Below are positions 1 through 64,000 of a stretch of DNA of 64,000 nt, in pieces (position 1 is the first letter of the stretch; the number at the start of each line of letters is the position of its first letter). The DNA comes from Nonomuraea aurantiaca (lineage in GTDB: Bacteria > Actinomycetota > Actinomycetes > Streptosporangiales > Streptosporangiaceae). A program made the translations under genes and the position numbers. The notes beneath the pieces are model-generated. The model was not told the DNA's origin and did no database searches. It saw only the letters and a list, made by a program, of their open reading frames with translations. The stretch covers positions 744,001-808,000 of the forward strand of contig NZ_JAIWNB010000001.1 in assembly GCF_020215705.1 (NCBI RefSeq), read 5' to 3'.

Positions 1-261
1 GCCGCCCGGGTGGCCTGCGTCAGCGTCGGCCCCGTGCCGGTGGTCGTGGACGTGGGCGGGTTGTGCGAGCGCCGTCCCGCCTCCAGCGTCGACTGGGCGG
101 GTGTGGCGCGGGCCGTACGGGAGGTGACCGAGCCGGACGACGACATCCACGCGAGCGCCGCGTACCGCCTGCATCTGGTCGGCGTCCTCGCCGAGCGGGC
201 GCTGAAGGACGCGGCCCGTGATGCGGCGGGACCGTGGGGTAGCAGCTCAGCAGGTACGTGA
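1..261 (+). CDS. FAD-binding (medium) subunit of a CO-dehydrogenase-like molybdenum hydroxylase, C-terminal fragment
   Basis: The reading frame is open from the window edge to a TGA at 259-261, so only about the last 86 residues are present. The tail (SVGPVPVVVD early, ASAAYRLHLVGVLAERAL late) matches the C-terminal domain of FAD subunits (CoxM/CutM type), which pass electrons from the 2Fe-2S subunit to FAD. The stop overlaps the GTG of the next gene (GTGA, 258-261), showing translational coupling in an M-S-L operon. The FAD-binding part lies upstream of the window. Identification rests on the tail plus the two diagnostic genes that follow. Confidence 0.8.
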   Translation, partial: AARVACVSVGPVPVVVDVGGLCERRPASSVDWAGVARAVREVTEPDDDIHASAAYRLHLVGVLAERALKDAARDAAGPWGSSSAGT

Positions 262-755
262 GGGAGGCCGGATTGGAGCGCGAGCGCGAGATCACGCTGG
301 TGGTGAACGGAGCCGCGCGGCGGGTGCGGGTGCCCGGCCGGCGGCTGCTGTCCGACTGCCTGCGCCACGACCTCGGGCTGACCGGCACGCACGTCGGGTG
401 CGAGCACGGCGTGTGCGGCTGCTGCACGGTACTGCTGGACGGCGAGCCGGTGCGGTCGTGCCTGACGTTCGCGGTGACCGTCGACGGGAGCGAGATCACC
501 ACGGTGGAGGGGCTGGCCGGGGCGGACGGCATGTCGGCGGTGCAGCGGGCGTTCGCGGAGTGCCATGGGCTGCAGTGCGGCTTCTGCACGCCGGGCTTCC
601 TGTGTACGGTGACCGCGCTGCTGCGCGACAACCCGGCGCCCACCGACGAGGAGGTGGCCGACGGCATCTCCGGCAACCTGTGCCGCTGCACCGGCTACCA
701 GAACATCGTGAAGGCCGTCCACCGGGCGGCGGAGCTGATCGCCGAGGAGACCTAG
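258..755 (+). CDS. 2Fe-2S (small) subunit of a CO-dehydrogenase-like molybdenum hydroxylase
   Basis: 165 residues, the normal length for CoxS/CutS subunits. The N-terminal plant-type ferredoxin domain carries CEHGVCGCC near residues 47-56 with a fourth cysteine in VRSC. The C-terminal four-helix domain carries CGFC (about 107) and CRCTG (about 142), the ligands of the two [2Fe-2S] clusters that link the Mo centre to FAD. The GTG start overlaps the preceding stop by 4 bp; a TTG five codons in is an alternative start. Cytoplasmic, part of a heterotrimeric oxidoreductase with the flanking genes. Confidence 0.95.
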   Translation: MREAGLEREREITLVVNGAARRVRVPGRRLLSDCLRHDLGLTGTHVGCEHGVCGCCTVLLDGEPVRSCLTFAVTVDGSEITTVEGLAGADGMSAVQRAFAECHGLQCGFCTPGFLCTVTALLRDNPAPTDEEVADGISGNLCRCTGYQNIVKAVHRAAELIAEET

Positions 756-757
756 GG

Positions 758-3133
758 ATGACCACCAGGCTGTTCGGGGAGCCGGTCCAGCGCCGGGAGG
801 ACCCCAGGCTGCTCACCGGCGGGGGCCGCTACCTCGACGACCTGGGCTCCGGCGCGCTGGCCGCGGCGTTCGTGCGCTCGCCGCACGCCCACGCCCGCGT
901 CCGCGACGTCGACGTGAGCGCCGCGCTCGACGTGGACGGCCTGGTCGCCATCTACACCTGGGAGGACCTCCCTGAGCGCGTGGGCCGGCCCCTGCCCTTG
1001 CTGATCCCGCATCCCGCGCTCACCCACGGCCGCACCGCCTACCCCCTGGCCAGGGACGTCGTCCGGCACGTGGGCGAGCCCGTGGTGATGGTCGTGGCCA
1101 GGGACCGCTACCTCGCCGAGGACGCCTGCGCGTTGATCGAGGTCGACTACGAGCCGCTCAAGCCGGTGGTGGGCATCGAGGAGGCGGTCCAGGGCGCGCA
1201 GCTCGTCCATGAGGACGTACCGGGCAATGTGGGCGCCCACCTGGTGCAGGAGGTGCCGAACGAGGCCGGCCGGAGCGCCCGTGAGGCCATCGAGGCGTCG
1301 CCGCACACGCTGAGCTTCCGGCTCGACATCGAGCGCAGCGCGAGCATGCCGCTGGAGGGCCGCGGCGTGTACGCCCGGTGGGACGGCTCCGACCTGCGCG
1401 TCTACACCAGCACGCAGACCTCGACCAGCGTCCGCATGGCCGTCGCCGCGGCCCTGAGGCTGCCCCTGCCGCACGTCGAGGTGATCGCGCCCGACGTGGG
1501 CGGCGGGTTCGGGGTGAAGATCGTGCACCCGTGGCCGGAGGAGATCCTGGTGCCGTGGGCGGCGATGCGGCTCGGCCAGGAGGTCAAGTGGACCGAGGAC
1601 CGGCGTGAGCACTTCATCTCCTCCGCCCACGAACGGGGCCAGGTGCAGCACGTCAGGGTCGGCTTCGACGACGACGGGGTGGTCAACGGGCTGGACGTGA
1701 CGATCCTGCATGATCACGGCGCCTATACGCCGTACGGGATCATCGTCCCGATCATCACCTCGACGCAGCTGCTCGGGCCGTACCGGATCGGGGCCTACCG
1801 GGTCGAGTTCTCCGCCGTCTACACCAACACCGTGCAGGTCACCCCGTACCGGGGCGCGGGACGGCCGCAGGCCGTGTTCTGCATGGAGCGGACGATGGAC
1901 AAGATCGCCCGCTACCTGGGCAAGGACCGCACCGAGGTGCGCGCGGCGAACTTCATCCGGCCCGACGAGTTCCCCTACGACCAGGGCCTGATCTTCCAGG
2001 ACGGACGCCCGCTGATCTACGACAGCGGCGACTACCCCGAGATGCTCCGCATGCTCAAGGAGCTCATCGGCTGGGACGACTTCGAGCCCGGCCGGCACCG
2101 GGGCATCGGCATCGGCTGCTACGTCGAGGGCACCGGCGTCGGCCCCTACGAGGGCGGCCACGTCCAGATCACCTCCGACGGCCGCGTCCACGTCTCCACC
2201 GGGCTCACCTCGCAGGGGCAGGGCCACGAGACGGTGTTCGCCCAGATCGCCGCCACCGAGCTGGGCGTGCCCATCGAGCGGATCTCGGTCGTCACCGGCG
2301 ACACGCGCAGGTTCGGGTACGCGGTCGGCACGTTCGCCTCCCGCGCGGCGGTGATGAGCGGCAACGCCATCGCGCTGGCCTGCCGCAAGGTGCGGGAGAA
2401 GGCGCTGCGCATCGCCGCCGACGCGCTGGAGGCCGACCCGGCCGACCTGGAGATCGCCGACGGCCTGGTGCACGTCGTGGGCACCCCGACGGCCTCGATC
2501 CCGCTGTCCACGGTCGCGGTCCTGGCCAACCCGCTGCGGTACGCCTTCGACGAGGAGGCGGCCAAGGCGACCCAGTTCTCCGGCATCTCCTCGCCCGACA
2601 AGCCGCCGGTGGCCGAGGGCGACGAGCCGGGGCTGGAGGGCCGTGACTACTACTCGCCGATCAGGTCCACCTTCGCGGCCGGGATGCACGCCGCCATCGT
2701 CGAGACCGACCCGCTGACCGCCGCGATCAAGGTCCTGCGGTACGCGGTCGTGCACGACTGCGGCCGGCTGATCAACCCGATGATCGTGGAGGGGCAGATC
2801 CACGGGGGCGTGGCCCAGGGCATCGGGGGCGCCCTGTACGAGCGGATGGTGTACGACGGGCACGGGCAGTTGCTCAACGCCTCGTTCATGGACTTCCTCA
2901 TGCCGTACGTCACGGAGATCCCGCACATCGAGACCGCCCACCTGGAGACGCCGTCGCCGCTCAACCCGCTCGGCATCAAGGGGGCGGGGGAGGCCGGGGT
3001 GATCCCGGTCTCGGCGGTGATCGCGGGGGCGATCGAGGACGCGGAGGGCATCGAGATCGACCGCATGCCGATCTCACCGTCCGAGCTGTTCGACCTCAGG
3101 AACCTCGCGCCGGACTCCCGGCCGATCACCTAA
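758..3133 (+). CDS. Molybdopterin-binding large subunit, form II CoxL-like xanthine oxidase family
   Basis: 791 residues from an ATG 2 bp after the previous stop. The frame is open upstream, but that extension only shadows the small-subunit gene. Motifs include VGGGFGVK (about 247), PYRGAGR (about 362) and GAGEAG near residue 743, which carries the catalytic glutamate of the family. The active-site loop reads PYRGAGR rather than the AYRCSFR of true (form I) CO dehydrogenases, so it lacks the cysteine that holds copper. This is therefore a form II enzyme whose substrate may be an aldehyde, purine or other heterocycle rather than CO. It completes the M-S-L operon. Confidence 0.93.
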   Translation: MTTRLFGEPVQRREDPRLLTGGGRYLDDLGSGALAAAFVRSPHAHARVRDVDVSAALDVDGLVAIYTWEDLPERVGRPLPLLIPHPALTHGRTAYPLARDVVRHVGEPVVMVVARDRYLAEDACALIEVDYEPLKPVVGIEEAVQGAQLVHEDVPGNVGAHLVQEVPNEAGRSAREAIEASPHTLSFRLDIERSASMPLEGRGVYARWDGSDLRVYTSTQTSTSVRMAVAAALRLPLPHVEVIAPDVGGGFGVKIVHPWPEEILVPWAAMRLGQEVKWTEDRREHFISSAHERGQVQHVRVGFDDDGVVNGLDVTILHDHGAYTPYGIIVPIITSTQLLGPYRIGAYRVEFSAVYTNTVQVTPYRGAGRPQAVFCMERTMDKIARYLGKDRTEVRAANFIRPDEFPYDQGLIFQDGRPLIYDSGDYPEMLRMLKELIGWDDFEPGRHRGIGIGCYVEGTGVGPYEGGHVQITSDGRVHVSTGLTSQGQGHETVFAQIAATELGVPIERISVVTGDTRRFGYAVGTFASRAAVMSGNAIALACRKVREKALRIAADALEADPADLEIADGLVHVVGTPTASIPLSTVAVLANPLRYAFDEEAAKATQFSGISSPDKPPVAEGDEPGLEGRDYYSPIRSTFAAGMHAAIVETDPLTAAIKVLRYAVVHDCGRLINPMIVEGQIHGGVAQGIGGALYERMVYDGHGQLLNASFMDFLMPYVTEIPHIETAHLETPSPLNPLGIKGAGEAGVIPVSAVIAGAIEDAEGIEIDRMPISPSELFDLRNLAPDSRPIT

Positions 3134-3145
3134 CGGGAAGTCGCC

Positions 3146-3265
3146 ATGACCGCCCGTGTCGAGGAGAAGCGATTGACTGTCTCTCGAACAGGCACGCGTG
3201 AGTTCGTGTCATCGTCACCTCGATATCCGTGCCATCGTCCACACAGTCGTCGCCGCCCACAGTAA
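3146..3265 (+). pseudogene. Possible truncated gene start after the molybdenum hydroxylase operon
   Basis: An ATG 12 bp after the large-subunit stop opens a 39-codon frame that begins MTARVEEKRL and ends at TAA. The first ten codons look like the GC-rich operon, whereas the rest has the lower GC of the following island. It may be the 5' end of another operon gene cut by insertion of the 3.2-6.7 kb island. No family was recognised; this is tentative. Confidence 0.25.
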
Positions 3266-3353
3266 GGTCTTCTTGGTCGATAGGCCCCTTTCCCGCGCTT
3301 CATAATGGTCGTAACCTCAGGAGACCGAGAAATCCATACTCCAAGAGAGCCAG
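3266..3353. other. Intergenic region at the left edge of the low-GC island
   Basis: Lower-GC, non-coding DNA before the first cupin gene. No clear -35/-10 pair or hairpin is convincing. An AGGAG (about 3319-3323) lies too far from the ATG at 3354 to be its ribosome binding site. Confidence 0.3.
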
Positions 3354-4049
3354 ATGAGCAGTGATGCGTTCCACCTTCTCAGAAGCGTTCTGAACGCGAA
3401 TTCCCCCGTCGGGGCGAGCCATGTGGCAGGTCTCATAGGTCATGATCTGCTCGCGGAAATCACTGACGTGCTACGCACGGACTCACGGTTGCGGGAATCG
3501 GTGGCGGCTCGCTCCTACGCTCATACGAATGGGTTTGACCGAATTTCCCTCTGCCAAGAGAGAGGAGGGCGCGAGGTGCGCGTTCACCTGTGGTGGATGG
3601 GGGTACCGTCCGATGAGAGCATCCACAATCATGCCTGGGACTTCAGTTCGCTCGTGCTGACCGGCTCACTGACCTTCGAGTTGCTGGATCGGGCGGCAGG
3701 CGGGGAGTCGTACGATCGCTACGCTTCGAACATGCCTTTGGGTGGCCGGGCCGGTGACTACGAATTCTCCTTGATTGGCAGGACGGCCTTTGCCGTGGCC
3801 TTCCAGGCAACTGCGGCGGCCGGCTCGTTCTACCGGCTGGACCATGACACCTATCATCGGGTGCTTGCCTCGCCGCCGTCTCAATCGCCCTTGACCGCGA
3901 CGATGGTCGTTAAGGGACCGGTGCGCCGGAGTTTCTCGCATGTGCTGGTGCCGTGTGGCACGCCAATGCCTCGCACCAAGTCGATGCGCCGACTCAGCGG
4001 CGAGGAGATCGTGCAGAAGCTCGACCTGCTGCTTAGCGAGCTGAAGTAG
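3354..4049 (+). CDS. Cupin-fold protein of unknown function (cysteine-dioxygenase-like HxH signature)
   Basis: 231 residues, no signal peptide or membrane segment. The middle has a cupin-like core: VHLWWMGVPSDESIHNHAWD, followed by SLVLTGSLTFEL, then a second histidine region in DTYHRV. An H-x-H plus distal histidine is the usual non-haem iron triad of thiol dioxygenases and related cupins. The metal role is inferred. Base composition is clearly poorer in GC than the flanks. It converges with another cupin gene, with only 3 bp between the stops. Function unknown. Confidence 0.6.
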   Translation: MSSDAFHLLRSVLNANSPVGASHVAGLIGHDLLAEITDVLRTDSRLRESVAARSYAHTNGFDRISLCQERGGREVRVHLWWMGVPSDESIHNHAWDFSSLVLTGSLTFELLDRAAGGESYDRYASNMPLGGRAGDYEFSLIGRTAFAVAFQATAAAGSFYRLDHDTYHRVLASPPSQSPLTATMVVKGPVRRSFSHVLVPCGTPMPRTKSMRRLSGEEIVQKLDLLLSELK

Positions 4050-4052
4050 CGA

Positions 4053-4406
4053 TCATCGGTCGTCCACGACCTGTTCCTGCCCGGATTCCCACGGCGGTGT
4101 GGAGGAGAGCAGCATCCGCAGCCCTGAGCCTTCATAGCTGAATTTCGCACCCTTGGGGACGGTGACGAGATCACCCTGACCGCAGTGCTCCTTGCGATCC
4201 TCGATGAGGAACGTCCCCTCGCCGTCCAGGATGTAGTAAACGAAATCACACTCAAGCTGCCTGAGCCACGCAGGAAGGCGTCCGTCGATCTCCACAATGA
4301 GATGACTGCTGCTCCTCAGATGGCCGTTCGGCTCGAAGAGCTTGCCCCGATGCCCGAGCTTCTCAAAGCTCCAATCCCGAGGCTCGGAGAACACGTAGAA
4401 GCTCAC
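4053..4406 (-). CDS. Small single-domain cupin
   Basis: 117 residues from GTG at 4406, preceded by GGAAGG in good position. The sequence has the pattern of a sugar-isomerase or sensor-type cupin: ECDFVYYILDGEGTFLIED, then GQGDLVTVPKGAKF, then the end strand LRMLLSSTPPW. The first cupin motif lacks a clear HxH, so metal binding is doubtful. It lies downstream of and in the same direction as the alpha-toroid gene, suggesting co-transcription. Part of the low-GC island. Confidence 0.65.
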   Translation of the reverse strand: MSFYVFSEPRDWSFEKLGHRGKLFEPNGHLRSSSHLIVEIDGRLPAWLRQLECDFVYYILDGEGTFLIEDRKEHCGQGDLVTVPKGAKFSYEGSGLRMLLSSTPPWESGQEQVVDDR

Positions 4407-4565
4407 CGCTCACCTTCCCCGGTTTGTCCGCTGATCTGCTGTCTTGTCGGTGATTACGAGTGACTGAATCATAGGCCGACACCCCATCTTTGGTGACTGG
4501 ATACTCAAAGTTGTGGCGATGGATCTAACATCATGTCACTTTCTGATCACAAGTTCAATTGGGAC
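4407..4565. other. Intergenic region between the alpha-toroid gene and the small cupin
   Basis: About 160 bp of lower-GC sequence in the island. No gene-sized reading frame with coding character and no strong hairpin. It may hold a promoter for the cupin gene, but none is convincing. Confidence 0.3.
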
Positions 4566-5828
4566 TCAAGATCGATCTCCGCCCCCTCGATGGAACCATT
4601 TTCCCAGCCAGGCGACCGCGATCGCGAGAGCGGCCCAGATCACGGAGCTGGCAAGATTTGTCCAAATTCCTGCGGAATCCAGCTTGAAACTCATCAGAAC
4701 TGACCTCAATCCGGGCGCGATGTATCCCCAGATTTCGGCAATACATAATGCGCCGAACGCGAGGTAGAGAAACGACTCGCGGGTCCAGTTTGAGAACGCG
4801 CGCAGGGACCTGACCAGTTCATTCCTCAGTCCGACTCTTTGGACGTGTCCAAGAAAGCTAGTCCTGATATCCTGCCATTTGGTGAGGGCCACCATGATCT
4901 GTGTCGTGCACCACACGAATTCGGTCGGGTCGTACTCCTCGAATAGCCAGGCGCCAGAATCGGACTGCTGATTGATCAGGTAGTGCATGGCCAGCTTGGC
5001 GGCTTCACGGCATCGCGGCTCGTCGGAGAAGTCGGCCAGGGCCAGTAGTACCCACCCGGTACCATAGTGGACGCACCTGGAGGGGACACGGTCGAGGTCG
5101 GCGGTGAACCACTCGTCATAGCTGTTCTGCCAGGATCCGTCACTGTTCTGGTGTTTGAGCAGGTATGTAACGCCATCGCGGATCCAATCGCGATCTTCTG
5201 GCACTCCGGCTATGCGCAAAGCATGTAGGACCTGCGCGGTCGTGGCCGCATTAGGCGTGGCACCGACACCTATGCCCCACCCCTTACTCTCGGGTTCCTG
5301 CATATGCCGGAGGCGAGTCACCATCTTGGCTCGGCGTTGTTCCTGACTGTCGTCTTGGAGCGCAAGGGCCCAAAGCACGAGGGCGGTGGGCAGGGTACGC
5401 GGGTTGGTGATGTCACGAGGAGTTGTCGCGGCGGCACCGTCGACATCCACACAGGCTTCGAGATAGCGGATGGCCTTCTCTACGTGTACGTCGTTGCGGC
5501 TGTCCCAGCCCATGTCATGGAGGGCGATCACCACCCAGGCCGTGGCCTCGGCCGGCGAGTACTTCATCTCCCGGGCTGGGAAGCCGCCATCCGAGTTCTG
5601 TCGGCCCTTCAGCCAGGTCGAGGCGTCGACCAGCAGCGGAGAGTTCGGATTCTCCTTCACCGCGATCAGGCCGCGAATGCCGTCCAGAGTGCCGCCCCAC
5701 TCTGTGGGATCTTCGTTCCTGTGGTGACCCCACCCGACTGCGGTGGGCGTCTTCCTATAGACGGAGCGAAGCCATGCCTCCGCCTTCTTCACTTGGCCCT
5801 GAGGGTCTGGGAGATCGATGGAGGGCAT
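4566..5828 (-). CDS. Prenyltransferase/squalene-oxidase-repeat (alpha-toroid) protein with C-terminal membrane anchor
   Basis: 420 residues from ATG at 5828 with GAGGTG 4-5 bp upstream. Residues 1-330 hold repeated alpha-hairpins with QW-like motifs (QNSDGGF, HQNSDGSW, QQSDSGAW) typical of the terpene cyclase/prenyltransferase alpha-alpha toroid. No DxDD acid motif of squalene-hopene cyclase is seen, so cyclisation is unlikely. Two hydrophobic segments near 345-375 and 388-410 end in a basic tail, giving a cytoplasmic toroid tethered to the membrane. Neighbours are a cupin and a divergent EEP phosphohydrolase. The family has many roles; a binding or scaffold role is an inference. Confidence 0.7.
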   Translation of the reverse strand: MPSIDLPDPQGQVKKAEAWLRSVYRKTPTAVGWGHHRNEDPTEWGGTLDGIRGLIAVKENPNSPLLVDASTWLKGRQNSDGGFPAREMKYSPAEATAWVVIALHDMGWDSRNDVHVEKAIRYLEACVDVDGAAATTPRDITNPRTLPTALVLWALALQDDSQEQRRAKMVTRLRHMQEPESKGWGIGVGATPNAATTAQVLHALRIAGVPEDRDWIRDGVTYLLKHQNSDGSWQNSYDEWFTADLDRVPSRCVHYGTGWVLLALADFSDEPRCREAAKLAMHYLINQQSDSGAWLFEEYDPTEFVWCTTQIMVALTKWQDIRTSFLGHVQRVGLRNELVRSLRAFSNWTRESFLYLAFGALCIAEIWGYIAPGLRSVLMSFKLDSAGIWTNLASSVIWAALAIAVAWLGKWFHRGGGDRS

Positions 5829-6018
5829 GTCACCTCAGAATGACTGGAGGGCGAGCTTCCGTACCGATATCGCAATTGGGGTGCCGAACGTCACAACGCC
5901 ATACCCGACGCTCATGTTAGAAGGGTTTCGGCTGGGTAATAGGGTCGGGTCGAACACCTCCGTACGGCCGGGCAGTCTCCGTCTGCGCCTGCCCCTTTGA
6001 AGGAAGCGAGAGCGTGCA
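5829..6018. other. Divergent intergenic region, alpha-toroid / EEP genes
   Basis: 190 bp between divergent genes of the low-GC island. It must hold at least one promoter. Candidate AT-rich elements such as GTTAGAAGGG near 5915-5925 are present, but no complete -35/-10 pair stands out. Confidence 0.35.
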
Positions 6019-6744
6019 GTGGCGCACGTTGATCGGGCTGTTGTGGAGTTCCCTGTCGTCAGAGTCGGCACGTGGAACATCCGGGAGGGTGTTTCCGCTG
6101 TTGGGGACACCGATGTAGTGGGCGAGGTGGCGACGTTGACCCGTGAGATGCGGCTGGATGTGCTGGCGCTCCAGGAGGTTCCCTTCATCGACTCCGGATC
6201 TCCGCTCCTGTCCCAGGTGGCTGAGGCGAGCGGCCTCCCCTTCGTCGCCGAGCATGTCCTGTCGGCCGCCATGCACACATCTGGACGTTCCGGTCTGGGG
6301 CTGGTCAGCAGGTTTCCTCTGGAGTCGATCGCCAGGACCGTCTTCCCCAACCCAGGGCTGAGCCTGAATGGGTCTCATTCCTTCGACAAGGGCATGCTGA
6401 CAGCGTCGCTCACAGCCGAGGGCCGCCTCATCACTGTGGCGACGCTTCACATGTTCCCCTTCCATCGCTTCGACCGCCGTGCCGAAGACGACGAGTTCGC
6501 CTATGTCTGGGAGTTCCTAGGGAAGGAGGTCTCCCGGCAGGTGCGGGGTCGGGCTTTCGTGGTCGGCGACCTGAACACCAGGCGCAGAGACCTGATTCAA
6601 GCCAAGGGCGTGCCGCTCACTTCTGCCGTGGCCGGCGATGTCGACGACATTTTGTACGGCGAGGGCGCGCGCCGGGTTTGGGGGAAAACCGTGGAAGGAT
6701 TCTCCGACCACGACCTGTGCGTGGCCGAGTTCGCTCTGGCCTGA
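6019..6744 (+). CDS. Endonuclease/exonuclease/phosphatase (EEP) family protein
   Basis: 241 residues. All EEP catalytic blocks are present in order: WNIRE (Asn), ALQEV (Glu, metal ligand), the central strand TVATLHMF, GDLNTRR (Asp/Asn) and SDHDL (terminal Asp-His). The family cleaves phosphodiester or phosphomonoester bonds of nucleic acids, phosphoinositides or sphingolipids; the substrate here cannot be told. No signal peptide, so probably cytoplasmic. The GTG at 6019 is the chosen start, but the first strand begins about ten residues later, so it is uncertain. Divergent from the alpha-toroid gene. Confidence 0.8.
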   Translation: MAHVDRAVVEFPVVRVGTWNIREGVSAVGDTDVVGEVATLTREMRLDVLALQEVPFIDSGSPLLSQVAEASGLPFVAEHVLSAAMHTSGRSGLGLVSRFPLESIARTVFPNPGLSLNGSHSFDKGMLTASLTAEGRLITVATLHMFPFHRFDRRAEDDEFAYVWEFLGKEVSRQVRGRAFVVGDLNTRRRDLIQAKGVPLTSAVAGDVDDILYGEGARRVWGKTVEGFSDHDLCVAEFALA

Positions 6745-6762
6745 GGCGCTTGGGGGCACGGC

Positions 6763-6782
6763 GGGTGCCAGATATGGCACCC
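6763..6782. terminator. Perfect 8-bp inverted repeat after the EEP gene
   Basis: GGGTGCCA - GATA - TGGCACCC, a perfect hairpin 18 bp after the EEP stop and just before the LRR gene. With only CTTTC following, it is a weak intrinsic terminator or a possible operator for the next gene. Confidence 0.5.
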
Positions 6783-6817
6783 CTTTCATGTCCGGGCGGC
6801 GTGCGATGATCGGCGCC

Positions 6818-7870
6818 GTGACGATCCATGACGAACTGCGCGCACCCGGCACGGGCCTGACCACGTTCCCCGGCTCGGACCCCGCCGAGCTCAGCGAAGT
6901 CCGGCTGATCGACCTGGCCTGGAACGAGCTCACCGAGCTCCCCGTCTGGCTGGGCGGCCTGACATCGCTGGTGGAGCTCCGGCTCGACGGCAACCGCCTG
7001 CGCTCGCTGCCGGACCTGGCGGGACTCACCGCGCTGAGGGCGCTGCACCTCGACGGCAACCGGCTGACCGAGGTGCCCGGCTGCCCGCCGTACCTGGAGA
7101 CGCTGTACTTGTACGGCAACGCCATCGAGAGGCTGCCCGAGCGGCTCGGCGGCGGGCTGCGGCACCTGGCGGCGGGCGGCAACCGGCTGACCGGCGTGCC
7201 CGACGCGCTGTGGAAGCTGACCCGGCTCGAATCGCTCAACCTGGCCGAGAACGCGCTCACCGACGTCCCCGCGGCGATCGGCGGCCTGACCCGGCTGCGC
7301 ATGCTCGACCTCGGGCACAACGACCTCGCCACCATCCCGCCGGAGATCGGCGACCTGGGCCTGACCGACTACCTCTACCTGAGCGACAACCGGGTCACCG
7401 AGGTGCCCGCCGCGATCGGCCGGCTCGACCGGCTCGCCTACCTCAACGTGACCGACAACCGGCTGACCGCCCTGCCCGAGGCGCTCGGCCGCATGGCGTC
7501 GCTGGTCGAGCTGCGGCTCTACAACAACCGGCTGGAGACGCTGCCCGGCTCCATCGGCGGGCTGGGCCGGCTGCGGGAGCTGCACCTGCAGGGCAACCGG
7601 CTGGCCGCGCTGCCCGACTCGATCGGCGGGCTCGGCGAGCTGCGCGTGCTCGACCTGCGGAACAACCAGCTGCGCTCGTTGCCCGGCGCCGTCGCGGGGC
7701 TGGCCCGGCTCACGCACCTGGATCTGCGCAACAACCGGCTCAGGACGCTGCCCGAGAGCCTCGGCGAGCTGCCCGCGCTGGAGAAGCTCGACCTGCGCTG
7801 GAACAAGCTCGACGGCGAGCCTGACGCGCTGCGCCGCCTGGTGGAGCGCGGCTGCGTCGTCCTGCGCTGA
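6818..7870 (+). CDS. Cytoplasmic leucine-rich-repeat protein
   Basis: About 350 residues made almost wholly of some 12-13 repeats of 23 residues with pattern LxxLxLxxNxLxxLPxxIGxL, as in bacterial LRR proteins of the plant intracellular Ras-group type. There is no signal peptide, kinase or GTPase domain. It probably acts as a protein-binding solenoid. The GTG at 6818 is the preferred start because the first repeat unit begins shortly after; ATGs at 6788 and 6806 are in frame and possible. GC returns to the normal high level here, marking the right edge of the low-GC island. Confidence 0.85.
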   Translation: MTIHDELRAPGTGLTTFPGSDPAELSEVRLIDLAWNELTELPVWLGGLTSLVELRLDGNRLRSLPDLAGLTALRALHLDGNRLTEVPGCPPYLETLYLYGNAIERLPERLGGGLRHLAAGGNRLTGVPDALWKLTRLESLNLAENALTDVPAAIGGLTRLRMLDLGHNDLATIPPEIGDLGLTDYLYLSDNRVTEVPAAIGRLDRLAYLNVTDNRLTALPEALGRMASLVELRLYNNRLETLPGSIGGLGRLRELHLQGNRLAALPDSIGGLGELRVLDLRNNQLRSLPGAVAGLARLTHLDLRNNRLRTLPESLGELPALEKLDLRWNKLDGEPDALRRLVERGCVVLR

Positions 7871-7880
7871 GGCCTCGGCT

Positions 7881-7960
7881 CTTGGGCTGAAAGCGCGGTT
7901 CTCCGGCTGAGAGCGCGGTTCTCGGGCTGAGGTCTCGGATTAATCTCGGTTTAATCTCGG
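7881..7960. repeat. 20-bp tandem repeat followed by an 11-bp repeat
   Basis: Directly after the LRR stop, GGGCTGARAGCGCGGTTCTC-type units repeat at 7881, 7901 and 7921 (period 20, last copy partial). TTAATCTCGG then occurs twice (7940-7949, 7951-7960). It is non-coding and lies just upstream of the lipoprotein gene. Confidence 0.8.
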
Positions 7961-8001
7961 CCGGAGTGAACCCCACCTCCCGGGGTTGCGTATCTCGGCA
8001 C

Positions 8002-8457
8002 ATGACGACATTTCCACGTCTGGCCGCTACTGCGCTGCTGGTCGGGCTCGTGGCCGGTTGTACGAACGCCAGCGGTTCCGTAGGAGCCGGCCAGAGCGCC
8101 GCGATGGCCGGGGGCGAGCCCATCGTGCAGAAGCCCGCCACGGTCGACAACAACGTCTACACCGTCGAGCAACTGGCCGAGAAGGTGGGTTGCACGCCGA
8201 AGATCCAGGTCGACGCCAAGGAGCTTCGTACAGGCTTCTGCAAGACCCAGGACGGCGAGTTCTTCGTGAACACGTTCGCCACCCAGGCCGGCAAGGACGC
8301 CTGGATGGACACCGCGCCCGAATACAACCCGCACCTGGTCGGCAACCGATGGACCGTGCTGTCCAGCCGCAAGGTGCTAGACGCGTTGAAGGAGCGACTC
8401 CACGGTGAGCTCCATCTCAAGGACCACAGGACCAAACAGATGCAGACTAACGGCTGA
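8002..8457 (+). CDS. Small secreted lipoprotein of unknown function
   Basis: 151 residues from ATG at 8002. A signal peptide with hydrophobic core AATALLVGLVAGC places the lipobox cysteine at about residue 20, so the product is probably a lipid-anchored protein outside the membrane. The mature part has a two-cysteine core (VGCTPKI and TGFCKT) and a compact alpha/beta pattern. No enzyme motif was recognised. TATCTC 5 bp upstream of the ATG may be a -10 element of a leaderless or near-leaderless transcript. An in-frame ATG at 7966 is upstream of the signal peptide and was rejected. Confidence 0.75.
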   Translation: MTTFPRLAATALLVGLVAGCTNASGSVGAGQSAAMAGGEPIVQKPATVDNNVYTVEQLAEKVGCTPKIQVDAKELRTGFCKTQDGEFFVNTFATQAGKDAWMDTAPEYNPHLVGNRWTVLSSRKVLDALKERLHGELHLKDHRTKQMQTNG

Positions 8458-8461
8458 CGGA

Positions 8462-8494
8462 GGGCTGGGAAGGCGGTGGGAGTCCTCCCAGCCC
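8462..8494. terminator. Convergent hairpin after the lipoprotein gene
   Basis: GGGCTGGGA (8462-8470) pairs with TCCCAGCCC (8486-8494), with a nested GGGAG/CTCCC. It sits between convergent genes and probably serves as a bidirectional terminator. Confidence 0.7.
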
Positions 8495-8501
8495 CAGCCG
8501 T

Positions 8502-9440
8502 TCAGCCTCGGGTCGCCAGCTTGTACTGGGCCCAGATCTCCAGGGGGGCCGCGACCCTGTCGAGGAACATCAGATCGTCCATCCGGCAGTTACAGGGGTT
8601 GTTCTCTCTGGTGTTCTGCGGATAGCTACCTCCGATCTTGATGCCTCTGGGGTCGGTGGCCGAGGTGAGATCGGGCTCCGGCGCCCCCTCCACGCCCCAC
8701 GGATCGCCCGTGAGCGTGTAGAAGCCGTCGAGCGGGCGGCCGTTCTTGTAGAGCTTCATCACGGCGTTGTCGTAGTCGAACGTGGCCGCCAGGAAGACCC
8801 ATTCGTCCTGAGGAAGCACGCTCTGCCACGGCTCGCTCGCGGCGAAGGTCTGGGAACTGCTGCCGTCGACACGCCTGCCCAGCGCGACCACCCGCAGCTC
8901 CCCGTTGACCGTGATGAGTTCGAGCAGCGCTCGGACGTCGTGGCCCTGGGAGTTGCCGCTGAGCACCCCGGCCAGCCCGATCGCTCCGTAGCGGTCGGCC
9001 GGGTCCTCGGTGTTGGAGTTGAGGCTGGGGTTCTCGCCGGTCATCTTGAACCAGCCCATGACGGTGGCGCCCTTGACGGCGTTGAAGGCGTGGAGGGTGG
9101 GCACTCCGGTCTCGGAGTAGATCCCGGCCTTCCAGTCGTCGTTGCCCATCGTGGCGGGGTTCACCTGCTGGAGCTGGATCGAGTGACGGCTGCCCCGATG
9201 CGCGCCGTCGTCGTTGCGCATGGCGGCACCGCCGTTGATCAGCGTGATGTCCGTGCCGGATCTGCCCTGGTCGCGCTCCTGTGCGGGGTTTCCGGGGACC
9301 GGGTGTTCGAAGTCGTACGCGGCGATGAGGTTGTGGCGCAGCGTGGGCAGCACGCCGGGCCGGTCGTGGGCGGCGGCCGGGGTGGCGACCGTCGCCGTCA
9401 GGACGAGAGCCACCACCGGGGCCAGATACCGGTGGCTCAT
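8502..9440 (-). CDS. Secreted LamG/concanavalin-like jelly-roll protein
   Basis: 312 residues with a Sec signal peptide ending near AAAHD (residues 1-25). The mature part has the LamG/pentraxin pattern: NLIAAYDFEHP, then TVMGWFKM, later DEWVFLAATFDY, AVMKLYKNGRPLDGFY, and a C-terminal MDDLMFLDRV strand. Such modules bind carbohydrate or act as accessory domains of glycan-active enzymes. Its start overlaps the stop of the upstream sugar-dehydrogenase gene (ATGA, 9437-9440), so the two are translationally coupled and probably act together outside the cell. Confidence 0.8.
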   Translation of the reverse strand: MSHRYLAPVVALVLTATVATPAAAHDRPGVLPTLRHNLIAAYDFEHPVPGNPAQERDQGRSGTDITLINGGAAMRNDDGAHRGSRHSIQLQQVNPATMGNDDWKAGIYSETGVPTLHAFNAVKGATVMGWFKMTGENPSLNSNTEDPADRYGAIGLAGVLSGNSQGHDVRALLELITVNGELRVVALGRRVDGSSSQTFAASEPWQSVLPQDEWVFLAATFDYDNAVMKLYKNGRPLDGFYTLTGDPWGVEGAPEPDLTSATDPRGIKIGGSYPQNTRENNPCNCRMDDLMFLDRVAAPLEIWAQYKLATRG

Positions 9441-10891
9441 GACGTCGCCGTCAAGCAGGCACCGGTGACCTTCCAGATCTTGCCGTTGGCCTTGGACAGC
9501 AGGTAGAGCTCGCCCGCGGCGTCGCGGCTCAGGCGCAGGTCCACCCGGGCGTCCCCGGCCAGGTCCTTCATGGTGACCGAGGCGCCGCTCGCGTTCACCA
9601 GCTTGGGCTGGTAGATCGTGGCCCGCGGGCCGCCCTGCCGCATTTGGCCGGCGATCGTGAAGAAGACCCGGCCGTCGACGATGTCGCCGAACAGGTACTT
9701 TCCGTACAGCAGGGGCAGCCGCTGGCCGCGATAGACGAACCCGCCGGCCACCGCGTGACCGCTGTCGGCCGTGCAGGAGTGGCCGGGCGGCGGGTCGTGG
9801 TCGTAGGCCGCGACCGGGTAGGTGTAGCCGAACGACGCGTCGTTGTCGGGCAGCGTGTACAGGTGGCAGCGGTCGGCCTTGTTGAACACGAAGGAGCCCT
9901 CGCGCTCGCTCCAGCCCAGGTTGTTACCGGCCTTGACCTCGTAGATGGCCTCGATGGCGTGCTCGCCGATGTGGCCGAGGAACAGCCTGTCGCCCTGCGG
10001 GTCCCAGCTGAAGCGGTGCGGGTCGCGCATGCCGTACGCGTAGATCTCGCCGATCGCGCCGGCCCGGGTGACGAACGGGTTCTTGGCCGGGATGCCGTAC
10101 TTGCCGTTGGCGGCGTTCGTGCCCAGGGGGTCGATGCGCAGCAGCTTGCCCTGCGGGATGGCCAGGTTCTGCGGGTCGTCGCTCGACGAGCCCCGTCCGC
10201 CGTCGCCCGCGGCGATGTAGAGCAGGCCGTAGTCGGCGTCCCGGCGCCGCGCGTACGGGTTGAAGTCGATCTGCTGGATGCCGTGGACCTGGCCGTTGAA
10301 GCCGAGCCTGAGCACCTCACGGCGGGTGCCGCTGAAGGTGTCGGCCTTCGGGTTCGTGGCCGTCCACTCGGTGAGCACGCCGTGGAACTTGGTGTCGGGC
10401 TGAGGCGTCAGGTCCGGCGTCTTGGTGGTGAGTGCCGCGCCCCACTCGGTGTGCACGGTGTAGAACTTGCCGTTACGGGCGAAGTCCGGATGGAAGGCGA
10501 CGTACCCGAACCCGGCTCCCAGGCCGCGGCCGGAGAGGAAGTCCGGCGCGAACGTGGCACCGACGTCGAGGTACTCCTGCGGCTGGCCGTTCTTCAGCAG
10601 GTACAGCTTGCCGTTGAGGTCGTTGACGAACTGGCGGTGCGACCCGTCGGGGATCTCGCCGATGTTGTTGATCCTGGCCCAGCGCATCAGCCGCTGATCG
10701 GTGGGCGTGGGGACCGGCTCGGACTTGGGGAAGGTGGCGTACTCGGTCAGCGTGAGCGTGAGACCGGACGCGGTGGGATTCTCCGGGATGGGATCGTCGA
10801 TCGGGGTCGAGTCCATCGCGGCTGCCGGCGGCGCCCAGAGCGCGGTCGCCAGCAGTGCGGCTAAGAGGTACCGGAGGGGGGATTTCGGCAT
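9437..10891 (-). CDS. Secreted PQQ-type glucose/sorbosone dehydrogenase family protein
   Basis: 484 residues with a Sec signal peptide (cleavage near PPAAAMDS). The beta-propeller has family signatures: FGYVAFHPDFARNGKFY, LLYIAAGDGGRGS, GKLLRIDPLGTN, EIYAYGMRDPHRFSWDP, GNNLGWSEREGSF and GGFVYRGQRLPLLYGKYLFGD. Members oxidise aldoses with PQQ or hydrolyse related substrates. Binding sites are inferred from the family. An AGGTGG lies ahead of the ATG. A 12-bp GAAAGCGCTTAC site 28 bp upstream matches the putative operator of the LacI regulator at 14.6 kb. Confidence 0.85.
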   Translation of the reverse strand: MPKSPLRYLLAALLATALWAPPAAAMDSTPIDDPIPENPTASGLTLTLTEYATFPKSEPVPTPTDQRLMRWARINNIGEIPDGSHRQFVNDLNGKLYLLKNGQPQEYLDVGATFAPDFLSGRGLGAGFGYVAFHPDFARNGKFYTVHTEWGAALTTKTPDLTPQPDTKFHGVLTEWTATNPKADTFSGTRREVLRLGFNGQVHGIQQIDFNPYARRRDADYGLLYIAAGDGGRGSSSDDPQNLAIPQGKLLRIDPLGTNAANGKYGIPAKNPFVTRAGAIGEIYAYGMRDPHRFSWDPQGDRLFLGHIGEHAIEAIYEVKAGNNLGWSEREGSFVFNKADRCHLYTLPDNDASFGYTYPVAAYDHDPPPGHSCTADSGHAVAGGFVYRGQRLPLLYGKYLFGDIVDGRVFFTIAGQMRQGGPRATIYQPKLVNASGASVTMKDLAGDARVDLRLSRDAAGELYLLSKANGKIWKVTGACLTATS

Positions 10892-10918
10892 TCCTGTGCA
10901 CCACCTGGGGGGTTGTTG

Positions 10919-10930
10919 GAAAGCGCTTAC
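10919..10930. promoter_or_regulatory. Probable LacI-family operator upstream of the sugar dehydrogenase operon
   Basis: GAAAGCGCTTAC matches 11 of 12 bases of the perfect palindrome GAAAGCGCTTTC found at 14527-14538 beside the LacI gene. It is centred about 33 bp upstream of the ATG at 10891. Confidence 0.7.
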
Positions 10931-11005
10931 CGGGGACGGTAAAGGGAGAAGGGGGAGCAGTCAAGAAGGGTGACATCAGGGGTTCAGGGTGACCGAAGCG
11001 GGCGG

Positions 11006-11740
11006 TCAGGACTCGGAGCGGTCGGCGCAGGCCGGTGTGCCGGTGACGGTCAGGTTGCGTACCCGCCCGATGTTGTCGAACGAGCCGAAACCGACGCGGC
11101 CCGAGGTGAACGTCCGGTCCGTGGCCGTGATCAGCGGTGTCGCGGAGCCGTCCATGAAGACCGAGATGCGGCCGGTGTCCGTGCAGTAGCGGACGCGGAC
11201 CTTGTGCCACGCCTCATCGGTGACCGCCGGGGGCGCGCCGACCTGGCCGTTCCACTGGTCGTCGATGCGCAGGCGGTCGGCGTTGTTCACCACGAAGATC
11301 CCGTTGTGGGGATAGATGGTGTTGTCCTGCGACAGGTGGGCGTAGTCGAACTGCAGGTCGGAGCGGTAGCCGAACACGATGATCACGTCGCGGTTGCTGA
11401 CGCTGGTCGGGGTGTCGAGCCGTACCTCGGCGTCGATCTGCACCGAGCCGAAGACCGGGCCCTTGGTCAGCACGGCGTACTCGAAGGGGCGGCGCGGGCC
11501 GGGGCGCGCTTCCCCGGCTTCGGCGAGGATCACCTGGTCGCCGGGGAACTGCCACTTGGCGGGGGTCACCGGGGCCCAGCTGGTGGCGGCGTTGGTGTTG
11601 CGGACGGTCGTGCGCCCCAACGAGCAGTCGCGCGCTTTCGCGGCGGCATCCACCTGGTCGGCGGCATGGGCGGTGGGCGCGATGAACTGGGCCAGGACCA
11701 GCACCAGTGCGAGCGCGCACAAGCGGACGAATGTGGGCAT
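11006..11740 (-). CDS. Secreted LamG / 3-keto-disaccharide-hydrolase-like jelly-roll protein
   Basis: 244 residues with a signal peptide ending near PTAHAAD. The mature region reads like the DUF1080/LamG jelly roll: FGSVQIDAEVRLDTPTSVSN, VIIVFGYRSDLQFDYAHL, EAWHKVRVRYCTDTGRISVF, FTSGRVGFGSFDN. It is a single extracellular carbohydrate-binding-like domain. It lies 39 bp downstream of the ABC transporter ATPase gene on the same strand and is probably the last gene of that LacI-controlled unit. Confidence 0.75.
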   Translation of the reverse strand: MPTFVRLCALALVLVLAQFIAPTAHAADQVDAAAKARDCSLGRTTVRNTNAATSWAPVTPAKWQFPGDQVILAEAGEARPGPRRPFEYAVLTKGPVFGSVQIDAEVRLDTPTSVSNRDVIIVFGYRSDLQFDYAHLSQDNTIYPHNGIFVVNNADRLRIDDQWNGQVGAPPAVTDEAWHKVRVRYCTDTGRISVFMDGSATPLITATDRTFTSGRVGFGSFDNIGRVRNLTVTGTPACADRSES

Positions 11741-11779
11741 CGGAATCCTCTCAGTGGGGGAGGGGGTGGATCCGAGCGG

Positions 11780-12568
11780 TCAATCGTTGTGCGTGGCGGC
11801 CCCCAGCAGGTCGCGGATGTGGCTCGTCGCGGCGGCGAACGCGGGCTGGGACATGGTCGCCGCGTAGTCACGTACCCGCGGCAGCGCCACGTCGATGACC
11901 TCGGCGATCGTGCCGGGCCGCGGCGTCATGACGACCACCCGGTTGCCCAGGTAGACCGCCTCGGCGATGGAGTGCGTGACGAGCAGGACCGTGGTCTCGG
12001 TCTCGTGCCAGATGCGGTGCAGCTCGACGTTCATCTGCTCCCGGGTCAGGGCGTCCAGCGCGCCGAACGGCTCGTCCATGAGCAGCACGGGCGGCCGGTG
12101 CAGCAGCGCGCGGCAGAGAGCCACCCGCTGCTGCATCCCGCCGGACAGCTCATGCGGCAACGCGTCCTCGAAGCCCGTCAGCCCGGTCATCTCGATCAGC
12201 TCGTCGGCCCTGGCGGCGGCCTCCTTCTGCGGCATGTCGCGCATCTCGGCCTGCAGCAGGATGTTCTTGCGCGCCGAACGCCACTCCAGCAGGGCGGCGC
12301 GCTGGAAGACGTACCCGACGTCGTGACGCGGGCCGCCGACCGTGCCGCCGAGCAGCCGCACCGCGCCCGCCGACGGCTTGAGCAGCCCGGACACCAGCTT
12401 GAGCAGCGTCGACTTGCCGCAGCCCGACGGGCCCACGATGGACACGAACTCGCCGGGGCGGACGTCCATCGACACGTTCTCCAGCGCGACCACGTCGCGC
12501 TTCTTCGATCGGAACCGCACCGCCACCTTGTCGATCTCGACGGCGGGGGCCTGTTGCGTCACGGTCAT
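11780..12568 (-). CDS. ABC transporter ATP-binding protein (nitrate/sulfonate/taurine/pyrimidine-precursor type)
   Basis: 262 residues from ATG at 12568, which overlaps the preceding stop by 4 bp; the longer open frame upstream is a shadow of the binding-protein gene. It has Walker A GPSGCGKST, Q-loop FQRAALLEW, signature LSGGMQQRV, Walker B VLLMDEPFGALD and switch VTHSIAEAV. It closely follows the SsuB/TauB/ThiZ pattern. It energises the importer formed with the permease (13630-14499) and binding protein (12565-13587). Confidence 0.95.
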   Translation of the reverse strand: MTVTQQAPAVEIDKVAVRFRSKKRDVVALENVSMDVRPGEFVSIVGPSGCGKSTLLKLVSGLLKPSAGAVRLLGGTVGGPRHDVGYVFQRAALLEWRSARKNILLQAEMRDMPQKEAAARADELIEMTGLTGFEDALPHELSGGMQQRVALCRALLHRPPVLLMDEPFGALDALTREQMNVELHRIWHETETTVLLVTHSIAEAVYLGNRVVVMTPRPGTIAEVIDVALPRVRDYAATMSQPAFAAATSHIRDLLGAATHND

Positions 12569-13587
12569 CCCTTCGGCGCCACGCTGGCGTCCCAGTAGGC
12601 GCTGGGCGCCTGCGGGTTGGAGACCAGACCGGCCTTGGCGAAGGTGTCGATCGTCTTCTGCCAGTCGCCCTCGGTGTTGACGCCCGGCGCCTGTCCCTGG
12701 GTGGCGTCGGTGTGCAGCAGCGTGGTCGTGGTCTTGAACTGGTCGAGCAGCACCTGGGCCGGTGGCAGCTGCTCCGAGGCGCCCTTCATGGCGTCCACCG
12801 CGGCCTGCTGGTCCTTCTCCGCCGCCGCCCACGCCTCGCTGGTGGCCGCGACCATCCGCTTGACCAGGTCGGCCTTGCTCTGCAGGAAGGAGGACGAGGT
12901 GAGCAGTCCGTTGCTGTAGTAGTTCAGGCCGAACTCGGAGAAGCGCAGGTAGGCGACCGGCTTGCCGGCCTTGTTCTGCATGGTCGGACCCTGGTCGGAG
13001 GCGTAGCCGAGCAGCGCGTCCGTCTGCCCCGACATGACCGCCGCGATCTTGCCGGCCGGGTCGGTGTTCTGCATCTTGACGTCGGCGTCGGTCATCCCGT
13101 TGGCCTTGAGGAACACCGGGAACGTCTTGGTGAGCGCGTCACCGGCCGTCGAGGCGATCGTCTTGCCCTTCAGGTCCGCCGGCTTGGTGATGTTCTTCTC
13201 CTGGAAGAACTGCACCGAGGCCGGGGTCGTCTGCAGGAAGACGCCCAGGCTCTTCACCGGCACGCCCGAGCTCACACCGCCGAGCAGCGCGGGGGTGTCG
13301 GCCCAGCCGAAGTCCGTCTGGCCGGCGCCGGTGGCCTGGACGGTCTTCTGCGAGCCCTGCCCGGCCTGGATGGTCAGGTCGATGCCGTGCTTTTCGAAGA
13401 TGCCCTTCGACTTGCCGTAGTAGAAGGGCGCGTGCTCGCCGTACGGATACCAGTTGAGGGTGAGCGTGGCCTTGTCGAGCTGCTTGCCCGACGAGCTGGT
13501 GGTCTTCTCGCCGCCGCCGGAGCCGCACGCGGTGGCGAACAGGAGCAGAGCCGGGGCTACGGCGGCGATCAGCGTGCGTGTCTTCAT
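12565..13587 (-). CDS. ABC transporter substrate-binding lipoprotein, NMT1/THI5-like (SsuA/ThiY class)
   Basis: 340 residues with a lipobox (LLLFATAC, cysteine about 21). The mature N-terminus LNWYPYGEHAPFYYGKSKGI is the NMT1/THI5 signature, which in ThiY binds formylaminopyrimidine or hydroxymethylpyrimidine. Later blocks DFGWADTPALL and LKGKTIAS fit the SsuA-like fold. Nitrate, sulfonate and riboflavin-precursor binders share this fold, so the ligand is only a guess. No TPP riboswitch was recognised upstream; control by the adjacent LacI regulator argues for a carbon source or a sugar-linked ligand. Confidence 0.88.
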   Translation of the reverse strand: MKTRTLIAAVAPALLLFATACGSGGGEKTTSSSGKQLDKATLTLNWYPYGEHAPFYYGKSKGIFEKHGIDLTIQAGQGSQKTVQATGAGQTDFGWADTPALLGGVSSGVPVKSLGVFLQTTPASVQFFQEKNITKPADLKGKTIASTAGDALTKTFPVFLKANGMTDADVKMQNTDPAGKIAAVMSGQTDALLGYASDQGPTMQNKAGKPVAYLRFSEFGLNYYSNGLLTSSSFLQSKADLVKRMVAATSEAWAAAEKDQQAAVDAMKGASEQLPPAQVLLDQFKTTTTLLHTDATQGQAPGVNTEGDWQKTIDTFAKAGLVSNPQAPSAYWDASVAPKG

Positions 13588-13629
13588 GGGCGTCCTCAGT
13601 CGGGTGGCTTCCGGCTTTCTCGGGTGGCT

Positions 13630-14499
13630 TCAGTACGTGACGGTGACGGCGTCGCCGCGGCGGCTGGCGTGCCAGGGCAGCAGCAGCCGCTCGGCGAACT
13701 CGACGGCGACGAAGAGCACGACGCCGAGCAGGGACATGACGAGGAGTCCCGCGAAGAGCATGGGCGTGTCGATGTTGCCGTTGGCCTGCAGGATGACCGA
13801 GCCGAGCCCGTCGTTGCCGCCGACGAACTCGCCTACGACCGCCCCGGTGACGGCGAGCGTCACGGCGACCTTCAACCCGGAGAACAGGAACGGCAGGGAG
13901 GCGGGAAACCTGATCTTGGCGAAGGTCTTCGCCGGGCTCGCGCCCATGGTCGAAGCCAGCTGGAGCATCTCCGGATCCACCGACTTCAGGCCGGTGACCA
14001 TGGAGATGACGACGGGGAAGAACGCGATCAGCACGGCGACCACGATCCTGGGCGTCAGCCCGAACCCGAGCCAGACCACGAACAGCGGGGCGATCGCGAT
14101 CTTCGGGACGACCTGCGCGAACAGCAGCAGCGGGTAGAGGGTCTTCTCGACCTCCGCCGAGGCCACCATCAGCACGGCCGCGGCGATGCCGACGACCACG
14201 GCGATCGCGAAGCCGAGCACCGTCTCGTAGCCGGTCACCAAGGTGTGGTGGGCGAGATAGCCGGCCTTGTCGGCCATCACCTGGAGCGTGACTCCGGGCG
14301 ACGGTACGAGGAACCTGGGCACGATCTCGAACTTGGTGATCGCCCACCAGATCGCATAGCAGGCGGCGAGCAGGGCGAAGGGCCGCCAGGAGCGGTCCGC
14401 CAGTTCCACGACGCGGTCGCGCGAGCTCGGACTCTCGCGCCGCACGATTCCATCAACGGTCTGTACCACGATCGAAGGTATCCCTCCATCGCGTTCCAT
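13630..14499 (-). CDS. ABC transporter permease (SsuC/TauC/ThiX type)
   Basis: 289 residues with about six membrane spans. The EAA loop with MGASPAKTFAKIRFPASLPF is typical of permeases that pair with SsuB-like ATPases. It is first in the operon permease - binding protein - ATPase - jelly-roll protein. The start lies just left of a pair of GAAAGCGCT palindromes (14514-14538), so it is probably repressed by the divergent LacI regulator. Confidence 0.92.
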   Translation of the reverse strand: MERDGGIPSIVVQTVDGIVRRESPSSRDRVVELADRSWRPFALLAACYAIWWAITKFEIVPRFLVPSPGVTLQVMADKAGYLAHHTLVTGYETVLGFAIAVVVGIAAAVLMVASAEVEKTLYPLLLFAQVVPKIAIAPLFVVWLGFGLTPRIVVAVLIAFFPVVISMVTGLKSVDPEMLQLASTMGASPAKTFAKIRFPASLPFLFSGLKVAVTLAVTGAVVGEFVGGNDGLGSVILQANGNIDTPMLFAGLLVMSLLGVVLFVAVEFAERLLLPWHASRRGDAVTVTY

Positions 14500-14513
14500 C
14501 AGGCCATATGCGA

Positions 14514-14538
14514 GAAAGCGCTATCTGAAAGCGCTTTC
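14514..14538. promoter_or_regulatory. Tandem LacI-family operators between permease and regulator genes
   Basis: GAAAGCGCTATC (14514-14525) and the perfect palindrome GAAAGCGCTTTC (14527-14538) lie 13 bp apart centre to centre in the divergent region. The CG-centred form is typical of LacI/GalR operators. A third copy sits at 10919-10930. Confidence 0.8.
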
Positions 14539-14605
14539 CTGCGGTACGCTAACCCGGCATGGTCCAGGGGTCAATGGTCGTTAACTTCCTGTTACAGGAG
14601 GGCGA

Positions 14606-15631
14606 GTGGCCGATCGCGTTCACGTCACTCTGCGGGATGTGGCCATGGCCGCCGGAGTCTCCTTAGCCACCGCCTCACGTGTCCTCAACGGCACCGCCAA
14701 GGTCCGCGAAGACCTGCGCGACCGGGTCGAGGCCGCCGCCTCCGAGCTGGCGTACACGCCGAACGCCCACGCCCAGGCCCTCGTCCGGGCCTCCAACGAG
14801 ACCGTCGGCGTGATCTGCCACGACGTCAGCGACCCCTACTTCTCCGGCATCGCCAGGGGCGTCATGCGCGCCGCCGCGCAGCGCGACCTGCTGGTGATGC
14901 TGGCCAGTACGTTCCGCGACAGCACGCGCGAGGTGGCCTATGTCTCCATGCTGCGCGCCCAGCGGGCCCGCGCGATCCTGCTGATCGGCTCCGGCTTCGA
15001 GGACCGCCGCTGGGAACGGGCCATGGACGTCGAGCTGCGCCCCTACCTGAACGCCGGCGGCCGGGTCGCCGTGGTCAGCCGGCACCGCAGCCTGCGCGTC
15101 GACACCGTACTGCCGGAGAACCGTCAGGGCGCCGCCGCCCTGGCCCGCGCCCTGCTCGCCCTCGGACACCGCCGCTTCGCCATCCTGTCGGGCCCGCCCG
15201 GCCTCAGCACGGTCGTGGACCGGGTCGGCGGCTTCCGTGACGCCCTGGCCGCGGCCGGGGTGCCGGTCGACCAGATCGAGGAGGGCCCGTTCAGCCGCGA
15301 GGGCGGCTACGCCGGGGCCTGCGCCCTTCTGGACCGAGGGCTGGACGCCACCTGCCTGTTCGCCGCGACCGACGTGATGGCGGTGGGAGCGCTGGCCGCC
15401 TTGCGGGAGCGCGGGCTGCGGGTGCCGGACGACGTGTCGCTGGCGGGCTTCGACGACATCCCGGTGGTACGGGACCTGACCCCACCGCTGACCACGGTGT
15501 CGCTGCCGTTGGAGGAGATGGGGGAGCGGGTGATCGCTCTGGCCCTGCGTGATGGGGGACGGGGACGACGGCGGATCGAACGAGTGCCGGGAACGGTCAT
15601 CTTGCGCGCCAGCACCATCGGGCCGCGCTAA
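14606..15631 (+). CDS. LacI-family transcriptional regulator
   Basis: 341 residues. The N-terminal HTH plus hinge reads VTLRDVAMAAGVSLATASRVLNG...RVEAAASELAYTPNAHAQALV, followed by a periplasmic-binding-like effector domain (ETVGVICHDVSDPYFSGIARG; later SLAGFDDIPVVRDLTPPLTTV). GTG start with ACAGGAGGG ahead. Divergent from the ABC importer operon and flanked by two matching palindromes, so it probably represses that operon, itself and the sugar dehydrogenase operon at 10.9 kb until a sugar-like effector binds. Confidence 0.95.
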   Translation: MADRVHVTLRDVAMAAGVSLATASRVLNGTAKVREDLRDRVEAAASELAYTPNAHAQALVRASNETVGVICHDVSDPYFSGIARGVMRAAAQRDLLVMLASTFRDSTREVAYVSMLRAQRARAILLIGSGFEDRRWERAMDVELRPYLNAGGRVAVVSRHRSLRVDTVLPENRQGAAALARALLALGHRRFAILSGPPGLSTVVDRVGGFRDALAAAGVPVDQIEEGPFSREGGYAGACALLDRGLDATCLFAATDVMAVGALAALRERGLRVPDDVSLAGFDDIPVVRDLTPPLTTVSLPLEEMGERVIALALRDGGRGRRRIERVPGTVILRASTIGPR

Positions 15632-15655
15632 GGGGCCTCCGCCGTTTGCGGGTGT

Positions 15656-16333
15656 CTAGCGCAGGGCGGCGATACCTGTCAGGAAGATGTCGACACCGGC
15701 GAGGAATTGCCGGCGATCGTCGTGCTCGCGCAGCTGCGTCGCCGCCGCGTGCACGAACGGGTATTGGCTGGGGCTCACTTGCGCCCATTGCGCGGCGGCG
15801 GCGTCCAGGAAGGCCGCTCGGTCCGTGTCGCTGTCGGCGAGGCGCCGGGCGTTCGCGGCGTTCTGCACGGCAACACCGAGGACGTAGTTCATGAGCGTGC
15901 CGGCCGCGTCGAAGCGCGCTCGCTCGGGGACGGCGAGTGCGTCCAGCAGTCTGGCGATGCTCTCGTAGAAGTCCAGCAGCGCGGGTCGCCACGGTTGCCG
16001 GGAGAGCTCTGCCCCGACCCAGGGGTGTGCGTCGATCGCATCGAACAGGCCCAGGGCCAGGCGGCGCAGGGTTTCGCGCGGGTCCGTATCGACGACCGCG
16101 CCGGACAGTACGCGGGTGAGGATGTCGTCGGTGGCGGCCGCGAGCAGGTCGCTCTTGTCCGCGACGTGGTGGTAGATCGCTCCGTAGCCGGTGCTCAGGC
16201 GAACGGTGAGCGCGCGCAAGGTCAACGCGCTCTCGCCGCCGCTGTCCAGAAGCTCGGTCGCGGCCTGGATGATCAGCTCTCTGGACAAGCCGTCCGTGCG
16301 CCGCGGGGCCCGCTGAGATCGCTTCTTCTCCAT
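15656..16333 (-). CDS. TetR-family transcriptional regulator
   Basis: 225 residues. The N-terminal HTH: ELIIQAATELLDSGGESALTLRALTVRLSTGYGAIYHHVADKSDLLAAA. The C-terminal half has the TetR_C (tetracycline-repressor-like) pattern with ARFDAAGTLMNYVLGVA. Divergent from an FAD monooxygenase, as in tetR/tetX-like pairs. Two copies of a TGGAGCG-N5-TCCA dyad lie in the shared intergenic region, so it probably represses both genes. Confidence 0.92.
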   Translation of the reverse strand: MEKKRSQRAPRRTDGLSRELIIQAATELLDSGGESALTLRALTVRLSTGYGAIYHHVADKSDLLAAATDDILTRVLSGAVVDTDPRETLRRLALGLFDAIDAHPWVGAELSRQPWRPALLDFYESIARLLDALAVPERARFDAAGTLMNYVLGVAVQNAANARRLADSDTDRAAFLDAAAAQWAQVSPSQYPFVHAAATQLREHDDRRQFLAGVDIFLTGIAALR

Positions 16334-16354
16334 GGTCCCTCATCATCGCACGAG

Positions 16355-16401
16355 TGGAGCGTCACTCCAACGCCGTGCTAGCTTTTTGGAGCGACGATCC
16401 A
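16355..16401. promoter_or_regulatory. Two TetR-type operators in the tetR/monooxygenase intergenic region
   Basis: TGGAGCGTCACTCCA at 16355-16369 and TGGAGCGACGATCCA at 16387-16401. The two 15-bp dyads agree at 12 positions and are spaced 32 bp, about three helical turns, so two dimers would bind on the same face. Confidence 0.7.
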
Positions 16402-16435
16402 ATCGGGATCGGTCCTGCGAGTTCGGGAGGAAACC

Positions 16436-17554
16436 ATGACGACACCGGTCACGATCATCGGAGCGGGTCTGGGCGGCCTGATGCTGTCCCGTGTGCTGCA
16501 CGTGCACGGCATCCCGTCCACGGTCTACGAGGCGGAATCCTCCTCATCGGCGCGTACGCAGGGCGGGCTGCTCGACATCCGCGACTACAACGGCCGGCCG
16601 GCGCTGGAGACGGCGGGCCTGACCAAGGAGTTCCGCGAGCTCATCCTGGAGGGACGCCAGGCGATGCGGCTGCTGGACCGGGACGGGAACGTCCTGCTCG
16701 ACGTCCCCGACGACGGTACGGGTGGCAACCCCGAGGTGCAGCGCGGCGAACTGCGGCAGATGCTGCTCGACTCGCTCCCGGCCGGCACCGTCCGGTGGGG
16801 CCACAAGGTCAGCGGCGTCCGTGCCGTCGGCCAGGGCCGCCATGAGGTGGCCTTCGCCAACGGCACCACCGCCACCACGAGCCTGCTGGCCGGCGCGGAC
16901 GGCGCCTGGTCCCGGGTCCGGCCACTGCTTTCCGGTGCGGCACCCGAGTACACCGGCTTCTCGTTCATCGAGATCCACCTGTTCGATGGCGACAACCGGC
17001 ACCCGACCAGCGCCAAGACCGTCGGCGGCGGCGCGATGATGGTGCTCGAGCCGGGAAGGGGGATCCTGGCTCACCGTGAGCGCGGCGGGAACCTCCACAC
17101 CTGGGTGATGCTCTCCAGGCCGCAGGACTGGTTCGCCGATATCGATTTCACCGATCCCACCGCGGCCACCGCACAGATCGTGCGGGAGTTCGACGGCTGG
17201 GCGCCGGAGCTCACCGCGCTGGTCACCGACGGCGAGACCGCGCCGGTCCTGCGCCACATTTACACCCTGCCCATCGAGCACCGGTGGGATCGGACACCGG
17301 GGGTGACCCTGCTCGGCGACGCCGCACACCTCACGGCTCCCAACGGCGAAGGTGCCAACCTGGCCCTGTACGACGGCGCCGAACTGGGCAAGGCCATCGC
17401 AGCGCACCCCCACGACATCGAGACCGCACTCGCCGAATACGAGCGGGCCATGTTCGCGCGCAGCGTCGCGTCCAACGCCGGGGCCCCCGATCTCCACGCG
17501 ATGTTGGGCGACGGCACACCCCACCACCTGATCAACGCCTTCACCGGGAGCTGA
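16436..17554 (+). CDS. FAD-dependent monooxygenase (TetX/UbiH-like)
   Basis: 372 residues. N-terminal Rossmann motif VTIIGAGLGGLMLSRVL, middle GADGAWSRVRPLL (DG motif) and GVTLLGDAAHLTAPNGEGANLAL (GD motif binding FAD ribityl) mark a class A flavoprotein hydroxylase. It resembles TetX-type enzymes that inactivate aromatic antibiotics by hydroxylation. GGAGG precedes the ATG by 6 bp. Probably derepressed by the ligand of the divergent TetR regulator; a detoxification role is an inference. Confidence 0.92.
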   Translation: MTTPVTIIGAGLGGLMLSRVLHVHGIPSTVYEAESSSSARTQGGLLDIRDYNGRPALETAGLTKEFRELILEGRQAMRLLDRDGNVLLDVPDDGTGGNPEVQRGELRQMLLDSLPAGTVRWGHKVSGVRAVGQGRHEVAFANGTTATTSLLAGADGAWSRVRPLLSGAAPEYTGFSFIEIHLFDGDNRHPTSAKTVGGGAMMVLEPGRGILAHRERGGNLHTWVMLSRPQDWFADIDFTDPTAATAQIVREFDGWAPELTALVTDGETAPVLRHIYTLPIEHRWDRTPGVTLLGDAAHLTAPNGEGANLALYDGAELGKAIAAHPHDIETALAEYERAMFARSVASNAGAPDLHAMLGDGTPHHLINAFTGS

Positions 17555-17571
17555 TCAGCGCAGGGCCGGCG

Positions 17572-17718
17572 ATGAACGCTGCGCCTACCGCTTCTGGGAC
17601 GACCACGGCACTGCTCGCCGAGGCGCGTGCCTGCTACGACACCGGTGAACATGCCGATCCCGCGACGGTGGCGACAGGCGGAGGCGGGACCCCGGCCAGG
17701 CTCAAAGCCTGGCGGTGA
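17572..17718 (+). other. Short frame, possible gene remnant
   Basis: A 48-codon frame starting MNAAPTASGTTT follows the monooxygenase stop and runs into the convergent SGNH hydrolase stop. The amino acid composition is plausible, but no family was recognised. It could be a 5' remnant or simple readthrough DNA. Confidence 0.2.
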
Positions 17719-18709
17719 TGATCGGGGCCAGGCGATCGGCGATGACCGCATGGCCGCTGTCGTTCGGGTGAACGTTGTCGGACATGTTCGCGCTGGTCAA
17801 CCAGCCTTCGGTGGGGACGTAGTAGACGTTCGCGTCACCCGCGGAATTGCGAGCGGCGACCGCGGTTCGCGTCTGCGCGGCGTACCGCTTGGTGAAGGTC
17901 TCCAACGCGAAGATCGCCGCCGCGGGGTACGCCGCCCTCACCTCCTGCAGCAGGTGGGTGTAGGACGTCTGGAAGGTGGTGGTGCTCACGCCGTGCCCCA
18001 CGTCGTTGGTGCCCAGGTTGATCACGACCGCATTGGCCTGGTAGCGGGAGAAGTCCCAGTTCGGGGTGCCGGCGTTGGGGTTGAGCTTGGGAAAGCGCGC
18101 CTCCAGGCCGACGCAGCCGTCCGCGGTCGCCACCAGGCAGGCGCCGCCCTGGGCGATCTGGGTGTGCCTGGCCCCGAGCCGCTCGCCGATGAGCCAGCCA
18201 TAGGCGGTCAAGGCGTTCTTGGAGGTGGTCGTGCCGACGGTGATGGAGTCCCCGACGAACTCGATCAGCTTGGGCGGGGCCGCTGCCGCGTACGTCGTGG
18301 CACTCGAGTCGAGTACGAGGCCCTGGAAGACGGCGTCACCGTGATAGGACCCGGCGACGACCCGATAGGAAACGCGTAAAGTGTGGCTCCCCGCGGCCAG
18401 CGGCGTCGGGGTGAGGCTGACCGCGCCACGTACGTTCTGGATGTAGACCCACGCGCCGCCGTCGATGCTGTAGTACAGATCGATGGTGTTGCGCTGGCTC
18501 AGCTTGACCGTCCTGCCGGTGAAACCGGTGGTGAGATAGGCGCCCGCCCAGTACGGCACGTACGCGGTGGGGACGGAGGTGTCCCACCGGCCGGTGAAGG
18601 AGATGTTGGTGTCGGTGGGGGAGCCGTCGCCCCTCGCCGCTTCGGCCCGCGGCGTGATCGCCATGACCAGGGCGACGATGAGCGTGCTCAGCAGCAGCCG
18701 GGTCCTCAT
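17702..18709 (-). CDS. Secreted SGNH/GDSL hydrolase with N-terminal beta domain
   Basis: 335 residues from ATG at 18709; the longer frame upstream is a shadow. A signal peptide (LLLSTLIVALVMAI, cleavage near AEAARG) is followed by a jelly-roll domain (about 35-145) and a CE2-like SGNH esterase domain: FVGDSITVGT (block I, catalytic Ser), NLGTNDVGHG (block III, Asn) and NVHPNDSGHAVIADRLAP (block V, Asp/His). This resembles carbohydrate acetyl-esterases. Its ATG overlaps the stop of a second SGNH gene relic. Confidence 0.9.
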   Translation of the reverse strand: MRTRLLLSTLIVALVMAITPRAEAARGDGSPTDTNISFTGRWDTSVPTAYVPYWAGAYLTTGFTGRTVKLSQRNTIDLYYSIDGGAWVYIQNVRGAVSLTPTPLAAGSHTLRVSYRVVAGSYHGDAVFQGLVLDSSATTYAAAAPPKLIEFVGDSITVGTTTSKNALTAYGWLIGERLGARHTQIAQGGACLVATADGCVGLEARFPKLNPNAGTPNWDFSRYQANAVVINLGTNDVGHGVSTTTFQTSYTHLLQEVRAAYPAAAIFALETFTKRYAAQTRTAVAARNSAGDANVYYVPTEGWLTSANMSDNVHPNDSGHAVIADRLAPIITARL

Positions 18710-18780
18710 GAGAGTCCGATCTTGGGTGCGACGACGGGGGCGAGCCGGTTGGCGACCTTGACGTGCCCGGCATCGTTGGA
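18706..18780 (-). pseudogene. Relic of a tandem SGNH hydrolase (last 24 codons)
   Basis: Reading left from 18780 gives SNDAGHVKVANRLAPVVAPK and four more residues, ending in a TGA that overlaps the ATG of the intact SGNH gene (ATGA). It aligns with block V of the intact gene (PNDSGHAVIADRLAPIITAR). Only the C-terminus survives, so an upstream co-transcribed paralogue was deleted. It has no start and cannot be functional. Confidence 0.75.
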
Positions 18781-18783
18781 TCG

Positions 18784-18927
18784 TCACGGGCGCGGCGCGT
18801 AGTAGAGCACTTCCCAGCGGCCGGGGCGCCTTCCGTCAGTGGACTCGACGTCAGGAACGATCGTCAATGAGACCGCCTGCGCGGCGCCCGACGGCTGGCC
18901 TCCGGGCAGGTCGGGGGCGCGTCCCCG
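18784..18927 (-). pseudogene. Possible C-terminal gene fragment
   Basis: Immediately upstream of the SGNH relic, a stop-bounded frame of about 47 codons ends GRRPGRWEVLYYAPRP and stop. It has coding-like composition but no start and no recognised family. It may mark the other side of the deletion that removed the SGNH paralogue. Confidence 0.3.
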
Positions 18928-18995
18928 GTGAAAGTTTCAGACTGCCCGGAGGGGCCCGCGGTGGATCGTCCTGAGCGAGGTGAAACCCTGGGGAC

Positions 18996-19691
18996 ATGGG
19001 TGGCGCAACCAGTTCTCCCTGCGTGTTCTGCGAGATCATGGCGGGCCGAGCGGAAGCGAGCATGCCCTACCAGGATGATCTGGTGGTCGTGATCATGGAT
19101 ATCAATCCCGTTGCTCCGGGGGATGCGCTGGTCATTCCGCGCGTCCATGCTGTCGGGCTGGATGACCTCGACGAGGAGACCGGGGTCCACATGTGGCGGA
19201 TCGGCCATCGGCTGGCGGGCGCACTGCGCCGCTCAGGCCTCCGCTGTGAGGGCGTCAACATTTTCCTCGCTGATGGTGAGGCGGCGTTCCAACAGGTCTT
19301 CCATGTGCATTTGCATGTGTTTCCGCGTTACGACGGGGACGGGTTCAGGTTGCACGTGGTCACGAGCGTCAGAGAGCGCGATTCGCTGAATCAGGACGCG
19401 TCGATCCTGCGAGACGCGATGAACGTGCCTCTCGTGGACGAGAGATTTGCCGACCATGGGGCCAGGCATCATGACAAGTGGCCTCCTGGCCGTCCAGCGC
19501 TCGTCGACCAGCAGCATCGCGCCATGGTCGAGCGCCTCGAGCAGCGGGCCGAGGAAGGCGAACCCATCCGTTCTTTCCTGTCGCAAGCCAGCCGGGCGGG
19601 TTTGTCGCGGTCAGCTGAGAGCCGCCTCGATGATCCGCATTACCGCGATGCTGTCGCGCGGATCGACGGGTGGTCGCGACCTCGTGCGTAG
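18996..19691 (+). CDS. HIT-family nucleotide hydrolase/transferase, probably with a spurious C-terminal extension
   Basis: The first ~140 of 231 residues are a HIT domain: CVFCEIMAGRAEASMPYQDD, INPVAPGDALVIPRVHA and the triad FHVHLHVFPRY near residue 103-109. The middle histidine is the nucleophile for nucleotidyl transfer. HIT proteins normally end near residue 140, yet the frame runs ~90 residues more. Its last 80 bp overlap an opposite-strand relic of a Gfo/Idh oxidoreductase, so the extension is probably a lost stop rather than a domain. Confidence 0.75.
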   Translation: MGGATSSPCVFCEIMAGRAEASMPYQDDLVVVIMDINPVAPGDALVIPRVHAVGLDDLDEETGVHMWRIGHRLAGALRRSGLRCEGVNIFLADGEAAFQQVFHVHLHVFPRYDGDGFRLHVVTSVRERDSLNQDASILRDAMNVPLVDERFADHGARHHDKWPPGRPALVDQQHRAMVERLEQRAEEGEPIRSFLSQASRAGLSRSAESRLDDPHYRDAVARIDGWSRPRA

Positions 19692-19745
19692 CGCCGCGGC
19701 GAGCTCGGGATAGTACGACTCGTACGAGCCGCGCCGGGTCGGCAC
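19611..19745 (-). pseudogene. C-terminal relic of a Gfo/Idh/MocA oxidoreductase
   Basis: The minus-strand frame ending at TGA 19611-19613 reads REVPTRRGSYESYYPELAAA, then PPVDPRDSIAVMRIIEAALS. This matches the conserved C-terminus of actinobacterial Gfo/Idh/MocA oxidoreductases. Coding character is lost upstream of about 19745, and no N-terminal Rossmann domain is present. It is a deletion remnant. Confidence 0.65.
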
Positions 19746-20196
19746 CTCGCGTAGGTCGGCGCCGACACCGATCCGGCCCCTGGCCCTCGAGCACGCGGCC
19801 GCCGCCCTGGAGTTGGCAGCTTCTGCAGCTCCTCCAGGGCCTGCCGCCGGATCTGCCGGCGGTCCCGGCCTTCCAATGGCTGCTCACCGCGCTGCGCACC
19901 CACCGCTGATCCTGTCCCGTACGTCCTCGTGAGGCCGACCCGGTCGCCCCCAACACCCTGCCCGACGGGGCAACCGCCCTCAGCGCTTCGCCCGACGGGG
20001 CGACCGCCCGCAACGCTTCGCCCGAGGGGCGAGCGCTCCCAGGGCCGCGCCAAGAAACCGTAGGGTGGAGATCAGCTATGCGCGGTGACCGTGCGCCTGC
20101 CGGTCTGGCGGCCATTCAGACCGCCTGGCCGCCGGATCGCCTGTCCGGGAGATGGGCAGTCCGACAGATGGGCAGACCGGCAGGCCGGCAGAGCGA
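19746..20196. other. Gene-poor stretch with repeats
   Basis: 450 bp without a convincing gene. It holds a 30-bp tandem repeat (19955-20044) and two AGATGGGCAG units near 20150-20175. It is probably decayed sequence behind the cydB stop. Confidence 0.5.
19955..20044. repeat. 30-bp tandem repeat, three copies
   Basis: The core CTTCGCCCGACGGGGCGACC recurs with CCCGA at 19961, 19991 and 20021, an exact 30-bp period. The third copy has lost one base. It is intergenic. Confidence 0.85.
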
Positions 20197-21078
20197 TCAG
20201 TGCGCCGTCAGGGCCACCCGCTTGCGGAACACCCAGTAGGTCCAGCCCTGGTACACCAGCACGAACGGCAGCGTGATCAGCCCGATCCAGCTGAGCATCG
20301 TCAGCGTGTACGGTCCCGAGGCCGCGTCCGTCAGCGTGATGCCCGGTAGCGGGGCCCCGCGGAGCTCGGCGAAGACCGCCACCGAGGCCAGGGCGATGGC
20401 GCCGGCGGTGGCGGTGAAGGCCCAGCCCTCCCTGCGGCGGTACGTCAGCGCCGCCCCGGCGGCCAGCGCCGCCATGGAGATCAGGGCGGGGATCGAGCCC
20501 AGGCTGGACAGGGCCGCCACGGCCAGCGGCAGGACCACGGCGCTCGCGGCCAGGGCAGCCGCGCGGGCGCGACGTCGTACGGGGCCGTCGGTCTTGAGGG
20601 ACAGGAAGACGGCGCCGTGGAGTACGCAGGTCGCCAGGGTGAACAGGCCGCCCACGAGCGCCGCGAGAGTGCTGTCGAAGAGCACGTCGGCGAAGACCGC
20701 GCCCCACAGGAACGCCGGGAGGGCGCTGCCCACCACGATGCCCAGGTCGCACCAGACCGGGTTGGTCACTTTGCCGCGCCACTCCAGGCCGACGCCGCGC
20801 ACGATCAGGCCGACCAGGATGAGCACGACCGGGAGGTAGAAGGCGCTGAACATCCCGGCGTACCAGGCGGGAAAGGCCGCGAACATGGCGCCGACCGCGG
20901 TGATCAGCCACACCTCGTTGCCGTCCCAGACCGGGCCGATCGTCTCCAGGCTCTGCCGGTGCTGCTCCGGGCCCCGGCTCACGAACGGCGCCAGCAGGCC
21001 CACGCCGAAGTCGAAGCCCTCCAGCACGAAGTAGCCGGTCCAGAGGAAGGCGATGATGACGAACCACAGGTTGACCAC
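20197..21078 (-). CDS. cydB: Cytochrome bd ubiquinol oxidase subunit II
   Basis: 293 residues from GTG at 21078, 10 bp after the cydA stop, with GGTGGAG upstream; a longer frame exists but overlaps cydA. The sequence is the CydB pattern, with start NLWFVIIAFLWTGYFVLEGF, WDGNEVWLI, then repeated membrane spans and the end YQGWTYWVFRKRV. It forms the membrane-bound terminal oxidase with CydA, reducing oxygen with high affinity. No cydDC exporter genes are adjacent, so haem assembly factors must lie elsewhere. Confidence 0.95.
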   Translation of the reverse strand: MVNLWFVIIAFLWTGYFVLEGFDFGVGLLAPFVSRGPEQHRQSLETIGPVWDGNEVWLITAVGAMFAAFPAWYAGMFSAFYLPVVLILVGLIVRGVGLEWRGKVTNPVWCDLGIVVGSALPAFLWGAVFADVLFDSTLAALVGGLFTLATCVLHGAVFLSLKTDGPVRRRARAAALAASAVVLPLAVAALSSLGSIPALISMAALAAGAALTYRRREGWAFTATAGAIALASVAVFAELRGAPLPGITLTDAASGPYTLTMLSWIGLITLPFVLVYQGWTYWVFRKRVALTAH

Positions 21079-21088
21079 TGTCTCCACC

Positions 21089-22432
21089 TCAGTACATGAG
21101 CGACGGCTGGAGTCGCTCGGTCGCGGGGGCGGGCTCCGTCTGCTCGGGGCCCTTGCGTACATGCCTGGTCAGGAGTACGGCCTCGGCCACCGCGAGCCCG
21201 CCGTACAGGAGCGTGAAGATCGTGAGTGAGATGGCCACCTCGGTGAGGCTCACCCCAGGTGACACGCTCGCGGCCGTGAGCAGCTCGCCCGTCACCGTCC
21301 ACGGCTGACGGCCTATCTCGCTCAGCAGCCAGCCGGAGATCATCGCGAGGAACGGCAGCGGCAGGGCCAGCACCATGATCCGGGCCAGCCACGGGGGCAG
21401 CTCGCGCCTGCGGCGGGTGAGCCAGAGGCCGAGCACCGACAGCGCCACCGCGGTCAGGCCGAAGACGATCATCACCCGGAACGACCAGAACACGATGGTC
21501 TGGTCGGGCCGGTAGTCGCCGGGGCCGAACTGCTGCTCCAGCTTGGCCTGCAGGTCCTCGGTGCCCTGGACGGTGGCGGTGGGGTCGTGGGTGGCGAGGA
21601 GGCTGAGGAGGCCGGGGATCTCGATGCCGGGGGCGATGGAGAACGGGGCTCCGGCGGTGTCGCGCTGGAGGCCCTCGGCGGCGGCGAGCTTCATCGGCTG
21701 CTGCTCGTACAGCAGCCGGGCCGAGGTGTCGCCGGTGCCCGCGACGACGGCGCCGGCCAGTGCGGTCATGACCAGCGCGGCCCGGGCGGCGCTGCGCCAC
21801 ATGGGGGCCTTCGTCCGCAGCAGCCAGTAGCCGCTGACCGCCAGCACGAACCCGCCCGCCACGATGAAGGCGGCGGCGACGACGTGCGGCACCTGGGCGA
21901 TCGCGGTGGGGTTGGTGAGCACCGCCCACAGGTCGGTCATCCTGGCCCGGCCGTCGACCACCTCGTAGCCGACCGGGTGCTTCATCCAGGCGTTGGCCGC
22001 GAGGATGAAATACGCGGACAAGTTGGAGCCGATGGCGGCGGCCCAGATGCACGCCAGGTGGACCTTCTTCGGCAGCCGCTCCCAGCCGAAGATCCACAGC
22101 CCGAGGAACGTGGACTCCATGAAGAACGCCAGCAACGCCTCCATGGCCAGGGGCGCCCCGAACACGTCGCCGACGAAGGTCGAGTATTCGCTCCAGTTCA
22201 TGCCGAACTGGAACTCCTGCACGATGCCGGTGACCACTCCCATGGCGAAGTTGATCAGGAACAGCTTGCCGAAGAACTTCGTCAGCCGGAGGTAGTGCTC
22301 CTTCCCCGTCCGGTGCCAGGCGGTCTGAAGACCGGCCACGAAGACGCCCAGGCCGATCGTCAACGGCACGAACAGAAAGTGGTAAACGGTGGTCACCCCG
22401 AACTGCCACCGCGCGAGATCGAGCGCGTCCAT
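21089..22432 (-). CDS. cydA: Cytochrome bd ubiquinol oxidase subunit I
   Basis: 447 residues. It has His18 in VYHFLFVPLTIG (haem b595 ligand region), EFQFGMNWSEYS, FMESTFLGLWIFGW, and SEIGRQPWTVTGEL, the conserved GRQPW block. The loop between is short, as in actinobacterial short-Q-loop enzymes. GTGGGGGGAAG precedes the ATG at 22432. It catalyses quinol oxidation and oxygen reduction at low oxygen. A 52-bp palindrome lies 22 bp upstream of the start and probably controls the operon. Confidence 0.97.
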   Translation of the reverse strand: MDALDLARWQFGVTTVYHFLFVPLTIGLGVFVAGLQTAWHRTGKEHYLRLTKFFGKLFLINFAMGVVTGIVQEFQFGMNWSEYSTFVGDVFGAPLAMEALLAFFMESTFLGLWIFGWERLPKKVHLACIWAAAIGSNLSAYFILAANAWMKHPVGYEVVDGRARMTDLWAVLTNPTAIAQVPHVVAAAFIVAGGFVLAVSGYWLLRTKAPMWRSAARAALVMTALAGAVVAGTGDTSARLLYEQQPMKLAAAEGLQRDTAGAPFSIAPGIEIPGLLSLLATHDPTATVQGTEDLQAKLEQQFGPGDYRPDQTIVFWSFRVMIVFGLTAVALSVLGLWLTRRRRELPPWLARIMVLALPLPFLAMISGWLLSEIGRQPWTVTGELLTAASVSPGVSLTEVAISLTIFTLLYGGLAVAEAVLLTRHVRKGPEQTEPAPATERLQPSLMY

Positions 22433-22453
22433 CTTCCCCCCACCGGGTGCTTA

Positions 22454-22505
22454 GCTCTACAAGCTGTAGTACGTCTACTTACAGTAGTACTACAGCTTGT
22501 AGAGC
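22454..22505. promoter_or_regulatory. 52-bp palindrome upstream of cydA with two CTACA-N3-TGTAG dyads
   Basis: Perfect 19-bp arms (GCTCTACAAGCTGTAGTAC at 22454-22472 and its complement at 22487-22505) flank 14 bp. Each arm holds its own dyad, CTACAAGCTGTAG (22457-22469) and CTACAGCTTGTAG (22490-22502), resembling BlaI/MecI/CopY-type sites. It is positioned to control cydAB. Confidence 0.75.
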
Positions 22506-22579
22506 ACGGCTATGCGATCTTCGTCACAAGCCTGCGGATCGGTGGTCCCACGATGGCGTACGGGGGCAGGCGGGCGCGT

Positions 22580-22650
22580 CAACCGAGGGGCTGATCCCCG
22601 CGTACGTCCAGGGGCTGACCCCGCGCCGATGCCCAGGGCAACTCGCTTAC
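22580..22650. repeat. Degenerate 24-bp GGGGCTGA repeat
   Basis: AGGGGCTGATCCCCGCGTAC and AGGGGCTGACCCCGCGCCGA are adjacent units of about 24 bp, with a weaker third beginning AGGGCAACTCG. They lie between the cydA regulatory region and the convergent end of the deacetylase gene. The GGGGCTGATCCCC units can also form hairpins. Confidence 0.5.
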
Positions 22651-22671
22651 GTGCGGGGATGGCCCGCTGTC

Positions 22672-23613
22672 TCAGCGGCGGGGGGTTGCGGCGTCCAGGT
22701 ACGCCTGGAGGTTGCCCAGCTCGAAGCCCCGGCGCTTGATCTTGTCGACCAGGATGCGGAAGTCCCTGGCCAGGTTCGGGCGGAAGTGCAGCAGGAGGAT
22801 GTCGCCGGGGCGCAGGCGCTTGTCGGGTACCTGGTAGGCGATCTTGCCGCCCGGCTGGACGGTGGCCGTCCAGAGCAGTACCGACTTCAGGCCGCAGTTC
22901 TTGACGGCCCTGAGCGTGTCGGTGTTGTAGTTGCCGAACGGTGGCCTGAACAGCGTCGGCCTGGTCCCCAGCTGCCTCCTGAGGGTGATGGAGGCGCCGC
23001 AGATCTCCTGTCGCTGGGCGTCGTAGCCGAGGAGGCGGAGGTTCGGGTGGGTCAGGGGGTGGTTCTCGACGGGTACGCGGGCGTCACGCAGCGAGCGGAA
23101 ATATCCCCATTTCCCGGCTCCTACGAAGCGGCCGGGCCCACCGGCGGGGTCGGGGGTGCCCTTGGCCTCCACCGCGTCCCGCATGGCGAACGCCGTGATC
23201 GGGATGCGCTGGTCACGTACCTGCGCCAGGAAGCCGGGATCCTGCTCCCACCCGTCGTCGATGGTCAGGAAGACGACCTTGCGGTTGGTGGGGATGGAGC
23301 TGATCACCGGAGGTAAGGAGCCGGTGGCCTGGATCTCCTTCACCTCGCCACGCCGGGGCACCGCGCCGGGCGGGCCGTCGAGCGGCCGGGTGGTCGCGTC
23401 GGACCTGGGGGCGGCGGTGGTGGCCGTGCTGCCTAGGGCGGCGCCGGTGGTGTCGCCTCCTGGGCCGTCCGCCGTACCGCCTGACCTGCCGTTGGTCGCG
23501 CAGCCAGCCAGCAGGACCGCGACCGCCGCCACGGCGGCAACGCGGACGGACCGGAACACAGGGGCCACATCGCCCATCAGGGCCGTTCGGGCCGCATCGG
23601 CCACGATCGTCAT
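22672..23613 (-). CDS. Polysaccharide deacetylase (NodB homology) lipoprotein
   Basis: 313 residues from ATG at 23613 (GAGGGA ahead). A long N-terminus leads to a lipobox (VAVLLAGC), then a Thr/Gly-rich linker and a NodB domain from about residue 105: FLTIDDGWEQD (catalytic/metal Asp pair), HPLTHPNL (metal histidines), RPPFGNYN and ILLLHF. Such enzymes remove acetyl groups from peptidoglycan or other glycans. The lipid anchor places it on the outer face of the membrane. Confidence 0.9.
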   Translation of the reverse strand: MTIVADAARTALMGDVAPVFRSVRVAAVAAVAVLLAGCATNGRSGGTADGPGGDTTGAALGSTATTAAPRSDATTRPLDGPPGAVPRRGEVKEIQATGSLPPVISSIPTNRKVVFLTIDDGWEQDPGFLAQVRDQRIPITAFAMRDAVEAKGTPDPAGGPGRFVGAGKWGYFRSLRDARVPVENHPLTHPNLRLLGYDAQRQEICGASITLRRQLGTRPTLFRPPFGNYNTDTLRAVKNCGLKSVLLWTATVQPGGKIAYQVPDKRLRPGDILLLHFRPNLARDFRILVDKIKRRGFELGNLQAYLDAATPRR

Positions 23614-23785
23614 GTCTTGTCCCTCGGCTCGCCCCTTGCACACCGGTCCCATCCTGCCAGTCTTGATCGCCAGGCGGGCGCATCCGATCGGTGATCTAGG
23701 GCGCGGACCCCTGGCTTAAGCCATGGGGGTGAGCCCTTCTGTCGAATCTTTGAGCGGTAGATATATCAACGCCGTATCTTGATCC

Positions 23786-24184
23786 ATGGCCGTGACGTTG
23801 CGGACGAACAGCGACATCGCCTTCTAGTGCGTCTTCCACGTGGTGTGGTGTCCCAAGTACCGCAGGCGGGTGCTGGGTGGAGGGATCAAGGAACGACTCA
23901 AGCAGCTCCTCGGCGAGGTGGTCGAGGAGAAGGGGGCGTGGCTGGTGGAAGTGGAGGTCATGCCCGACCACGTGCGCCTGCTGGTCGAGGTGGGTCCGCG
24001 GTTCGGGATCCACAAGCTGGTCAAGGCCGTCAAGGGTCGCTCGTCGCGCGTCGCGCCTCAGGAGTTCCCGAGCCTGAGGTCGAAGCTGCCGACGCTGTGG
24101 ACTAACTCCTACTTCGTGGCCACCATCGGCGGGGCGCCGCTGGAGGTCGTCAAGCGGTACGTCGAGAACCAGAAGAACCGGTGA
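23786..24184 (+). pseudogene. tnpA: Y1 transposase TnpA, inactivated
   Basis: Read from ATG 23786 the protein begins MAVTLRTNSDIAF, hits TAG at codon 14 (23825-23827), then continues in frame CVFHVVWCPKYRRRVL to the normal end. A 114-residue frame could restart at GTG 23840 but would lose the first strand. The HUH motif also reads DHVRLL where the family has H-V-H, so a metal ligand is gone. The tyrosine helix (VVKRYVENQ) remains. Two independent lesions make it non-functional. Confidence 0.85.
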
Positions 24185-24190
24185 TCGCGG

Positions 24191-25480
24191 TTGCTGACCG
24201 GACGTAAGTACCGCCTGGATCTGGCTTCGGGCCAGGTGGTGTTCGCCGAGCGGATCGGCGGGGCGTGCCGCAGCGTGTGGAACACCGCTCTGGAGCAGCG
24301 CCGCACCTACCGGCGACGCGGTGCGTTCATCGGCTACCACGACCAGGCCCGCCAGCTCGCCGAAGCCAAGCAGGAGTTCGCGTGGCTGGGCGAGGCGCCC
24401 GGCCACTGCCTTCAGCAGACGTTGATCGACCTGGACCAGGCGTGTTCCCGGCACGGCACGTGGGGGGTCCGCTGGAAGTCCAAGGCCGGGAATCCGCCGT
24501 CATTCCGATTTCCTGAGGGCGCCAAGATCGCCATCGAGCGGTTGAACCGGCGCTGGGCGCGGGCGAAACTGCCCAAGTTCGGCTGGGTCCGCTTCCGCAT
24601 CACCCGCCCGCTGGGCGGGAAGGTCAAGAACGCCACCATCAGCCGGGACGGCAAGCACTGGTACATCAGTTTCCTCGTCGAAGACGGCCTGATCGAGCCT
24701 GAGCGGCACGCCAACCCGGGCAGCGCGGTCGGTATCGACCGGGGCGTGGTCAAGGTCGTCACCCGCTCGGACGGCTTGTTTCACCATCAGGTGTTCGCCC
24801 GGGATCGGGAAGTCGGGCACGCCAAGAAGCTCCAGCGGGACCTCGCCCGGACCACCAAGGGATCCATCCGGCGCAGCAGAGCCGCCGCGCGGGCCGCCGA
24901 GCTGGCGCGGAAGATCCGCCGACGCCGGGAGGACTTCGCCGCCAAGACCGCCCACACCCTGGCCACGAGCTTTGAGCTGGTGGTGTTCGAGGCGCTGGCG
25001 ACCAGGAACATGACTGCCGGTGTCGAACCCAGGCCAGACCCTGAACGGCCGGGCGTGTTCCTGCCGAACGGGGCTGCGAGCAAGACCGGCCTGAACCGCT
25101 CCATCCTGGACAAGGGCTGGTATCGGATCGAGCTGGCCACCCGGAGCAAGGCCCGGTACACGGGCACCAACGTGATCACTGTCAATCCGGCGTATACGAG
25201 TCAGACGTGCAACGTGTGCACGGTGGTGGATCGCAAGTCCCGCGAGAGTCAAGCGGTCTTCCGGTGCACCTCGTGCGGACACACCGAGCACGCCGACGTG
25301 AGCGCCGCCAAGAACATCCTCACCGCCGGGAGGGCGGAGCACGCACAACTCAGATCGGGTGTGCGGGTTGGGGCGCGCAAACCACGCAACCGCGTGGGCC
25401 GGAAGGCCAACCGCCAAGCAACAGCAGCCCAGGCCACCGCGCAGACGGAGCCCGAGCCGGCTGGAATCCCCCGACTTTAG
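24191..25480 (+). CDS. tnpB: TnpB, RNA-guided RuvC nuclease of the IS200/IS605 element
   Basis: 429 residues, starting 6 bp after tnpA. The RuvC-like acidic residues are seen in GIDRGVVKV (Asp), VVFEALATRNM (Glu) and HADVSAAKNIL (Asp), with the zinc ribbon CNVC...CTSC between the last two. Family TnpBs use an RNA from the 3' end of the gene and right element end to cut a target. The coding frame and motifs are intact although tnpA is dead. The last codons form part of the right-end hairpin. Confidence 0.93.
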   Translation: MLTGRKYRLDLASGQVVFAERIGGACRSVWNTALEQRRTYRRRGAFIGYHDQARQLAEAKQEFAWLGEAPGHCLQQTLIDLDQACSRHGTWGVRWKSKAGNPPSFRFPEGAKIAIERLNRRWARAKLPKFGWVRFRITRPLGGKVKNATISRDGKHWYISFLVEDGLIEPERHANPGSAVGIDRGVVKVVTRSDGLFHHQVFARDREVGHAKKLQRDLARTTKGSIRRSRAAARAAELARKIRRRREDFAAKTAHTLATSFELVVFEALATRNMTAGVEPRPDPERPGVFLPNGAASKTGLNRSILDKGWYRIELATRSKARYTGTNVITVNPAYTSQTCNVCTVVDRKSRESQAVFRCTSCGHTEHADVSAAKNILTAGRAEHAQLRSGVRVGARKPRNRVGRKANRQATAAQATAQTEPEPAGIPRL

Positions 25481-25520
25481 TCGTGGGGAGCGCTTCAAAA
25501 GGGCAACACTCGCCAGACGG
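25420..25520 (+). ncRNA. Probable omega/reRNA of TnpB
   Basis: In this family the guide RNA spans the 3' end of tnpB and the right-end hairpin, with the guide taken from flanking DNA just outside the element. Here that hairpin is at 25468-25488, and the guide would begin shortly after 25490 in the CoxG-like gene's promoter. Boundaries are inferred, not seen. Confidence 0.4.
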
Positions 25521-25525
25521 ATCCC

Positions 25526-25531
25526 TAGAGT
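25526..25531 (+). promoter_or_regulatory. -10 element of a probable leaderless CoxG-like transcript
   Basis: TAGAGT fits TANNNT and ends 6 bp before the GTG at 25538, the spacing expected when transcription starts at the start codon. No ribosome binding site is visible. Confidence 0.55.
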
Positions 25532-25537
25532 GGCGGT

Positions 25538-26251
25538 GTGAAGGTCGCAGGTAGCGCCATGATCGGCGTCGAGAGGCATCGCGTGTGGGACGCGCTCCAG
25601 GATCCGGCGGTGCTGGTACGCACCATCCCCGGGTGCGAGCGCCTGGAGGAGACGGGGCCGGACACGTACCGGATGACGGTGACGGCGGGGGTCGCGTCCA
25701 TCAAGGGCGTCTACCAGGGCGAGGTGTCGCTGACCGAACCGTCGGCGCCGGAGAGCTTCGTGCTGCGGGCGCGCGGCCAGGGCGCGCCGGGGACGGTGGA
25801 GGCCACCGTGCTCGTACGGCTCAGCGAGGTCGATGAGGGGACCCGCGTCGACTACGACGCCGACGCGGTCGTCGGTGGGATGATCGGCGGGGTGGGGCAG
25901 CGCATGCTCGGCTCGGTGGCCAAGAGGACTGCGGGGGAGTTCTTCGCGGCCGTCGAGGACCACCTGCGCGCCCCGGAGGGCGGGGCCGAGCATGGGGCCG
26001 GGGTGGACGAGTTGGCCGCCCGGCGAGCCGCGATGGCGCGTACGGCCGACGAGGTCGAGGGTGCGGAGGGGCGCCGGGCGGCCGCCGTGTACGAACGACC
26101 GTCCGGCGTGTACGAGCGCCCGCCCAAGAGCCACACCGAGACGAGGCCGTGGGTGATGCTGGCGTCGTTCGGCATGGGGGCGGGCATCGCGCTGACCGGC
26201 GTCGCCGTGGGCTGGCTGTTCGGCCGGGCAGGCCGCCGTCCACGCCATTGA
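25538..26251 (+). CDS. CoxG-like SRPBCC (polyketide-cyclase fold) protein with C-terminal membrane helix
   Basis: 237 residues. Residues 1-145 have the CoxG pattern (VWDALQDPAVLVRTIPGCE, YRMTVTAGVASIKGVYQGEV, YDADAVVGGMIGGVGQRML). A charged linker with a repeated VYERPSG/VYERPPK follows. A hydrophobic helix near 205-228 with a basic end anchors it in the membrane. CoxG recruits CO dehydrogenase to the membrane in known systems; here it lies about 22 kb from the Mo-hydroxylase operon, so the partnership is an inference. Confidence 0.85.
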   Translation: MKVAGSAMIGVERHRVWDALQDPAVLVRTIPGCERLEETGPDTYRMTVTAGVASIKGVYQGEVSLTEPSAPESFVLRARGQGAPGTVEATVLVRLSEVDEGTRVDYDADAVVGGMIGGVGQRMLGSVAKRTAGEFFAAVEDHLRAPEGGAEHGAGVDELAARRAAMARTADEVEGAEGRRAAAVYERPSGVYERPPKSHTETRPWVMLASFGMGAGIALTGVAVGWLFGRAGRRPRH

Positions 26252-26369
26252 CCGTTGCCCCACTGAACCGGCCGGCCGGTGCCCGAGGGCGGTCGTGTCG
26301 TCAAACGGGCTGCTCATGAGCGCGGGATGGGCTCTCGCGGAAAAGGATCTCCAGGCGTAGCGTGGCTAT

Positions 26370-27266
26370 ATGCGGCAGGCACACGCTGAAGACGCACGAA
26401 CCGAGGCCCGGCGAATCATCCGCAACCTACTTGGAGAGGAACGCCCGACCGCCGAGGCGCTGATCGGCGACGCGCGCTCCGTGCTCGGCGAGGAGCGGGT
26501 CGGCCGCTGTCTGAGCCTGGCGCTCGGCGCCTCTCTCACCAGGCGGTCCGCCGAGCTGGCCGCCATCGCCGCGTTGCTGGTCGGTGCGCGGGAGCTGGGT
26601 GAGGAGTGGTGGACACGGCCCAGGGGCGGCAAGCTGCCCGCGCCCGACGAGGTGCTGCGTACGGCCGTCGCGATCGAGCCGTGGACCGACCTCACCGCCC
26701 TGGAGATGCTCGCCGCCTGGATCGCCGACGACGCGGCCGACCAGCTGTGGGGCCGGCCCGCCGCCCAGGTGGACCTCAACTCGTGGCAGGCCGAGGACCG
26801 CTTCGACCTGCCGGACGGGGCGAAGCCGGGGCAGCGGCTCGTCGTACACTTCGACGCCGGAGGGCGGCTCGACGCGGTGGTCACCCGGCGGCCCGACGAG
26901 GATCTGGGGTCGAACCTCGACTTCCACTCGCTGCGCTACTCGCGTCCCGCCGAGGCCCAATGGAGCTGGGGAGTGGCGGCCGGGCTCGGGCCGCACCGGC
27001 TGCCGGACGAGGACCCCGACCCGTACGCCCGTGAGGTGCCCACCGCCGCCTCCGGCATCCTGCGTGCCTGGGCGCTCCGGCACGGCGCTACCCGCGAGCA
27101 GCTGGGCGAGCGGTGGCAGACGGTCGGCGACGTGGTGGCGGCGATCGAGCGGGTCGACTGGATGTGGCGCAGCGGGGAGTGGTTCGGCTGGTGGCGCGGC
27201 GCCTCCGCCCTGGTGGACGACTCGGCTTACCTTCCCTACCGGCTGGAGGAACTGGCGGCCGGGTGA
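26370..27266 (+). CDS. Unknown cytoplasmic protein
   Basis: 298 residues, no signal peptide or membrane segment, rich in Trp and acidic residues (ELGEEWWTRP, DWMWRSGEWFGWWRGAS). An alpha-helical first half is followed by RLVVHFDAGGRLDAVVTRRP. No family was recognised. TAGCGT ends 6 bp before the ATG, so it is probably leaderless. It is followed by two tandem repeat arrays. Coding statistics and a clean frame support a real gene. Confidence 0.7.
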   Translation: MRQAHAEDARTEARRIIRNLLGEERPTAEALIGDARSVLGEERVGRCLSLALGASLTRRSAELAAIAALLVGARELGEEWWTRPRGGKLPAPDEVLRTAVAIEPWTDLTALEMLAAWIADDAADQLWGRPAAQVDLNSWQAEDRFDLPDGAKPGQRLVVHFDAGGRLDAVVTRRPDEDLGSNLDFHSLRYSRPAEAQWSWGVAAGLGPHRLPDEDPDPYAREVPTAASGILRAWALRHGATREQLGERWQTVGDVVAAIERVDWMWRSGEWFGWWRGASALVDDSAYLPYRLEELAAG

Positions 27267-27310
27267 CCGGCCCTGCGGGTGGCTGGCCCTACGGGTGACC
27301 AGCCCCGCGG

Positions 27311-27414
27311 GGGAGCGGCTCTGCGGGGAGCGGTCCGCCGGGGAGCGGTCCGCCGGGGAGCGGGCCGCCAGGGAGCGGGCCGCCAGGGAGCGGTCTGCTG
27401 GGAAGCGGCCTGGA
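27311..27414. repeat. 15-bp tandem repeat, about seven copies
   Basis: GGGAGCGGTCCGCCG-type units start at 27311, 27326, 27341, 27356, 27371, 27386 and 27401 with an exact 15-bp period and few substitutions. It begins 45 bp after the stop of the unknown gene and is not within a recognised gene. Confidence 0.9.
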
Positions 27415-27426
27415 CAAGGCGCGCAC

Positions 27427-27521
27427 ATGGCCAAGACCGCGCGGAAGCACGGCCAACGCCGTGCGTGTCCGACCAACGTCGCGCGTGCGTCCGGCCAAGA
27501 TCACGCGCACATACGGCCAAG
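27427..27521. repeat. Degenerate ~22-bp GGCCAAGAYCRCGCG repeat
   Basis: Units beginning GGCCAAGACCGCGCGG, GGCCAACGCCGTGCG, GACCAACGTCGCGCG, GGCCAAGATCACGCG and GGCCAAGG follow each other at about 20-22 bp. It lies between the 15-bp array and the DsbA-like gene. Confidence 0.7.
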
Positions 27522-27563
27522 GTCGGTGGAATGGGGTCCGGGGCGTAGAGGTTGTGGTCGAGC

Positions 27564-28235
27564 GTGAAAGTCGAGATATTTTCGGACATCGTCTGCCCCT
27601 GGTGCTACATCGGCCACACCCGCTTCAGCCGGGCCGCCGACCGATTCCGCGCCAAGGGCGGCATCGTGGACATCACCATGCGCCCGTTCCAGCTGAACCC
27701 GGACGCCCCCGCCGAAGGCGAGCCGCTGCTCCCGGCCCTGGAGCGGAAGTTCGGCGGGAACGCCACGCAGATGACCTCCCACGTCACCGCCGTAGCGGCG
27801 GAAGAGGGGCTGGACCTGCGCTTCTCGCAGGCGATCAGCGCGAACACGCTCGAGGCGCACCGGCTGGTCGAACTCGCCACCCGGCAGGGGTGCGGGCTGG
27901 AGGCGGTGGATCGGCTGTTCCACGCGCACTTCACTGACGGGCTCAACGTCGGCGACCAGGACGTGCTCACGAAGCTGGCCGCCGAGCTGGGCGTGGATCA
28001 CCCGGCGGGTGAGGGCACGCAGGAGGTACGCGAGCAGCTTGACCGGGCGCGGGCGCTGGGGATAACGGGTGTGCCGCTGTTCCTGTTCGAGGGGCAGTTC
28101 GCGGTGTCGGGAGCGCAGCCGGCGGAGACGTTCGACGCCGCCCTCGACGAGGTGGCGGCCCGCACCGGCCAGACCCCGGTGACCATCCTCGCGCCCCCGG
28201 CCGACGGCTGCGACGACGGCTACTGCGCCGTTTGA
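27564..28235 (+). CDS. DsbA-family (FrnE-like) oxidoreductase
   Basis: 223 residues from GTG 27564; a TTG four codons earlier is less likely. The thioredoxin-fold start VKVEIFSDIVCPWCYIGHTR carries the CPWC active site. The all-alpha insert (FSQAISANTLEAHRL) and the cis-Pro loop GITGVPLFLFEGQFAVSGAQ complete the FrnE/2-hydroxychromene-isomerase-like family. The protein ends in CDDGYC, a second cysteine pair. Cytoplasmic; it probably catalyses disulfide or glutathione/mycothiol-like redox chemistry. Confidence 0.92.
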   Translation: MKVEIFSDIVCPWCYIGHTRFSRAADRFRAKGGIVDITMRPFQLNPDAPAEGEPLLPALERKFGGNATQMTSHVTAVAAEEGLDLRFSQAISANTLEAHRLVELATRQGCGLEAVDRLFHAHFTDGLNVGDQDVLTKLAAELGVDHPAGEGTQEVREQLDRARALGITGVPLFLFEGQFAVSGAQPAETFDAALDEVAARTGQTPVTILAPPADGCDDGYCAV

Positions 28236-28275
28236 GAGGACATGGCGGCTGCTGCGCCGCCTTGGCGGTGATGGT

Positions 28276-28367
28276 GACGGTCGCTGCGTCGTGTGCGCGG
28301 TAACGACGGCCGCTGCGTCGTGTCAGCGACGGCGACGGTCACCGCGCCATGTCAGCGACGGCCCCCG
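28276..28367. repeat. 29-30-bp degenerate tandem repeat between convergent genes
   Basis: GACGGTCGCTGCGTCGTGT-type units begin near 28276, 28305 and 28334. The last two share GTCAGCGACGG. They lie between the DsbA-like gene and the LLM oxidoreductase stop. Confidence 0.7.
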
Positions 28368-29237
28368 CTACCGTGTCGTGTAGGCGATGATCTCCTCGGC
28401 CAGCCACTCGGCCACGTTCGCGGGACCGGGTAGGCGGACGCCGAGGACGAAGTGGGTCAGACCGGCGTCCGCGAGCTCCCGGACCGCTGCCCGGGCGGCG
28501 GCGGGGTCTTCCGTGGAGACGACGAGTTGGGTCGAGCGGGTGATCTCCGCCGGGTCGCGGCCGATGGCGGCGCACTTCTCGTCGAGCACCTTGTTCCGTT
28601 CCCGGATGAACTCGATCGTGTTGTGCGGCGGCCCCGGCACGTTCCAGATGTCGGCGTGCTCGGCCACCACATCGAGCGTCCTGTCGCCCCACCCGCCGAT
28701 CAGCAGCGGTGGCGGGACGGCCGGCTTCGGCGCGCACACCACGTCGCGCAGTTGGTAGTAGCGGCCGTCGAAGTCGAAGCGGTCCTCGGTCCACATCCGC
28801 TTGATGATCGCGCACGACTCGGCCAGCCTCGCAACGCCCTCGCCGGGGGAGGCGATGTGCAGGCCGTACGCGTTGTACTCCCTGGGCACGAGCGTGTCGC
28901 CCGGCTGGTGCGTGCCGCCGACGCCGAGGCCGAGGACCAGCCGGCCGGGCGCGATGGCGTCCACGGTCGCCGCGATCTTGGCGAGTACGGCCGGCGGCCG
29001 GGTGAGGTTGCTCGTCACCATGAGCCCCAGCCGGAGGCGGGAGGTCCGCGTGGCGAGGGCGGCCAGCATCGTCCAGCCCTCGTGGATCGGCGCGTCCACC
29101 GGCCCGAACAGCGGCAGCATGTGGTCCCAGAGCCAGGCGTGCTCGATGGCGGGAACCGCGTCGGCCTGCTGCCAGGTCCGCAGCAGCGTGTCGTACGTGA
29201 CGCCGACCGGGACGGTCTTCATTCCGAAGCTCAGCAT
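28368..29237 (-). CDS. LLM-class (luciferase-like) flavin or F420-dependent oxidoreductase
   Basis: 289 residues. Family features: MLSFGMKTVPVGVTYD start, EHAWLWDHMLP, LATRTSRLRLGLMVTSN, PGRLVLGLGVGG, and PPLLIGGWGDRTLDVVAEHAD. This TIM-barrel subclass in actinomycetes commonly uses F420. The substrate is unknown. It is divergent from a MarR regulator with a dyad in between and is probably its target. Confidence 0.9.
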   Translation of the reverse strand: MLSFGMKTVPVGVTYDTLLRTWQQADAVPAIEHAWLWDHMLPLFGPVDAPIHEGWTMLAALATRTSRLRLGLMVTSNLTRPPAVLAKIAATVDAIAPGRLVLGLGVGGTHQPGDTLVPREYNAYGLHIASPGEGVARLAESCAIIKRMWTEDRFDFDGRYYQLRDVVCAPKPAVPPPLLIGGWGDRTLDVVAEHADIWNVPGPPHNTIEFIRERNKVLDEKCAAIGRDPAEITRSTQLVVSTEDPAAARAAVRELADAGLTHFVLGVRLPGPANVAEWLAEEIIAYTTR

Positions 29238-29252
29238 TTAACAGCTCCACTG

Positions 29253-29273
29253 ATTGTCAGCACTACTGACGAT
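29253..29273. promoter_or_regulatory. Probable MarR operator in the LLM/MarR intergenic region
   Basis: ATTGTCAG (29253-29260), 5 bp, CTGACGAT (29266-29273) forms a near-perfect dyad. TAGGCT (29274-29279) next to it could be the -10 of the MarR gene, so binding would block it. Confidence 0.55.
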
Positions 29274-29296
29274 TAGGCTAGTGCGAGAATCGGGAG

Positions 29297-29701
29297 GTGT
29301 CGAGACGTCGCCTTGGATACCTGCTGAAGCACGCCAACCTGCGCCTGGCCCAGCACACCGGCCCGGCTCTGGAGCCGTACGGCGTCGACGGCCGCGAGCT
29401 CGCGGTGCTCAACGTGCTCGACTCGGCCGACCCGCTGTCCCAGCAGGAGGCCGCGACGCGGCTGCGGATCGACAGGACGACGATGGTCGCGATGATCGAC
29501 ACGCTCGAGGGCAAGGAGCTGGTCAGCCGCCGGCCGCATCCGGACGACCGGCGCAAGAACATGGTCGAGCTGACTCCGCGTGGCCGCGACACGCTGCGCG
29601 ACGGGGGTCAGGCCGTGGACGAGGCGGAACGCGCGTTCCTGGCGAAGCTGGCGCCCGACGACGCGGCCCGCCTCAGAGAGCTGCTCGACAAGCTGATCTA
29701 G
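29297..29701 (+). CDS. MarR-family transcriptional regulator
   Basis: 134 residues with the winged helix: LAVLNVLDSADPLSQQEAATRLRIDRTTMVAMIDTLEGKELVSRRPHPDDRRKNMVELT. The DDRRK wing is typical. GTG start. Divergent from an LLM oxidoreductase and probably represses both by the dyad between them; such regulators often sense phenolic ligands. Confidence 0.93.
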   Translation: MSRRRLGYLLKHANLRLAQHTGPALEPYGVDGRELAVLNVLDSADPLSQQEAATRLRIDRTTMVAMIDTLEGKELVSRRPHPDDRRKNMVELTPRGRDTLRDGGQAVDEAERAFLAKLAPDDAARLRELLDKLI

Positions 29702-29772
29702 GGACTGCTCGGGGAACTGCTCCGCAATCCCTGTGCCGGTCTGTGGTGGCTGGGGTCCCTAGGGTGGGACAA

Positions 29773-29786
29773 CCCCCTCCAGGGGG
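29773..29786. terminator. Hairpin between convergent MarR and thymidine kinase genes
   Basis: CCCCCTCCAGGGGG, a short GC stem-loop in the 135-bp convergent gap. It is a candidate bidirectional terminator without a T tract. Confidence 0.45.
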
Positions 29787-29836
29787 AGGGGAGGAAGACG
29801 GTCTGTCGTGGCCGCGGTCCCCTGGAGGGACACCCT

Positions 29837-30472
29837 TCAGACAGTGCCCTCGCCCAGGAGGCCGGAGCGGTGGTGGCGGCGGCACAGGACCTGGTAGCGG
29901 ACCGGTGACGCGTCCGTGTCGCCGATCACGACCTGCTCGCCCGTACGGACCAGCTCTCCGCCCACGATCCGCCCGTTGAGCTGGCCGGGGCGCCCGCACC
30001 AGCACAGCACCTCCACCTGCAACCGGCACACCTCGTCCGCCAGCTCGAACAGCCGCTGTGCCGCCGGGAACATCACGGACCTGAAGTCCGAGGCCAGACC
30101 GAAGGCGTAGACGTCGATGCCGTGCTCGTCCACCAGGTCGGCGAGCTGTTCGATCTGGTCGACGGTGTAGAAGCAGACCTCGTCGCAGATCAGGTAGTCG
30201 ATCCTGTCGTGCCCGGTCACGAGCGTCACCAGATCGAGGGAGTCCACGACCTCGATGGCGTCCAGGCCGAGCCCTATCCTGCTGGTGACCTGGGGTCCGC
30301 CCGAGCGGTCGTGCTTGGTCAGGACCAGACCGCGCCGGCCCTGGCGGCCGTGGTTGTAGTTCATCTGGAGCGCGAGCGTGGACTTCCCGCAGTCCATGGG
30401 ACCGAAGTAGAACTTCAGTACGGCATCACGGGCGCCGGACGGGACGGCGGACAGGGCAAACGTGTCGGTCAC
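29837..30472 (-). CDS. tdk: Thymidine kinase
   Basis: 211 residues. P-loop FYFGPMDCGKSTLALQM, Walker-B-like YLICDEVCFYTVDQIEQL (catalytic Glu in this region), lasso-loop VYAFGLASDF and two zinc-ribbon cysteine pairs (CWCGRPG; CRRHH as the second) identify type II thymidine kinase. It phosphorylates thymidine to dTMP for nucleotide salvage. GTG start with AGGTGG ahead. Convergent with the MarR gene. Confidence 0.95.
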   Translation of the reverse strand: MTDTFALSAVPSGARDAVLKFYFGPMDCGKSTLALQMNYNHGRQGRRGLVLTKHDRSGGPQVTSRIGLGLDAIEVVDSLDLVTLVTGHDRIDYLICDEVCFYTVDQIEQLADLVDEHGIDVYAFGLASDFRSVMFPAAQRLFELADEVCRLQVEVLCWCGRPGQLNGRIVGGELVRTGEQVVIGDTDASPVRYQVLCRRHHRSGLLGEGTV

Positions 30473-30548
30473 AGGGGGCCACCTTAGCGGCTTGGCTTGT
30501 TACCTGACCTCGTGGGAGATTTCTCCCCTGGAGTTATCAGGAGGAACC

Positions 30549-30920
30549 GTGGTCACAGAGAAGCCCCCCTCGCTCGACGCGATGATGACGGCCGACGACC
30601 TCACGGCGGCGCAGGCCGACGCCACGAGGTGGCGGTACGGCTTCCTTGTGGTCGTGGCGGGGATCGTCGCGGTGCTGGTGGCCTTCGGGGCCGCCGTGTT
30701 CGCCACGAAGGAGTTCGCGGCGTTGTTCGCGGGCGTGGCCGGAGTGGTGGGTACGATCATCGGCGCCTACTTCGGCGTGCAGGCGGGTCAGTCGGGCAAG
30801 GCCAGGGTCGAGGCCGAACTCGCCAGGTCGCAGGAGCTGGTGGTGCGCTTGGCAGCCTATGTTGGCACTGAGAACGCGCCCCGGGTCATCGATGAAGTGC
30901 TCGGCCGGCGCCGAAGCTGA
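30549..30920 (+). CDS. Small membrane protein with two helices and a coiled tail
   Basis: 123 residues from GTG 30549 with CAGGAGGAACC ahead. Two hydrophobic helices (FLVVVAGIVAVLVAFGAAVF and ALFAGVAGVVGTIIGAYFGV) are followed by a charged helix (KARVEAELARSQELVVRLAAYV). No domain family was recognised. It ends 6 bp before the hydantoinase A gene and is probably the first gene of that operon. A GGGAG/CTCCC hairpin (30514-30527) precedes it. Confidence 0.75.
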   Translation: MVTEKPPSLDAMMTADDLTAAQADATRWRYGFLVVVAGIVAVLVAFGAAVFATKEFAALFAGVAGVVGTIIGAYFGVQAGQSGKARVEAELARSQELVVRLAAYVGTENAPRVIDEVLGRRRS

Positions 30921-30926
30921 GGAGCC

Positions 30927-32933
30927 ATGCGTAGCGTCCGTATTGGAGTCGACACCGGGGGCACGTTCACCGATGTGGTGGCCGTGGACGACCAGACCGG
31001 TGAGATCGTCACGACCAAGACCCCCTCGACCCCCGCGAACCCGGCCGACGGGTTCGTCAAGGGCATCGAGAAGCTGGGGCCGCTCGACGCGAGTTCCGTC
31101 GTGCACGGCACCACTGTGGCCACCAACCAACTGCTCGAGGACCGGATCGCGAACCTGGGGTTCATCACGACCGAGGGCTTCGAGTTCATCCTGGAGATAG
31201 CCAGGCAGAGCGTGCCCGACGGCTATGGCAACTCCTACTTCTGGGTCAAACCGCCGAGGATCGTCCCGATCCACCTGGTCAAGACCGTCGGGGGGCGGCT
31301 GGACCACACCGGTGGCGAAGTGCGCCCGTTCACCGAGGAGCAGGCCGCCGAGGTGGCCCGCTGGTTCAGGGCCAAGGGCGTCACCGCGATCGGCGTGTGC
31401 TTCCTGCACTCGTACGCCAACCCGGACCACGAGCGGCGCATGCGGGACGTGCTGGCCCGTGAGCACCCCGAGGCGATCGTCTCGCTGTCGAGCGACGTGC
31501 TGCGCGAATACCGCGAGTACGAGCGGTCGGTCACCACGCTCGTGGACGCGGCGGTCAAGCCGACGATGCGCCGCTACCTGGCCAACCTGTCGGCCCGGCT
31601 CGGCATGCCGTTCTCGGTGATGAAGTCCAACGGCGGCGTGCTGTCGGCCCGCGAGGTCGTCAACCAGCCGATCACCACGGTGCTGTCGGGGCCCGCGGCC
31701 GGAGCGCTGGGCGCGGCGCTCATCGCCTCCACGGCGGGGCACCCGTCGGTGATCACCCTGGACGGCGGCGGCACGTCCACCGACGTCTCCGTGGTGATCG
31801 AGGGTGAGCCGTCCATCACCACCGAGGGGGTCATCGGCCGCTACCCGTGCAAGATCCCGATGATCGACATCGTCACCGTCGGCGCGGGCGGCGGCTCGAT
31901 CGCCTGGATCTCGCCCGAAGGCACGCTGAAGGTCGGCCCCAAGTCGGCCGGGGCCGATCCGGGACCGCTCTGCTACGGCAGGGGCGGCACCGAGGTGACG
32001 GTCACCGACGCGCACGTCTTCCTCGGCCGCATCCCGCCGCACCTGCTCGGCGGGGAGATCCCGCTCGACGTGGCGGCCGCGCGCACCGGCATCCAGGCCC
32101 TGGCCGACAAGCTCGGGCTCAGCGCCGAGCGGACCGCGACGGGCATCCTGGAGATCAGCGCGTTCAACCAGAGCAACGCCATCCGGCAGCTCACCGTCAA
32201 GCGCGGGCTCGACGTGCGGGACTTCCCGCTGGTGACGTTCGGCGGCTCGGGGCCGCTGCTGGCCTGCCGGCTGATCGACATCCTGGGGCTGCCCGCGGTG
32301 GTCGTCCCGCCCGATCCGGGCAACGTCTCGGCGTTCGGCCTGCTCACGGTGGACGTCAAGAACGACTATGTGCGTACGCACGTCACCCGCGACCTGTCAC
32401 CCGCGACGGCCGGGGAGATCTTCCGCGAGCTGGAGGGCGAGGCGGCGCAGGCGCTCGACCGGGAGGGCTTCGACGAGCCGGTCTACGCCCGCAGCGCCGA
32501 CCTGCGCTACTACGGCCAGGCGTACGAGGTGCGCGTGGCCGCACCGGCGGGCGAGGTGGACGAGGAGTGGCGCCGGGAGGTGCTGGACCGCTTCCACCAG
32601 GCGCACGAGAAGCTCTACGGCTACGGTTACCGCGACGACGAGCGGCACGGCGTCGAATGGGTCAACCTGCGCGTCTCCGGCATCGGTCCCATCACCCGCC
32701 CGGCCATCCGCCGCAGGGAGCCCCACGCCGGCGAGCGGCCCGCGGCGGCGACCAGGAGCGTGCACTTCGACTCGGCCGCCGACACGCCGATCCACCAGCG
32801 GTCCGACCTGGACCCGGGCACGGTGGTCGAGGGCCCGGCGGTCATCGAGGAGTACGGCTCGACGATCCCCATCCATCCCGGCTTCACCGCCCAGGTGGAC
32901 GACTACGGCAACGTGGAGGTGCGGCGTGGCTGA
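30927..32933 (+). CDS. Hydantoinase/oxoprolinase family protein, subunit A
   Basis: 668 residues. The ATPase-type N-terminus RIGVDTGGTFTDVVAVD, VVHGTTVATNQLL, SNGGVLSAREVV, VLSGPAAGALGA, TLDGGGTSTDVSVV and VTFGGSGPL are the HyuA/acetone-carboxylase-beta signatures. The family phosphorylates or hydrolyses cyclic amides, or carboxylates ketones with subunit B, using ATP. The substrate cannot be assigned. The stop overlaps the GTG of subunit B by 8 bp. Confidence 0.92.
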   Translation: MRSVRIGVDTGGTFTDVVAVDDQTGEIVTTKTPSTPANPADGFVKGIEKLGPLDASSVVHGTTVATNQLLEDRIANLGFITTEGFEFILEIARQSVPDGYGNSYFWVKPPRIVPIHLVKTVGGRLDHTGGEVRPFTEEQAAEVARWFRAKGVTAIGVCFLHSYANPDHERRMRDVLAREHPEAIVSLSSDVLREYREYERSVTTLVDAAVKPTMRRYLANLSARLGMPFSVMKSNGGVLSAREVVNQPITTVLSGPAAGALGAALIASTAGHPSVITLDGGGTSTDVSVVIEGEPSITTEGVIGRYPCKIPMIDIVTVGAGGGSIAWISPEGTLKVGPKSAGADPGPLCYGRGGTEVTVTDAHVFLGRIPPHLLGGEIPLDVAAARTGIQALADKLGLSAERTATGILEISAFNQSNAIRQLTVKRGLDVRDFPLVTFGGSGPLLACRLIDILGLPAVVVPPDPGNVSAFGLLTVDVKNDYVRTHVTRDLSPATAGEIFRELEGEAAQALDREGFDEPVYARSADLRYYGQAYEVRVAAPAGEVDEEWRREVLDRFHQAHEKLYGYGYRDDERHGVEWVNLRVSGIGPITRPAIRRREPHAGERPAAATRSVHFDSAADTPIHQRSDLDPGTVVEGPAVIEEYGSTIPIHPGFTAQVDDYGNVEVRRG

Positions 32934-34734
32934 CCCGATCCTCGTCGAGATCGTCGAGGGCACCCTGGCCTCCGTGGAGAAGGAGGTCGAGACCGCGATC
33001 GCGCGTACCGCCCGCTCGCCGATGATCCGCGACGCGCACGACTTCCGCGCGGGCATCCACGACGCGCGGCTGCGCAAGCTGACCGGCCGCTCCTACAGCG
33101 CGCTCGTCCAGCCGATCGTCCGCGACTTCCCGATCGAGGAGATGAAGCCCGGCGACGTCTTCTTCCACAACGACGTCTACCTGTCGGAAGGCGGGATCGG
33201 CCACCTGCCCGACCTGTGCGTCACCGTCCCGGTCTTCCACGAGGGCTCTGTGGTGGCCTTCGTGCAGGCGTTCGGGCACCACGACGACATCGGCGGCTCC
33301 GTGCCCGGCTCGATGCCCTCGCACGCGCGCAGCGTGTACGAGGAGGGGCTGATGGTCCCGCCGATCAAGCTGTGGGACGCGGGCGTGCCCAACGAGGCCG
33401 CGCTGCGCATCATGACCCGCAACTCGCGCATGCCCGACTCGCTGGCGGGCGACCTCGACGCCGAGTGCTCGGCCTGCCTCATGGGGGCGCGCCGCCTGGG
33501 CGAGCTGTTCGACAGGTACGGCCGGGCCGAGGTCGAGGAGTGCTTCGACGCGATCATCGGCAAGACGACGGAGACGTTCCGGCGCGAGCTGCTGGCCAAG
33601 ATCCCCGAGGGCACCTACACCTGGGAGGACTACGCCGAGCACGACGGCGTGGACGAGCCGCGGCTGCACGCCCAGCGGATCACGCTCACCGTCGACCACG
33701 CGGCGGACGCCCCGCTGAAGATCGACTTCACCGGCACGTCACCGCAGGCCAAGGGGCCGATCAACCACGCGGGCGACTACGCCGACGGTGTGTTCCTGAA
33801 GAAGTGGCTGGCCCCCATCCTGCGCAACCTCGCCGACACCCCGGAGCGCATGGCCGAGCTGGACGTCAACGAGGGCGTCGTCCCCCTGATCGAGATGGTC
33901 TTCCCGGAGAAGGGGACGCTGCTCACCCCGATCTTCCCCGCGCCCACCAACGCGCGGACGTTCGTGATCCTGCGCCTGCTCGGCGTGCTGGCGGGCGTGC
34001 TGGCCAAGGCCACCGGCGGCCGCATGCCGGCCGACCAGGAGACGATCCGCTACACCGGCGTCCACGGCGCAGACGCCGACGGCGTGCCGTACCTGATGCG
34101 GGAGGTCCTCGGCGGCGGTTCCGGCGGGCGCTGGTACGCCGACGGTGAGGACACCATCCACGTGGTGCCCGACTCGCGCAACATCCCGGTGGAGTTCGCC
34201 GAGGCGCGCTGGCCGTTCCGGGTCGAGCGGCTGGCGCTGGCCTGCGACTCGGGCGGGCCGGGCATGTTCAGGGGCGGGCTCGGCTACGACAAGCACATCA
34301 GGATGCTCAGGGACGCCTCGTACATGTCGATCGCCGACCGGTCGATCCTGTCGTGCTGGGGCGTCAACGGCGGGCTGGCCGGGCGGCCGTTCCGGGTCGA
34401 GATCGCGGGCAAGGAGATGGAGGGCCTGGTGGACGACCACCAGGTGCAGGCGGGCGAGACCATCCGCATCCGCACCACCGGGGGCGGCGGTTGGGGCTCA
34501 CCGTACGACCGGGACCCGCGCGCCGTGGCGGCGGACGTCCGCGACGGCAAGGTGTCGATCGCCGGCGCCCTGGGCGACTACGGCGTGGTGCTGGACGGCG
34601 ACCGCATCGACGAGCAGGGCACCGCCGAGCTCCGCGCCAATCTGCGTCCGCCGGCGGGCCGCTTCTTCGACCGTGGCCCCGGCTATCCGAAGCTGTCGGG
34701 CGGCCGCTCCCACGCGGAGGTGGACGAGCTTTAG
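32926..34734 (+). CDS. Hydantoinase B/oxoprolinase family protein
   Basis: 602 residues from GTG 32926; the long upstream frame is a shadow of subunit A. HyuB signatures: RTARSPMIRDAHDFRAGIHD, GDVFFHNDVYLSEGGIGHLPD, FGHHDDIGGSVPGSMP, DFTGTSPQAKGPINH, and the C-terminal glycine loop RTTGGGGWGSPYDRDP. Its partner is the overlapping subunit A gene. The pair resembles acetone/acetophenone carboxylases as well as hydantoinases; without gamma-subunit genes nearby, a two-subunit hydantoinase or oxoprolinase is likelier. Confidence 0.92.
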   Translation: MADPILVEIVEGTLASVEKEVETAIARTARSPMIRDAHDFRAGIHDARLRKLTGRSYSALVQPIVRDFPIEEMKPGDVFFHNDVYLSEGGIGHLPDLCVTVPVFHEGSVVAFVQAFGHHDDIGGSVPGSMPSHARSVYEEGLMVPPIKLWDAGVPNEAALRIMTRNSRMPDSLAGDLDAECSACLMGARRLGELFDRYGRAEVEECFDAIIGKTTETFRRELLAKIPEGTYTWEDYAEHDGVDEPRLHAQRITLTVDHAADAPLKIDFTGTSPQAKGPINHAGDYADGVFLKKWLAPILRNLADTPERMAELDVNEGVVPLIEMVFPEKGTLLTPIFPAPTNARTFVILRLLGVLAGVLAKATGGRMPADQETIRYTGVHGADADGVPYLMREVLGGGSGGRWYADGEDTIHVVPDSRNIPVEFAEARWPFRVERLALACDSGGPGMFRGGLGYDKHIRMLRDASYMSIADRSILSCWGVNGGLAGRPFRVEIAGKEMEGLVDDHQVQAGETIRIRTTGGGGWGSPYDRDPRAVAADVRDGKVSIAGALGDYGVVLDGDRIDEQGTAELRANLRPPAGRFFDRGPGYPKLSGGRSHAEVDEL

Positions 34735-34748
34735 CGGATGCCATGATG

Positions 34749-34782
34749 GGCTCCATTTCCTGACATGTCGTGAAATGGAGCC
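34749..34782. promoter_or_regulatory. 34-bp palindrome ahead of the Gfo/Idh-like gene
   Basis: GGCTCCATTTC (34749-34759) and GAAATGGAGCC (34772-34782) flank GACATGTC (34762-34769) on the same centre; only four positions break symmetry. It lies 15 bp after the hyuB stop and ends 4 bp before the next ATG. It could be an operator, or an RNA hairpin that sequesters the start. Confidence 0.65.
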
Positions 34783-34786
34783 AGCC

Positions 34787-35674
34787 ATGCGTGTCGCCCT
34801 AGCCGGTCTCGCCACCAGTCATCCCTTCACCGACGCCCGTACCCTGGCCCGCCACGCGGACCTGCTGGTGTGGGAGGAGGACCCGGAGCGGCTGAGCCGC
34901 TTCACCGGGGAGCACCCCGGCGCCGAGGTGCTGCCGAGCCTGGCCGCGCTGCTGGCCGCCGAGCCCGACGGCGTCGTGCTGACCGTGCCGAGCCCGCGCG
35001 TGCCCGAGGCCCTGGCGGCCGTGCTCGGCACCGGCGCGGCCTGCTTCGTGAACAAGCCCGCCGTCGCCACCCGCGCCCAGCTGCGCGAGCTGGACCTGCT
35101 GCGGATCCACGACCGCGTGCTGTCCAGCTCGGTGCTCCGCTTCGCCCCGGCCTTCGCCGGGCTGCGGGTGGACCCCGCCGACGTGCTCGCGGTCCGGGCC
35201 ACCGTACGGCATGACGTCGGCCTCTGGGCCGGTGGCTACAACGCCTGGCAGGACACCCCCGGCGAGGGCGGCGGGACGCTGGTGACCATGGGGATCCACG
35301 GCGTAGAGCTGCTGGTCGCGCTCTTCGGCCCGGACGTGAGGCTGGTGGGCGCGGCCTCGGCCACCAGGCACTACGCGGGCCTGCGCTCGGAGGACACCGG
35401 CGTCATGGCCCTGCGCTGGGACAGCGGCGTCACGGGCACGGTCGAGATCCTCGGCGTCTCCGACGAGGAGTCCTACGCCGTCACCGTCCACCGGCGCGGC
35501 GGCACCGACACCGTCGTGATCGAGGGCGGCGACGACCACGTCAAGGGCCTGGGCTACGAGGGGACCATCGAGGCGTTCCTGGCCATGATCGGGGGCGCGC
35601 CGAGCCCCGTCCTGTGGGCGCAGACCCGGGCGATCCTGGAGGTCCTGGTCGCGGCCCGCGAAACCACGCGATGA
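34787..35674 (+). CDS. Gfo/Idh/MocA-like oxidoreductase
   Basis: 295 residues from ATG 34787 (GGAGCC ahead); the long upstream frame is a shadow. Rossmann start MRVALAGLATSHPFTDA, EPDGVVLTVPSPRVPEAL, ACFVNKPAVATRAQL (the EKP-type Lys-Pro motif as NKP) and a C-terminal GGGTLVTMGIHGVELLVALFG. It is shorter than the usual ~330-380 residues and lacks a clean GxGxxG, so cofactor use may differ. Members oxidise or reduce sugars and cyclitols with NAD(P). It is the first gene of the sugar-like cluster. Confidence 0.85.
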   Translation: MRVALAGLATSHPFTDARTLARHADLLVWEEDPERLSRFTGEHPGAEVLPSLAALLAAEPDGVVLTVPSPRVPEALAAVLGTGAACFVNKPAVATRAQLRELDLLRIHDRVLSSSVLRFAPAFAGLRVDPADVLAVRATVRHDVGLWAGGYNAWQDTPGEGGGTLVTMGIHGVELLVALFGPDVRLVGAASATRHYAGLRSEDTGVMALRWDSGVTGTVEILGVSDEESYAVTVHRRGGTDTVVIEGGDDHVKGLGYEGTIEAFLAMIGGAPSPVLWAQTRAILEVLVAARETTR

Positions 35675-35699
35675 CCGGCGCGCGAACCGTCCGCTGACC

Positions 35700-35785
35700 G
35701 GCACCCGAGGACGCCCGCCACAGTGTCCGAGGAGGCCCGCCCCCAGGTGTCCGAGGACGCCCGCCCGCAGGCGCCCGAGCGCGCC
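35700..35785. repeat. 24-bp tandem repeat, about 3.5 copies
   Basis: Units of GTCCGAGGACGCCCGCCCGC type start at 35700, 35724, 35748 and 35772, an exact 24-bp period. It lies between the Gfo/Idh-like stop and the promoter of the next gene. Confidence 0.85.
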
Positions 35786-35787
35786 CA

Positions 35788-35828
35788 TTGACAGCCGAAC
35801 TCCGGCGCAGTTACGGTCTGGACCGTAA
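35788..35828 (+). promoter_or_regulatory. Promoter with perfect GGTC-dyad operator, epimerase-like gene
   Basis: -35 TTGACA (35788-35793), 18 bp, -10 TACGGT (35812-35817). The operator TTACGGTCTGGACCGTAA (35811-35828) covers the -10 and start region with perfect 8-bp arms. It is the best copy of the six-site family. Confidence 0.85.
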
Positions 35829-35851
35829 ATGACGTAACGGAGGTAGACCGC

Positions 35852-36856
35852 GTGCGGACCACAGCGGAACTCGAGGAGCGGCTGGCGCGGCCGGGCGCCG
35901 CCCTCGTCGACGACCTGAGCAGGCTCGACGGCGACATCCTGATCCTCGGCGCGGGCGGCAAGCTCGGCCCGAGCCTGGTCCGGCTGGCGCTCAACGCCAC
36001 GCGTGGAGACCGGCGGATCATCGCGGTGTCCCGGTTCTCCGAACCCGGGCTGGCCCGGGCACTCCAGGACGACGGCGCCACCGTGGTGGCCGCCGACGTG
36101 GCCGACGAGGGGGCGCTGCGCGACCTGCCCGACGCGCCGAACGTGGTGTTCCTGGTCGGCGCCAAGTTCGGCACCGAGGGCCGGGAGCACGCCACCTGGT
36201 TCACCAACGCCTACCTGCCGGGCAGGGTCGCCGACAGGTTCAGGGACGCCAGGATCGCCGCCCTGTCCACCGGCAACGTCTACCCGCTGGTCCCCGTCGG
36301 CGGCGGCAGCACCGAGGGCTCGCCGACCGGGCCCGTCGGCGACTACGCGATGAGCTGCCTCGGCAGGGAGCGGGTGCTGTCGCACTTCGCGGAGGCGTAC
36401 GGCACGCGCATGTCGCTGCTGCGGCTCAACTACGCCGTCGAGCTGCGCTACGGCGTGCTCGTCGACCTGGCCGGGAAGATCCTGGCCGGGGAGCCGATCG
36501 ATCTGGCCACCGGCCAGGTCAACGTGGTCTGGCAGGGCTACGCCAACGAGGTCGTGCTCCGCTCGCTGCTGCTCGCCGAGTCGCCGCCGTACGTGCTCAA
36601 CGTGACCGGGCCCGAGCTGATCTCGGTCCGGCAGGCGGCGCTGGACCTCGGCGCGGCGCTGGGCAAGGAGCCGGTGTTCAGCGGCGAGGAGGCGCCCACC
36701 GCGCTGCTGTCGAACGCCGGCAAGTGCCACCGCCTGTTCGGCTACCCCGAGCTGACGCCCGCCGAGCTGATCGAGCACACGGCGCGCTGGGTGGCCGACG
36801 GCGGCCCGCTGCTCGGCAAGCCCACCAAGTTCGAACGCCGTGACGGCCGCTTCTAG
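35852..36856 (+). CDS. NAD(P)-dependent epimerase/dehydratase (extended SDR) family protein
   Basis: 334 residues, GTG start with CGGAGGTAG ahead. The Rossmann motif ILILGAGGKLGPSL (GxxGxxG) starts unusually late, near residue 30. ALSTGNVYPLV and GDYAMSCLGRERVL take the places of the Ser and YxxxK catalytic region; the canonical Tyr-x3-Lys is altered (YAMSCLG), so the catalysis may differ. Probably acts on a sugar or cyclitol derivative. First gene behind a GGTC-dyad promoter and followed closely by a DapA-superfamily gene. Confidence 0.85.
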   Translation: MRTTAELEERLARPGAALVDDLSRLDGDILILGAGGKLGPSLVRLALNATRGDRRIIAVSRFSEPGLARALQDDGATVVAADVADEGALRDLPDAPNVVFLVGAKFGTEGREHATWFTNAYLPGRVADRFRDARIAALSTGNVYPLVPVGGGSTEGSPTGPVGDYAMSCLGRERVLSHFAEAYGTRMSLLRLNYAVELRYGVLVDLAGKILAGEPIDLATGQVNVVWQGYANEVVLRSLLLAESPPYVLNVTGPELISVRQAALDLGAALGKEPVFSGEEAPTALLSNAGKCHRLFGYPELTPAELIEHTARWVADGGPLLGKPTKFERRDGRF

Positions 36857-36893
36857 CCGCGTGCCCGGCCCATTGACCCGAGGGGGATCCGAC

Positions 36894-37949
36894 GTGCTCA
36901 GCACGATTCCAGAGGCGCAGACGTCCGTGCGCGAGCTGTTCAGGCGCGGCCTGGTGATTCCGGCGCACCCGCTGGCGCTGACCGAGGACCGGAAGCTGGA
37001 CGAGCGCCGGCAGCGGGCGCTGACCCGCTACTACGTCGAGGCGGGCGCGGGCGGGCTGGCGGTGGGCGTGCACACCACGCAGTTCGCCATCCACGGCACC
37101 GACCTCCTGCCGCCGGTGCTGGAGCTGGCCGCGCGGACCGCGGGGGAGTACGAGCGCGAGGTGCTCCTGGTGGCGGGCGCGACCGGGTCCACGCGGCAGG
37201 CCGTGGCGGAGGCCGAGCTGGCCAGGTCGCTCGGCTACCACATGGTGCTGCTGAGCCCGTGCCGGGAGCTGGGCGAGGACGGGCTGATCGAGCGGGCGCG
37301 GGCGGTGGGCGAGGTGCTGCCGGTGATCGGCTTCTACCTGCAGACCGCGGTCGGCGGACGCCCCTTGTCGCGGAATTTCTGGACCAGGTTGGCGGCGATC
37401 GAGTCCGTGGTGGGCATCAAGGTCGCCCCCTTCGACCGCTATCGCACCCTCGACGTGCTCCACGGCGTGGTCCGGGCCGGTCGCGCGGCCGAGGTCGCCC
37501 TCTACACCGGCAACGACGACCACATCCTGGCCGATCTCGTCACCACCCACCGGGTCGTCGTGGACGGGCACGAGGTGGAGATCGAGTTCGTCGGCGGGCT
37601 GCTCGGTCAGTGGGCGGTATGGGTACGGCGGGCGGTCGAACTACTGGAGGAGGCCAAACTGGCCCGCTCGGGCGACAACACGGCCATGCGACGGCTGCTC
37701 ACCCTCGACGGCCACCTCACCGACGCCAACGCCGCCATCTTCGACTCGGCCAACGGCTTCCACGGCTGCATCCCCGGCATCCACGAGGTGCTGCGCCGCC
37801 AGGGGCTGCTGGCGGGCCGCTGGTGCCTGGACCCGGCGGAGGAGCTCTCACCGGGCCAGCTCGCGGAGCTCGACCGGGTCTGGGCCGCCTACCCCTGGCT
37901 ACGGGACGACGACTTCGTCAGCGCCGGTCTGTCGCGCTGGCTCGCCTGA
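36894..37949 (+). CDS. DapA-superfamily lyase/aldolase (first paralogue)
   Basis: 351 residues from GTG 36894 (GAGGGGGAT ahead); an in-frame start at 36840 overlaps the previous gene and is rejected. TIM-barrel pattern: RYYVEAGAGGLAVGVHTTQF, LLVAGATGSTRQAV, and SVVGIKVAPFDRY with the Schiff-base Lys176. The family (dihydrodipicolinate synthase, N-acetylneuraminate lyase, 2-keto-3-deoxysugar aldolases) splits or joins pyruvate-containing compounds. It is longer than typical (~300). It forms an operon with the SDR gene. Confidence 0.88.
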   Translation: MLSTIPEAQTSVRELFRRGLVIPAHPLALTEDRKLDERRQRALTRYYVEAGAGGLAVGVHTTQFAIHGTDLLPPVLELAARTAGEYEREVLLVAGATGSTRQAVAEAELARSLGYHMVLLSPCRELGEDGLIERARAVGEVLPVIGFYLQTAVGGRPLSRNFWTRLAAIESVVGIKVAPFDRYRTLDVLHGVVRAGRAAEVALYTGNDDHILADLVTTHRVVVDGHEVEIEFVGGLLGQWAVWVRRAVELLEEAKLARSGDNTAMRRLLTLDGHLTDANAAIFDSANGFHGCIPGIHEVLRRQGLLAGRWCLDPAEELSPGQLAELDRVWAAYPWLRDDDFVSAGLSRWLA

Positions 37950-37965
37950 TCCTCATGCGAGCCGG

Positions 37966-38034
37966 CGGCGCCGTCCCCGAGGCGGCCGTCCCCAAACCGG
38001 CCGTCCCCGAGTCAGCCGTCCCCGAGCCCGCCGC
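37966..38034. repeat. 15-bp tandem repeat between convergent genes
   Basis: GCCGTCCCC recurs at 37970, 37985, 38000 and 38015 (15-bp period), with a partial fifth unit. It begins 17 bp after the DapA-like stop and runs to the stop of the opposing regulator gene. Confidence 0.88.
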
Positions 38035-38035
38035 C

Positions 38036-39262
38036 TCAGAGTGTGAGGCGGTACAGGGTCAGGGGGCGGCCGCTGGAGCCGCTGGTGAGGTTGCCCGTGC
38101 GCTCGGCCAGTCCGGCCAGCTCCAGCCGGTGCAGCATGCGCCGGGCCGTGCGCTGCTGGACGTCGAGGCGGTCGGCGATCTCCCTGGTGGTGAGCGGCTC
38201 GTCGCCCGCCGCCGTCCGCGCCTCCAGCAGCCGCTCGATCGTCGCCACCGACAGCCCCACGCGGCGGGCGATGACCGAGAGGTTGCGCTCCGACTCCGGG
38301 ACCCCGGCCACCGACTCCAGGACGATGTCCGTGTCGGCGCGCAACGACAGCACCGCCGCGATGTCGCCGATGCGCCGGGCGCGGGCCAGGGCCCGGCGGG
38401 CCAGGCTCTCCGCCTCCGCCGCGCTGCGGCCCAGCCCGAAACCCACGCGTACCACCTGGTTCTGCGCCGCGAGGCGGCTCAGCATGGGCAGGCCGGTGAA
38501 GCCGCCCGTGGCGTCGTGCAGCGGGCCCCGGGTGGTGACCAGGAGGTGGGTGCCGCCCCGGAAGGCGGCCAGCGTGCCGCCCAGCGCGGTGGCCTCGCGC
38601 AGCAGCCCCTCCTCGTTCTCGACCTCGATCAGCCCGAGCGCGATCTGCGCGTCCTCCTGCGCCTGCCCCTCGGCGGTCAGCAGCAGCTGGCGCAGCGCCA
38701 CCCGGACCGAGTGGACGGAGGGCGCCAGGCGCAGCACGTGCATCTCGCCGCGCAGCGCCTCGTGCACCGAGCTCAGGCAGGTGATCACCGGATGGGCGGG
38801 GCCGCGCCGGTGGAAGGCGATCGCCTTCTTGGAGGTCATCTCCGGTCGGTAGGGCAGCGTCCTGAGCGTGTCGGCGGGCAGCCCGGCCTCGGCGAACGTG
38901 GCCACCACGTCGGCAGCGGGCAGCGTGTCGATCGACAGCCCGGTGACGTCCTGGCCCTCGTGCTGCAGGCGTACCAGGGCGCTGAGCAGCGTCGCGCCCG
39001 AGTAGTCGACGAACGCGGCGGCCCGGCTCAGCGCCTCGGCGTCACGGGAGAGCATGTACGGGACGATGCCGGTGAACAGCCACCCTTCCACGGCGGCGGC
39101 GTGCGCCTCGACGATCGCGGGCGCCTGCGACTCGTGGTCGTAGTCGAGGCGCAGCGCGGTGACACCGGGCTGCTCCTCGCAGATGGCCGCGACGTCGTCG
39201 ACCAGATCATGCGGGCCGACGACCCCGATGACGATTCCCACCCACGCCTCCCTCTCACTCAT
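38036..39262 (-). CDS. Three-domain transcriptional regulator, probable repressor of the GGTC-dyad regulon
   Basis: 408 residues from ATG 39262; the upstream open frame is a shadow. Residues 1-170 look like a small-molecule-sensing alpha/beta domain (VGIVIGVVGPHDLVDDVAAI). Residues 180-320 resemble a degenerate GGDEF/GTP-cyclohydrolase-III-type palm (VVRVGFGLGRSAAEAESLAR). Residues 325-408 hold two HTH-like units, the last a winged helix (LTTREIADRLDVQQRTARRMLHRLELAGL). Its own promoter carries the GGTC dyad next to the start codon, indicating autorepression. No named family is certain. Confidence 0.75.
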   Translation of the reverse strand: MSEREAWVGIVIGVVGPHDLVDDVAAICEEQPGVTALRLDYDHESQAPAIVEAHAAAVEGWLFTGIVPYMLSRDAEALSRAAAFVDYSGATLLSALVRLQHEGQDVTGLSIDTLPAADVVATFAEAGLPADTLRTLPYRPEMTSKKAIAFHRRGPAHPVITCLSSVHEALRGEMHVLRLAPSVHSVRVALRQLLLTAEGQAQEDAQIALGLIEVENEEGLLREATALGGTLAAFRGGTHLLVTTRGPLHDATGGFTGLPMLSRLAAQNQVVRVGFGLGRSAAEAESLARRALARARRIGDIAAVLSLRADTDIVLESVAGVPESERNLSVIARRVGLSVATIERLLEARTAAGDEPLTTREIADRLDVQQRTARRMLHRLELAGLAERTGNLTSGSSGRPLTLYRLTL

Positions 39263-39306
39263 TTCGGTCAAGACCGCAATTATATCTTGTGAGGTGCCCC
39301 TGTGAA
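39262..39306. promoter_or_regulatory. Divergent promoter region with GGTC-dyad operator, regulator / aminotransferase
   Basis: Operator TTTCGGTCAAGACCGCAA at 39262-39279. On the minus strand TTCACA (39306-39301), 16 bp, TATAAT (39284-39279) forms a strong promoter whose transcript starts inside the operator. The same site lies 23 bp upstream of the plus-strand aminotransferase start, with TATATC (39281-39286) as its possible -10. Confidence 0.82.
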
Positions 39307-40450
39307 GTTCCCGTCGATGGCCGAGGCCGCCGGCCGTACGCTCGGCGACGAGGAGGTGGCCGCCGCGGCGCGGGTGATCCGCTCGGGCATGCTCAGCTCC
39401 GTCTGGGGGACCGAGACGCGAGCGCTCGAACGCGAGGTAGCCGCACTGTACGGCGTGCGCCACGCGGTCGCGTGCAGCTCCGGCACCGCGGCCCTCCATC
39501 TGTCGGTCGTGGCGGCTGCGCCGGACCCCGGAGACGAGATCATCACGACGCCGATCACCGACTTCGGGACCGTGGCCCCCATCCTGGCGCAGAACGCGGT
39601 CCCTGTCTTCGCGGATGTAGATCCCTCGGACGGCAATCTCGACCCCGGTGCGGTGGCCAAGCTGATCGGCCCCCGGACTCGGGCGATCATGGCCGTGCAC
39701 CTGTTCGGCGCGCCCGCCCGGGTGGCCGAGCTGCGGGCGCTGGCCGACGAGCACGGCCTCGCGCTGATCGAGGACTGCGCCCAGGCGTGGCTCGCCGAGC
39801 TGCCGGACGGGCGGCCGGCGGGCACGGCGGGCGACGTCGCCACCCTCAGCCTGCAGCAGTGGAAGCACATCACCTGCGGCGACGGCGGCCTGGCGCTCAC
39901 CGAGGACGACGAGCTGGCGCGCCGCATGCGGCTGTTCGCCGACAAGGGCTGGGACCGGGCGGCCGGGCGCTCGCACGCCGGTTTCGGCCTGAACTACCGC
40001 ATGACCGAGCTGCAGGCCGCCGTGGCGCGGGCCCAGCTCGCCAAGCTGCCCGGCGTGGTCGCGGCCCGCCGGAGCACGGCCGTACGGCTGCTGGACGCCC
40101 TTCAGGGCCTGCCAGGGGTGCGGCTGCCGCGCCCGGAGGGGCACGCCTGGTGGCTGTTCCCCATCGTGCGGCCCGAGGGTGACGCCCGGGAGTTGGCCGC
40201 GCACCTGGCCGCGGCCGGGATACCCGCGCGGGCCGGCTACCTGGAGGAGCCGCTGAACCGCGCCCCGCTGTGGGATCGGCCCGTCTACGGCTCCGCGCGC
40301 TACCCGCTCGACGGCTACGTCCCGAACCCGTGTCCCGAGGCCGAACGCCTGGTCGCCGAGACGCTGCTGATCATCGACTGGAACGAGAACTACACGGCCG
40401 AGCACGCCGACGCCGTCGCCCGCGAGATCACCCGCTTCACCGCGAGTTGA
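39302..40450 (+). CDS. DegT/DnrJ/EryC1-family PLP aminotransferase (first paralogue)
   Basis: 382 residues, GTG start. Fold type I features: GSMLSSVWGTET-like substrate loop, CSSGTAALHLSV, DEIITTPITDFGTVAPIL, ALIEDCAQAW (Asp stacking PLP) and LQQWKHITCGDGG with the PLP lysine K188. The family transaminates keto-sugars, or makes 3-amino-5-hydroxybenzoate-like rings; run in reverse it deaminates aminosugars. Divergent from the regulator and just upstream of a sugar importer. A second paralogue is at 56772. Confidence 0.92.
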   Translation: MKFPSMAEAAGRTLGDEEVAAAARVIRSGMLSSVWGTETRALEREVAALYGVRHAVACSSGTAALHLSVVAAAPDPGDEIITTPITDFGTVAPILAQNAVPVFADVDPSDGNLDPGAVAKLIGPRTRAIMAVHLFGAPARVAELRALADEHGLALIEDCAQAWLAELPDGRPAGTAGDVATLSLQQWKHITCGDGGLALTEDDELARRMRLFADKGWDRAAGRSHAGFGLNYRMTELQAAVARAQLAKLPGVVAARRSTAVRLLDALQGLPGVRLPRPEGHAWWLFPIVRPEGDARELAAHLAAAGIPARAGYLEEPLNRAPLWDRPVYGSARYPLDGYVPNPCPEAERLVAETLLIIDWNENYTAEHADAVAREITRFTAS

Positions 40451-40484
40451 CCCGGTGACCGTAGTTACGTTCAGGTATCGCCCA

Positions 40485-40529
40485 TTGACCGCACGAGGTC
40501 CCGTCATTAGGTTTCGGTCAGGACCGGTA
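40485..40529 (+). promoter_or_regulatory. Promoter with GGTC-dyad operator, ABC importer
   Basis: -35 TTGACC (40485-40490), 17 bp, -10 TAGGTT (40508-40513), operator TTTCGGTCAGGACCGGTA (40512-40529) over the transcription start. It drives the solute-binding-protein gene at 40551. Confidence 0.83.
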
Positions 40530-40550
40530 TTACTCGAAAGGAATCCGCCG

Positions 40551-41792
40551 ATGAGGAAGACAGCGGCACTCGGCCTGGCGGCCACCCTGGCCCTCGCCGC
40601 CGCCGGGTGCGGATCCAGCGGCTCGGACAAGAGCACCGTGACCCTCTGGATGTACCCCGTCATCGGGGACCAGGCCAAGAGCCAGGCGTTCTGGGCCAAG
40701 GTCGAGAAGGACTTCGAGGCCAAGAACGCGTCGATCGACATCAAGATCGACCAGCAGCCGTGGGAGGGCCGTCAGGAGAAGGTCACCACGGCACTGGTCT
40801 CGAAGAAGGGCTTCGACCTCGTCGTCCTGGGGCCCGACCAGATCCCGCAGTACGCCCAGCAGGGCACCGTCGAGGCCGTCGACGACGTGGTGGGCAAGGA
40901 CAAGGCCTCCTACCTGCCCAGCGCGCTCACCGCGCTGACCGTGAACGGCAAGCTGTACGGCGTGCCGATCTACCAGACGATCACCGCGCCCATCTACAAC
41001 AAGAAGCTGTTCGCCGAGGCGGGCGTCGACAAGGTGCCCGAGACGCTGGCCGAGCTCAAGGCGGCGGCGCCCAAGCTGGCCGCCAAGAAGGTCGCCGTGC
41101 TCGACTACCCCGGCAAGCCCGAGGTCAGCCTCAACCAGAGCTTCTACCCCATCCTGTGGGCCAACGGCGGCAGCGTCTTCGCCCCCGACGGCAAGAAGGT
41201 GGCCTTCAACGGCCAGCAGGGCGTCGACAGCCTGCAGTTGCTGCTCGACCTGAAGGCCGCGGGCGGCCTGCCCGAGGACGCCGCCAGCAAGGGCAACGAG
41301 ATCGAGGGCGGCGCCCTGGCCAAGGGCAAGAGCGCGATGTACCACGCGGCCACCGCCCTGCAGGCCACCCAGCTCGGTGCCGCGATCGGCGCCGAGAACG
41401 TCGGCATCGGCCTGCCGCTGGAGGGCACCAAGCGGGTCGCGTTCGGCATCCCCGGCGCCCTGGTGCTGGCCAAGCACGCCGAGAACAAGGACGCGGCGAA
41501 GAAGTTCGCCACCTACCTGTCCTCGCCCGAGGTCGCCGCGAGCCTGGCCGCGGAGTCGGGCTTCTTCCCCGCCCGTACCGACGTGACCGTGCCGGGACAG
41601 TCGGCCGCGGCCACGGAGTTCGCCAAGTCGCTGCAGTACGCCTTCCCCGGTGACACCCACCCGAAGGCCCGCCAGGTGATGGGCGTCATCGCCCCGCACA
41701 TCCAGGCGGCCCTGCTCGGCAAGGAGGACGCGAAGACGGCGCTCGACGCGGCGGCCAAGGAGGCCGACGCGCTGCTGGGCAGCGGCGGATAG
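40551..41792 (+). CDS. Carbohydrate-type ABC transporter solute-binding lipoprotein
   Basis: 413 residues from ATG 40551 (GAAAGGAATCC ahead); an earlier frame start is a shadow. Lipobox LALAAAGC with Cys about 20. Family 1 extracellular solute-binding pattern: VTLWMYPVIGDQ, WEGRQEKVTTAL, DLVVLGPDQIPQYAQQG, LYGVPIYQTITAPIYNKKLF. It binds a sugar or related polyol outside the membrane and delivers it to the two permeases that follow. No ATPase gene is in the window, so a shared MsiK-type ATPase is likely. Confidence 0.93.
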   Translation: MRKTAALGLAATLALAAAGCGSSGSDKSTVTLWMYPVIGDQAKSQAFWAKVEKDFEAKNASIDIKIDQQPWEGRQEKVTTALVSKKGFDLVVLGPDQIPQYAQQGTVEAVDDVVGKDKASYLPSALTALTVNGKLYGVPIYQTITAPIYNKKLFAEAGVDKVPETLAELKAAAPKLAAKKVAVLDYPGKPEVSLNQSFYPILWANGGSVFAPDGKKVAFNGQQGVDSLQLLLDLKAAGGLPEDAASKGNEIEGGALAKGKSAMYHAATALQATQLGAAIGAENVGIGLPLEGTKRVAFGIPGALVLAKHAENKDAAKKFATYLSSPEVAASLAAESGFFPARTDVTVPGQSAAATEFAKSLQYAFPGDTHPKARQVMGVIAPHIQAALLGKEDAKTALDAAAKEADALLGSGG

Positions 41793-41794
41793 GG

Positions 41795-42661
41795 ATGCGC
41801 CAACGCCTGCGTGACCCGGTCACGGGCCTGCTGTTCGTGCTGCCCGTGCTGGTGCTCTTCCTGATCTTCCGGATCTTCCCCGCCCTCGGCGCGGCGGGGA
41901 TGAGCCTGACCAACTGGAACATCGGCGGGGAGTGGAGCTTCGTCGGCGCGGACAACTACGCCCGGCTGCTCGACGACACGATCTTCTGGACGAGCCTGCG
42001 CGTGACGCTCGTGTACGTGGCCGTCTATGTGCCGCTCACCCTGCTCGTGTCGCTGGGCACGGCGTTGCTGCTGAACCAGGTCGTGTTCCTGCGCGGCCTG
42101 TTCCGCGGCATGCTGTTCCTGCCGTACGTGACCAGCTTCGTGCTGGCGGGCGTCATCTGGCGGTGGATCTACGAGTTCGACGGCCTGATCAACGGCGTGC
42201 TGGGCAAGGCGGGGCTCGGCCCGGTGGCCTTCCTGGAGCAGTCGTCGCTGGTGCTGCCGGCCCTGGCCGTGGTGTCGGCCTGGAAGGGCTTCGGCTACTC
42301 GATGCTGATCCTGCTGGCCGGGCTGAAGGCGATTCCGGGCTCCTACCTGGAGGCGGCCCGGGTCGACGGGGCCTCGGCGTGGCAGCGCTTCCGCCGGATC
42401 ACGCTGCCGCTGCTGAAGCCCGCGCTCTTCTTCGTCCTGGTGATCGAGACGATCAGTGCCTTCCAGACCTTCGACACCGTCTACGTGATGACCGGTGGCG
42501 GTCCCGCCAGGGCCACCTACACCCTCATCTACGGCATCTACGACCACGGCTTCAGATCCTTCGACTTCGGCTACGCCGCCACGTGGGGGATGGTCCTGTT
42601 CGCCCTGGTGCTCATCGTGTCGCTGATCCAGCGCCGCTTCCTGGACCGGGGGAACACATGA
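41795..42661 (+). CDS. Carbohydrate ABC transporter permease (MalF/UgpA type)
   Basis: 288 residues with six membrane spans (first LLFVLPVLVLFLIFRIFPAL) and the EAA motif EAARVDGASAWQRFRRITLP. It starts 2 bp after the binding-protein stop and overlaps the next permease by 4 bp (ATGA). Forms the translocation pore with the second permease. Confidence 0.95.
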   Translation: MRQRLRDPVTGLLFVLPVLVLFLIFRIFPALGAAGMSLTNWNIGGEWSFVGADNYARLLDDTIFWTSLRVTLVYVAVYVPLTLLVSLGTALLLNQVVFLRGLFRGMLFLPYVTSFVLAGVIWRWIYEFDGLINGVLGKAGLGPVAFLEQSSLVLPALAVVSAWKGFGYSMLILLAGLKAIPGSYLEAARVDGASAWQRFRRITLPLLKPALFFVLVIETISAFQTFDTVYVMTGGGPARATYTLIYGIYDHGFRSFDFGYAATWGMVLFALVLIVSLIQRRFLDRGNT

Positions 42662-43467
42662 CGCGCACGCGGCAGAGATGGCCGCTCGTCGCGCTGCTCG
42701 GCGTGCTGTCGGTGCTGACCGTCAGCCCGTTCGCCGCCATGCTGGTCGTCGCGCTGTCGCCCGCGGGCGCGCCGACCCTGCCCGCGCAGTGGCCGGACTC
42801 GCTCACGCTCGACAACCTCACGCGGGTGCTGTCCGCCTCCGGCTTCGTGGGGTGGACGGTCAACTCGCTGGTGTACTCCGTGGTCTCGGTGGTGATCATC
42901 CTGCTCACCGCCTCGATGGCCGGGTACGCGTTCGCCAAGAAGCGCTTCCCCGGCCGCCAGGCGATGTTCTGGACGTTCCTCGCGACCATGATGGTGCCCT
43001 TCCAGGCCACCCTCATCCCGACGTTCGTGCTGGTCAACAGCCTGGACGGGGTGGACACGTTCTGGGGGCTGATCGTGCCGACGCTGGCCAACTCGCAGGC
43101 GGTGTTCCTGATGCGCCAGTTCATCATGGGGCTGCCCGACGAGCTGTTCGACGCGGCCAAGGTGGACGGCGCCTCCGAGCTGCGGGTCTACTGGACGATC
43201 GTGGTGCCGCTGACCCGGCCCGTCCTGGCCACGCTGGGCGTGTTCGTGTTCCTGTGGCACTGGAACGACTTCCTGTGGCCGCTGGTCGTGGGGCAGAGCG
43301 ACGCCACGCGTACGCTCACCGTCGGCCTGACCACGCTGCGGACCGAGGAGATGCAGCTGTCGGTGCTGATGGCGTCGGCGGCGATCTCCGTGGTGCCGTG
43401 CCTGCTGGTCTTCTTCCTGTTGCAGCGGTACCTGGTCAACAGCATCGCGATGACTGGGCTGAAATAA
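42658..43467 (+). CDS. Carbohydrate ABC transporter permease (MalG/UgpE type)
   Basis: 269 residues from ATG 42658; the long upstream frame is a shadow. Six membrane spans and the EAA motif DAAKVDGASELRVYWTIVVP, close to MalG-type permeases (LWHWNDFLWPLVV, end LVNSIAMTGLK). Last membrane component of the importer. The following DapA-like gene starts 10 bp later, so the operon continues. Confidence 0.95.
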   Translation: MTRTRQRWPLVALLGVLSVLTVSPFAAMLVVALSPAGAPTLPAQWPDSLTLDNLTRVLSASGFVGWTVNSLVYSVVSVVIILLTASMAGYAFAKKRFPGRQAMFWTFLATMMVPFQATLIPTFVLVNSLDGVDTFWGLIVPTLANSQAVFLMRQFIMGLPDELFDAAKVDGASELRVYWTIVVPLTRPVLATLGVFVFLWHWNDFLWPLVVGQSDATRTLTVGLTTLRTEEMQLSVLMASAAISVVPCLLVFFLLQRYLVNSIAMTGLK

Positions 43468-43477
43468 GCTCTCTCGG

Positions 43478-44365
43478 GTGGATATTTCGGCACAAGTCCT
43501 CCGTGATCGTCTTCGCGGCACGCTGCTCGCCGCCGCGGCCACCCCCATGACGGAGTCGGGCGAGGTGGACCTCGGCGTGGTGTCGCGCTACCTCGCCGGG
43601 CTGGTCGAGGACGGTGCAGACGGGCTGGCGGTGCTCGCGCACACCGGCCGCGGGCCGTACCTGACGCCGGACGTACGCGCCGCCGTGATCGAGCGCGCGG
43701 TCGCGCTCGGCGTGCCGGTCATCGTCGGCGTCGGCGGCGCGCCGGAACAGGCCGAGGAGGAGGCTCGGGTGGCCGCGAGCCTCGGCGCCGATGGCGTCCT
43801 CGTCTTCCCCACCGAGGGCGACCGGCTGGGCGGTCACGAGGCGATCTGGCGGGCGGCCGGCATCCCCATGATCGCCTTCGACCTCTACACCCGGCCCTGC
43901 CCGGCCGACACCATGCGGGACCTCCTCCGGCATCCCGGCGTGGCCGGGATCAAGACCGCGCTGCTGTCCGACGCCATGGGCTGCCAGCGCGCCATCACCC
44001 TCGCGAGGGAGACGGGCAGGCTGGCCATCACCGGTGAGGACCGCATGTTCGGCCCGTCGCTCCTGTGGGGCGCCGAGGCCGCGCTGGTGGGCCTGGCGGC
44101 CGCGTCGGTCTCCGTCACCGCCGGAGTCATGGCCGCCTACCGAGGTTCGGACCTGCGGGCCTTCGACGCGGCGTCGGGCCGCCTGGACCGCCTGGCCGCG
44201 GCCACCTTCACCGAGCCCATGGAGGGCTACGTGCAGCGCATGCTGTGGCTCGCGGCGGCCGAGGGCCGGATCCCGGAGTCCCACGCCCACGACCCCTACG
44301 GCCCGTCCCTGCCGGAGCAGGAACGGGCCGCGGTGGCGAGGGCGGGGGGCTACCTCGCCATGTAG
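43478..44365 (+). CDS. DapA-superfamily lyase/aldolase (second paralogue)
   Basis: 295 residues, the canonical family length. GTLLAAAATPMTESGEVDL, ADGLAVLAHTGRGPYLTP, GVPVIVGVGG and GVAGIKTALLSDAMG with the Schiff-base Lys159. GTG start 10 bp after the permease, so it is co-transcribed with the importer and probably acts on the imported compound or its product. It differs in length and loops from the first paralogue (36894), suggesting different steps. Its 3' end overlaps the opposing peptidase gene by 16 bp. Confidence 0.9.
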   Translation: MDISAQVLRDRLRGTLLAAAATPMTESGEVDLGVVSRYLAGLVEDGADGLAVLAHTGRGPYLTPDVRAAVIERAVALGVPVIVGVGGAPEQAEEEARVAASLGADGVLVFPTEGDRLGGHEAIWRAAGIPMIAFDLYTRPCPADTMRDLLRHPGVAGIKTALLSDAMGCQRAITLARETGRLAITGEDRMFGPSLLWGAEAALVGLAAASVSVTAGVMAAYRGSDLRAFDAASGRLDRLAAATFTEPMEGYVQRMLWLAAAEGRIPESHAHDPYGPSLPEQERAAVARAGGYLAM

Positions 44366-47300
44366 GCGTCGGCGACGGTCTGCGTGACGGCGCTGCCGTC
44401 CTTGCCCTTCGCCTCGGCCTTGATCGTGATGCTGCCGGCGGGGTTGACCACCAGGACCTTGTAGGAGTCGCCCGAGCCCGGCAGGACCAGGGCCGGCGTC
44501 CAGTGGGCGCCCTTGTCGGCGGAGGTCCAGACCCGCAGCGCGGACGCGCCGCCCTCGGCCTTGACGGTGAACGCGAAGGGGCGGCCGGCCGCCACGGTGT
44601 CGTTGCCCGGCAGGTTGAGCTCGTACCGGAGCTGGATCAGCGGCAGCCGCGCGCACGGCTGCTTGTCACCGAAGAGCAGGCCGTCCAGGCACTGGTACGG
44701 GGCGCTGTCCTTGGCCGGGCGGGCGGATCGGAACGTCCAGGTGGACTCGACGCTGCTGCCCGCGTGCTTGCCGGTGAACCCGTCCTTCCACACATTGGTC
44801 AGCCGGTACGTGCCCGACCCGGCAGGCACGCCGTAGTAGGGCAGGCCGATCTCGTCGTACTGGGGCTGCACCTCCGTCTCGCCGCTGAACAGGTGGGTCT
44901 GCTCGTCGCCCGGCGCCCCTACGTAGGTGTGGCTGGGGTCGGAGGCGTCCGTGTAGTAGCCCAGGCCGGCCGGGACGAGCGCGCGCACCCGCATCCGGTC
45001 GCCCTGGCGGCAGCCGTCGCAGAACACCGACGGATCGAGCCAGTCCGGCCGGTCAGGCCCGGCGGTGATCTGGGTGGGCATGAGGGCTTCGTTCCAGTTC
45101 TCCCGCTCCTGGCCGGCGCGGACGAAGGCCCGCTCGGAAGTGGCCAGGCGGGTGAGGTCCGTGGCGGGGTCACGGAACTGGTAGTCGCGCTGCCACAACA
45201 CCTCGCTGCCGGTCGTGTTGTAGTACTCGGTCCTGGAGACGGGCACGTCGAACAGGTGCGAGCCGCGGACGCTGAGCGGCTGGACGGGGATGAAGGTGTG
45301 GTTGACCTCGTTGAAGCTCGGGTACGCCCCCCACCTCCCGGCCTTCTGGGGGAACTCGGCGTGGTAGGTGGTGTCGATCGCGGTCAGGTCGCGGGCCTTC
45401 GGGGCGAAGGTCAAGCGGTCAGCGGTGGTGCCCTTCACGTAGTAGGCGAGCTTGTACTCGAACGGGCTGGTCGGCTGGACGGTCAGCTTCCCGGCCGGGT
45501 ACGGCTTGCGGGCCATGGCCTTGCCGAGGGCGTCGGCTTCGGCGCTGTCGAGCCACAGGAGGGGCAGCTTGTTCTGGGCGAGGTAGGCGTCGGCGCTGAG
45601 GAGCCAGGCGAAGCGGTCGTTGGTGATCACACCCGCGGCCCCGCCCTTGATCGCCGTCTCCATGTCGGTCAGGAGGAGCTGCAATGAGTCCCTGGCGGGG
45701 AGGTAGACCAGCTTGCCGCGTACGTCCGCGCCGATGGGCGTCAGGCTCAGCCGCTGGTCGGCGGCGAACTTGGGCACCAGCGCGTCATGCTCACTGACGT
45801 AGTGCGGGTGCAGCGACAGGCCAGGCACGCTCAGCGAGACCTCCGGCGCCCGCCGGATCTGGTCGAACAGGAACGTGAAGGTGCCCACGGTCGGCTTGGC
45901 CGTGACCGGCGTGACCCAGTAGTTTCCGGTGATGGCCGGTTCGTAGCTCAGCAGCGAGGCGCCGGCGTACATCTGCCCCGAGGCGGTCGTGCGGACGTTC
46001 ATCACGTTCAGGAACACCGGCTCCGACTCGCGCGGCGTGCTGATGCGGAGCCGCTCGGTCTTCGTCGCGTCCAGGGTGATCGTGGTGTCGCCGGTGAGCT
46101 TGGTCTCGGGGGCGATCAGCAGGCCGTACTGGAGCTGGTGGGCCGGCATGGTGTACCACCACGGCTGGGCGCTGACGGAGTAGATGCCGCCGTGGGCGAG
46201 CTTCACGTCCACCTCGACCGTGCCGGGCACGTCGGTGGTCCGCCAGTTCTCGGTGGTCACGGTGCGCGGCTCGCCGGCCAGAATCGGATCGGTGTCGTTG
46301 ACCCTGATCACGGCCAGCGGTCCGGGGTTCAGCCTCGCCCACTCGGGCTTGCCGACGAGCTTGACGTGCACCGTGTCCATCTGGGCCTGCTTACGGAAGG
46401 CGATGGGCGCCGTCAGCCGGTCGGTCCCGGCCGTCGCCGTCAGCCGGCCCTCGTACCAGCCGGGGTCGCCGAGCTTGGGCTCGATGGTCAGGTCCGCCGC
46501 GGCGGTGCCACCGGCGGGGACGGTCAGTGACGACGGCGTGATCGTGGCCATCCCGGCGGGCGCCTGCGTGCCGTCGTGCGCCAGTGCCAGTGACAGGGCC
46601 AGCGTGACGGGGGCCTTGCCGGTGTTGCGGTAGGTCACCTTCTTGGTGAGCGTCTGGCCGGTGTACGGGTCGGTGAACCCGGCCGACACCGCCGACAGGT
46701 CGTCGAAGACCTGCTGAGCGACGGCCCGGCCGATGTCCAGCCGCCCGGCGCCCTGGTCGTACGGCGAGGTGGCGTCAAGGGGCTGCGCGGTGCCCACCAG
46801 GGCGGTCTTGAGCTGGTCGGGCGTCCAATCGGGATGCTGGGCGGCCAGGATGCCCGCCGCGGCGGCCACGTGCGGCGTGGCCATCGAGGTGCCGGACGCC
46901 GCCGTGTAGTTGTCGTCGATCGGGCCGCCGCCCGGGACGCTGCTGCCCTCGCCGAGCGAGGTCCCGGCGGCGCGGGCCGCGATGATGTTCACGCCGGGTG
47001 CGGTGATCTCCGGCTTGATCGCGAAGTCGTCGCTCAGGCGCGGGCCGCGGCTGGAGAACGACGCGATCTTGTCGGCGGAGTCGACCGCTCCGACTGTGAG
47101 GGCCGAGGTCGCCGCGCCGGGCGCGGCCACCGTGAACCGGTCAGGGCCCGAGTTGCCCGCCGCGACCACGAACAGCGTGCCGTACTCGGCGGTCAGGTCG
47201 TTGGCCGCCTGGCTCAGCGGGTCGGTGCCGTCGGTCGCGCCGTTGCTGCCCAGGCTCATGTTGACCACCCGGGCGTGCTCGGTGGCGGCCTGCCACTCCA

Positions 47301-48342
47301 TCGCCGCGATGATCTCGGAGTTGTTGCCGCTGCCGGTGTCGTCCAGCGCCTTGGCGATGGTCAGCCGGGCGCCGGGCGCGACGCCCTTGTAGCGGCCGTC
47401 GGACGCGGCGCCGCTGCCCGCGATGATGCCCGCCACGTGGGTGCCGTGGCCGAACTTGTCGGAGACGTTGGCCGGGTCGCCGCCGCCGGGGCGGCCGGCC
47501 GGGACGAAGCTGCGCGCCTCGGCGATCCTGCCCTGAAGGTCGGGGTGCCGGGCGTCGATGCCGGTGTCGATGATGCCGACCGTGGCACCGGTGCCGTCGT
47601 ACCCGGCGGCCCACGCCTTCGGCGCGCCGATCTGCGGGTTGCTGACGTCGTCGAGCGCCTTGGCCTTCCCGTCGAGCCACACCTTGCGCAGGCCGTTCTC
47701 GAGGGCGGGGCTCGCCTTGGCCGTCGCCTCCAGGTTCGTCTCTCCGGTGACGGACTGCCAGAAGGCTCCGGCCTGCTTCTTGTCGACCTTCAGCGCGGCG
47801 CCGTCGATGCTCTTCAGGACCAGCGGCTCCGCCCCGCCCTTCAGCGACCGGGCCTTGCCCGCGACGTCGCCGGACTTCACCTGCGGCTGGTACTGGACGA
47901 TGAGCGGGAGCCGGTCGGCCTTGGCGTCGCCGTAGCCGTTGGCCGCCAGGTAGTCGAGGTTGAACAACTCCTTGTCCAGCAGGCCGCTGCTGACGTAAGG
48001 ACCGGCGTCAGCGGGGATCACGTAGTAGCCGTGATCGTCCTGCTGGGCCTGGTAGTTCGTCGCCTCGTGGCCGTCGCGGGGGTCCACGACGACCGCCGCG
48101 CGGCCCGCGGCGTCCTTGGAGTAGGTGACGGTGTCCCCGGTGACCAGGGTGATCTTGACGGGCGCCGTCCCCGTCGCCTTGACGGCGGCGGGCGCGTTGG
48201 CGGACCCGTTGGCGGGCGCCTCGGCGGGCGCGGCGGTCGGCGCGGCGGTGGCCGGCTCGGCTATGGCGACCAGCGGCACCGCCAGCGCGAACGCGAGTAA
48301 GGCCCCGAGACCGCGGCGCCGGGGGGTGGACAGCATGCGCAC
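44350..48342 (-). CDS. Large secreted S8 (subtilisin-family) serine peptidase
   Basis: 1330 residues from GTG 48342 (AGGAG ahead). Signal peptide, Ala/Pro-rich propeptide, then a subtilase domain with Asp259 (GIIDTGID), His299 (FGHGTHVAG) and Ser486 (SGTSMATPH), and oxyanion Asn in VVAAGNSGPD. The ~700-residue C-terminal part has a protease-associated-like segment (GGAAGVITNDRFAWLL) and beta-rich modules ending in an Ig-like fold. It is typical of actinomycete extracellular peptidases. Divergent from its probable regulator; no GGTC dyad is present, so it is not part of the surrounding regulon. Confidence 0.93.
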   Translation of the reverse strand: MRMLSTPRRRGLGALLAFALAVPLVAIAEPATAAPTAAPAEAPANGSANAPAAVKATGTAPVKITLVTGDTVTYSKDAAGRAAVVVDPRDGHEATNYQAQQDDHGYYVIPADAGPYVSSGLLDKELFNLDYLAANGYGDAKADRLPLIVQYQPQVKSGDVAGKARSLKGGAEPLVLKSIDGAALKVDKKQAGAFWQSVTGETNLEATAKASPALENGLRKVWLDGKAKALDDVSNPQIGAPKAWAAGYDGTGATVGIIDTGIDARHPDLQGRIAEARSFVPAGRPGGGDPANVSDKFGHGTHVAGIIAGSGAASDGRYKGVAPGARLTIAKALDDTGSGNNSEIIAAMEWQAATEHARVVNMSLGSNGATDGTDPLSQAANDLTAEYGTLFVVAAGNSGPDRFTVAAPGAATSALTVGAVDSADKIASFSSRGPRLSDDFAIKPEITAPGVNIIAARAAGTSLGEGSSVPGGGPIDDNYTAASGTSMATPHVAAAAGILAAQHPDWTPDQLKTALVGTAQPLDATSPYDQGAGRLDIGRAVAQQVFDDLSAVSAGFTDPYTGQTLTKKVTYRNTGKAPVTLALSLALAHDGTQAPAGMATITPSSLTVPAGGTAAADLTIEPKLGDPGWYEGRLTATAGTDRLTAPIAFRKQAQMDTVHVKLVGKPEWARLNPGPLAVIRVNDTDPILAGEPRTVTTENWRTTDVPGTVEVDVKLAHGGIYSVSAQPWWYTMPAHQLQYGLLIAPETKLTGDTTITLDATKTERLRISTPRESEPVFLNVMNVRTTASGQMYAGASLLSYEPAITGNYWVTPVTAKPTVGTFTFLFDQIRRAPEVSLSVPGLSLHPHYVSEHDALVPKFAADQRLSLTPIGADVRGKLVYLPARDSLQLLLTDMETAIKGGAAGVITNDRFAWLLSADAYLAQNKLPLLWLDSAEADALGKAMARKPYPAGKLTVQPTSPFEYKLAYYVKGTTADRLTFAPKARDLTAIDTTYHAEFPQKAGRWGAYPSFNEVNHTFIPVQPLSVRGSHLFDVPVSRTEYYNTTGSEVLWQRDYQFRDPATDLTRLATSERAFVRAGQERENWNEALMPTQITAGPDRPDWLDPSVFCDGCRQGDRMRVRALVPAGLGYYTDASDPSHTYVGAPGDEQTHLFSGETEVQPQYDEIGLPYYGVPAGSGTYRLTNVWKDGFTGKHAGSSVESTWTFRSARPAKDSAPYQCLDGLLFGDKQPCARLPLIQLRYELNLPGNDTVAAGRPFAFTVKAEGGASALRVWTSADKGAHWTPALVLPGSGDSYKVLVVNPAGSITIKAEAKGKDGSAVTQTVADAYMAR

Positions 48343-48376
48343 GGCATTCTCCTGTGCGGTGGAGATCGTTTCCTCG

Positions 48377-48401
48377 CTGACCTAATCTGGGAATTAGTCA
48401 G
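48377..48401. promoter_or_regulatory. Imperfect inverted repeat between peptidase and regulator genes
   Basis: CTGACCTAAT (48377-48386) and ATTAGTCAG (48393-48401) form a dyad with one extra base in one arm, in the 131-bp divergent gap. TAATCT next to it may belong to a promoter. It is the likely site of the adjacent regulator. Confidence 0.5.
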
Positions 48402-48473
48402 GGCACAAGTACGCCGGAGGGGCTAAAACCCGCCAGGTGGCGGTATCCCGCCATCGGTCAGAAGGGTGCCGCC

Positions 48474-49442
48474 ATGCTCGAAGCGATCGGCCTGTCACCG
48501 GCCGAGAGCCGCCTGTACACGATGCTCGTCGAGAATCCGCGGTCATCGGCCGCCGAGCTCGCCACGCACTGCGGGGTGTCGACGCCGCTGGCCGCGCGCA
48601 CGCTCGCCGGATTCGCCCGGCGCGGTCTGGCCAGCCGCCTGCCCGGCCGCCGCGCCAGGTACGTGGCGGTCGCGCCGGACATCGCCATCCGGCCGATGCT
48701 CAGCCGCCAGGAGGAGGAGCTGCACCAGGTGCGGACGGCCATCCACGAGCTCACCACGTCGTTCCAGCGGGCCTCGCGCTACGCGGCGCATCCGGCCGAG
48801 CAGGTGGAGGTGGTCATGGGCACCGACAACATCATCAGCCGGGCGTACGCGCTCCAGGACAGCGCGCAGAGCATGTTCCGCAACATCGACAAGCCCCCGT
48901 ACGTCATGCCGGACCACTCGAACAACGTCGAGCGGGAGCAGCGGATGATCCAGGCGGGCATCGACTATCGCAGCGTCTACGACCTGGAGGTGCTGGCGAT
49001 GCCCGGCCGGCTGGAGCTGATCCAGGACGCGGCGGCGCGCGGCGAGAAGGCGCGCGTGGTGGCGGACGCGTCGGTGAAGATGTGGATCGCCGACGACGCG
49101 CTGGCGCTGATCCCCATCCGCAACGGAACCTACTCGATCGACGCGGCGTTCATCCTGCACCACTCGGCGCTGCTGGACGCGCTGATCGCGCTGTTCGAGC
49201 GGGAGTGGCTGCGCGGCTTCCCGTTACGCGCGGTGCCCCGGCCGCCCGCCGACGGTCCGGACGAGCTGGCCAGGGACCTGCTGGCGCTGATGGCCGGGGG
49301 ACTGACCGACGAGGGCATCGCGCGGGCGCTCGGGCTCGGGCTGCGTACCGTGCAGCGCCGCATTCACGACCTCATGCAGGACCTCAACGCCATCACCCGT
49401 TTTCAGGCGGGGATGGCGGCGAGGGAACGCGGCTGGATCTGA
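48474..49442 (+). CDS. TrmB-like/LuxR-type transcriptional regulator
   Basis: 322 residues. N-terminal winged helix of TrmB type (LSPAESRLYTMLVENPRSSAAELATHCGVS), a middle region with a phospholipase-D-like sensory pattern, and a C-terminal LuxR-like HTH (MAGGLTDEGIARALGLGLRTVQRRIHDLMQ). This two-HTH architecture is frequent in actinomycetes next to subtilases. It is divergent from the S8 peptidase and probably controls it. Confidence 0.85.
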   Translation: MLEAIGLSPAESRLYTMLVENPRSSAAELATHCGVSTPLAARTLAGFARRGLASRLPGRRARYVAVAPDIAIRPMLSRQEEELHQVRTAIHELTTSFQRASRYAAHPAEQVEVVMGTDNIISRAYALQDSAQSMFRNIDKPPYVMPDHSNNVEREQRMIQAGIDYRSVYDLEVLAMPGRLELIQDAAARGEKARVVADASVKMWIADDALALIPIRNGTYSIDAAFILHHSALLDALIALFEREWLRGFPLRAVPRPPADGPDELARDLLALMAGGLTDEGIARALGLGLRTVQRRIHDLMQDLNAITRFQAGMAARERGWI

Positions 49443-49474
49443 CTGGCTTGGCTCTTGGCTCTTGTTCTGACGGG

Positions 49475-51442
49475 TCAGCGGTGGCCTGAGATGGCGATGC
49501 GGACCAGGTCGCGGCCGCGCACGCCGTACAGGGCCTTGCCGGAGGGGTCCAGGGCCAGCTTGGGCTCGCCGCCGAACCACTGACCGGCCAGACCCTCGAC
49601 GATCGTCTTCGCCGTGAACGTGACCAGGTCCAGCTTGTACACCTTGTCGCCGTCGGTGCAGTAGGCGACGCGGCCGGTGACGAACAGCTCGCCGCCCTTG
49701 GCGCCCACCTTCAGCGTCCTGGTGACCTTCTTGCGGATCAGGTCGAACTCGAACACCTCACCCGTGCTCGCCATGCCGTACAAGGTGATCGGGCCCAGCG
49801 CGAGGGAGGAGATGGACCGCGCGCCCGCGATCGGCTCGATCTGCCACAGCAGCTTCCGCTTGACCAGGTCGAACGCCGCCAGCCTGGCGCTGGTGGTGAC
49901 GGGCGGCAGCCCGAGGCCCTCCTGGGTGGTGGTGCCGAGGTAGGCGGTGCCGAGGCGGGTGGCGACGGAGTAGACGGTCTGGCGCTCGACGGCGGGACGG
50001 TAGGTCTCGTACGTGCCGGTGCGCGGTGAGTAGAGCGACAGCGCGCCGTTCATGTGGCCGGGCTCCGGCTGCGTGGGCATCACGACCAGGCCCGTGCGCG
50101 CGTCATAGGCCAGGTCGCGCGGCCGGTCCTGCTGGTTGCCGGTACGCGCCAGCAGCTTCGGCTCCGCGTCGCCCGGCCGGTAGGAGTAGAGCGCGGCCTG
50201 GGTGTAGACGCCGAGGTAGGTGGTGCCGCCGACGGTCATCAGCGTCTTCGGCTCGCCCGAGATGCCCAGCCTGCTCACCTTGCCCGTGGCCAGGTCGTGG
50301 ACGTCGGCGCCGCCCTTGCCGCCCACGTAGACGCGGCGGCCGTCGGAGTGGACCGACATCGGCTCCTCCGGCGCCGCCTTGAGCCCGCGCTGCACCAGAT
50401 TGAGGTAGTCGAGGGTGCCCGTCGCCGGGTCGTACACGAAGACCGCGCTGTCCTGGATGCCGTAGACGCGCCCCTCGTGGGCCAGCAGCCGGTGCGTGAG
50501 CGCCTCGAAGTACGGCACGCCGAGCACTTCCAGCTTGCCCGTGGCCGGCTCGTAACGGTAGAAGGTGCCCGAGGGGCGGCCGGAGAAGTAGACGTGGCCG
50601 TCGTGGATCAGCACCGCGACGACGTACTTCTCACCCGGAGCCGTGGCCTTGACCACCTTGTAGTCGCCCGGCGCGGCCTTGTCGAGGACGACCAGCTCGG
50701 CGAGGGAGTTCATGCCGCCCGCTATGTGGGTGTCGGAGATGTTCATGCTCGACACCCAGTCACGGTCGGCCAGGGCGGCCGGGAGCAGCTCCCGCTTCTC
50801 GCCGGTCGCCCGGTCGATCGCGACGAGGTGGGCGTGGGAGCCGACGCCCGCGTAGACGTACTTGTCGTCGGCCTGGATGCTGCGTACGTACGCCTCGCCC
50901 GGGGCGGGCCGGCCCAGGTCGCGGCTGGTGCCCGTGGCCGGGTCGTACTCCCAGACGCGGCCCGGCTCCGACGTGCCCATGTAGACCTTGCCGTCGGGGG
51001 AGGAGGCCATGGTCCAGATGTAGTGGTCGGGATATTCGGCGACCTTCGTCACCTGTCCCGCGACGGTGTCGATGCGGTACAGGTCGGAACGGGCGTGCGT
51101 GCCCACGTAGACGTCGGTGCCCACCCGGCACATCGCCCAGACGCCCACGCCGGTGGGGATGTCGAAATGGGTGGTGACCGAATCCTTGGCCAGGTCGTAG
51201 GCGCCCACCACGTTGGGAGACAGGCCGCGGGAGCCCACGTACAGGACGCCGCCGACGAACTCACCGTTGCCCAGCGGGCTGGCGACGCTCGCGGGCCCGA
51301 GGCCGGTGACGGTGCCCTCGGGCTCGCGGCTGCTGGTCTCCTGGCCGGATCGGGCTTCGGCGGTCCGGGCCTGCATGACCGGTACGGCGGTGAGGGAGGC
51401 GGCCGCGGCGGCCGCTCGCAGGAAACGACGACGGGGGATCAT
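49475..51442 (-). CDS. Tat-exported beta-propeller protein (first paralogue)
   Basis: 655 residues. The start IPRRRFLRAAAAAASLTAVP is a twin-arginine signal. The mature part repeats propeller blades of the YVGTxxRSDLYRID / VYMGTSEPGRVWEYDP type; PQQ/WD40-like repeats with GTSxxxVWEYDPATG. Its paralogue at 53243 shares the C-terminal block PPVTTSARLAAFDLVKRKLLW. It may bind or process a ligand outside the cell. Its promoter carries a GGTC dyad (51478-51495). Downstream of two amidohydrolase genes on the same strand. Confidence 0.82.
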   Translation of the reverse strand: MIPRRRFLRAAAAAASLTAVPVMQARTAEARSGQETSSREPEGTVTGLGPASVASPLGNGEFVGGVLYVGSRGLSPNVVGAYDLAKDSVTTHFDIPTGVGVWAMCRVGTDVYVGTHARSDLYRIDTVAGQVTKVAEYPDHYIWTMASSPDGKVYMGTSEPGRVWEYDPATGTSRDLGRPAPGEAYVRSIQADDKYVYAGVGSHAHLVAIDRATGEKRELLPAALADRDWVSSMNISDTHIAGGMNSLAELVVLDKAAPGDYKVVKATAPGEKYVVAVLIHDGHVYFSGRPSGTFYRYEPATGKLEVLGVPYFEALTHRLLAHEGRVYGIQDSAVFVYDPATGTLDYLNLVQRGLKAAPEEPMSVHSDGRRVYVGGKGGADVHDLATGKVSRLGISGEPKTLMTVGGTTYLGVYTQAALYSYRPGDAEPKLLARTGNQQDRPRDLAYDARTGLVVMPTQPEPGHMNGALSLYSPRTGTYETYRPAVERQTVYSVATRLGTAYLGTTTQEGLGLPPVTTSARLAAFDLVKRKLLWQIEPIAGARSISSLALGPITLYGMASTGEVFEFDLIRKKVTRTLKVGAKGGELFVTGRVAYCTDGDKVYKLDLVTFTAKTIVEGLAGQWFGGEPKLALDPSGKALYGVRGRDLVRIAISGHR

Positions 51443-51473
51443 GTGCGGCTCCCTTGGTGAAGTTTCGCCGCAC

Positions 51474-51501
51474 GCTATAACGGCCCGGGCCGTAATGTCC
51501 A
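51474..51501 (-). promoter_or_regulatory. Promoter with GGTC-dyad operator, first beta-propeller gene
   Basis: On the minus strand TGGACA (51501-51496), 16 bp, TATAGC (51479-51474). The operator at 51478-51495 reads TTACGGCCCGGGCCGTTA on that strand, filling the space between the two elements. It starts 15 bp after the amidohydrolase stop. Confidence 0.75.
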
Positions 51502-51510
51502 GATCGGGCT

Positions 51511-52320
51511 TTAGGCCGTCTCCAGGCCGAACAGCTCAGCCGCGTTGCGCCACGCGATCCGCTCGGCCGTCTCGCCGGTGAGGTTCGCCGCGGCGACCGA
51601 GCCGAAGGCCGACGACGGGTCGATCAGCGTCGCGTCGGTGCCGAACAGCAGTTGGCGCGCGTCCACGTTCGCCGCCACCTCGGCGATGCGGCCCGCCGGG
51701 GCGTGGGACCAGCAGGGCTCCAAGTAGAGGCGGTCGCAGGCGCGGGCCGCCTCGATCGCGTACCGGAACCCGTCGGCGCCCATGTGCCCGGCGATCACCC
51801 GGAGCCCCGGCGTGTCGAGGCAGACCTGGGCCAGGTCGAGCACCGAGCGGCCCCAGGTGTGGACCAGCGCCGGGCAGCCGGCCGAGGCGACCAGTTCGAG
51901 GGCGTCGCGCAACTGGGGTGAGGTGGCGGGGGAGCCCGTGTAGTCGGTGTGGATCTTGACACCGACGAACCGGCCGGTCGGCAGGTATTCGGCCAGGTCC
52001 CGGACCGCCTCCTGGAGCCTGCGCGGATTGATAGTGACATAGCCGTACAACCGACCCCGGCCGCCTCCCCGCCCGCCGTCCGGGCTGTCTCCGCGCCCGT
52101 TGTCTGGGTCGCCTCCGCGCTCGCCGTTTTCGCCGTTTGCCTGGGCGTTCAGGGCCGTGGCCAGGGCGCGGTTGCCCGCCGGAGCGTCGTAGATGACCGC
52201 CTCGGTGGACGACACGATGGCCCGGTCGATGCCATAGCGGTCCATGGTGGCGAGGGTCGCCCCGGCCACGTCCATGGTGAAGAACCAGGGGCCCCAGTGG
52301 GCGTGGACATCGATGATCAT
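51511..52320 (-). CDS. Amidohydrolase (amidohydrolase_2 family), metal ligands intact
   Basis: 269 residues from ATG 52320, overlapping the preceding stop by 4 bp; the long upstream frame is a shadow. MIIDVHAHWG gives the HxH pair, VGVKIHTDY the strand-4 Lys/His, LVHTWGRS and VIAGHMGADG further His, and LLFGTDATLID the final Asp. All metal ligands of the TIM-barrel family are kept. Members hydrolyse lactones or amides, or decarboxylate. A Gly/Asp/Arg-rich insert of about 25 residues (near 86-112) looks like a slipped repeat. Confidence 0.9.
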   Translation of the reverse strand: MIIDVHAHWGPWFFTMDVAGATLATMDRYGIDRAIVSSTEAVIYDAPAGNRALATALNAQANGENGERGGDPDNGRGDSPDGGRGGGRGRLYGYVTINPRRLQEAVRDLAEYLPTGRFVGVKIHTDYTGSPATSPQLRDALELVASAGCPALVHTWGRSVLDLAQVCLDTPGLRVIAGHMGADGFRYAIEAARACDRLYLEPCWSHAPAGRIAEVAANVDARQLLFGTDATLIDPSSAFGSVAAANLTGETAERIAWRNAAELFGLETA

Positions 52321-53135
52321 CCGAGTAGCCTCCTGGCGTTGCCGCCCGCCACGGCGGCCACCTCGTCGGGCTTCAGGCCGCTGGTCGCCAGCCTGAGCAG
52401 CGGGACAATGGGTTCGTAGTGGGGGGTTCGTGAGCCGTACAGCAGTCGCTCGGCGCCGATCTCCGCGGCGACCGTCTCCAGCGCGTCGGGGGAGTTGAGC
52501 AGGCGGGTGGAGGTGTGGAAGCCGGGCTCGTCGGCGGCGGCCACCAGGAAGTCGCCCAGATGGTAGAAGTGCGTGTCGAGGAAGACCACCCTGGCCTCCA
52601 GCCCGGCGAACGGCTGCCAGAACCTGCGTACGTCGCCACCGGTCAGCACCGTCATGTCCAGCCGCGCCGCCCGACGGGCGACATGCCGCACTGACGGGAA
52701 AGCGGCCTCCACACCCTGTTCGTCCGGAAACAGCCGGACCGCCCGGACGCCCGCGGCCGCGAGACGGTCCATCTCCCGCCCCGCCCGCAAGGGGTCCCGC
52801 AGATCCACCACCCCGACCGGCACGAACGCCACCGGCGCTCCGGCCGTCGGCCCGCCTGGCGTCGCCCTTCCGTTGACCACCGCCAAGGCATCGGCCGCCG
52901 CCAGGTCGTCGGGCGCCGCCAGGGCGAGGGTCGCGTCGTTGCCCGAGCGTACGTCGAAGAGTGCCGCGCGCAGGCTCGCCACCGCCCCCGCCCGGATCCG
53001 GTGCGCCGCCAGCATCGCCCGTACGGTGGCCGGAGTCCCGGGCGGCCCGTCGCGGTCCGGGTAGGCGCCCACGAGCACGTCGACGTCCAGGGCCACCTCC
53101 AGCCCACCGATCAGCCCCCAAGCGTCGAACGCCAT
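52317..53135 (-). CDS. Degenerate amidohydrolase paralogue lacking metal ligands
   Basis: 272 residues from ATG 53135 (AAGGACAAGG ahead); ATGs at 53156 and 53171 are alternatives. The sequence follows the same TIM-barrel order as its neighbour, but HxH is replaced by FDAWGLIG, the strand-5 and -6 His by TVLTGGDVRR and VVFLDTHF, and the terminal Asp block by LLYGSRTPH. The catalytic metal site is gone. Overlap with the intact amidohydrolase suggests a regulatory or structural partner subunit. Possibly driven from the divergent region at 53.2 kb. Confidence 0.75.
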   Translation of the reverse strand: MAFDAWGLIGGLEVALDVDVLVGAYPDRDGPPGTPATVRAMLAAHRIRAGAVASLRAALFDVRSGNDATLALAAPDDLAAADALAVVNGRATPGGPTAGAPVAFVPVGVVDLRDPLRAGREMDRLAAAGVRAVRLFPDEQGVEAAFPSVRHVARRAARLDMTVLTGGDVRRFWQPFAGLEARVVFLDTHFYHLGDFLVAAADEPGFHTSTRLLNSPDALETVAAEIGAERLLYGSRTPHYEPIVPLLRLATSGLKPDEVAAVAGGNARRLLG

Positions 53136-53175
53136 ACCGGCCTTGTCCTTAATCGCCATGCGCCCAATCATGCCA

Positions 53176-53215
53176 TTGACGAACAGAGCGCATAAGATTA
53201 CGGTCGGGGCCATAA
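53176..53215 (+). promoter_or_regulatory. Promoter with GGTC-dyad operator in the divergent region at 53.2 kb
   Basis: -35 TTGACG (53176-53181), 17 bp, -10 TACGGT (53199-53204), operator TTACGGTCGGGGCCATAA (53198-53215). It drives the second beta-propeller gene; the same operator lies 63 bp upstream of the divergent degenerate amidohydrolase start and may control both. Confidence 0.82.
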
Positions 53216-53242
53216 TTGCTCAGAAATGAACGCGAGGCCCAC

Positions 53243-55216
53243 ATGCTCCGCTCACTCATGGTCGTCGTGGCCGGCCTGTTACCCGCCCTCCTCACAGCCC
53301 CCACCGCCGCCGTCGCCGCCACTGATTGTGCGAGCCCGGCGGTGGAGACGTTCGGACCGGCGTCGGTCACCGGCGCGATCGTCGGCGCCGTCGTCCACGA
53401 AGGACACGCCTACGTCGTCGAACGCGGACCCAAGCCGCCCGTACTGGCGGAGATCGACCTGGACACCCGCAAGGTCGTCAGGAGCGTCACGCTCCCCGAC
53501 GGCCCGGCCGCTGGTGAGGCGGAGGGTGGCTGGGCCACCGCCGTGTCCGGTGGCAAGATCTATGTCGGCACGTACCCGGTCCCCGACCTCTACAGCTTCG
53601 ACCCGGCGACGGGTGAGGTGAAGCGCCTGTACTCGTTCGGGAAGAACGGCGGTTTCGTCTGGAGCCTGACCGCGGCGCCCGACGGCACCCTCTACGCGGG
53701 GACGTACCCGGACGGCAAGGTCTGGGAGTACGTCCCCAGCACCGGCGCGGTCCGGAACTTCGGCGTACTGGCGCCCGGCGAGCGTTACGTCAGAGCCATC
53801 GCCGCGGACGCCGACCACGTCTACGCCGGTCTGCTCGACAAGGCCCAGCTCATGTCGATCGACCGGGCCACCGGCGCGGTCACGCGGCTCGCCACCGGCC
53901 CCACGGGGTTCGGCGCCGTCGCGGAGCACGGCGACCGCGTGTTCGCGGCCAGCGGCGGGACCCTCATCGACGTGCGCAAGGACGGCACCGACCTCCGGCA
54001 GCCCGCCCTGGCGGAGGGCAGCCTCGACATGCTCACGGTGGCCGCCGACGGCACGGTCTACGCCACCACCCGCCCGGACGGCGCCGTCTACCGCTACCGG
54101 TCCGGCGACGCCACGCTCACGAAGATCGCCGACCCGCCGTCCCTCGGCGACGAGACCAGGCGGCTGCAACTGCTCGACGACAACACCCTCTTCGGCGTCT
54201 CGGGCAGCGGTGGCATGTGGTGGCTCGACCTGCGGACGGGCAAGTCGGAGTTCGTGGACCTGATCGACGCCGGAATCCCCGCCGGCGCCGAACGGCCGCA
54301 GAGCATGCTGCTCGTGCCCAACCGCGCCCTCTACATCGGCGGGCACTTCTCGATGGAGGTCCGCGACCTGCGTACGGGCGCCAAGCGCAGGTTCCGCCTG
54401 CCCGGCGAGCCCAAGGACCTGGTGCGGCGCGGCAACAAGATCTACGCGGCGATGTACCCCAGCGGGCAGATCCTCTCCATCGACATCCGCACCGACCAGG
54501 TGCGCGGGCTCGGCTACCTGGGCCACGACCAGCAGCGGCCGTGGGACATCGAGTACGACCCGCTGACCGACAAGCTGCTGGTGGCCTCCGCGCCGCTCGG
54601 CGCCAAGCTGTCCGGCGCCCTGTCCGTGGTCGACCCGGACACCGGCAAGATGGACGTCTACGTGGACGTCATCCCCGGCCAGAGCCTGATGAGCCTCTCA
54701 CTGGGCGCCGGCGTCGTCTACCTGGGCGGCGACGTGCTCGGCGGCGGGGGCACCCCGCCGGTCAAGACCTCGGCGTCCGTGGCGGCGTTCGATCTGAGGA
54801 AGCGCAAGGTGCTCTGGCAGGTCGATCCCGTCGCCAATTTCCGTACGTTCCAGGACATCAAGGTGCACAACGGGCTCCTGTACGGGGTGTACAAGCGCGA
54901 CTCGGGCGCCTGGATCGCGATGAGCCTGGCCACCAAGAAGGTGGTCAGCCAGGGCAAGCTGGCCGGCTATGGCGAGCTGACCGTGCATCGGGGCAAGGTG
55001 TTCGTGTCCACCTTCTTCGGCGGCGGCAACGCCTACGAACTGGGCACCGACGCCAAGCTGCTGGCCACCGGCCTGGGCGACGAGTGGTACACCAATCCCC
55101 AGCTCCACTTCGAGCCCGGCAGCTGGCGTGCCTGGGCCCTGGTGGGCCGGAACCTGGCCCGGATCAGGCTCGACCCCGGCTGCCCGCCCTTGACCATCCC
55201 GGCGACCGCTGGCTAG
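53243..55216 (+). CDS. Secreted beta-propeller protein (second paralogue)
   Basis: 657 residues from ATG 53243; a TTG at 53216 lies inside the operator and is rejected. Sec signal peptide (MVVVAGLLPALLTAPTAAVA). Blades such as IYVGTYPVPDLYSFDPATG and LYAGTYPDGKVWEYVPSTG align with those of the 49475 protein, and PPVKTSASVAAFDLRKRKVLW matches its C-terminal block. The first paralogue uses Tat while this one uses Sec. Its 3' end contains the promoter of the next gene. Confidence 0.82.
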   Translation: MLRSLMVVVAGLLPALLTAPTAAVAATDCASPAVETFGPASVTGAIVGAVVHEGHAYVVERGPKPPVLAEIDLDTRKVVRSVTLPDGPAAGEAEGGWATAVSGGKIYVGTYPVPDLYSFDPATGEVKRLYSFGKNGGFVWSLTAAPDGTLYAGTYPDGKVWEYVPSTGAVRNFGVLAPGERYVRAIAADADHVYAGLLDKAQLMSIDRATGAVTRLATGPTGFGAVAEHGDRVFAASGGTLIDVRKDGTDLRQPALAEGSLDMLTVAADGTVYATTRPDGAVYRYRSGDATLTKIADPPSLGDETRRLQLLDDNTLFGVSGSGGMWWLDLRTGKSEFVDLIDAGIPAGAERPQSMLLVPNRALYIGGHFSMEVRDLRTGAKRRFRLPGEPKDLVRRGNKIYAAMYPSGQILSIDIRTDQVRGLGYLGHDQQRPWDIEYDPLTDKLLVASAPLGAKLSGALSVVDPDTGKMDVYVDVIPGQSLMSLSLGAGVVYLGGDVLGGGGTPPVKTSASVAAFDLRKRKVLWQVDPVANFRTFQDIKVHNGLLYGVYKRDSGAWIAMSLATKKVVSQGKLAGYGELTVHRGKVFVSTFFGGGNAYELGTDAKLLATGLGDEWYTNPQLHFEPGSWRAWALVGRNLARIRLDPGCPPLTIPATAG

Positions 55217-55235
55217 ATTTCGGTCTGTGCCGAAA
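55190..55235 (+). promoter_or_regulatory. Promoter with GGTC-dyad operator embedded in the propeller gene end; leaderless start
   Basis: -35 TTGACC (55190-55195), 18 bp, -10 TAGATT (55214-55219). The GTG at 55227 lies 7 bp after the -10, as in leaderless transcripts. The operator TTTCGGTCTGTGCCGAAA (55218-55235) covers the -10 end and the start codon. Confidence 0.8.
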
Positions 55236-55925
55236 TCAGTGATCGATGCCCACCGGCTGATCGGCCCCGTACCGTTCGACGACCTGCCGTCGGACCCCGG
55301 GCCCGAGATGGACCGGCTGGGCATCGACCAGGCCTGTGCGACCCACACGCTCAGCCTCTACTCGGACGCGCAGGCGGGCAACGAGGCCCTCCTGCGGCTG
55401 GACGACCCCCGGCTCATCCCGGTGCCCGTCGTGGTGCCCGGCGTGACGGGGGCGTCCGCGCCGGCCGAGCTGCACGAGGTGCTGGGGTGGAACGTCCGCA
55501 TGATCAGGCTCTGTCCAGAACGCCACCGCTTCGACCTCACCGGCCCGATCGCTCTGCGCTGGCTTGCCGCCCTCGGCCTGTCCGTCGCGATCGACCTGGA
55601 GGAGACCTCGCCCGCCCAGCTCGGCACGCTGATGGAGCGGCTGCCCGAGCAGCGCGTCCTCCTGCTCAACCCCGGCTACCGCCGCCTGCGCGCGGTGGCC
55701 GAACTGATGGCGGAGACCCGCCGCCTCTGGCTGGAGATCGGCACCGTCAACACCCAGGGCGGCGTCGAATGGCTCGCCCACCGGTTCGGGGCCGACCGGC
55801 TGGTCTTCGGTACGGGCGCGCCGATCGCCGACGACTGCGGCCCCCGCTTCCTCCTCGACCACCTCGACCTGGAGCCGTCCGCCGTCGACCTGATCGCCGC
55901 CGGTTCGTTGAGCGGGCTGATGTGA
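55227..55925 (+). CDS. Degenerate amidohydrolase paralogue (second set)
   Basis: 232 residues, GTG start within the operator. It begins PKSVIDAHRLIGPVPF, keeping DAH but losing the second His of HxH. Later blocks SVAIDLEETSP, VLLLNPGYRRL and LVFGTGAPIADD lack the His and Asp ligands. It parallels the degenerate gene at 52317. Its stop overlaps the GTG of the intact amidohydrolase (GTGA), so the two are made together and may form a mixed oligomer. Confidence 0.78.
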   Translation: MPKSVIDAHRLIGPVPFDDLPSDPGPEMDRLGIDQACATHTLSLYSDAQAGNEALLRLDDPRLIPVPVVVPGVTGASAPAELHEVLGWNVRMIRLCPERHRFDLTGPIALRWLAALGLSVAIDLEETSPAQLGTLMERLPEQRVLLLNPGYRRLRAVAELMAETRRLWLEIGTVNTQGGVEWLAHRFGADRLVFGTGAPIADDCGPRFLLDHLDLEPSAVDLIAAGSLSGLM

Positions 55926-55984
55926 CCGTCCTTCCTGAGCGGGCCGATGTGGACCCCCTCCCTGAGCGGGCCGACGTGATCCTC
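55898..55984 (+). repeat. 27-bp in-frame repeat spanning a stop/start junction
   Basis: GAGCGGGCYGAYGTG occurs at about 55910, 55937 and 55964 (27-bp period). Each copy carries a GTG in the frame of the downstream amidohydrolase, giving three possible starts at 55922, 55949 and 55976. Confidence 0.85.
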
Positions 55985-56692
55985 GACGCGCACGGTCACG
56001 TCGGCGACTGGCCCGACTTCCTCATCCCCGATCCGTCCGCGGAGGGCCTGGTGGCCACGATGGACCGGATCGGCGTCTCCGCGATGGGCATCAGCCACCT
56101 GCTCGCCGTCGGCCCGGACGCCGTACGCGGCAACCGGCTGGCCGCCGAGATCGCCGAGCGCTTCCCCGGCCGGTTCGGCGTCTGGCAGGTCTACAACCCG
56201 CATCGCCGTACGCCCCTGACCACGGAGAGCGTGTGGGGCGTGAAGCTGCATCCCGACGTGCACCAGTGCCGTCTGGACGACCCGCTCTACGAGCCGGTGT
56301 GGGAGCTCGGCCGGCCCGTGCTCGCCCACGCCCAGACCGATTCGCCGTGGAGCGATCCCGCCCAGTTCGCCGCCGTCGCCGCCCGCCGTCCGGCGGTGCC
56401 GCTGCTCATGGGGCACACCGGTCTCTGGGCGTACGGCTTCGCCCGCGCCGCGCGGCTGGCGGCCGACCACCCGAGCCTCTACCTGGAGACCTGCGGCTCC
56501 AGGATGACCGGCCGCTGGATCGCCCGCCTCGTGGACATGATCGGAGCGGACCGGGTGGTGTTCGGCTCGGACGCCTGCTTCCTGGACCTGCGCACCGGCT
56601 TCGGCCGCATCGCCCTCGCCCCGCTCACCGACACGGACCGCACCCTCGTCCAGGGCGCCAACCTCGCCCGCCTCCTCGCTCTCCCTCAATAA
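55922..56692 (+). CDS. Amidohydrolase (amidohydrolase_2 family), metal ligands intact (second set)
   Basis: 256 residues from GTG 55922, or 238 from GTG 55976 (VILDAHGHVGD), the family-like start. It keeps HxH (DAHGHVG), GVKLHPDVHQ, VLAHAQTDSP, LLMGHTGLWAYG and VVFGSDACFLD, all expected metal ligands. The N-terminal TVLPERADVDPLPERADV comes from the 27-bp repeat. Functional counterpart of the 51511 gene. The aminotransferase follows after 79 bp on the same strand. Confidence 0.9.
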   Translation: MTVLPERADVDPLPERADVILDAHGHVGDWPDFLIPDPSAEGLVATMDRIGVSAMGISHLLAVGPDAVRGNRLAAEIAERFPGRFGVWQVYNPHRRTPLTTESVWGVKLHPDVHQCRLDDPLYEPVWELGRPVLAHAQTDSPWSDPAQFAAVAARRPAVPLLMGHTGLWAYGFARAARLAADHPSLYLETCGSRMTGRWIARLVDMIGADRVVFGSDACFLDLRTGFGRIALAPLTDTDRTLVQGANLARLLALPQ

Positions 56693-56771
56693 TCCCCGCC
56701 CCGCCCCACCCTGAGCCGCCGGCTCACCCCAATACGCCCCGCCCTGAGCCGAATCGAAAGGGACGCTCCCC

Positions 56772-58022
56772 GTGACCCTCGCCCTCCACGGTGGTACACC
56801 GGTCCGCTCGGCGCCCTGGCCCGCGTGGCCGCCGCCGCTCGACCCGGCCCAGCGCGCCCTCGTCACCGAGGTCCTGGAGAGCGGCCGGTGGGGAGCCACC
56901 CAGGGCGGTTCCACGGTCACGGACCTGACCGCCGCGTTCGCCCACAGATCCGGCGTGCCGTACGGCGTGGCGGTCGGGAACGCGACACTGGGCCTGTTCG
57001 CCGCGCTGAGAGGCATGGGCGTGGGGCGGGGCGACGAGGTGATCGTGCCCGCCTACACGTTCGTCGCCTCGGCCACGGCGGTGCTCCTCGCCGGCGCCAC
57101 GCCCGTGATCGCCGACGTGGACCCGGCGGACCTGCACCTGTCACCGGAGGCCGTCGAAGCGGCGCTGACGGGCAGAACGGCCGCCATCATGCCCGTCCAC
57201 CTGGCCGGCAGCCCCGCCGACATGGACCCGCTCAACGCGGTGGCGGCCCGCCACGGCCTGGTCGTGGTCGAGGACACCGCCCAGGCGCACGGCGCGACGT
57301 ACAAGGACCGCCCGGTCGGCGGCCTGGGCGACGCCGGGGTGTACAGCTTCCAGGCGAGCAAGGCCATGACGGCGGGGGAGGGCGGCCTGATCGTCTGCCG
57401 CGACGAGACCGCGTACGAGGCGATCTGGTCGGTCTGCAACCTCGGCCGCGAACTCGGCGGCCAGTGGTACGGCCACCCATCGGTCGGCTGGAACCTCCGG
57501 CTCACCGAGATCCAGGCCGCCCTCCTGCTGCCCTGGCTCGACCGCCTCGACGCCGAGATCGACCGCCGCGAGGCTTTCTGTGCCGCCGTCGAACGTGAAC
57601 TGGCCGCCGAGTGGGGTGCGACGCACGGCGGTGAATCGGCGGGTGCGGGCTCGGGCTCGGTGAGTGTGGTGCCGCGGCCACCGGGTACCACCCGGGACTC
57701 CCGCCATCTGCTCATGCTCCGCTTCCACGAGCCAGTGGACCGGGAGTTCCTGCTGGCCGCGATGGCCGCCGAGGGGGTGCCGCTCGAAGGCGGGTACCCG
57801 CCGCTCGGGACGATGGCGGCGCTCGTTCGGGAGGGCGCTCGGGCGGAGCCGTGCCCCGCCGCCGAGGCGGCGGCTCGGGAGGTGGTCTGGGTCCGGCAGT
57901 CGATGCTCATGGACGATCCCCGCCACGCCGCCCACCTGGCTGAAGCCCTGGCCAAGGTGCTGGCCGCCATGCCGCCCGCCGGTGCCGACGGCGCGGCGCC
58001 CGTACGACCTGGCCGGGCGTGA
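56772..58022 (+). CDS. DegT/DnrJ/EryC1-family PLP aminotransferase (second paralogue)
   Basis: 416 residues, GTG start. LALHGGTPVRSAPWPAWPP start, AVGNATLGLFAAL, DEVIVPAYTFVASATAVL, VVEDTAQAHGATYK (Asp at PLP) and FQASKAMTAGEGG with Lys197. Closer to the AHBA-synthase/StsC-like branch than the paralogue at 39302, judging by the GGTPVR start. It acts on a keto-sugar, cyclitol or similar. Last gene of the second propeller-amidohydrolase set; no own GGTC dyad. Confidence 0.92.
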   Translation: MTLALHGGTPVRSAPWPAWPPPLDPAQRALVTEVLESGRWGATQGGSTVTDLTAAFAHRSGVPYGVAVGNATLGLFAALRGMGVGRGDEVIVPAYTFVASATAVLLAGATPVIADVDPADLHLSPEAVEAALTGRTAAIMPVHLAGSPADMDPLNAVAARHGLVVVEDTAQAHGATYKDRPVGGLGDAGVYSFQASKAMTAGEGGLIVCRDETAYEAIWSVCNLGRELGGQWYGHPSVGWNLRLTEIQAALLLPWLDRLDAEIDRREAFCAAVERELAAEWGATHGGESAGAGSGSVSVVPRPPGTTRDSRHLLMLRFHEPVDREFLLAAMAAEGVPLEGGYPPLGTMAALVREGARAEPCPAAEAAAREVVWVRQSMLMDDPRHAAHLAEALAKVLAAMPPAGADGAAPVRPGRA

Positions 58023-58153
58023 CGTCGTGTCGGCCCTGCCCATAGGCGGGACGCCTTGCAGGACCGGATCTACTTTGTAAAGGCGGCGGCCGTCCAGGCC
58101 TCCAAACCCCCCAGGACCGTCATCCGTGCCCGCTTCTACCGGTACGAAGTCCC

Positions 58154-58738
58154 TCAAAGGAGGTGGAAAGGCGGGCCTTGCGCGCAGCCGGGCGGAGTGT
58201 TGTTGCCGCTGACGTCGAAATCGGCGCAGGTGAGGAACAGGTGATTGAATTTGCCGAGCAGGAAGGCCAGGATCCCGACCGCGATGGTGACGGCGATTGC
58301 CCGCAGCCGGTGCAGTTCGGGGAGCTCGGCGTAATCGGGCAGCAGGATTCTCGACAGAAGCCATGCCAGGGCCGGCGCGCCGGCCAGGGTGAGCACCACC
58401 TCGAAGTAGTGGAGGTAGCGAACCCCGTGAGTTCTCGGCGCGATGAAGGCCAGCACGATCCACGCCGAGGGCAGCATCAGGGCGACCCACCCTGCCCAGT
58501 GCAGTGCGCCTCTGACGCGTAGCAGCAGGCCCGAGAGCAGCACCGCCGCGGCCACGGCCCAGATGCCCAGCACGGCGTCGAAGAAGATGGCGTCGTACGC
58601 GCCGAGCGTGAACGCGGGCCACCAGATGGCGAGTGTGCCACCCGCCGATGCCGCCGCGGTGGCCCGGAAAGTGGGGTCGATGTCGGAGAAACCACGCTTC
58701 CCTTTCGGGCTGGGATCGCCGGACGCTCCACCGACCAT
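58154..58738 (-). CDS. Unknown four-helix membrane protein
   Basis: 194 residues from ATG 58738 (GGAG 5 bp ahead); an ATG five codons earlier is less likely. Four to five hydrophobic helices (AIFFDAVLGIWAVAAAVLLS, GWVALMLPSAWIVLAFIAP, VVLTLAGAPALAWLLSRIL, AIAVTIAVGILAFLLG) and a C-terminal tail with two cysteines. No family was recognised. Convergent with the aminotransferase gene. Confidence 0.7.
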   Translation of the reverse strand: MVGGASGDPSPKGKRGFSDIDPTFRATAAASAGGTLAIWWPAFTLGAYDAIFFDAVLGIWAVAAAVLLSGLLLRVRGALHWAGWVALMLPSAWIVLAFIAPRTHGVRYLHYFEVVLTLAGAPALAWLLSRILLPDYAELPELHRLRAIAVTIAVGILAFLLGKFNHLFLTCADFDVSGNNTPPGCAQGPPFHLL

Positions 58739-58857
58739 GTTCACTCCGACCACTCAACACCAGGCACGACGCACGCCCACTGCTCGTCAATATAAAGACG
58801 TGCGGCGCATTCCCGGCCCGGCAACCCACCGGCCTACCGAGAAATGACCATGACACC

Positions 58858-59568
58858 ATGCACTACATGGGACCGTCGCGGATCCTCGCCGTACGACACG
58901 GCGAAAGCGAGGCGAACGCCGCCTACCGGCGGGCGGGCGACACGCCACTCGTCTACGAACGTGGTGACGACGAGGTGACCCTGACGGCCCTGGGGCGGCG
59001 GCAGGCCGGGGCGCTCGGGGAGTTGCTGGGGGCGCTGCCGGAGGAAGAGGCGCCCGAGGTCGTGTGGTGCTCGCCCTACGTGCGTGCGCTCGACACCTGG
59101 GCGAGCGCCTCGAAGGTGTGGCGGACGTTGCCGGTGACGACGGACGAGCGGCTCAGGGATCGGGAGCGGGGGATGCTCGCTCCGTACAACGAGGCGGAGA
59201 TCGGGCGGCGGCATCCCGAGGAGCTGGCGCGGTGGCGGGCGGCGGGGGACTACGACTATCGGCCGCCGGGCGGTGAGTCGGTGGGTGACGTGGCGGTACG
59301 GGTGCGCGCGGCGGTCGGTGAGCTGGGCGCGCGGGCCGCCGGGCGGCGGGTGCTGATCGTCGCGCACGACACGGTGGTGCTGGCCCTGCGGCATGTGATC
59401 GCCGAGACGCCCGATGCCGACGTGGCCGCCATGGCTGAGTTCGCTCCTGTGCTCAACGCGTCGGTCTCGACGTGGCGGGCGCTGGACGGGCGCCTTGAGC
59501 TGCTGTCCTTCAACGACATCGACCACCTGCGGTCCTTTGACGACGTCAACCACCCGCGGTCGTTCTGA
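58858..59568 (+). CDS. Histidine phosphatase (phosphoglycerate-mutase-like)
   Basis: 236 residues from ATG 58858 or 58867; the longer frame is a shadow. ILAVRHGESEANAAYR holds the catalytic RHG, with Arg in RALDTW and His in LIVAHDTVVLALRH. It dephosphorylates a small phosphate ester; the substrate is unknown. The C-terminus repeats FNDIDHLRS/FDDVNHPRS, a 27-bp in-frame duplication (about 59511-59564), before the stop. Confidence 0.9.
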   Translation: MHYMGPSRILAVRHGESEANAAYRRAGDTPLVYERGDDEVTLTALGRRQAGALGELLGALPEEEAPEVVWCSPYVRALDTWASASKVWRTLPVTTDERLRDRERGMLAPYNEAEIGRRHPEELARWRAAGDYDYRPPGGESVGDVAVRVRAAVGELGARAAGRRVLIVAHDTVVLALRHVIAETPDADVAAMAEFAPVLNASVSTWRALDGRLELLSFNDIDHLRSFDDVNHPRSF

Positions 59569-60085
59569 CGAGATCGGCCCGGCCCCGCGTGTCGTCGGCG
59601 TCGAACCATTCCTGCTCGGTGGCGAACCACACGCGCCACCGCGGCTCCAGCTCCGGCCCGTCGCGCTCGATCACCCGGCGCAGCCGCACCTCTTCAGGCG
59701 CCTCCACCCAGATGGTGAACGCCAGGAGGTGGGCCGCCGATCTGCGGGCCGTGCCCACGCCTTCGATGATCAGGACCGGTGCGGCAGGGACCGTGATCAG
59801 GTCGGTGTATTCGCCGCGTACCCAGTCATAACGGCGGAACGCGCCCGGGAGTCCGCGCTGGAGCGGGCGGAGCACCTGCGTGTCGAGGGCGTCGAACCAG
59901 CCGCCGGGGCCCTCGTCCCACGGGACCGGGAAGTCGTCGCTGTGCACCACCTGGCAGCCGAGTTCGGCCGCCAGTTCGCCCGCGTACGTGGTCTTGCCCG
60001 ATCCGGCGGGGCCGTCGACGGCGACCAGCCGGACCGGCCCGCACGACGGATCGAGCGCCTGAATGCGGCGGGCGGGCGATTCCAC
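59546..60085 (-). CDS. Uridine-kinase-like P-loop protein
   Basis: 179 residues from GTG 60085; the long upstream frame shadows the CoA-transferase gene. LVAVDGPAGSGKTTYAGELA (Walker A), VVHSDDFPVPWD and APVLIIEGVGTARR match the uridine kinase/phosphoribulokinase-like group. It phosphorylates a nucleoside or small alcohol. TACCCT ends 7 bp before the GTG, as in leaderless transcripts. Its 3' end overlaps the phosphatase gene by 23 bp. Confidence 0.85.
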   Translation of the reverse strand: MESPARRIQALDPSCGPVRLVAVDGPAGSGKTTYAGELAAELGCQVVHSDDFPVPWDEGPGGWFDALDTQVLRPLQRGLPGAFRRYDWVRGEYTDLITVPAAPVLIIEGVGTARRSAAHLLAFTIWVEAPEEVRLRRVIERDGPELEPRWRVWFATEQEWFDADDTRGRADLVRTTAGG

Positions 60086-60163
60086 GGGTCCCAGGGTAGG
60101 TGAAGGAGACACGCAGCCTGAAAGACTACTCTTTCGCCACGAACGCAATTCTGGAGGCTGACC

Positions 60164-61351
60164 TTGCCCGGACCCCTTGGTGACATCGTGGTGCTGGATC
60201 TGTCCAGGGCCTTGGCGGGCCCGCATGCCGCTCAGATGCTCGGCGATCTCGGCGCGCGGGTGATCAAGGTGGAGCATCCAGATGGAGGGGACGAGTCCCG
60301 GGGCTGGGGGCCGCCCTTTGTCGGGCCGGATCACGATATTTCCACTTATTTTCTGGCGGCGAACCGTAACAAGCAGTCCATCGCCATCGACCTGAAGTCC
60401 GCGGAGGGCAGACAACTCGCCGAGCGCCTGGTACGCCAGAGCGACGTGCTCATCGAGAACTTCCGTACCGGCGTGCTCGACCGCCTCGGCTTCTCCGTCG
60501 AGCGGTTGCACGAGCTCAACCCGCGCCTGGTCATCCTGTCGATCACCGGCTTCGGCCACGACGGGCCCGAGGGCGGCCGGCCGGGCTACGACCAGATCGC
60601 CCAGGGCGAGGCGGGCCTGATGTCGCTGACGGGCCCCTCGCGTGACGAGCCGTACCGTGTGGGCGCGTCCATCGCCGACCTGCTCGCGGGCATCCACGGC
60701 GCGTACGGCGTGACCGGAGCCCTGTACGAGCGCGAGCGGACCGGCAGGGGCCGGGTGGTGCGTACGTCGCTGCTGGCCGCCGTCACCGGTGTGCACTCCT
60801 ACCACGGCACGGCCTGGACCGTGGGCGGCCAGGTGCCCGGCGCGAACGGCAACCACCACGCCTCGATCGCCCCCTACGGCGCCTTCCATTGCGCCGACGG
60901 GATGCTGCAGATCGCGGCGGCCAACGACGGCCAGTGGAAGAAGGTCGCCGCCCTACTGGGCATAAACCCAGATGTGGCTAAATATGCGACGAACAGGGAG
61001 CGATTCGCCCACCGGGATGAGCTGATCGCCGACATGGAGAAGGCTCTGGCCGCGCACGACCGCGGCCACTGGCTGGCCAGGCTCGGCGAGGCGGGAGTGC
61101 CCGCGGGCGCGATCCGTTCGATCGACGAGGTCTACTCCTGGGACCAGACCCGCTCGCAGGGCCTGGTGATCGAGGTGGACCATCCCGTCCTCGGCCGCAT
61201 CGAACTGCCGGGCCCCCCACTGCGCTTCGAAGACGACACAGAGGAGAGTGGCCCCGAAGAGAGTGGCGCCGAGGTGACGCACACCGCGCCGCCCGCCCTG
61301 GGCCAGGACGGCGACGCCGTGCTCAGCTGGCTGGAAGAGCGCGAGGGGTGA
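60164..61351 (+). CDS. CaiB/BaiF CoA-transferase (class III)
   Basis: 395 residues from TTG 60164 with CTGGAGG ahead. GDIVVLDLSRALAGPHAAQM, LGARVIKVEHPDGGDESRGW, DVLIENFRTGVLDRLG and GRPGYDQIAQGEAGLMSLTG (catalytic Asp in GYD) match class III CoA-transferases, which move CoA between carboxylic acids. A 15-bp duplication near the C-terminus gives EESGPEESGAE. It is followed by a carboxyltransferase gene, hinting at acyl-CoA catabolism. Confidence 0.93.
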   Translation: MPGPLGDIVVLDLSRALAGPHAAQMLGDLGARVIKVEHPDGGDESRGWGPPFVGPDHDISTYFLAANRNKQSIAIDLKSAEGRQLAERLVRQSDVLIENFRTGVLDRLGFSVERLHELNPRLVILSITGFGHDGPEGGRPGYDQIAQGEAGLMSLTGPSRDEPYRVGASIADLLAGIHGAYGVTGALYERERTGRGRVVRTSLLAAVTGVHSYHGTAWTVGGQVPGANGNHHASIAPYGAFHCADGMLQIAAANDGQWKKVAALLGINPDVAKYATNRERFAHRDELIADMEKALAAHDRGHWLARLGEAGVPAGAIRSIDEVYSWDQTRSQGLVIEVDHPVLGRIELPGPPLRFEDDTEESGPEESGAEVTHTAPPALGQDGDAVLSWLEEREG

Positions 61352-61421
61352 TGCGGATCCGATGGCACCGGCGGGCGCTCTCGTGCGTCAACATTCCAAC
61401 ATCGCCGGTTAGTAGGGAGCC

Positions 61422-62912
61422 ATGGTGAGCCGTCCGGACGCGCGCACACTGATCGACACGGTCCTCGACGCGGGATCGTGGAAGTCGTGGGACGCGCCGC
61501 CCGCCGATCCGGTGACGCCGGGCTCCTCCTACGCCGACGAGCTGGCCGCGGCCCGCGCCAAGTCCGGTTACGACGAGTCCGTCATCACCGGCGAGGGCCT
61601 GCTCGACGGGCGCCGGGTCGCCGTGGTGGTCTCGGAGTTCTCGTTCATGGCCGGGTCGATCGGGGTGGCGGCGGCCGAGCGGGTCGTGGCCGCGGCCGAG
61701 CGGGCCACCCGTGAGCGGCTGCCGCTGCTGGCCGCGCCCGCATCGGGCGGCACCAGGATGCAGGAGGGCGCGCTCGCGTTCGTGCAGATGGTGAAGATCA
61801 CCGCCGCGGTGCAGGCGCATCGCGCGGCGGGCCTGCCGTTCCTGGTGTATTTGCGGCATCCGACGACCGGCGGGGTGTTCGCGTCGTGGGGCTCGCTCGG
61901 GCATGTCACGGCCGCGGAGCCGGGGGCGCTGATCGGGTTCCTGGGGCCGCGGGTGTTCGAGTCGTTGCACGGCTATCCCTTCCCCGAAGGCGTACAGGTG
62001 GCGGAGAACCTGCACGAGCACGGGCTGGTCGACGCGGTGGTGTCGGCCGAAGACGCGCGCGGGGTGGCGATCAGGGCGCTGTCCGTGCTGTGCGCCGAAC
62101 GTGCCGGGCTGGTCGCCGGCGAGCCGCCCGAGGAGGACCTGCGGCCGGTGGAGGCGTGGGAGGCGATCACCCGCTCGCGCCGCGACGACCGTCCCGGCGC
62201 GCGCACGCTGCTCAAGCTGGCCGCCACCGACGTGACCCCGCTCACCGGCAACGGCGCGGGCGAGAACGAGCCGGGCCTGCTGCTGGCGCTCGCGCGGTTC
62301 GGCAGCGCGCCGGCCGTCGTGCTCGGCCAGGACCGGCGCAGGGCCCGGCCCAGCTCGCCGCTCGGCCCCGGCGGGCTGCGGATGGCCAGGCGCGGCATGC
62401 GGCTGGCCGCCGAGCTGGGGCTGCCCCTGGTCACCGTGATCGACACGGCGGGCGCGGCGCTGTCGAAGGCGGCCGAGGAGGGCGGGCTGGCCGCGGAGAT
62501 CGCCCGCTGCCTGGCCGACCTGGTCATGCTCGACGCGCCGACGGTGTGCCTGCTGCTCGGTGAGGGCGCGGGCGGCGCGGCGCTTGCCCTGCTGCCCGCC
62601 GACCGCGTGCTGTGCGCGCAGCACGCGTGGCTGTCGCCGCTGCCGCCGGAGGGGGCCTCGGCGATCCTCTATCGCAGCGTGGACTTCGCGCCGGAGATCG
62701 CCCAGCAGCAGCGGGTGCGGGCCACCGATCTGCGGCGCGACGGGATCGTCGACCGGGTGATCCCGGAGGTGCCCGACGCCGCGTACGAGCCGCGCGCGTT
62801 CTGCGAGCGGGTGGGACGGGCGCTGGAGTACGAGATCGCCGGGCTGCTGGCGCGGAGCCCGGCGGACCGTCGAGTGGCCCGCCAGGCCCGCTACCGCAAC
62901 CTGGGCGGCTAG
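61422..62912 (+). CDS. Acyl-CoA carboxylase carboxyltransferase-like protein (fused beta-alpha)
   Basis: 496 residues. Crotonase-fold carboxyltransferase halves: N-terminal VVSEFSFMAGSIGVAAAERV, LLAAPASGGTRMQEGALAFVQMVK (oxyanion GG) as in AccD, then a C-terminal AccA-like half with LPLVTVIDTAGAAL and LLLGEGAGGAALALL. No zinc ribbon is seen at the N-terminus. It probably carboxylates an acyl-CoA with a biotin carrier encoded elsewhere. It starts 70 bp after the CoA-transferase. Confidence 0.88.
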   Translation: MVSRPDARTLIDTVLDAGSWKSWDAPPADPVTPGSSYADELAAARAKSGYDESVITGEGLLDGRRVAVVVSEFSFMAGSIGVAAAERVVAAAERATRERLPLLAAPASGGTRMQEGALAFVQMVKITAAVQAHRAAGLPFLVYLRHPTTGGVFASWGSLGHVTAAEPGALIGFLGPRVFESLHGYPFPEGVQVAENLHEHGLVDAVVSAEDARGVAIRALSVLCAERAGLVAGEPPEEDLRPVEAWEAITRSRRDDRPGARTLLKLAATDVTPLTGNGAGENEPGLLLALARFGSAPAVVLGQDRRRARPSSPLGPGGLRMARRGMRLAAELGLPLVTVIDTAGAALSKAAEEGGLAAEIARCLADLVMLDAPTVCLLLGEGAGGAALALLPADRVLCAQHAWLSPLPPEGASAILYRSVDFAPEIAQQQRVRATDLRRDGIVDRVIPEVPDAAYEPRAFCERVGRALEYEIAGLLARSPADRRVARQARYRNLGG

Positions 62913-62932
62913 CCTGGGGCTCGCCAGGCTGG

Positions 62933-64000
62933 TTACCGCGAGGGCTCCTTCGGCTCGTACGTCCAGAGCACGCGGCCGTCGGCGCCGTAGCCGGTGAGCC
63001 GTACGCCCGGCCAGAACAGCCCCTGCTTGGTAGCCGCCTCGGGAACCGGCCCGGCGAACAGTCGCACGCCCTGCCCCCAGGGGTCGGGCACCGTGCTCGC
63101 GGTGGCGTGTCCGCCGTCCTTGAGCGTGATATCGACTTTGGCCGTGCCGGGCAGGGTGAAGCCGTACCACTGCCCCTTATGGGACGACCATTTCAGCGGG
63201 AGCTCCGGGGCGGCGATCATGTCGCTCAGCTTCCCGCCCGGAGCGGGCTGGAAGGAGCCGGGCTGTTCCTTGCCGTCCTTCGTCCACTTGACGCACGCGT
63301 CGGCGTACAGGTGGGCGGTGAGCCCGCCGGCGAAGACGTGGCCGGCGTCCAGGGGCTTCTTGTCGTCCCAGCACCAGGAGCGCTGCCTCGACTCGACCTG
63401 TTCGAGTTGCTTGCCTCGCACCTTGTACACGAAGGCGCCGAGCTTGGCGTCGCGCGGGTACCTGACCCACCACACGGGCGCGGGCAAGTCCTTGCCGCGC
63501 ATCAGGGTGGCGGGGAGGCGACGTCCGTCCTCCATCACCGCCTCGATGGACAGCCAGTCGTCCTCAGCCGCGCCGAAGGCGAGGAAGCTGCCAGGCAGCG
63601 GCAGATAGGTCTGCACCTTGCTGCTGGAGAACCGGCCGAACGGGGGTTCGGGCCGCACCGGGGTGCAACTGCTCGGGTTGTTGCTGTTTGAGCCGGTACC
63701 GCCGGTGGCGCACAGCTGCAGGCCGTCCTCGTAGGGCTGCGTGCCGAACGAGAGCCGTACCGGCCCGTTGCTGAAGTCGTCGGTTCCGGGGACGGTGATG
63801 GGCTCGCCGGTCCGCTTGAAGTTCGACTTCGTCGATGAGGGGCGGGGTGGGAAGTCCTTGCGCCAGAGCTGCTTGCCCGTGGCGTCGTAGCCCGCCACCC
63901 AGCCGCCGGGGGTCCAGTCGAGCGGCGCTAGGCGTGCGAGGGTGAACAGGTTGCGGCCGAGGTTCCACGGATCGGGGCTGCCCTCCAGGGTGATCGGGGC
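62933..64000 (-). CDS. Hypothetical protein, N-terminus beyond the window
   Basis: The frame is open from the TAA at 62933 to the window edge (355 codons seen). It contains YDATGKQLWRKDFPP and a closing TGYGADGRVLWTYEP, motifs like single PQQ/propeller strands, with a Trp-rich mixed region and a cysteine pair (SWCW, DACVKW). It resembles the C-terminal extracellular part of actinomycete membrane or secreted proteins. No catalytic motif was recognised. An internal GTG at 63898 need not be a start. Confidence 0.65.
   Translation of the reverse strand, partial: APITLEGSPDPWNLGRNLFTLARLAPLDWTPGGWVAGYDATGKQLWRKDFPPRPSSTKSNFKRTGEPITVPGTDDFSNGPVRLSFGTQPYEDGLQLCATGGTGSNSNNPSSCTPVRPEPPFGRFSSSKVQTYLPLPGSFLAFGAAEDDWLSIEAVMEDGRRLPATLMRGKDLPAPVWWVRYPRDAKLGAFVYKVRGKQLEQVESRQRSWCWDDKKPLDAGHVFAGGLTAHLYADACVKWTKDGKEQPGSFQPAPGGKLSDMIAAPELPLKWSSHKGQWYGFTLPGTAKVDITLKDGGHATASTVPDPWGQGVRLFAGPVPEAATKQGLFWPGVRLTGYGADGRVLWTYEPKEPSR

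Follow-up and report, generated by a model that had tools for sequence, protein, structure and literature searches.

Conserved 18-bp promoter dyads in a likely carbohydrate cluster of Nonomuraea aurantiaca and their predicted three-domain regulator

Genes and dyads in the window

The window analyzed here is a stretch of 64,000 nucleotides from Nonomuraea aurantiaca. It contains a gene for a three-domain regulator, and the cluster around this gene likely consists of sugar uptake and carbohydrate genes. The following genes are considered, with predicted targets of the regulator marked as such:

35852..36856, plus strand: NAD-dependent epimerase-like protein (Pfam Epimerase), target
36894..37949, plus strand: DHDPS-superfamily protein 1 (Pfam DHDPS), target, in an operon with the epimerase
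38036..39262, minus strand: regulator, 408 aa; PrpR-N-like fold at residues 9-202, degenerate GGDEF/cyclase-like fold at 205-318, winged helix at 324-406
39302..40450, plus strand: DegT-family sugar aminotransferase (Pfam PF01041; PDB relatives), target
40551..41792, plus strand: sugar-type solute-binding protein (profile and structure-relative searches), target
41795..42661, plus strand: ABC permease 1
42658..43467, plus strand: ABC permease 2
43478..44365, plus strand: DHDPS-superfamily protein 2
49475..51442, minus strand: propA, likely exported beta-propeller protein (Pfam; AF2 model with pLDDT 88.6, all-beta), target
51511..52320, minus strand: Amidohydro_2 protein A
52317..53147, minus strand: Amidohydro_2 protein B, divergent from propB; start codon provisional
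53243..55216, plus strand: propB, likely exported beta-propeller protein (Pfam), target
55227..55925, plus strand: Amidohydro_2 protein C, predicted leaderless start

Searches of Pfam, NCBIfam and PDB gave no defined substrate pathway for this cluster and point only to a sugar importer, a sugar aminotransferase and families of the aldolase and amidohydrolase type. The AF2 model of the propeller matches many unrelated propellers in a structure search.

A preliminary description of this DNA had listed six copies of the dyad TTWCGGTCN2GACCGWAA. All six were recovered with 0 to 3 mismatches, and only the site at 35811 fits the pattern exactly:

35811..35828, plus strand: dyad 1, TTACGGTCTGGACCGTAA, exact match; register A, -10 in the left half-site; promoter of the epimerase/DHDPS operon
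39262..39279, no strand assigned: dyad 2, 1 mismatch; between the regulator (minus) and the aminotransferase (plus), presumed autoregulatory site
40512..40529, plus strand: dyad 3, 2 mismatches; register B; promoter of the solute-binding protein and permeases
51478..51495, minus strand: dyad 4, 3 mismatches; inside the -35/-10 spacer of propA
53198..53215, no strand assigned: dyad 5, 2 mismatches; register A; common to propB (plus) and amidohydrolase B (minus)
55218..55235, plus strand: dyad 6, 2 mismatches; register B; holds the GTG start codon of amidohydrolase C

In 100 shuffles the mean number of dyad matches was 0.26, and no shuffle reached 7. A seventh match in the window, at 42707 with 3 mismatches, was not counted, as it is located inside a permease gene and scores 13.5 bits versus 22-29 bits for the six sites.

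Dyads and promoter-like elements in two registers

The predicted promoter elements next to the dyads are:

35788..35793, plus strand: -35 TTGACA, with -10 TACGGT at 35812-35817, 18 bp; dyad 1, offset the same in orthologues
39279..39284, minus strand: -10 TATAAT of the regulator promoter; 42 of 54 orthologous loci have a TANNNT whose last base is dyad position 1
40485..40490, plus strand: -35 TTGACC, with -10 TAGGTT at 40508-40513, 17 bp; dyad 3, offset -27/-28 in orthologues
51496-51501, minus strand: -35 TGGACA of propA, with -10 TATAGC at 51474-51479, 16-bp spacer filled by the dyad at 51478
53176..53181, plus strand: -35 TTGACG, with -10 TACGGT at 53199-53204, 17 bp; dyad 5
55190..55195, plus strand: -35 TTGACC, with -10 TAGATT at 55214-55219, 18 bp; dyad 6

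Five of the sites had been described as lying on or directly after a -10 element with a matching -35. For four of them the TTGACA, TTGACC or TTGACG element at 17-18 bp was found again, but at 35811 and 53198 the correctly spaced -10 (TACGGT) is inside the dyad. The TTCACA proposed as -35 of the regulator promoter needs a correction. Read as reverse complement, it is the beginning of the divergent aminotransferase gene (GTGAAG), and its conservation is therefore not independent evidence for a -35 of the regulator. The placement of the sixth site was borne out: on the minus strand it occupies the 16 bp that separate TGGACA from TATAGC. The same is true for two sites said to touch start codons: the dyad begins with base 39262, which at the same time is the A of the regulator ATG, and the dyad at 55218 encloses the GTG at 55227, where a leaderless start is predicted.

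Among 438 oriented flanks, TTGAC occurs at exactly -23, -28, -27 and -22 in 53, 26, 24 and 21 cases, compared to a control expectation of about 0.2 per position. In register A the -35 lies at -22/-23, the half-site is TTACGGTC and the dyad includes the -10 hexamer TACGGT. In register B the -35 lies at -27/-28, the half-site is TTTCGGTC and the -10 ends within the dyad. Position 3 of the half-site in the pooled set is A in 76 of 76 register A cases and T in 54 of 55 register B cases; all these register counts come from related genomes and loci, which overstates their independence. A -35 of the searched kinds was found at the expected places for only 135 of 219 dyads and is mostly missing before the regulator. 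At the level of sequence, the comparison shows that the dyad is fused with promoter-like elements in one of two fixed registers, and this accounts for the W of the consensus. The predicted start point in register B coincides with the dyad centre, where the start codon is also located in two targets (predicted leaderless mRNA).

Conservation with the regulator and targets elsewhere in the genome

A matrix was built from the six window sites and applied to 60 loci fetched via the regulator. At 16 bits or more it found 237 sites, versus 0 in a first-order Markov null and 2 after mononucleotide shuffling, and 212 of the 220 sites with at least 18 bits lie at the 5' ends of mapped regulon genes. 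The dyads precede the same genes even where the gene order is rearranged. Their conservation together with the regulator and the same target genes, as expected from the preliminary description, was seen upstream of the regulator (56 of 60 loci), the solute-binding protein (45/45) and the epimerase (48 of the 51 loci having the gene). The dyad was also found before the aminotransferase (49/52), propB (15/16), amidohydrolase B (25/37) and propA (20/29, with T[GA]GACA immediately before the dyad in 17 of these 20). It precedes amidohydrolase C in 9 of 13 loci, and the start codon lies within the dyad, with an open frame, in 8 of the 13 and in the window. For propC-like genes the dyad is present in only 6 of 10 loci. 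Two loci (L059, L069) keep the regulator gene with no cluster and no dyad before it, and two others (L061, L062) have dyads elsewhere in the cluster and none before the regulator. The regulator gene is thereby linked to its targets and preceded by the same dyad as they are, as expected of an autoregulated local repressor regulon. The operators overlap predicted promoter core elements, a second mark of such a regulon.

Across genomes, the dyad with at most one mismatch is present in 46 of 47 genus genomes with the regulator and in 2 of 7 without it (Fisher 3.8e-5). In 200 genomes of the family it occurs in 27 of 29 with the regulator (88 sites) and in 26 of 171 without it (29 sites; Fisher 1.5e-16); both Fisher values ignore the kinship of genomes and loci and overstate independence. 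The reversed pattern gave 0 sites in 54 genus genomes and 2 sites in the 200 family genomes. The 26 regulator-less family genomes with a site exceed this level, so similar sites may serve other proteins as well. Two of the 29 family genomes (G056, G077) and one of the 47 genus genomes (G007) have no such site despite having the regulator. The dyad is, by sequence comparison, conserved together with the three-domain regulator across many actinobacteria, and this comparison establishes the sites, their co-occurrence with the regulator and the candidate target genes.

The association extends to distant homologues. On a Prescottella plasmid, the 17 kb around a 41%-identical regulator homologue contain a single dyad without mismatches; it lies upstream of the orthologues of the epimerase (54%) and of DHDPS protein 1 (58%), the first two targets. 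In genome G059, where the regulator has a match of 44% identity, the distance from the end of an exact dyad to this match is 121 bp. A 31% paralogue of the regulator in the N. aurantiaca genome is preceded, at 9 nt from the start codon, by a dyad of its own, TTACGAACCTGGTTCGTAA (the TTACGAAC dyad), whose outer TTWCG/CGWAA is the same as in the regulon dyad. This dyad is recognisable in 4 of 4 close orthologues. In the wider kin of the paralogue, four proteins with 59-63% identity have only imperfect versions and one with 41% has none. Near the Paenibacillus and Bacillus homologues (25-26% identity) no similar dyad was found.

The genome contains 16 sites with at most two mismatches, 11 of them at regulon-like promoters: five in the window, two at sec824 and one each at propC, propD, GDPD and sec341. 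The other five were taken as chance matches. Four lie inside predicted genes (L015, L016, L167, L168), and the fifth (L166) is 49 bases before a gene and has poor outer bases. With three mismatches allowed, 94 sites face 29 for the reversed pattern, so this level is noisy. The dyad is kept in 19 of 19 orthologues of sec824 and in 25 of 27 of propC, one of those without it being L244. For GDPD it is present in 19 of 19 orthologues versus 0 of 11 examined paralogues of about 50% identity; TTGAC at the usual offset before GDPD was absent when inspected by eye. Every genome with an orthologue of sec824, propC or GDPD also has the regulator. The dyad of sec341 is kept in only 2 of 3 close orthologues, and sec341 is therefore a doubtful member of the regulon. 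In other species (L019, L048, L054, L055), relatives of some of these trans targets lie within the regulator cluster or next to it. The earlier view of one dispersed locus, with genome-wide matches confined to it, is not supported, because the dyad is also present at further promoters elsewhere and is conserved in their orthologues. Together with the relatives found in clusters of other species, these promoters indicate a regulon of the cluster plus trans targets.

The regulator, its predicted action and known systems

The regulator is a member of an uncharacterised family, mostly annotated as hypothetical protein. Its helix-turn-helix is C-terminal (343-400). The GGDEF signature is replaced by GGTHL at 236-240 (46 alignment rows) in place of GG[DE]EF, and no cyclase activity is predicted for this reason. 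A PrpR-N sensor fold is present at the fold level only, with no PrpR_N match among the 25 of 31 Pfam matches listed. The same matches include no AAA+ domain, and in the structure model residues 205-318 alone separate sensor and winged helix, with no sigma-54 AAA+ domain. Membership in the PrpR family was rejected on this domain content. No LacI, UTRA or ROK match was among the 25 of 31 Pfam matches listed either. The LacI family was rejected in view of the missing N-terminal LacI helix-turn-helix, and GntR/HutC (DasR) in view of the missing N-terminal winged helix and a weak GntR match of 17.3 bits, below the cut-off of 27. A chain spanning all three domains was not seen among the 50 VIA-align matches listed, which proves nothing. 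The neighbouring TrmB-like gene (48474) was also rejected as the regulator of the dyads, being present in just 2 of 60 loci (L017, L070), whereas the dyads occur generally.

It is roughly 80% probable that the dyads are conserved sites at the promoters of a likely carbohydrate cluster, as well as of a few distant genes whose products are likely exported, and that the three-domain regulator, acting through these sites, would repress the genes and also its own. A dimer of the regulator would bind the dyads and block RNA polymerase at these promoters, repressing the regulon and the regulator gene. A likely pathway metabolite, bound by the PrpR-N-like domain, would release it. The identity of the binding protein, the sign of regulation, the dimer, the inducer and the pathway substrate are what we infer here. 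The autoregulated repressor of the preliminary description fits the position of the dyads on the promoters, and repression and autoregulation are read from this geometry.

It is improbable that a different, unlinked protein (a DasR-type GntR/HutC regulator, for instance) binds the dyad and that the cluster regulator is a bystander. DasR-type sites also contain a GGTC/GACC-like core, which the dyad core GGTCNNGACC resembles, and the 26 of 171 regulator-less family genomes with a site would suit such a protein. However, the presence of the dyad tracks that of the regulator, it is found near the regulator even at 41% (plasmid) and 44% (G059) identity, and a related dyad precedes the gene of the paralogue. 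The DasR consensus of 16 nt, DSWGGWSTVVDCMHBN, is quoted in PMC9404778 without the outer TTWCG/CGWAA.

The geometry of the promoters speaks for repression. In registers A and B, the dyad covers the -10, the start point or the spacer, where a bound dimer would exclude the polymerase, and the -35 elements are near consensus, like those of promoters needing no activator. We therefore give little credence to the regulator being an activator or dual regulator, although its N-terminal domain folds like the PrpR sensor, PrpR is an activator, and on the aminotransferase side the dyad precedes the likely -10. Less probable still is an action of the inverted repeats in RNA, as hairpins, attenuators or terminators. 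The dyads are palindromes near start codons, but the -10 positions put the predicted starts inside the dyad, so that most transcripts would carry only part of it, and the dyad is also conserved where promoters diverge and within a -35/-10 spacer.

Beyond repression by the three-domain regulator, we lean, less firmly, towards a broader reading. The regulator may represent a widespread actinobacterial repressor family whose 18-bp operator doubles as -10 and, in some targets, as leaderless start codon; two registers 5 bp apart, marked by one half-site base, would set a leader or a start at the dyad centre. For the regulator family this yields a predicted binding site, a list of about ten target promoters from a single genome and, based on the fold, a guess at sensing. 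In addition, likely exported beta-propeller proteins without known function become linked to enzymes of catabolic type and a sugar importer. A promoter in which operator, -10 and start codon are fused is compact in design and may serve actinobacterial expression work. In the literature searched, with few subscription papers, no paper was recognisable, by title or start of the abstract, as dealing with the regulator or the site, which does not imply absence from print.

The system is similar to the sugar-cluster repressors of the LacI, GntR/HutC and ROK families in its linked regulator, divergent promoter and several palindromes over -10 or start, and to their local regulons in combining an ABC sugar importer with catabolic-type genes. 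Unlike these repressors, the regulator has a PrpR-N-like sensor, a GGDEF-like middle domain and a C-terminal winged helix. To PrpR, the propionate regulator (sensor 2pju, also 2q5c), the identity is 10-15%, with no sign of the AAA+/sigma-54 domain; a winged helix forms the DNA-binding part, and the protein is predicted to be a repressor at sigma-70-like promoters. From GGDEF diguanylate cyclases such as DgcZ (4h54/3tvk) it differs by the signature GGTHL. DasR belongs to a different protein family, and its consensus as quoted in PMC9404778 is without the outer half-site, but its dre sites share with the dyads the imperfect palindrome, the GG/C-rich core and the control of a carbohydrate regulon in actinobacteria.

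Dyads in the gene cluster and in related loci

The window corresponds to C1:744001-808000, on one contig of the 11.8-Mb source genome. Those close hits of the regulator that carry an organism name belong to Nonomuraea, which makes a Nonomuraea the most likely host. All six copies of the 18-bp dyad TTWCGGTC-N2-GACCGWAA that had been reported in the preliminary description are present (35811, 39262, 40512, 51478, 53198 and 55218), compared with 0.26 matches expected from shuffles. The following genes are flanked by dyads or lie among the flanked genes:

35852-37949, epimerase/DHDPS operon, dyad-flanked
38036-39262, minus strand, regulator, dyad-flanked
39302, DegT-type aminotransferase, dyad-flanked
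40551-44365, sugar-type ABC importer and second DHDPS-type gene, dyad-flanked
44350-48342, subtilase, among the dyad-flanked genes
48474, TrmB-like gene, among the dyad-flanked genes
49475-51442, minus strand, propA, likely exported beta-propeller gene, dyad-flanked
51511, 52317 and 55227, three Amidohydro_2 genes, dyad-flanked
53243-55216, propB, likely exported beta-propeller gene, dyad-flanked

A matrix built from the six sites was scanned over 60 related loci, which were retrieved by the regulator alone. This revealed 237 sites of at least 16 bits; a mononucleotide shuffle gave 2 and a first-order Markov null 0. Of 220 sites with at least 18 bits, 212 fall within a stretch that runs from 350 bp ahead of the estimated 5' end of a mapped regulon gene to 60 bp into that gene, with hydantoinase, GFO, subtilase and TrmB genes excluded from the candidate targets. 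The dyad was found before the regulator in 56/60 loci, the binding protein in 45/45, the epimerase in 48/51 and the aminotransferase in 49/52, the last being the regulator's own dyad, common to both genes. It also precedes propB (15/16), amidohydrolase B (25/37), propA (20/29), amidohydrolase C (9/13) and propC-like genes (6/10). In Micromonospora and Actinophytocola, which have a different gene order, the dyads move with the genes. Relatives of the subtilase (5 of the 60 loci) and of the TrmB-like gene (2 of 60) have no dyad before them.

A hydantoinase A/B pair (window:30927-34734) lies upstream of the cluster and shows 80-98% identity in 20-21 of the 60 loci; no dyad precedes it. Two loci, L059 and L069, contain a regulator orthologue on its own, with neither the cluster nor a dyad ahead of it. 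These are possibly relics or regulators with new targets.

Fusion of the dyad with predicted promoters and start codons

The 438 oriented flanks contain TTGAC at precisely -23, -28, -27 and -22 relative to the dyad in 53, 26, 24 and 21 cases, the expectation being about 0.2 per position; another 30 cases, at +8, belong to the dyad sequence. Such a -35 element, or one of the propA kind, accompanies 135 of 219 dyads in either orientation, and many of the others are regulator-promoter dyads. Of the 20 dyads before propA, 17 fill the spacer. When the -35 lies at -22/-23, TACGGT within the half-site provides the -10 hexamer, at a spacing of 17-18 bp. With the -35 at -27/-28, TAGNTT serves as a -10 that ends in the dyad, and transcription is predicted to start at the dyad centre. 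Position 3 of the dyad, the W of the consensus, is A in 76/76 promoters of the former kind and T in 54/55 of the latter (76/76 and 55/57 with slightly wider offsets), counts that are not independent because many of these promoters are orthologous. W therefore varies with the promoter rather than freely.

Two targets have their start codon inside the dyad. The ATG of propC, a likely exported propeller gene outside the window, occupies dyad positions 9-11 in 25/25 dyad-bearing orthologues, and the frame continues as M[TAV]L, which supplies the basic N-terminal part of a signal peptide. The GTG of amidohydrolase C occupies positions 10-12 in all 9 occurrences of its dyad (8 loci and the window; 13 loci have the gene), 3 of which have no other start codon ahead of a conserved DAHR-like motif. 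Leaderless translation is predicted for both genes from these sequences.

Targets elsewhere in the genome

The source genome contains 16 sites at no more than 2 mismatches, 11 of them at regulon-type promoters. Those outside the window are:

contig C1, sec824, two sites
contig C42, propC and propD, likely exported propellers
contig C35, likely exported GDPD-family protein
contig C51, sec341, a doubtful member

The dyad is kept in 19/19 orthologues of sec824, in 25/27 of propC (L245 is truncated where its contig stops, L244 lacks the dyad) and in 19/19 of the GDPD gene, against 0/11 examined paralogues (~50%) of the latter. Every genome with an orthologue of GDPD, sec824 or propC also has the regulator (P 0.04, 0.04 and 0.005), which is weak evidence if taken alone. 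Four loci (L019, L048, L054, L055) carry relatives of out-of-window targets within or beside the regulator cluster. The preliminary description had proposed an autoregulated repressor of one dispersed locus. The reading as an autoregulated repressor is well supported by the comparison, but the restriction to one locus does not hold, since the promoters of sec824, propC, propD and GDPD have the dyad elsewhere and orthologues of sec824, propC and GDPD keep it.

The predicted binder and mode of action

Co-occurrence was analyzed with dyads at no more than 1 mismatch. Within the genus, the dyad is present in 46/47 genomes with the regulator versus 2/7 without it, and in a family sample of 200 genomes in 27/29 versus 26/171 (88 and 29 sites in total); the P values, 3.8e-5 and 1.5e-16, overstate the evidence because the genomes are related. 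Carriers in the family sample are those among the matches listed, which cover 49 of the 200 genomes and agree in their handles with the dyad scan. A reversed-pattern control gave 0 sites in the 54 genus genomes and 2 in the 200 family genomes. Six regulator-less genomes of genus g40 (G131, G210, G225, G229, G233 and G237) have one site each, for example TATCGGTCTCGACCGAAA or TTTCGGTCAGGACCGATA, which may belong to another regulator.

Distant cases are more helpful than P values from related genomes. In genome G059, whose regulator homologue is 44% identical, the last base of an exact dyad stands 121 bp ahead of the match. On a Prescottella plasmid, the homologue is 41% identical and is the only one with a dyad among three distant plasmid homologues examined; there is a single dyad in 17 kb, with 0 mismatches to the consensus. 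It is located between the divergent regulator-containing operon and an operon with epimerase (54%) and DHDPS (58%) orthologues. A related site precedes a paralogue in the source genome:

L009:7460-7478 (contig C70), sister dyad TTACGAACCTGGTTCGTAA, 9 nt before the start codon of a 31% paralogue of the regulator

The outer bases of TTACGAACCTGGTTCGTAA are identical to those of the regulator dyad and the inner bases differ. It is recognisable in 4/4 close orthologues, imperfect in four at 59-63% and absent from one at 41%; paralogue and dyad perhaps form a second regulon within the same regulator family. Co-occurrence, both distant cases and the paralogue dyad point to the regulator family as the predicted binder.

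By eye, the genes adjoining the 31% paralogue resemble an ABC transporter. A second paralogue (~32%, L010:6984-8393, contig C50) has neighbours that, again by eye, resemble purine biosynthesis genes, and no clear dyad before it. On a Paenibacillus plasmid (L251), an annotated NAD(P)-dependent oxidoreductase gene and a gene of the DHDPS family lie roughly 2-3 kb away from a 26% homologue; the module may thus be older than Actinomycetota.

For repression, autoregulation, inducer and substrate we infer the following. A regulator dimer would most likely sit on the dyads and exclude polymerase, limiting its own synthesis through the dyad at its promoter, and binding of a metabolite to the PrpR-like domain would relieve repression. 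The genes point to external carbohydrate handling and uptake through the ABC system, with further reactions probably catalysed by aldolase-type, aminotransferase and amidohydrolase-type enzymes. The system is a predicted local carbohydrate-type repressor; compared with other repressors of this kind, its regulator has an unusual combination of domains, and its predicted operators merge with promoters and, for two targets, with start codons as well.
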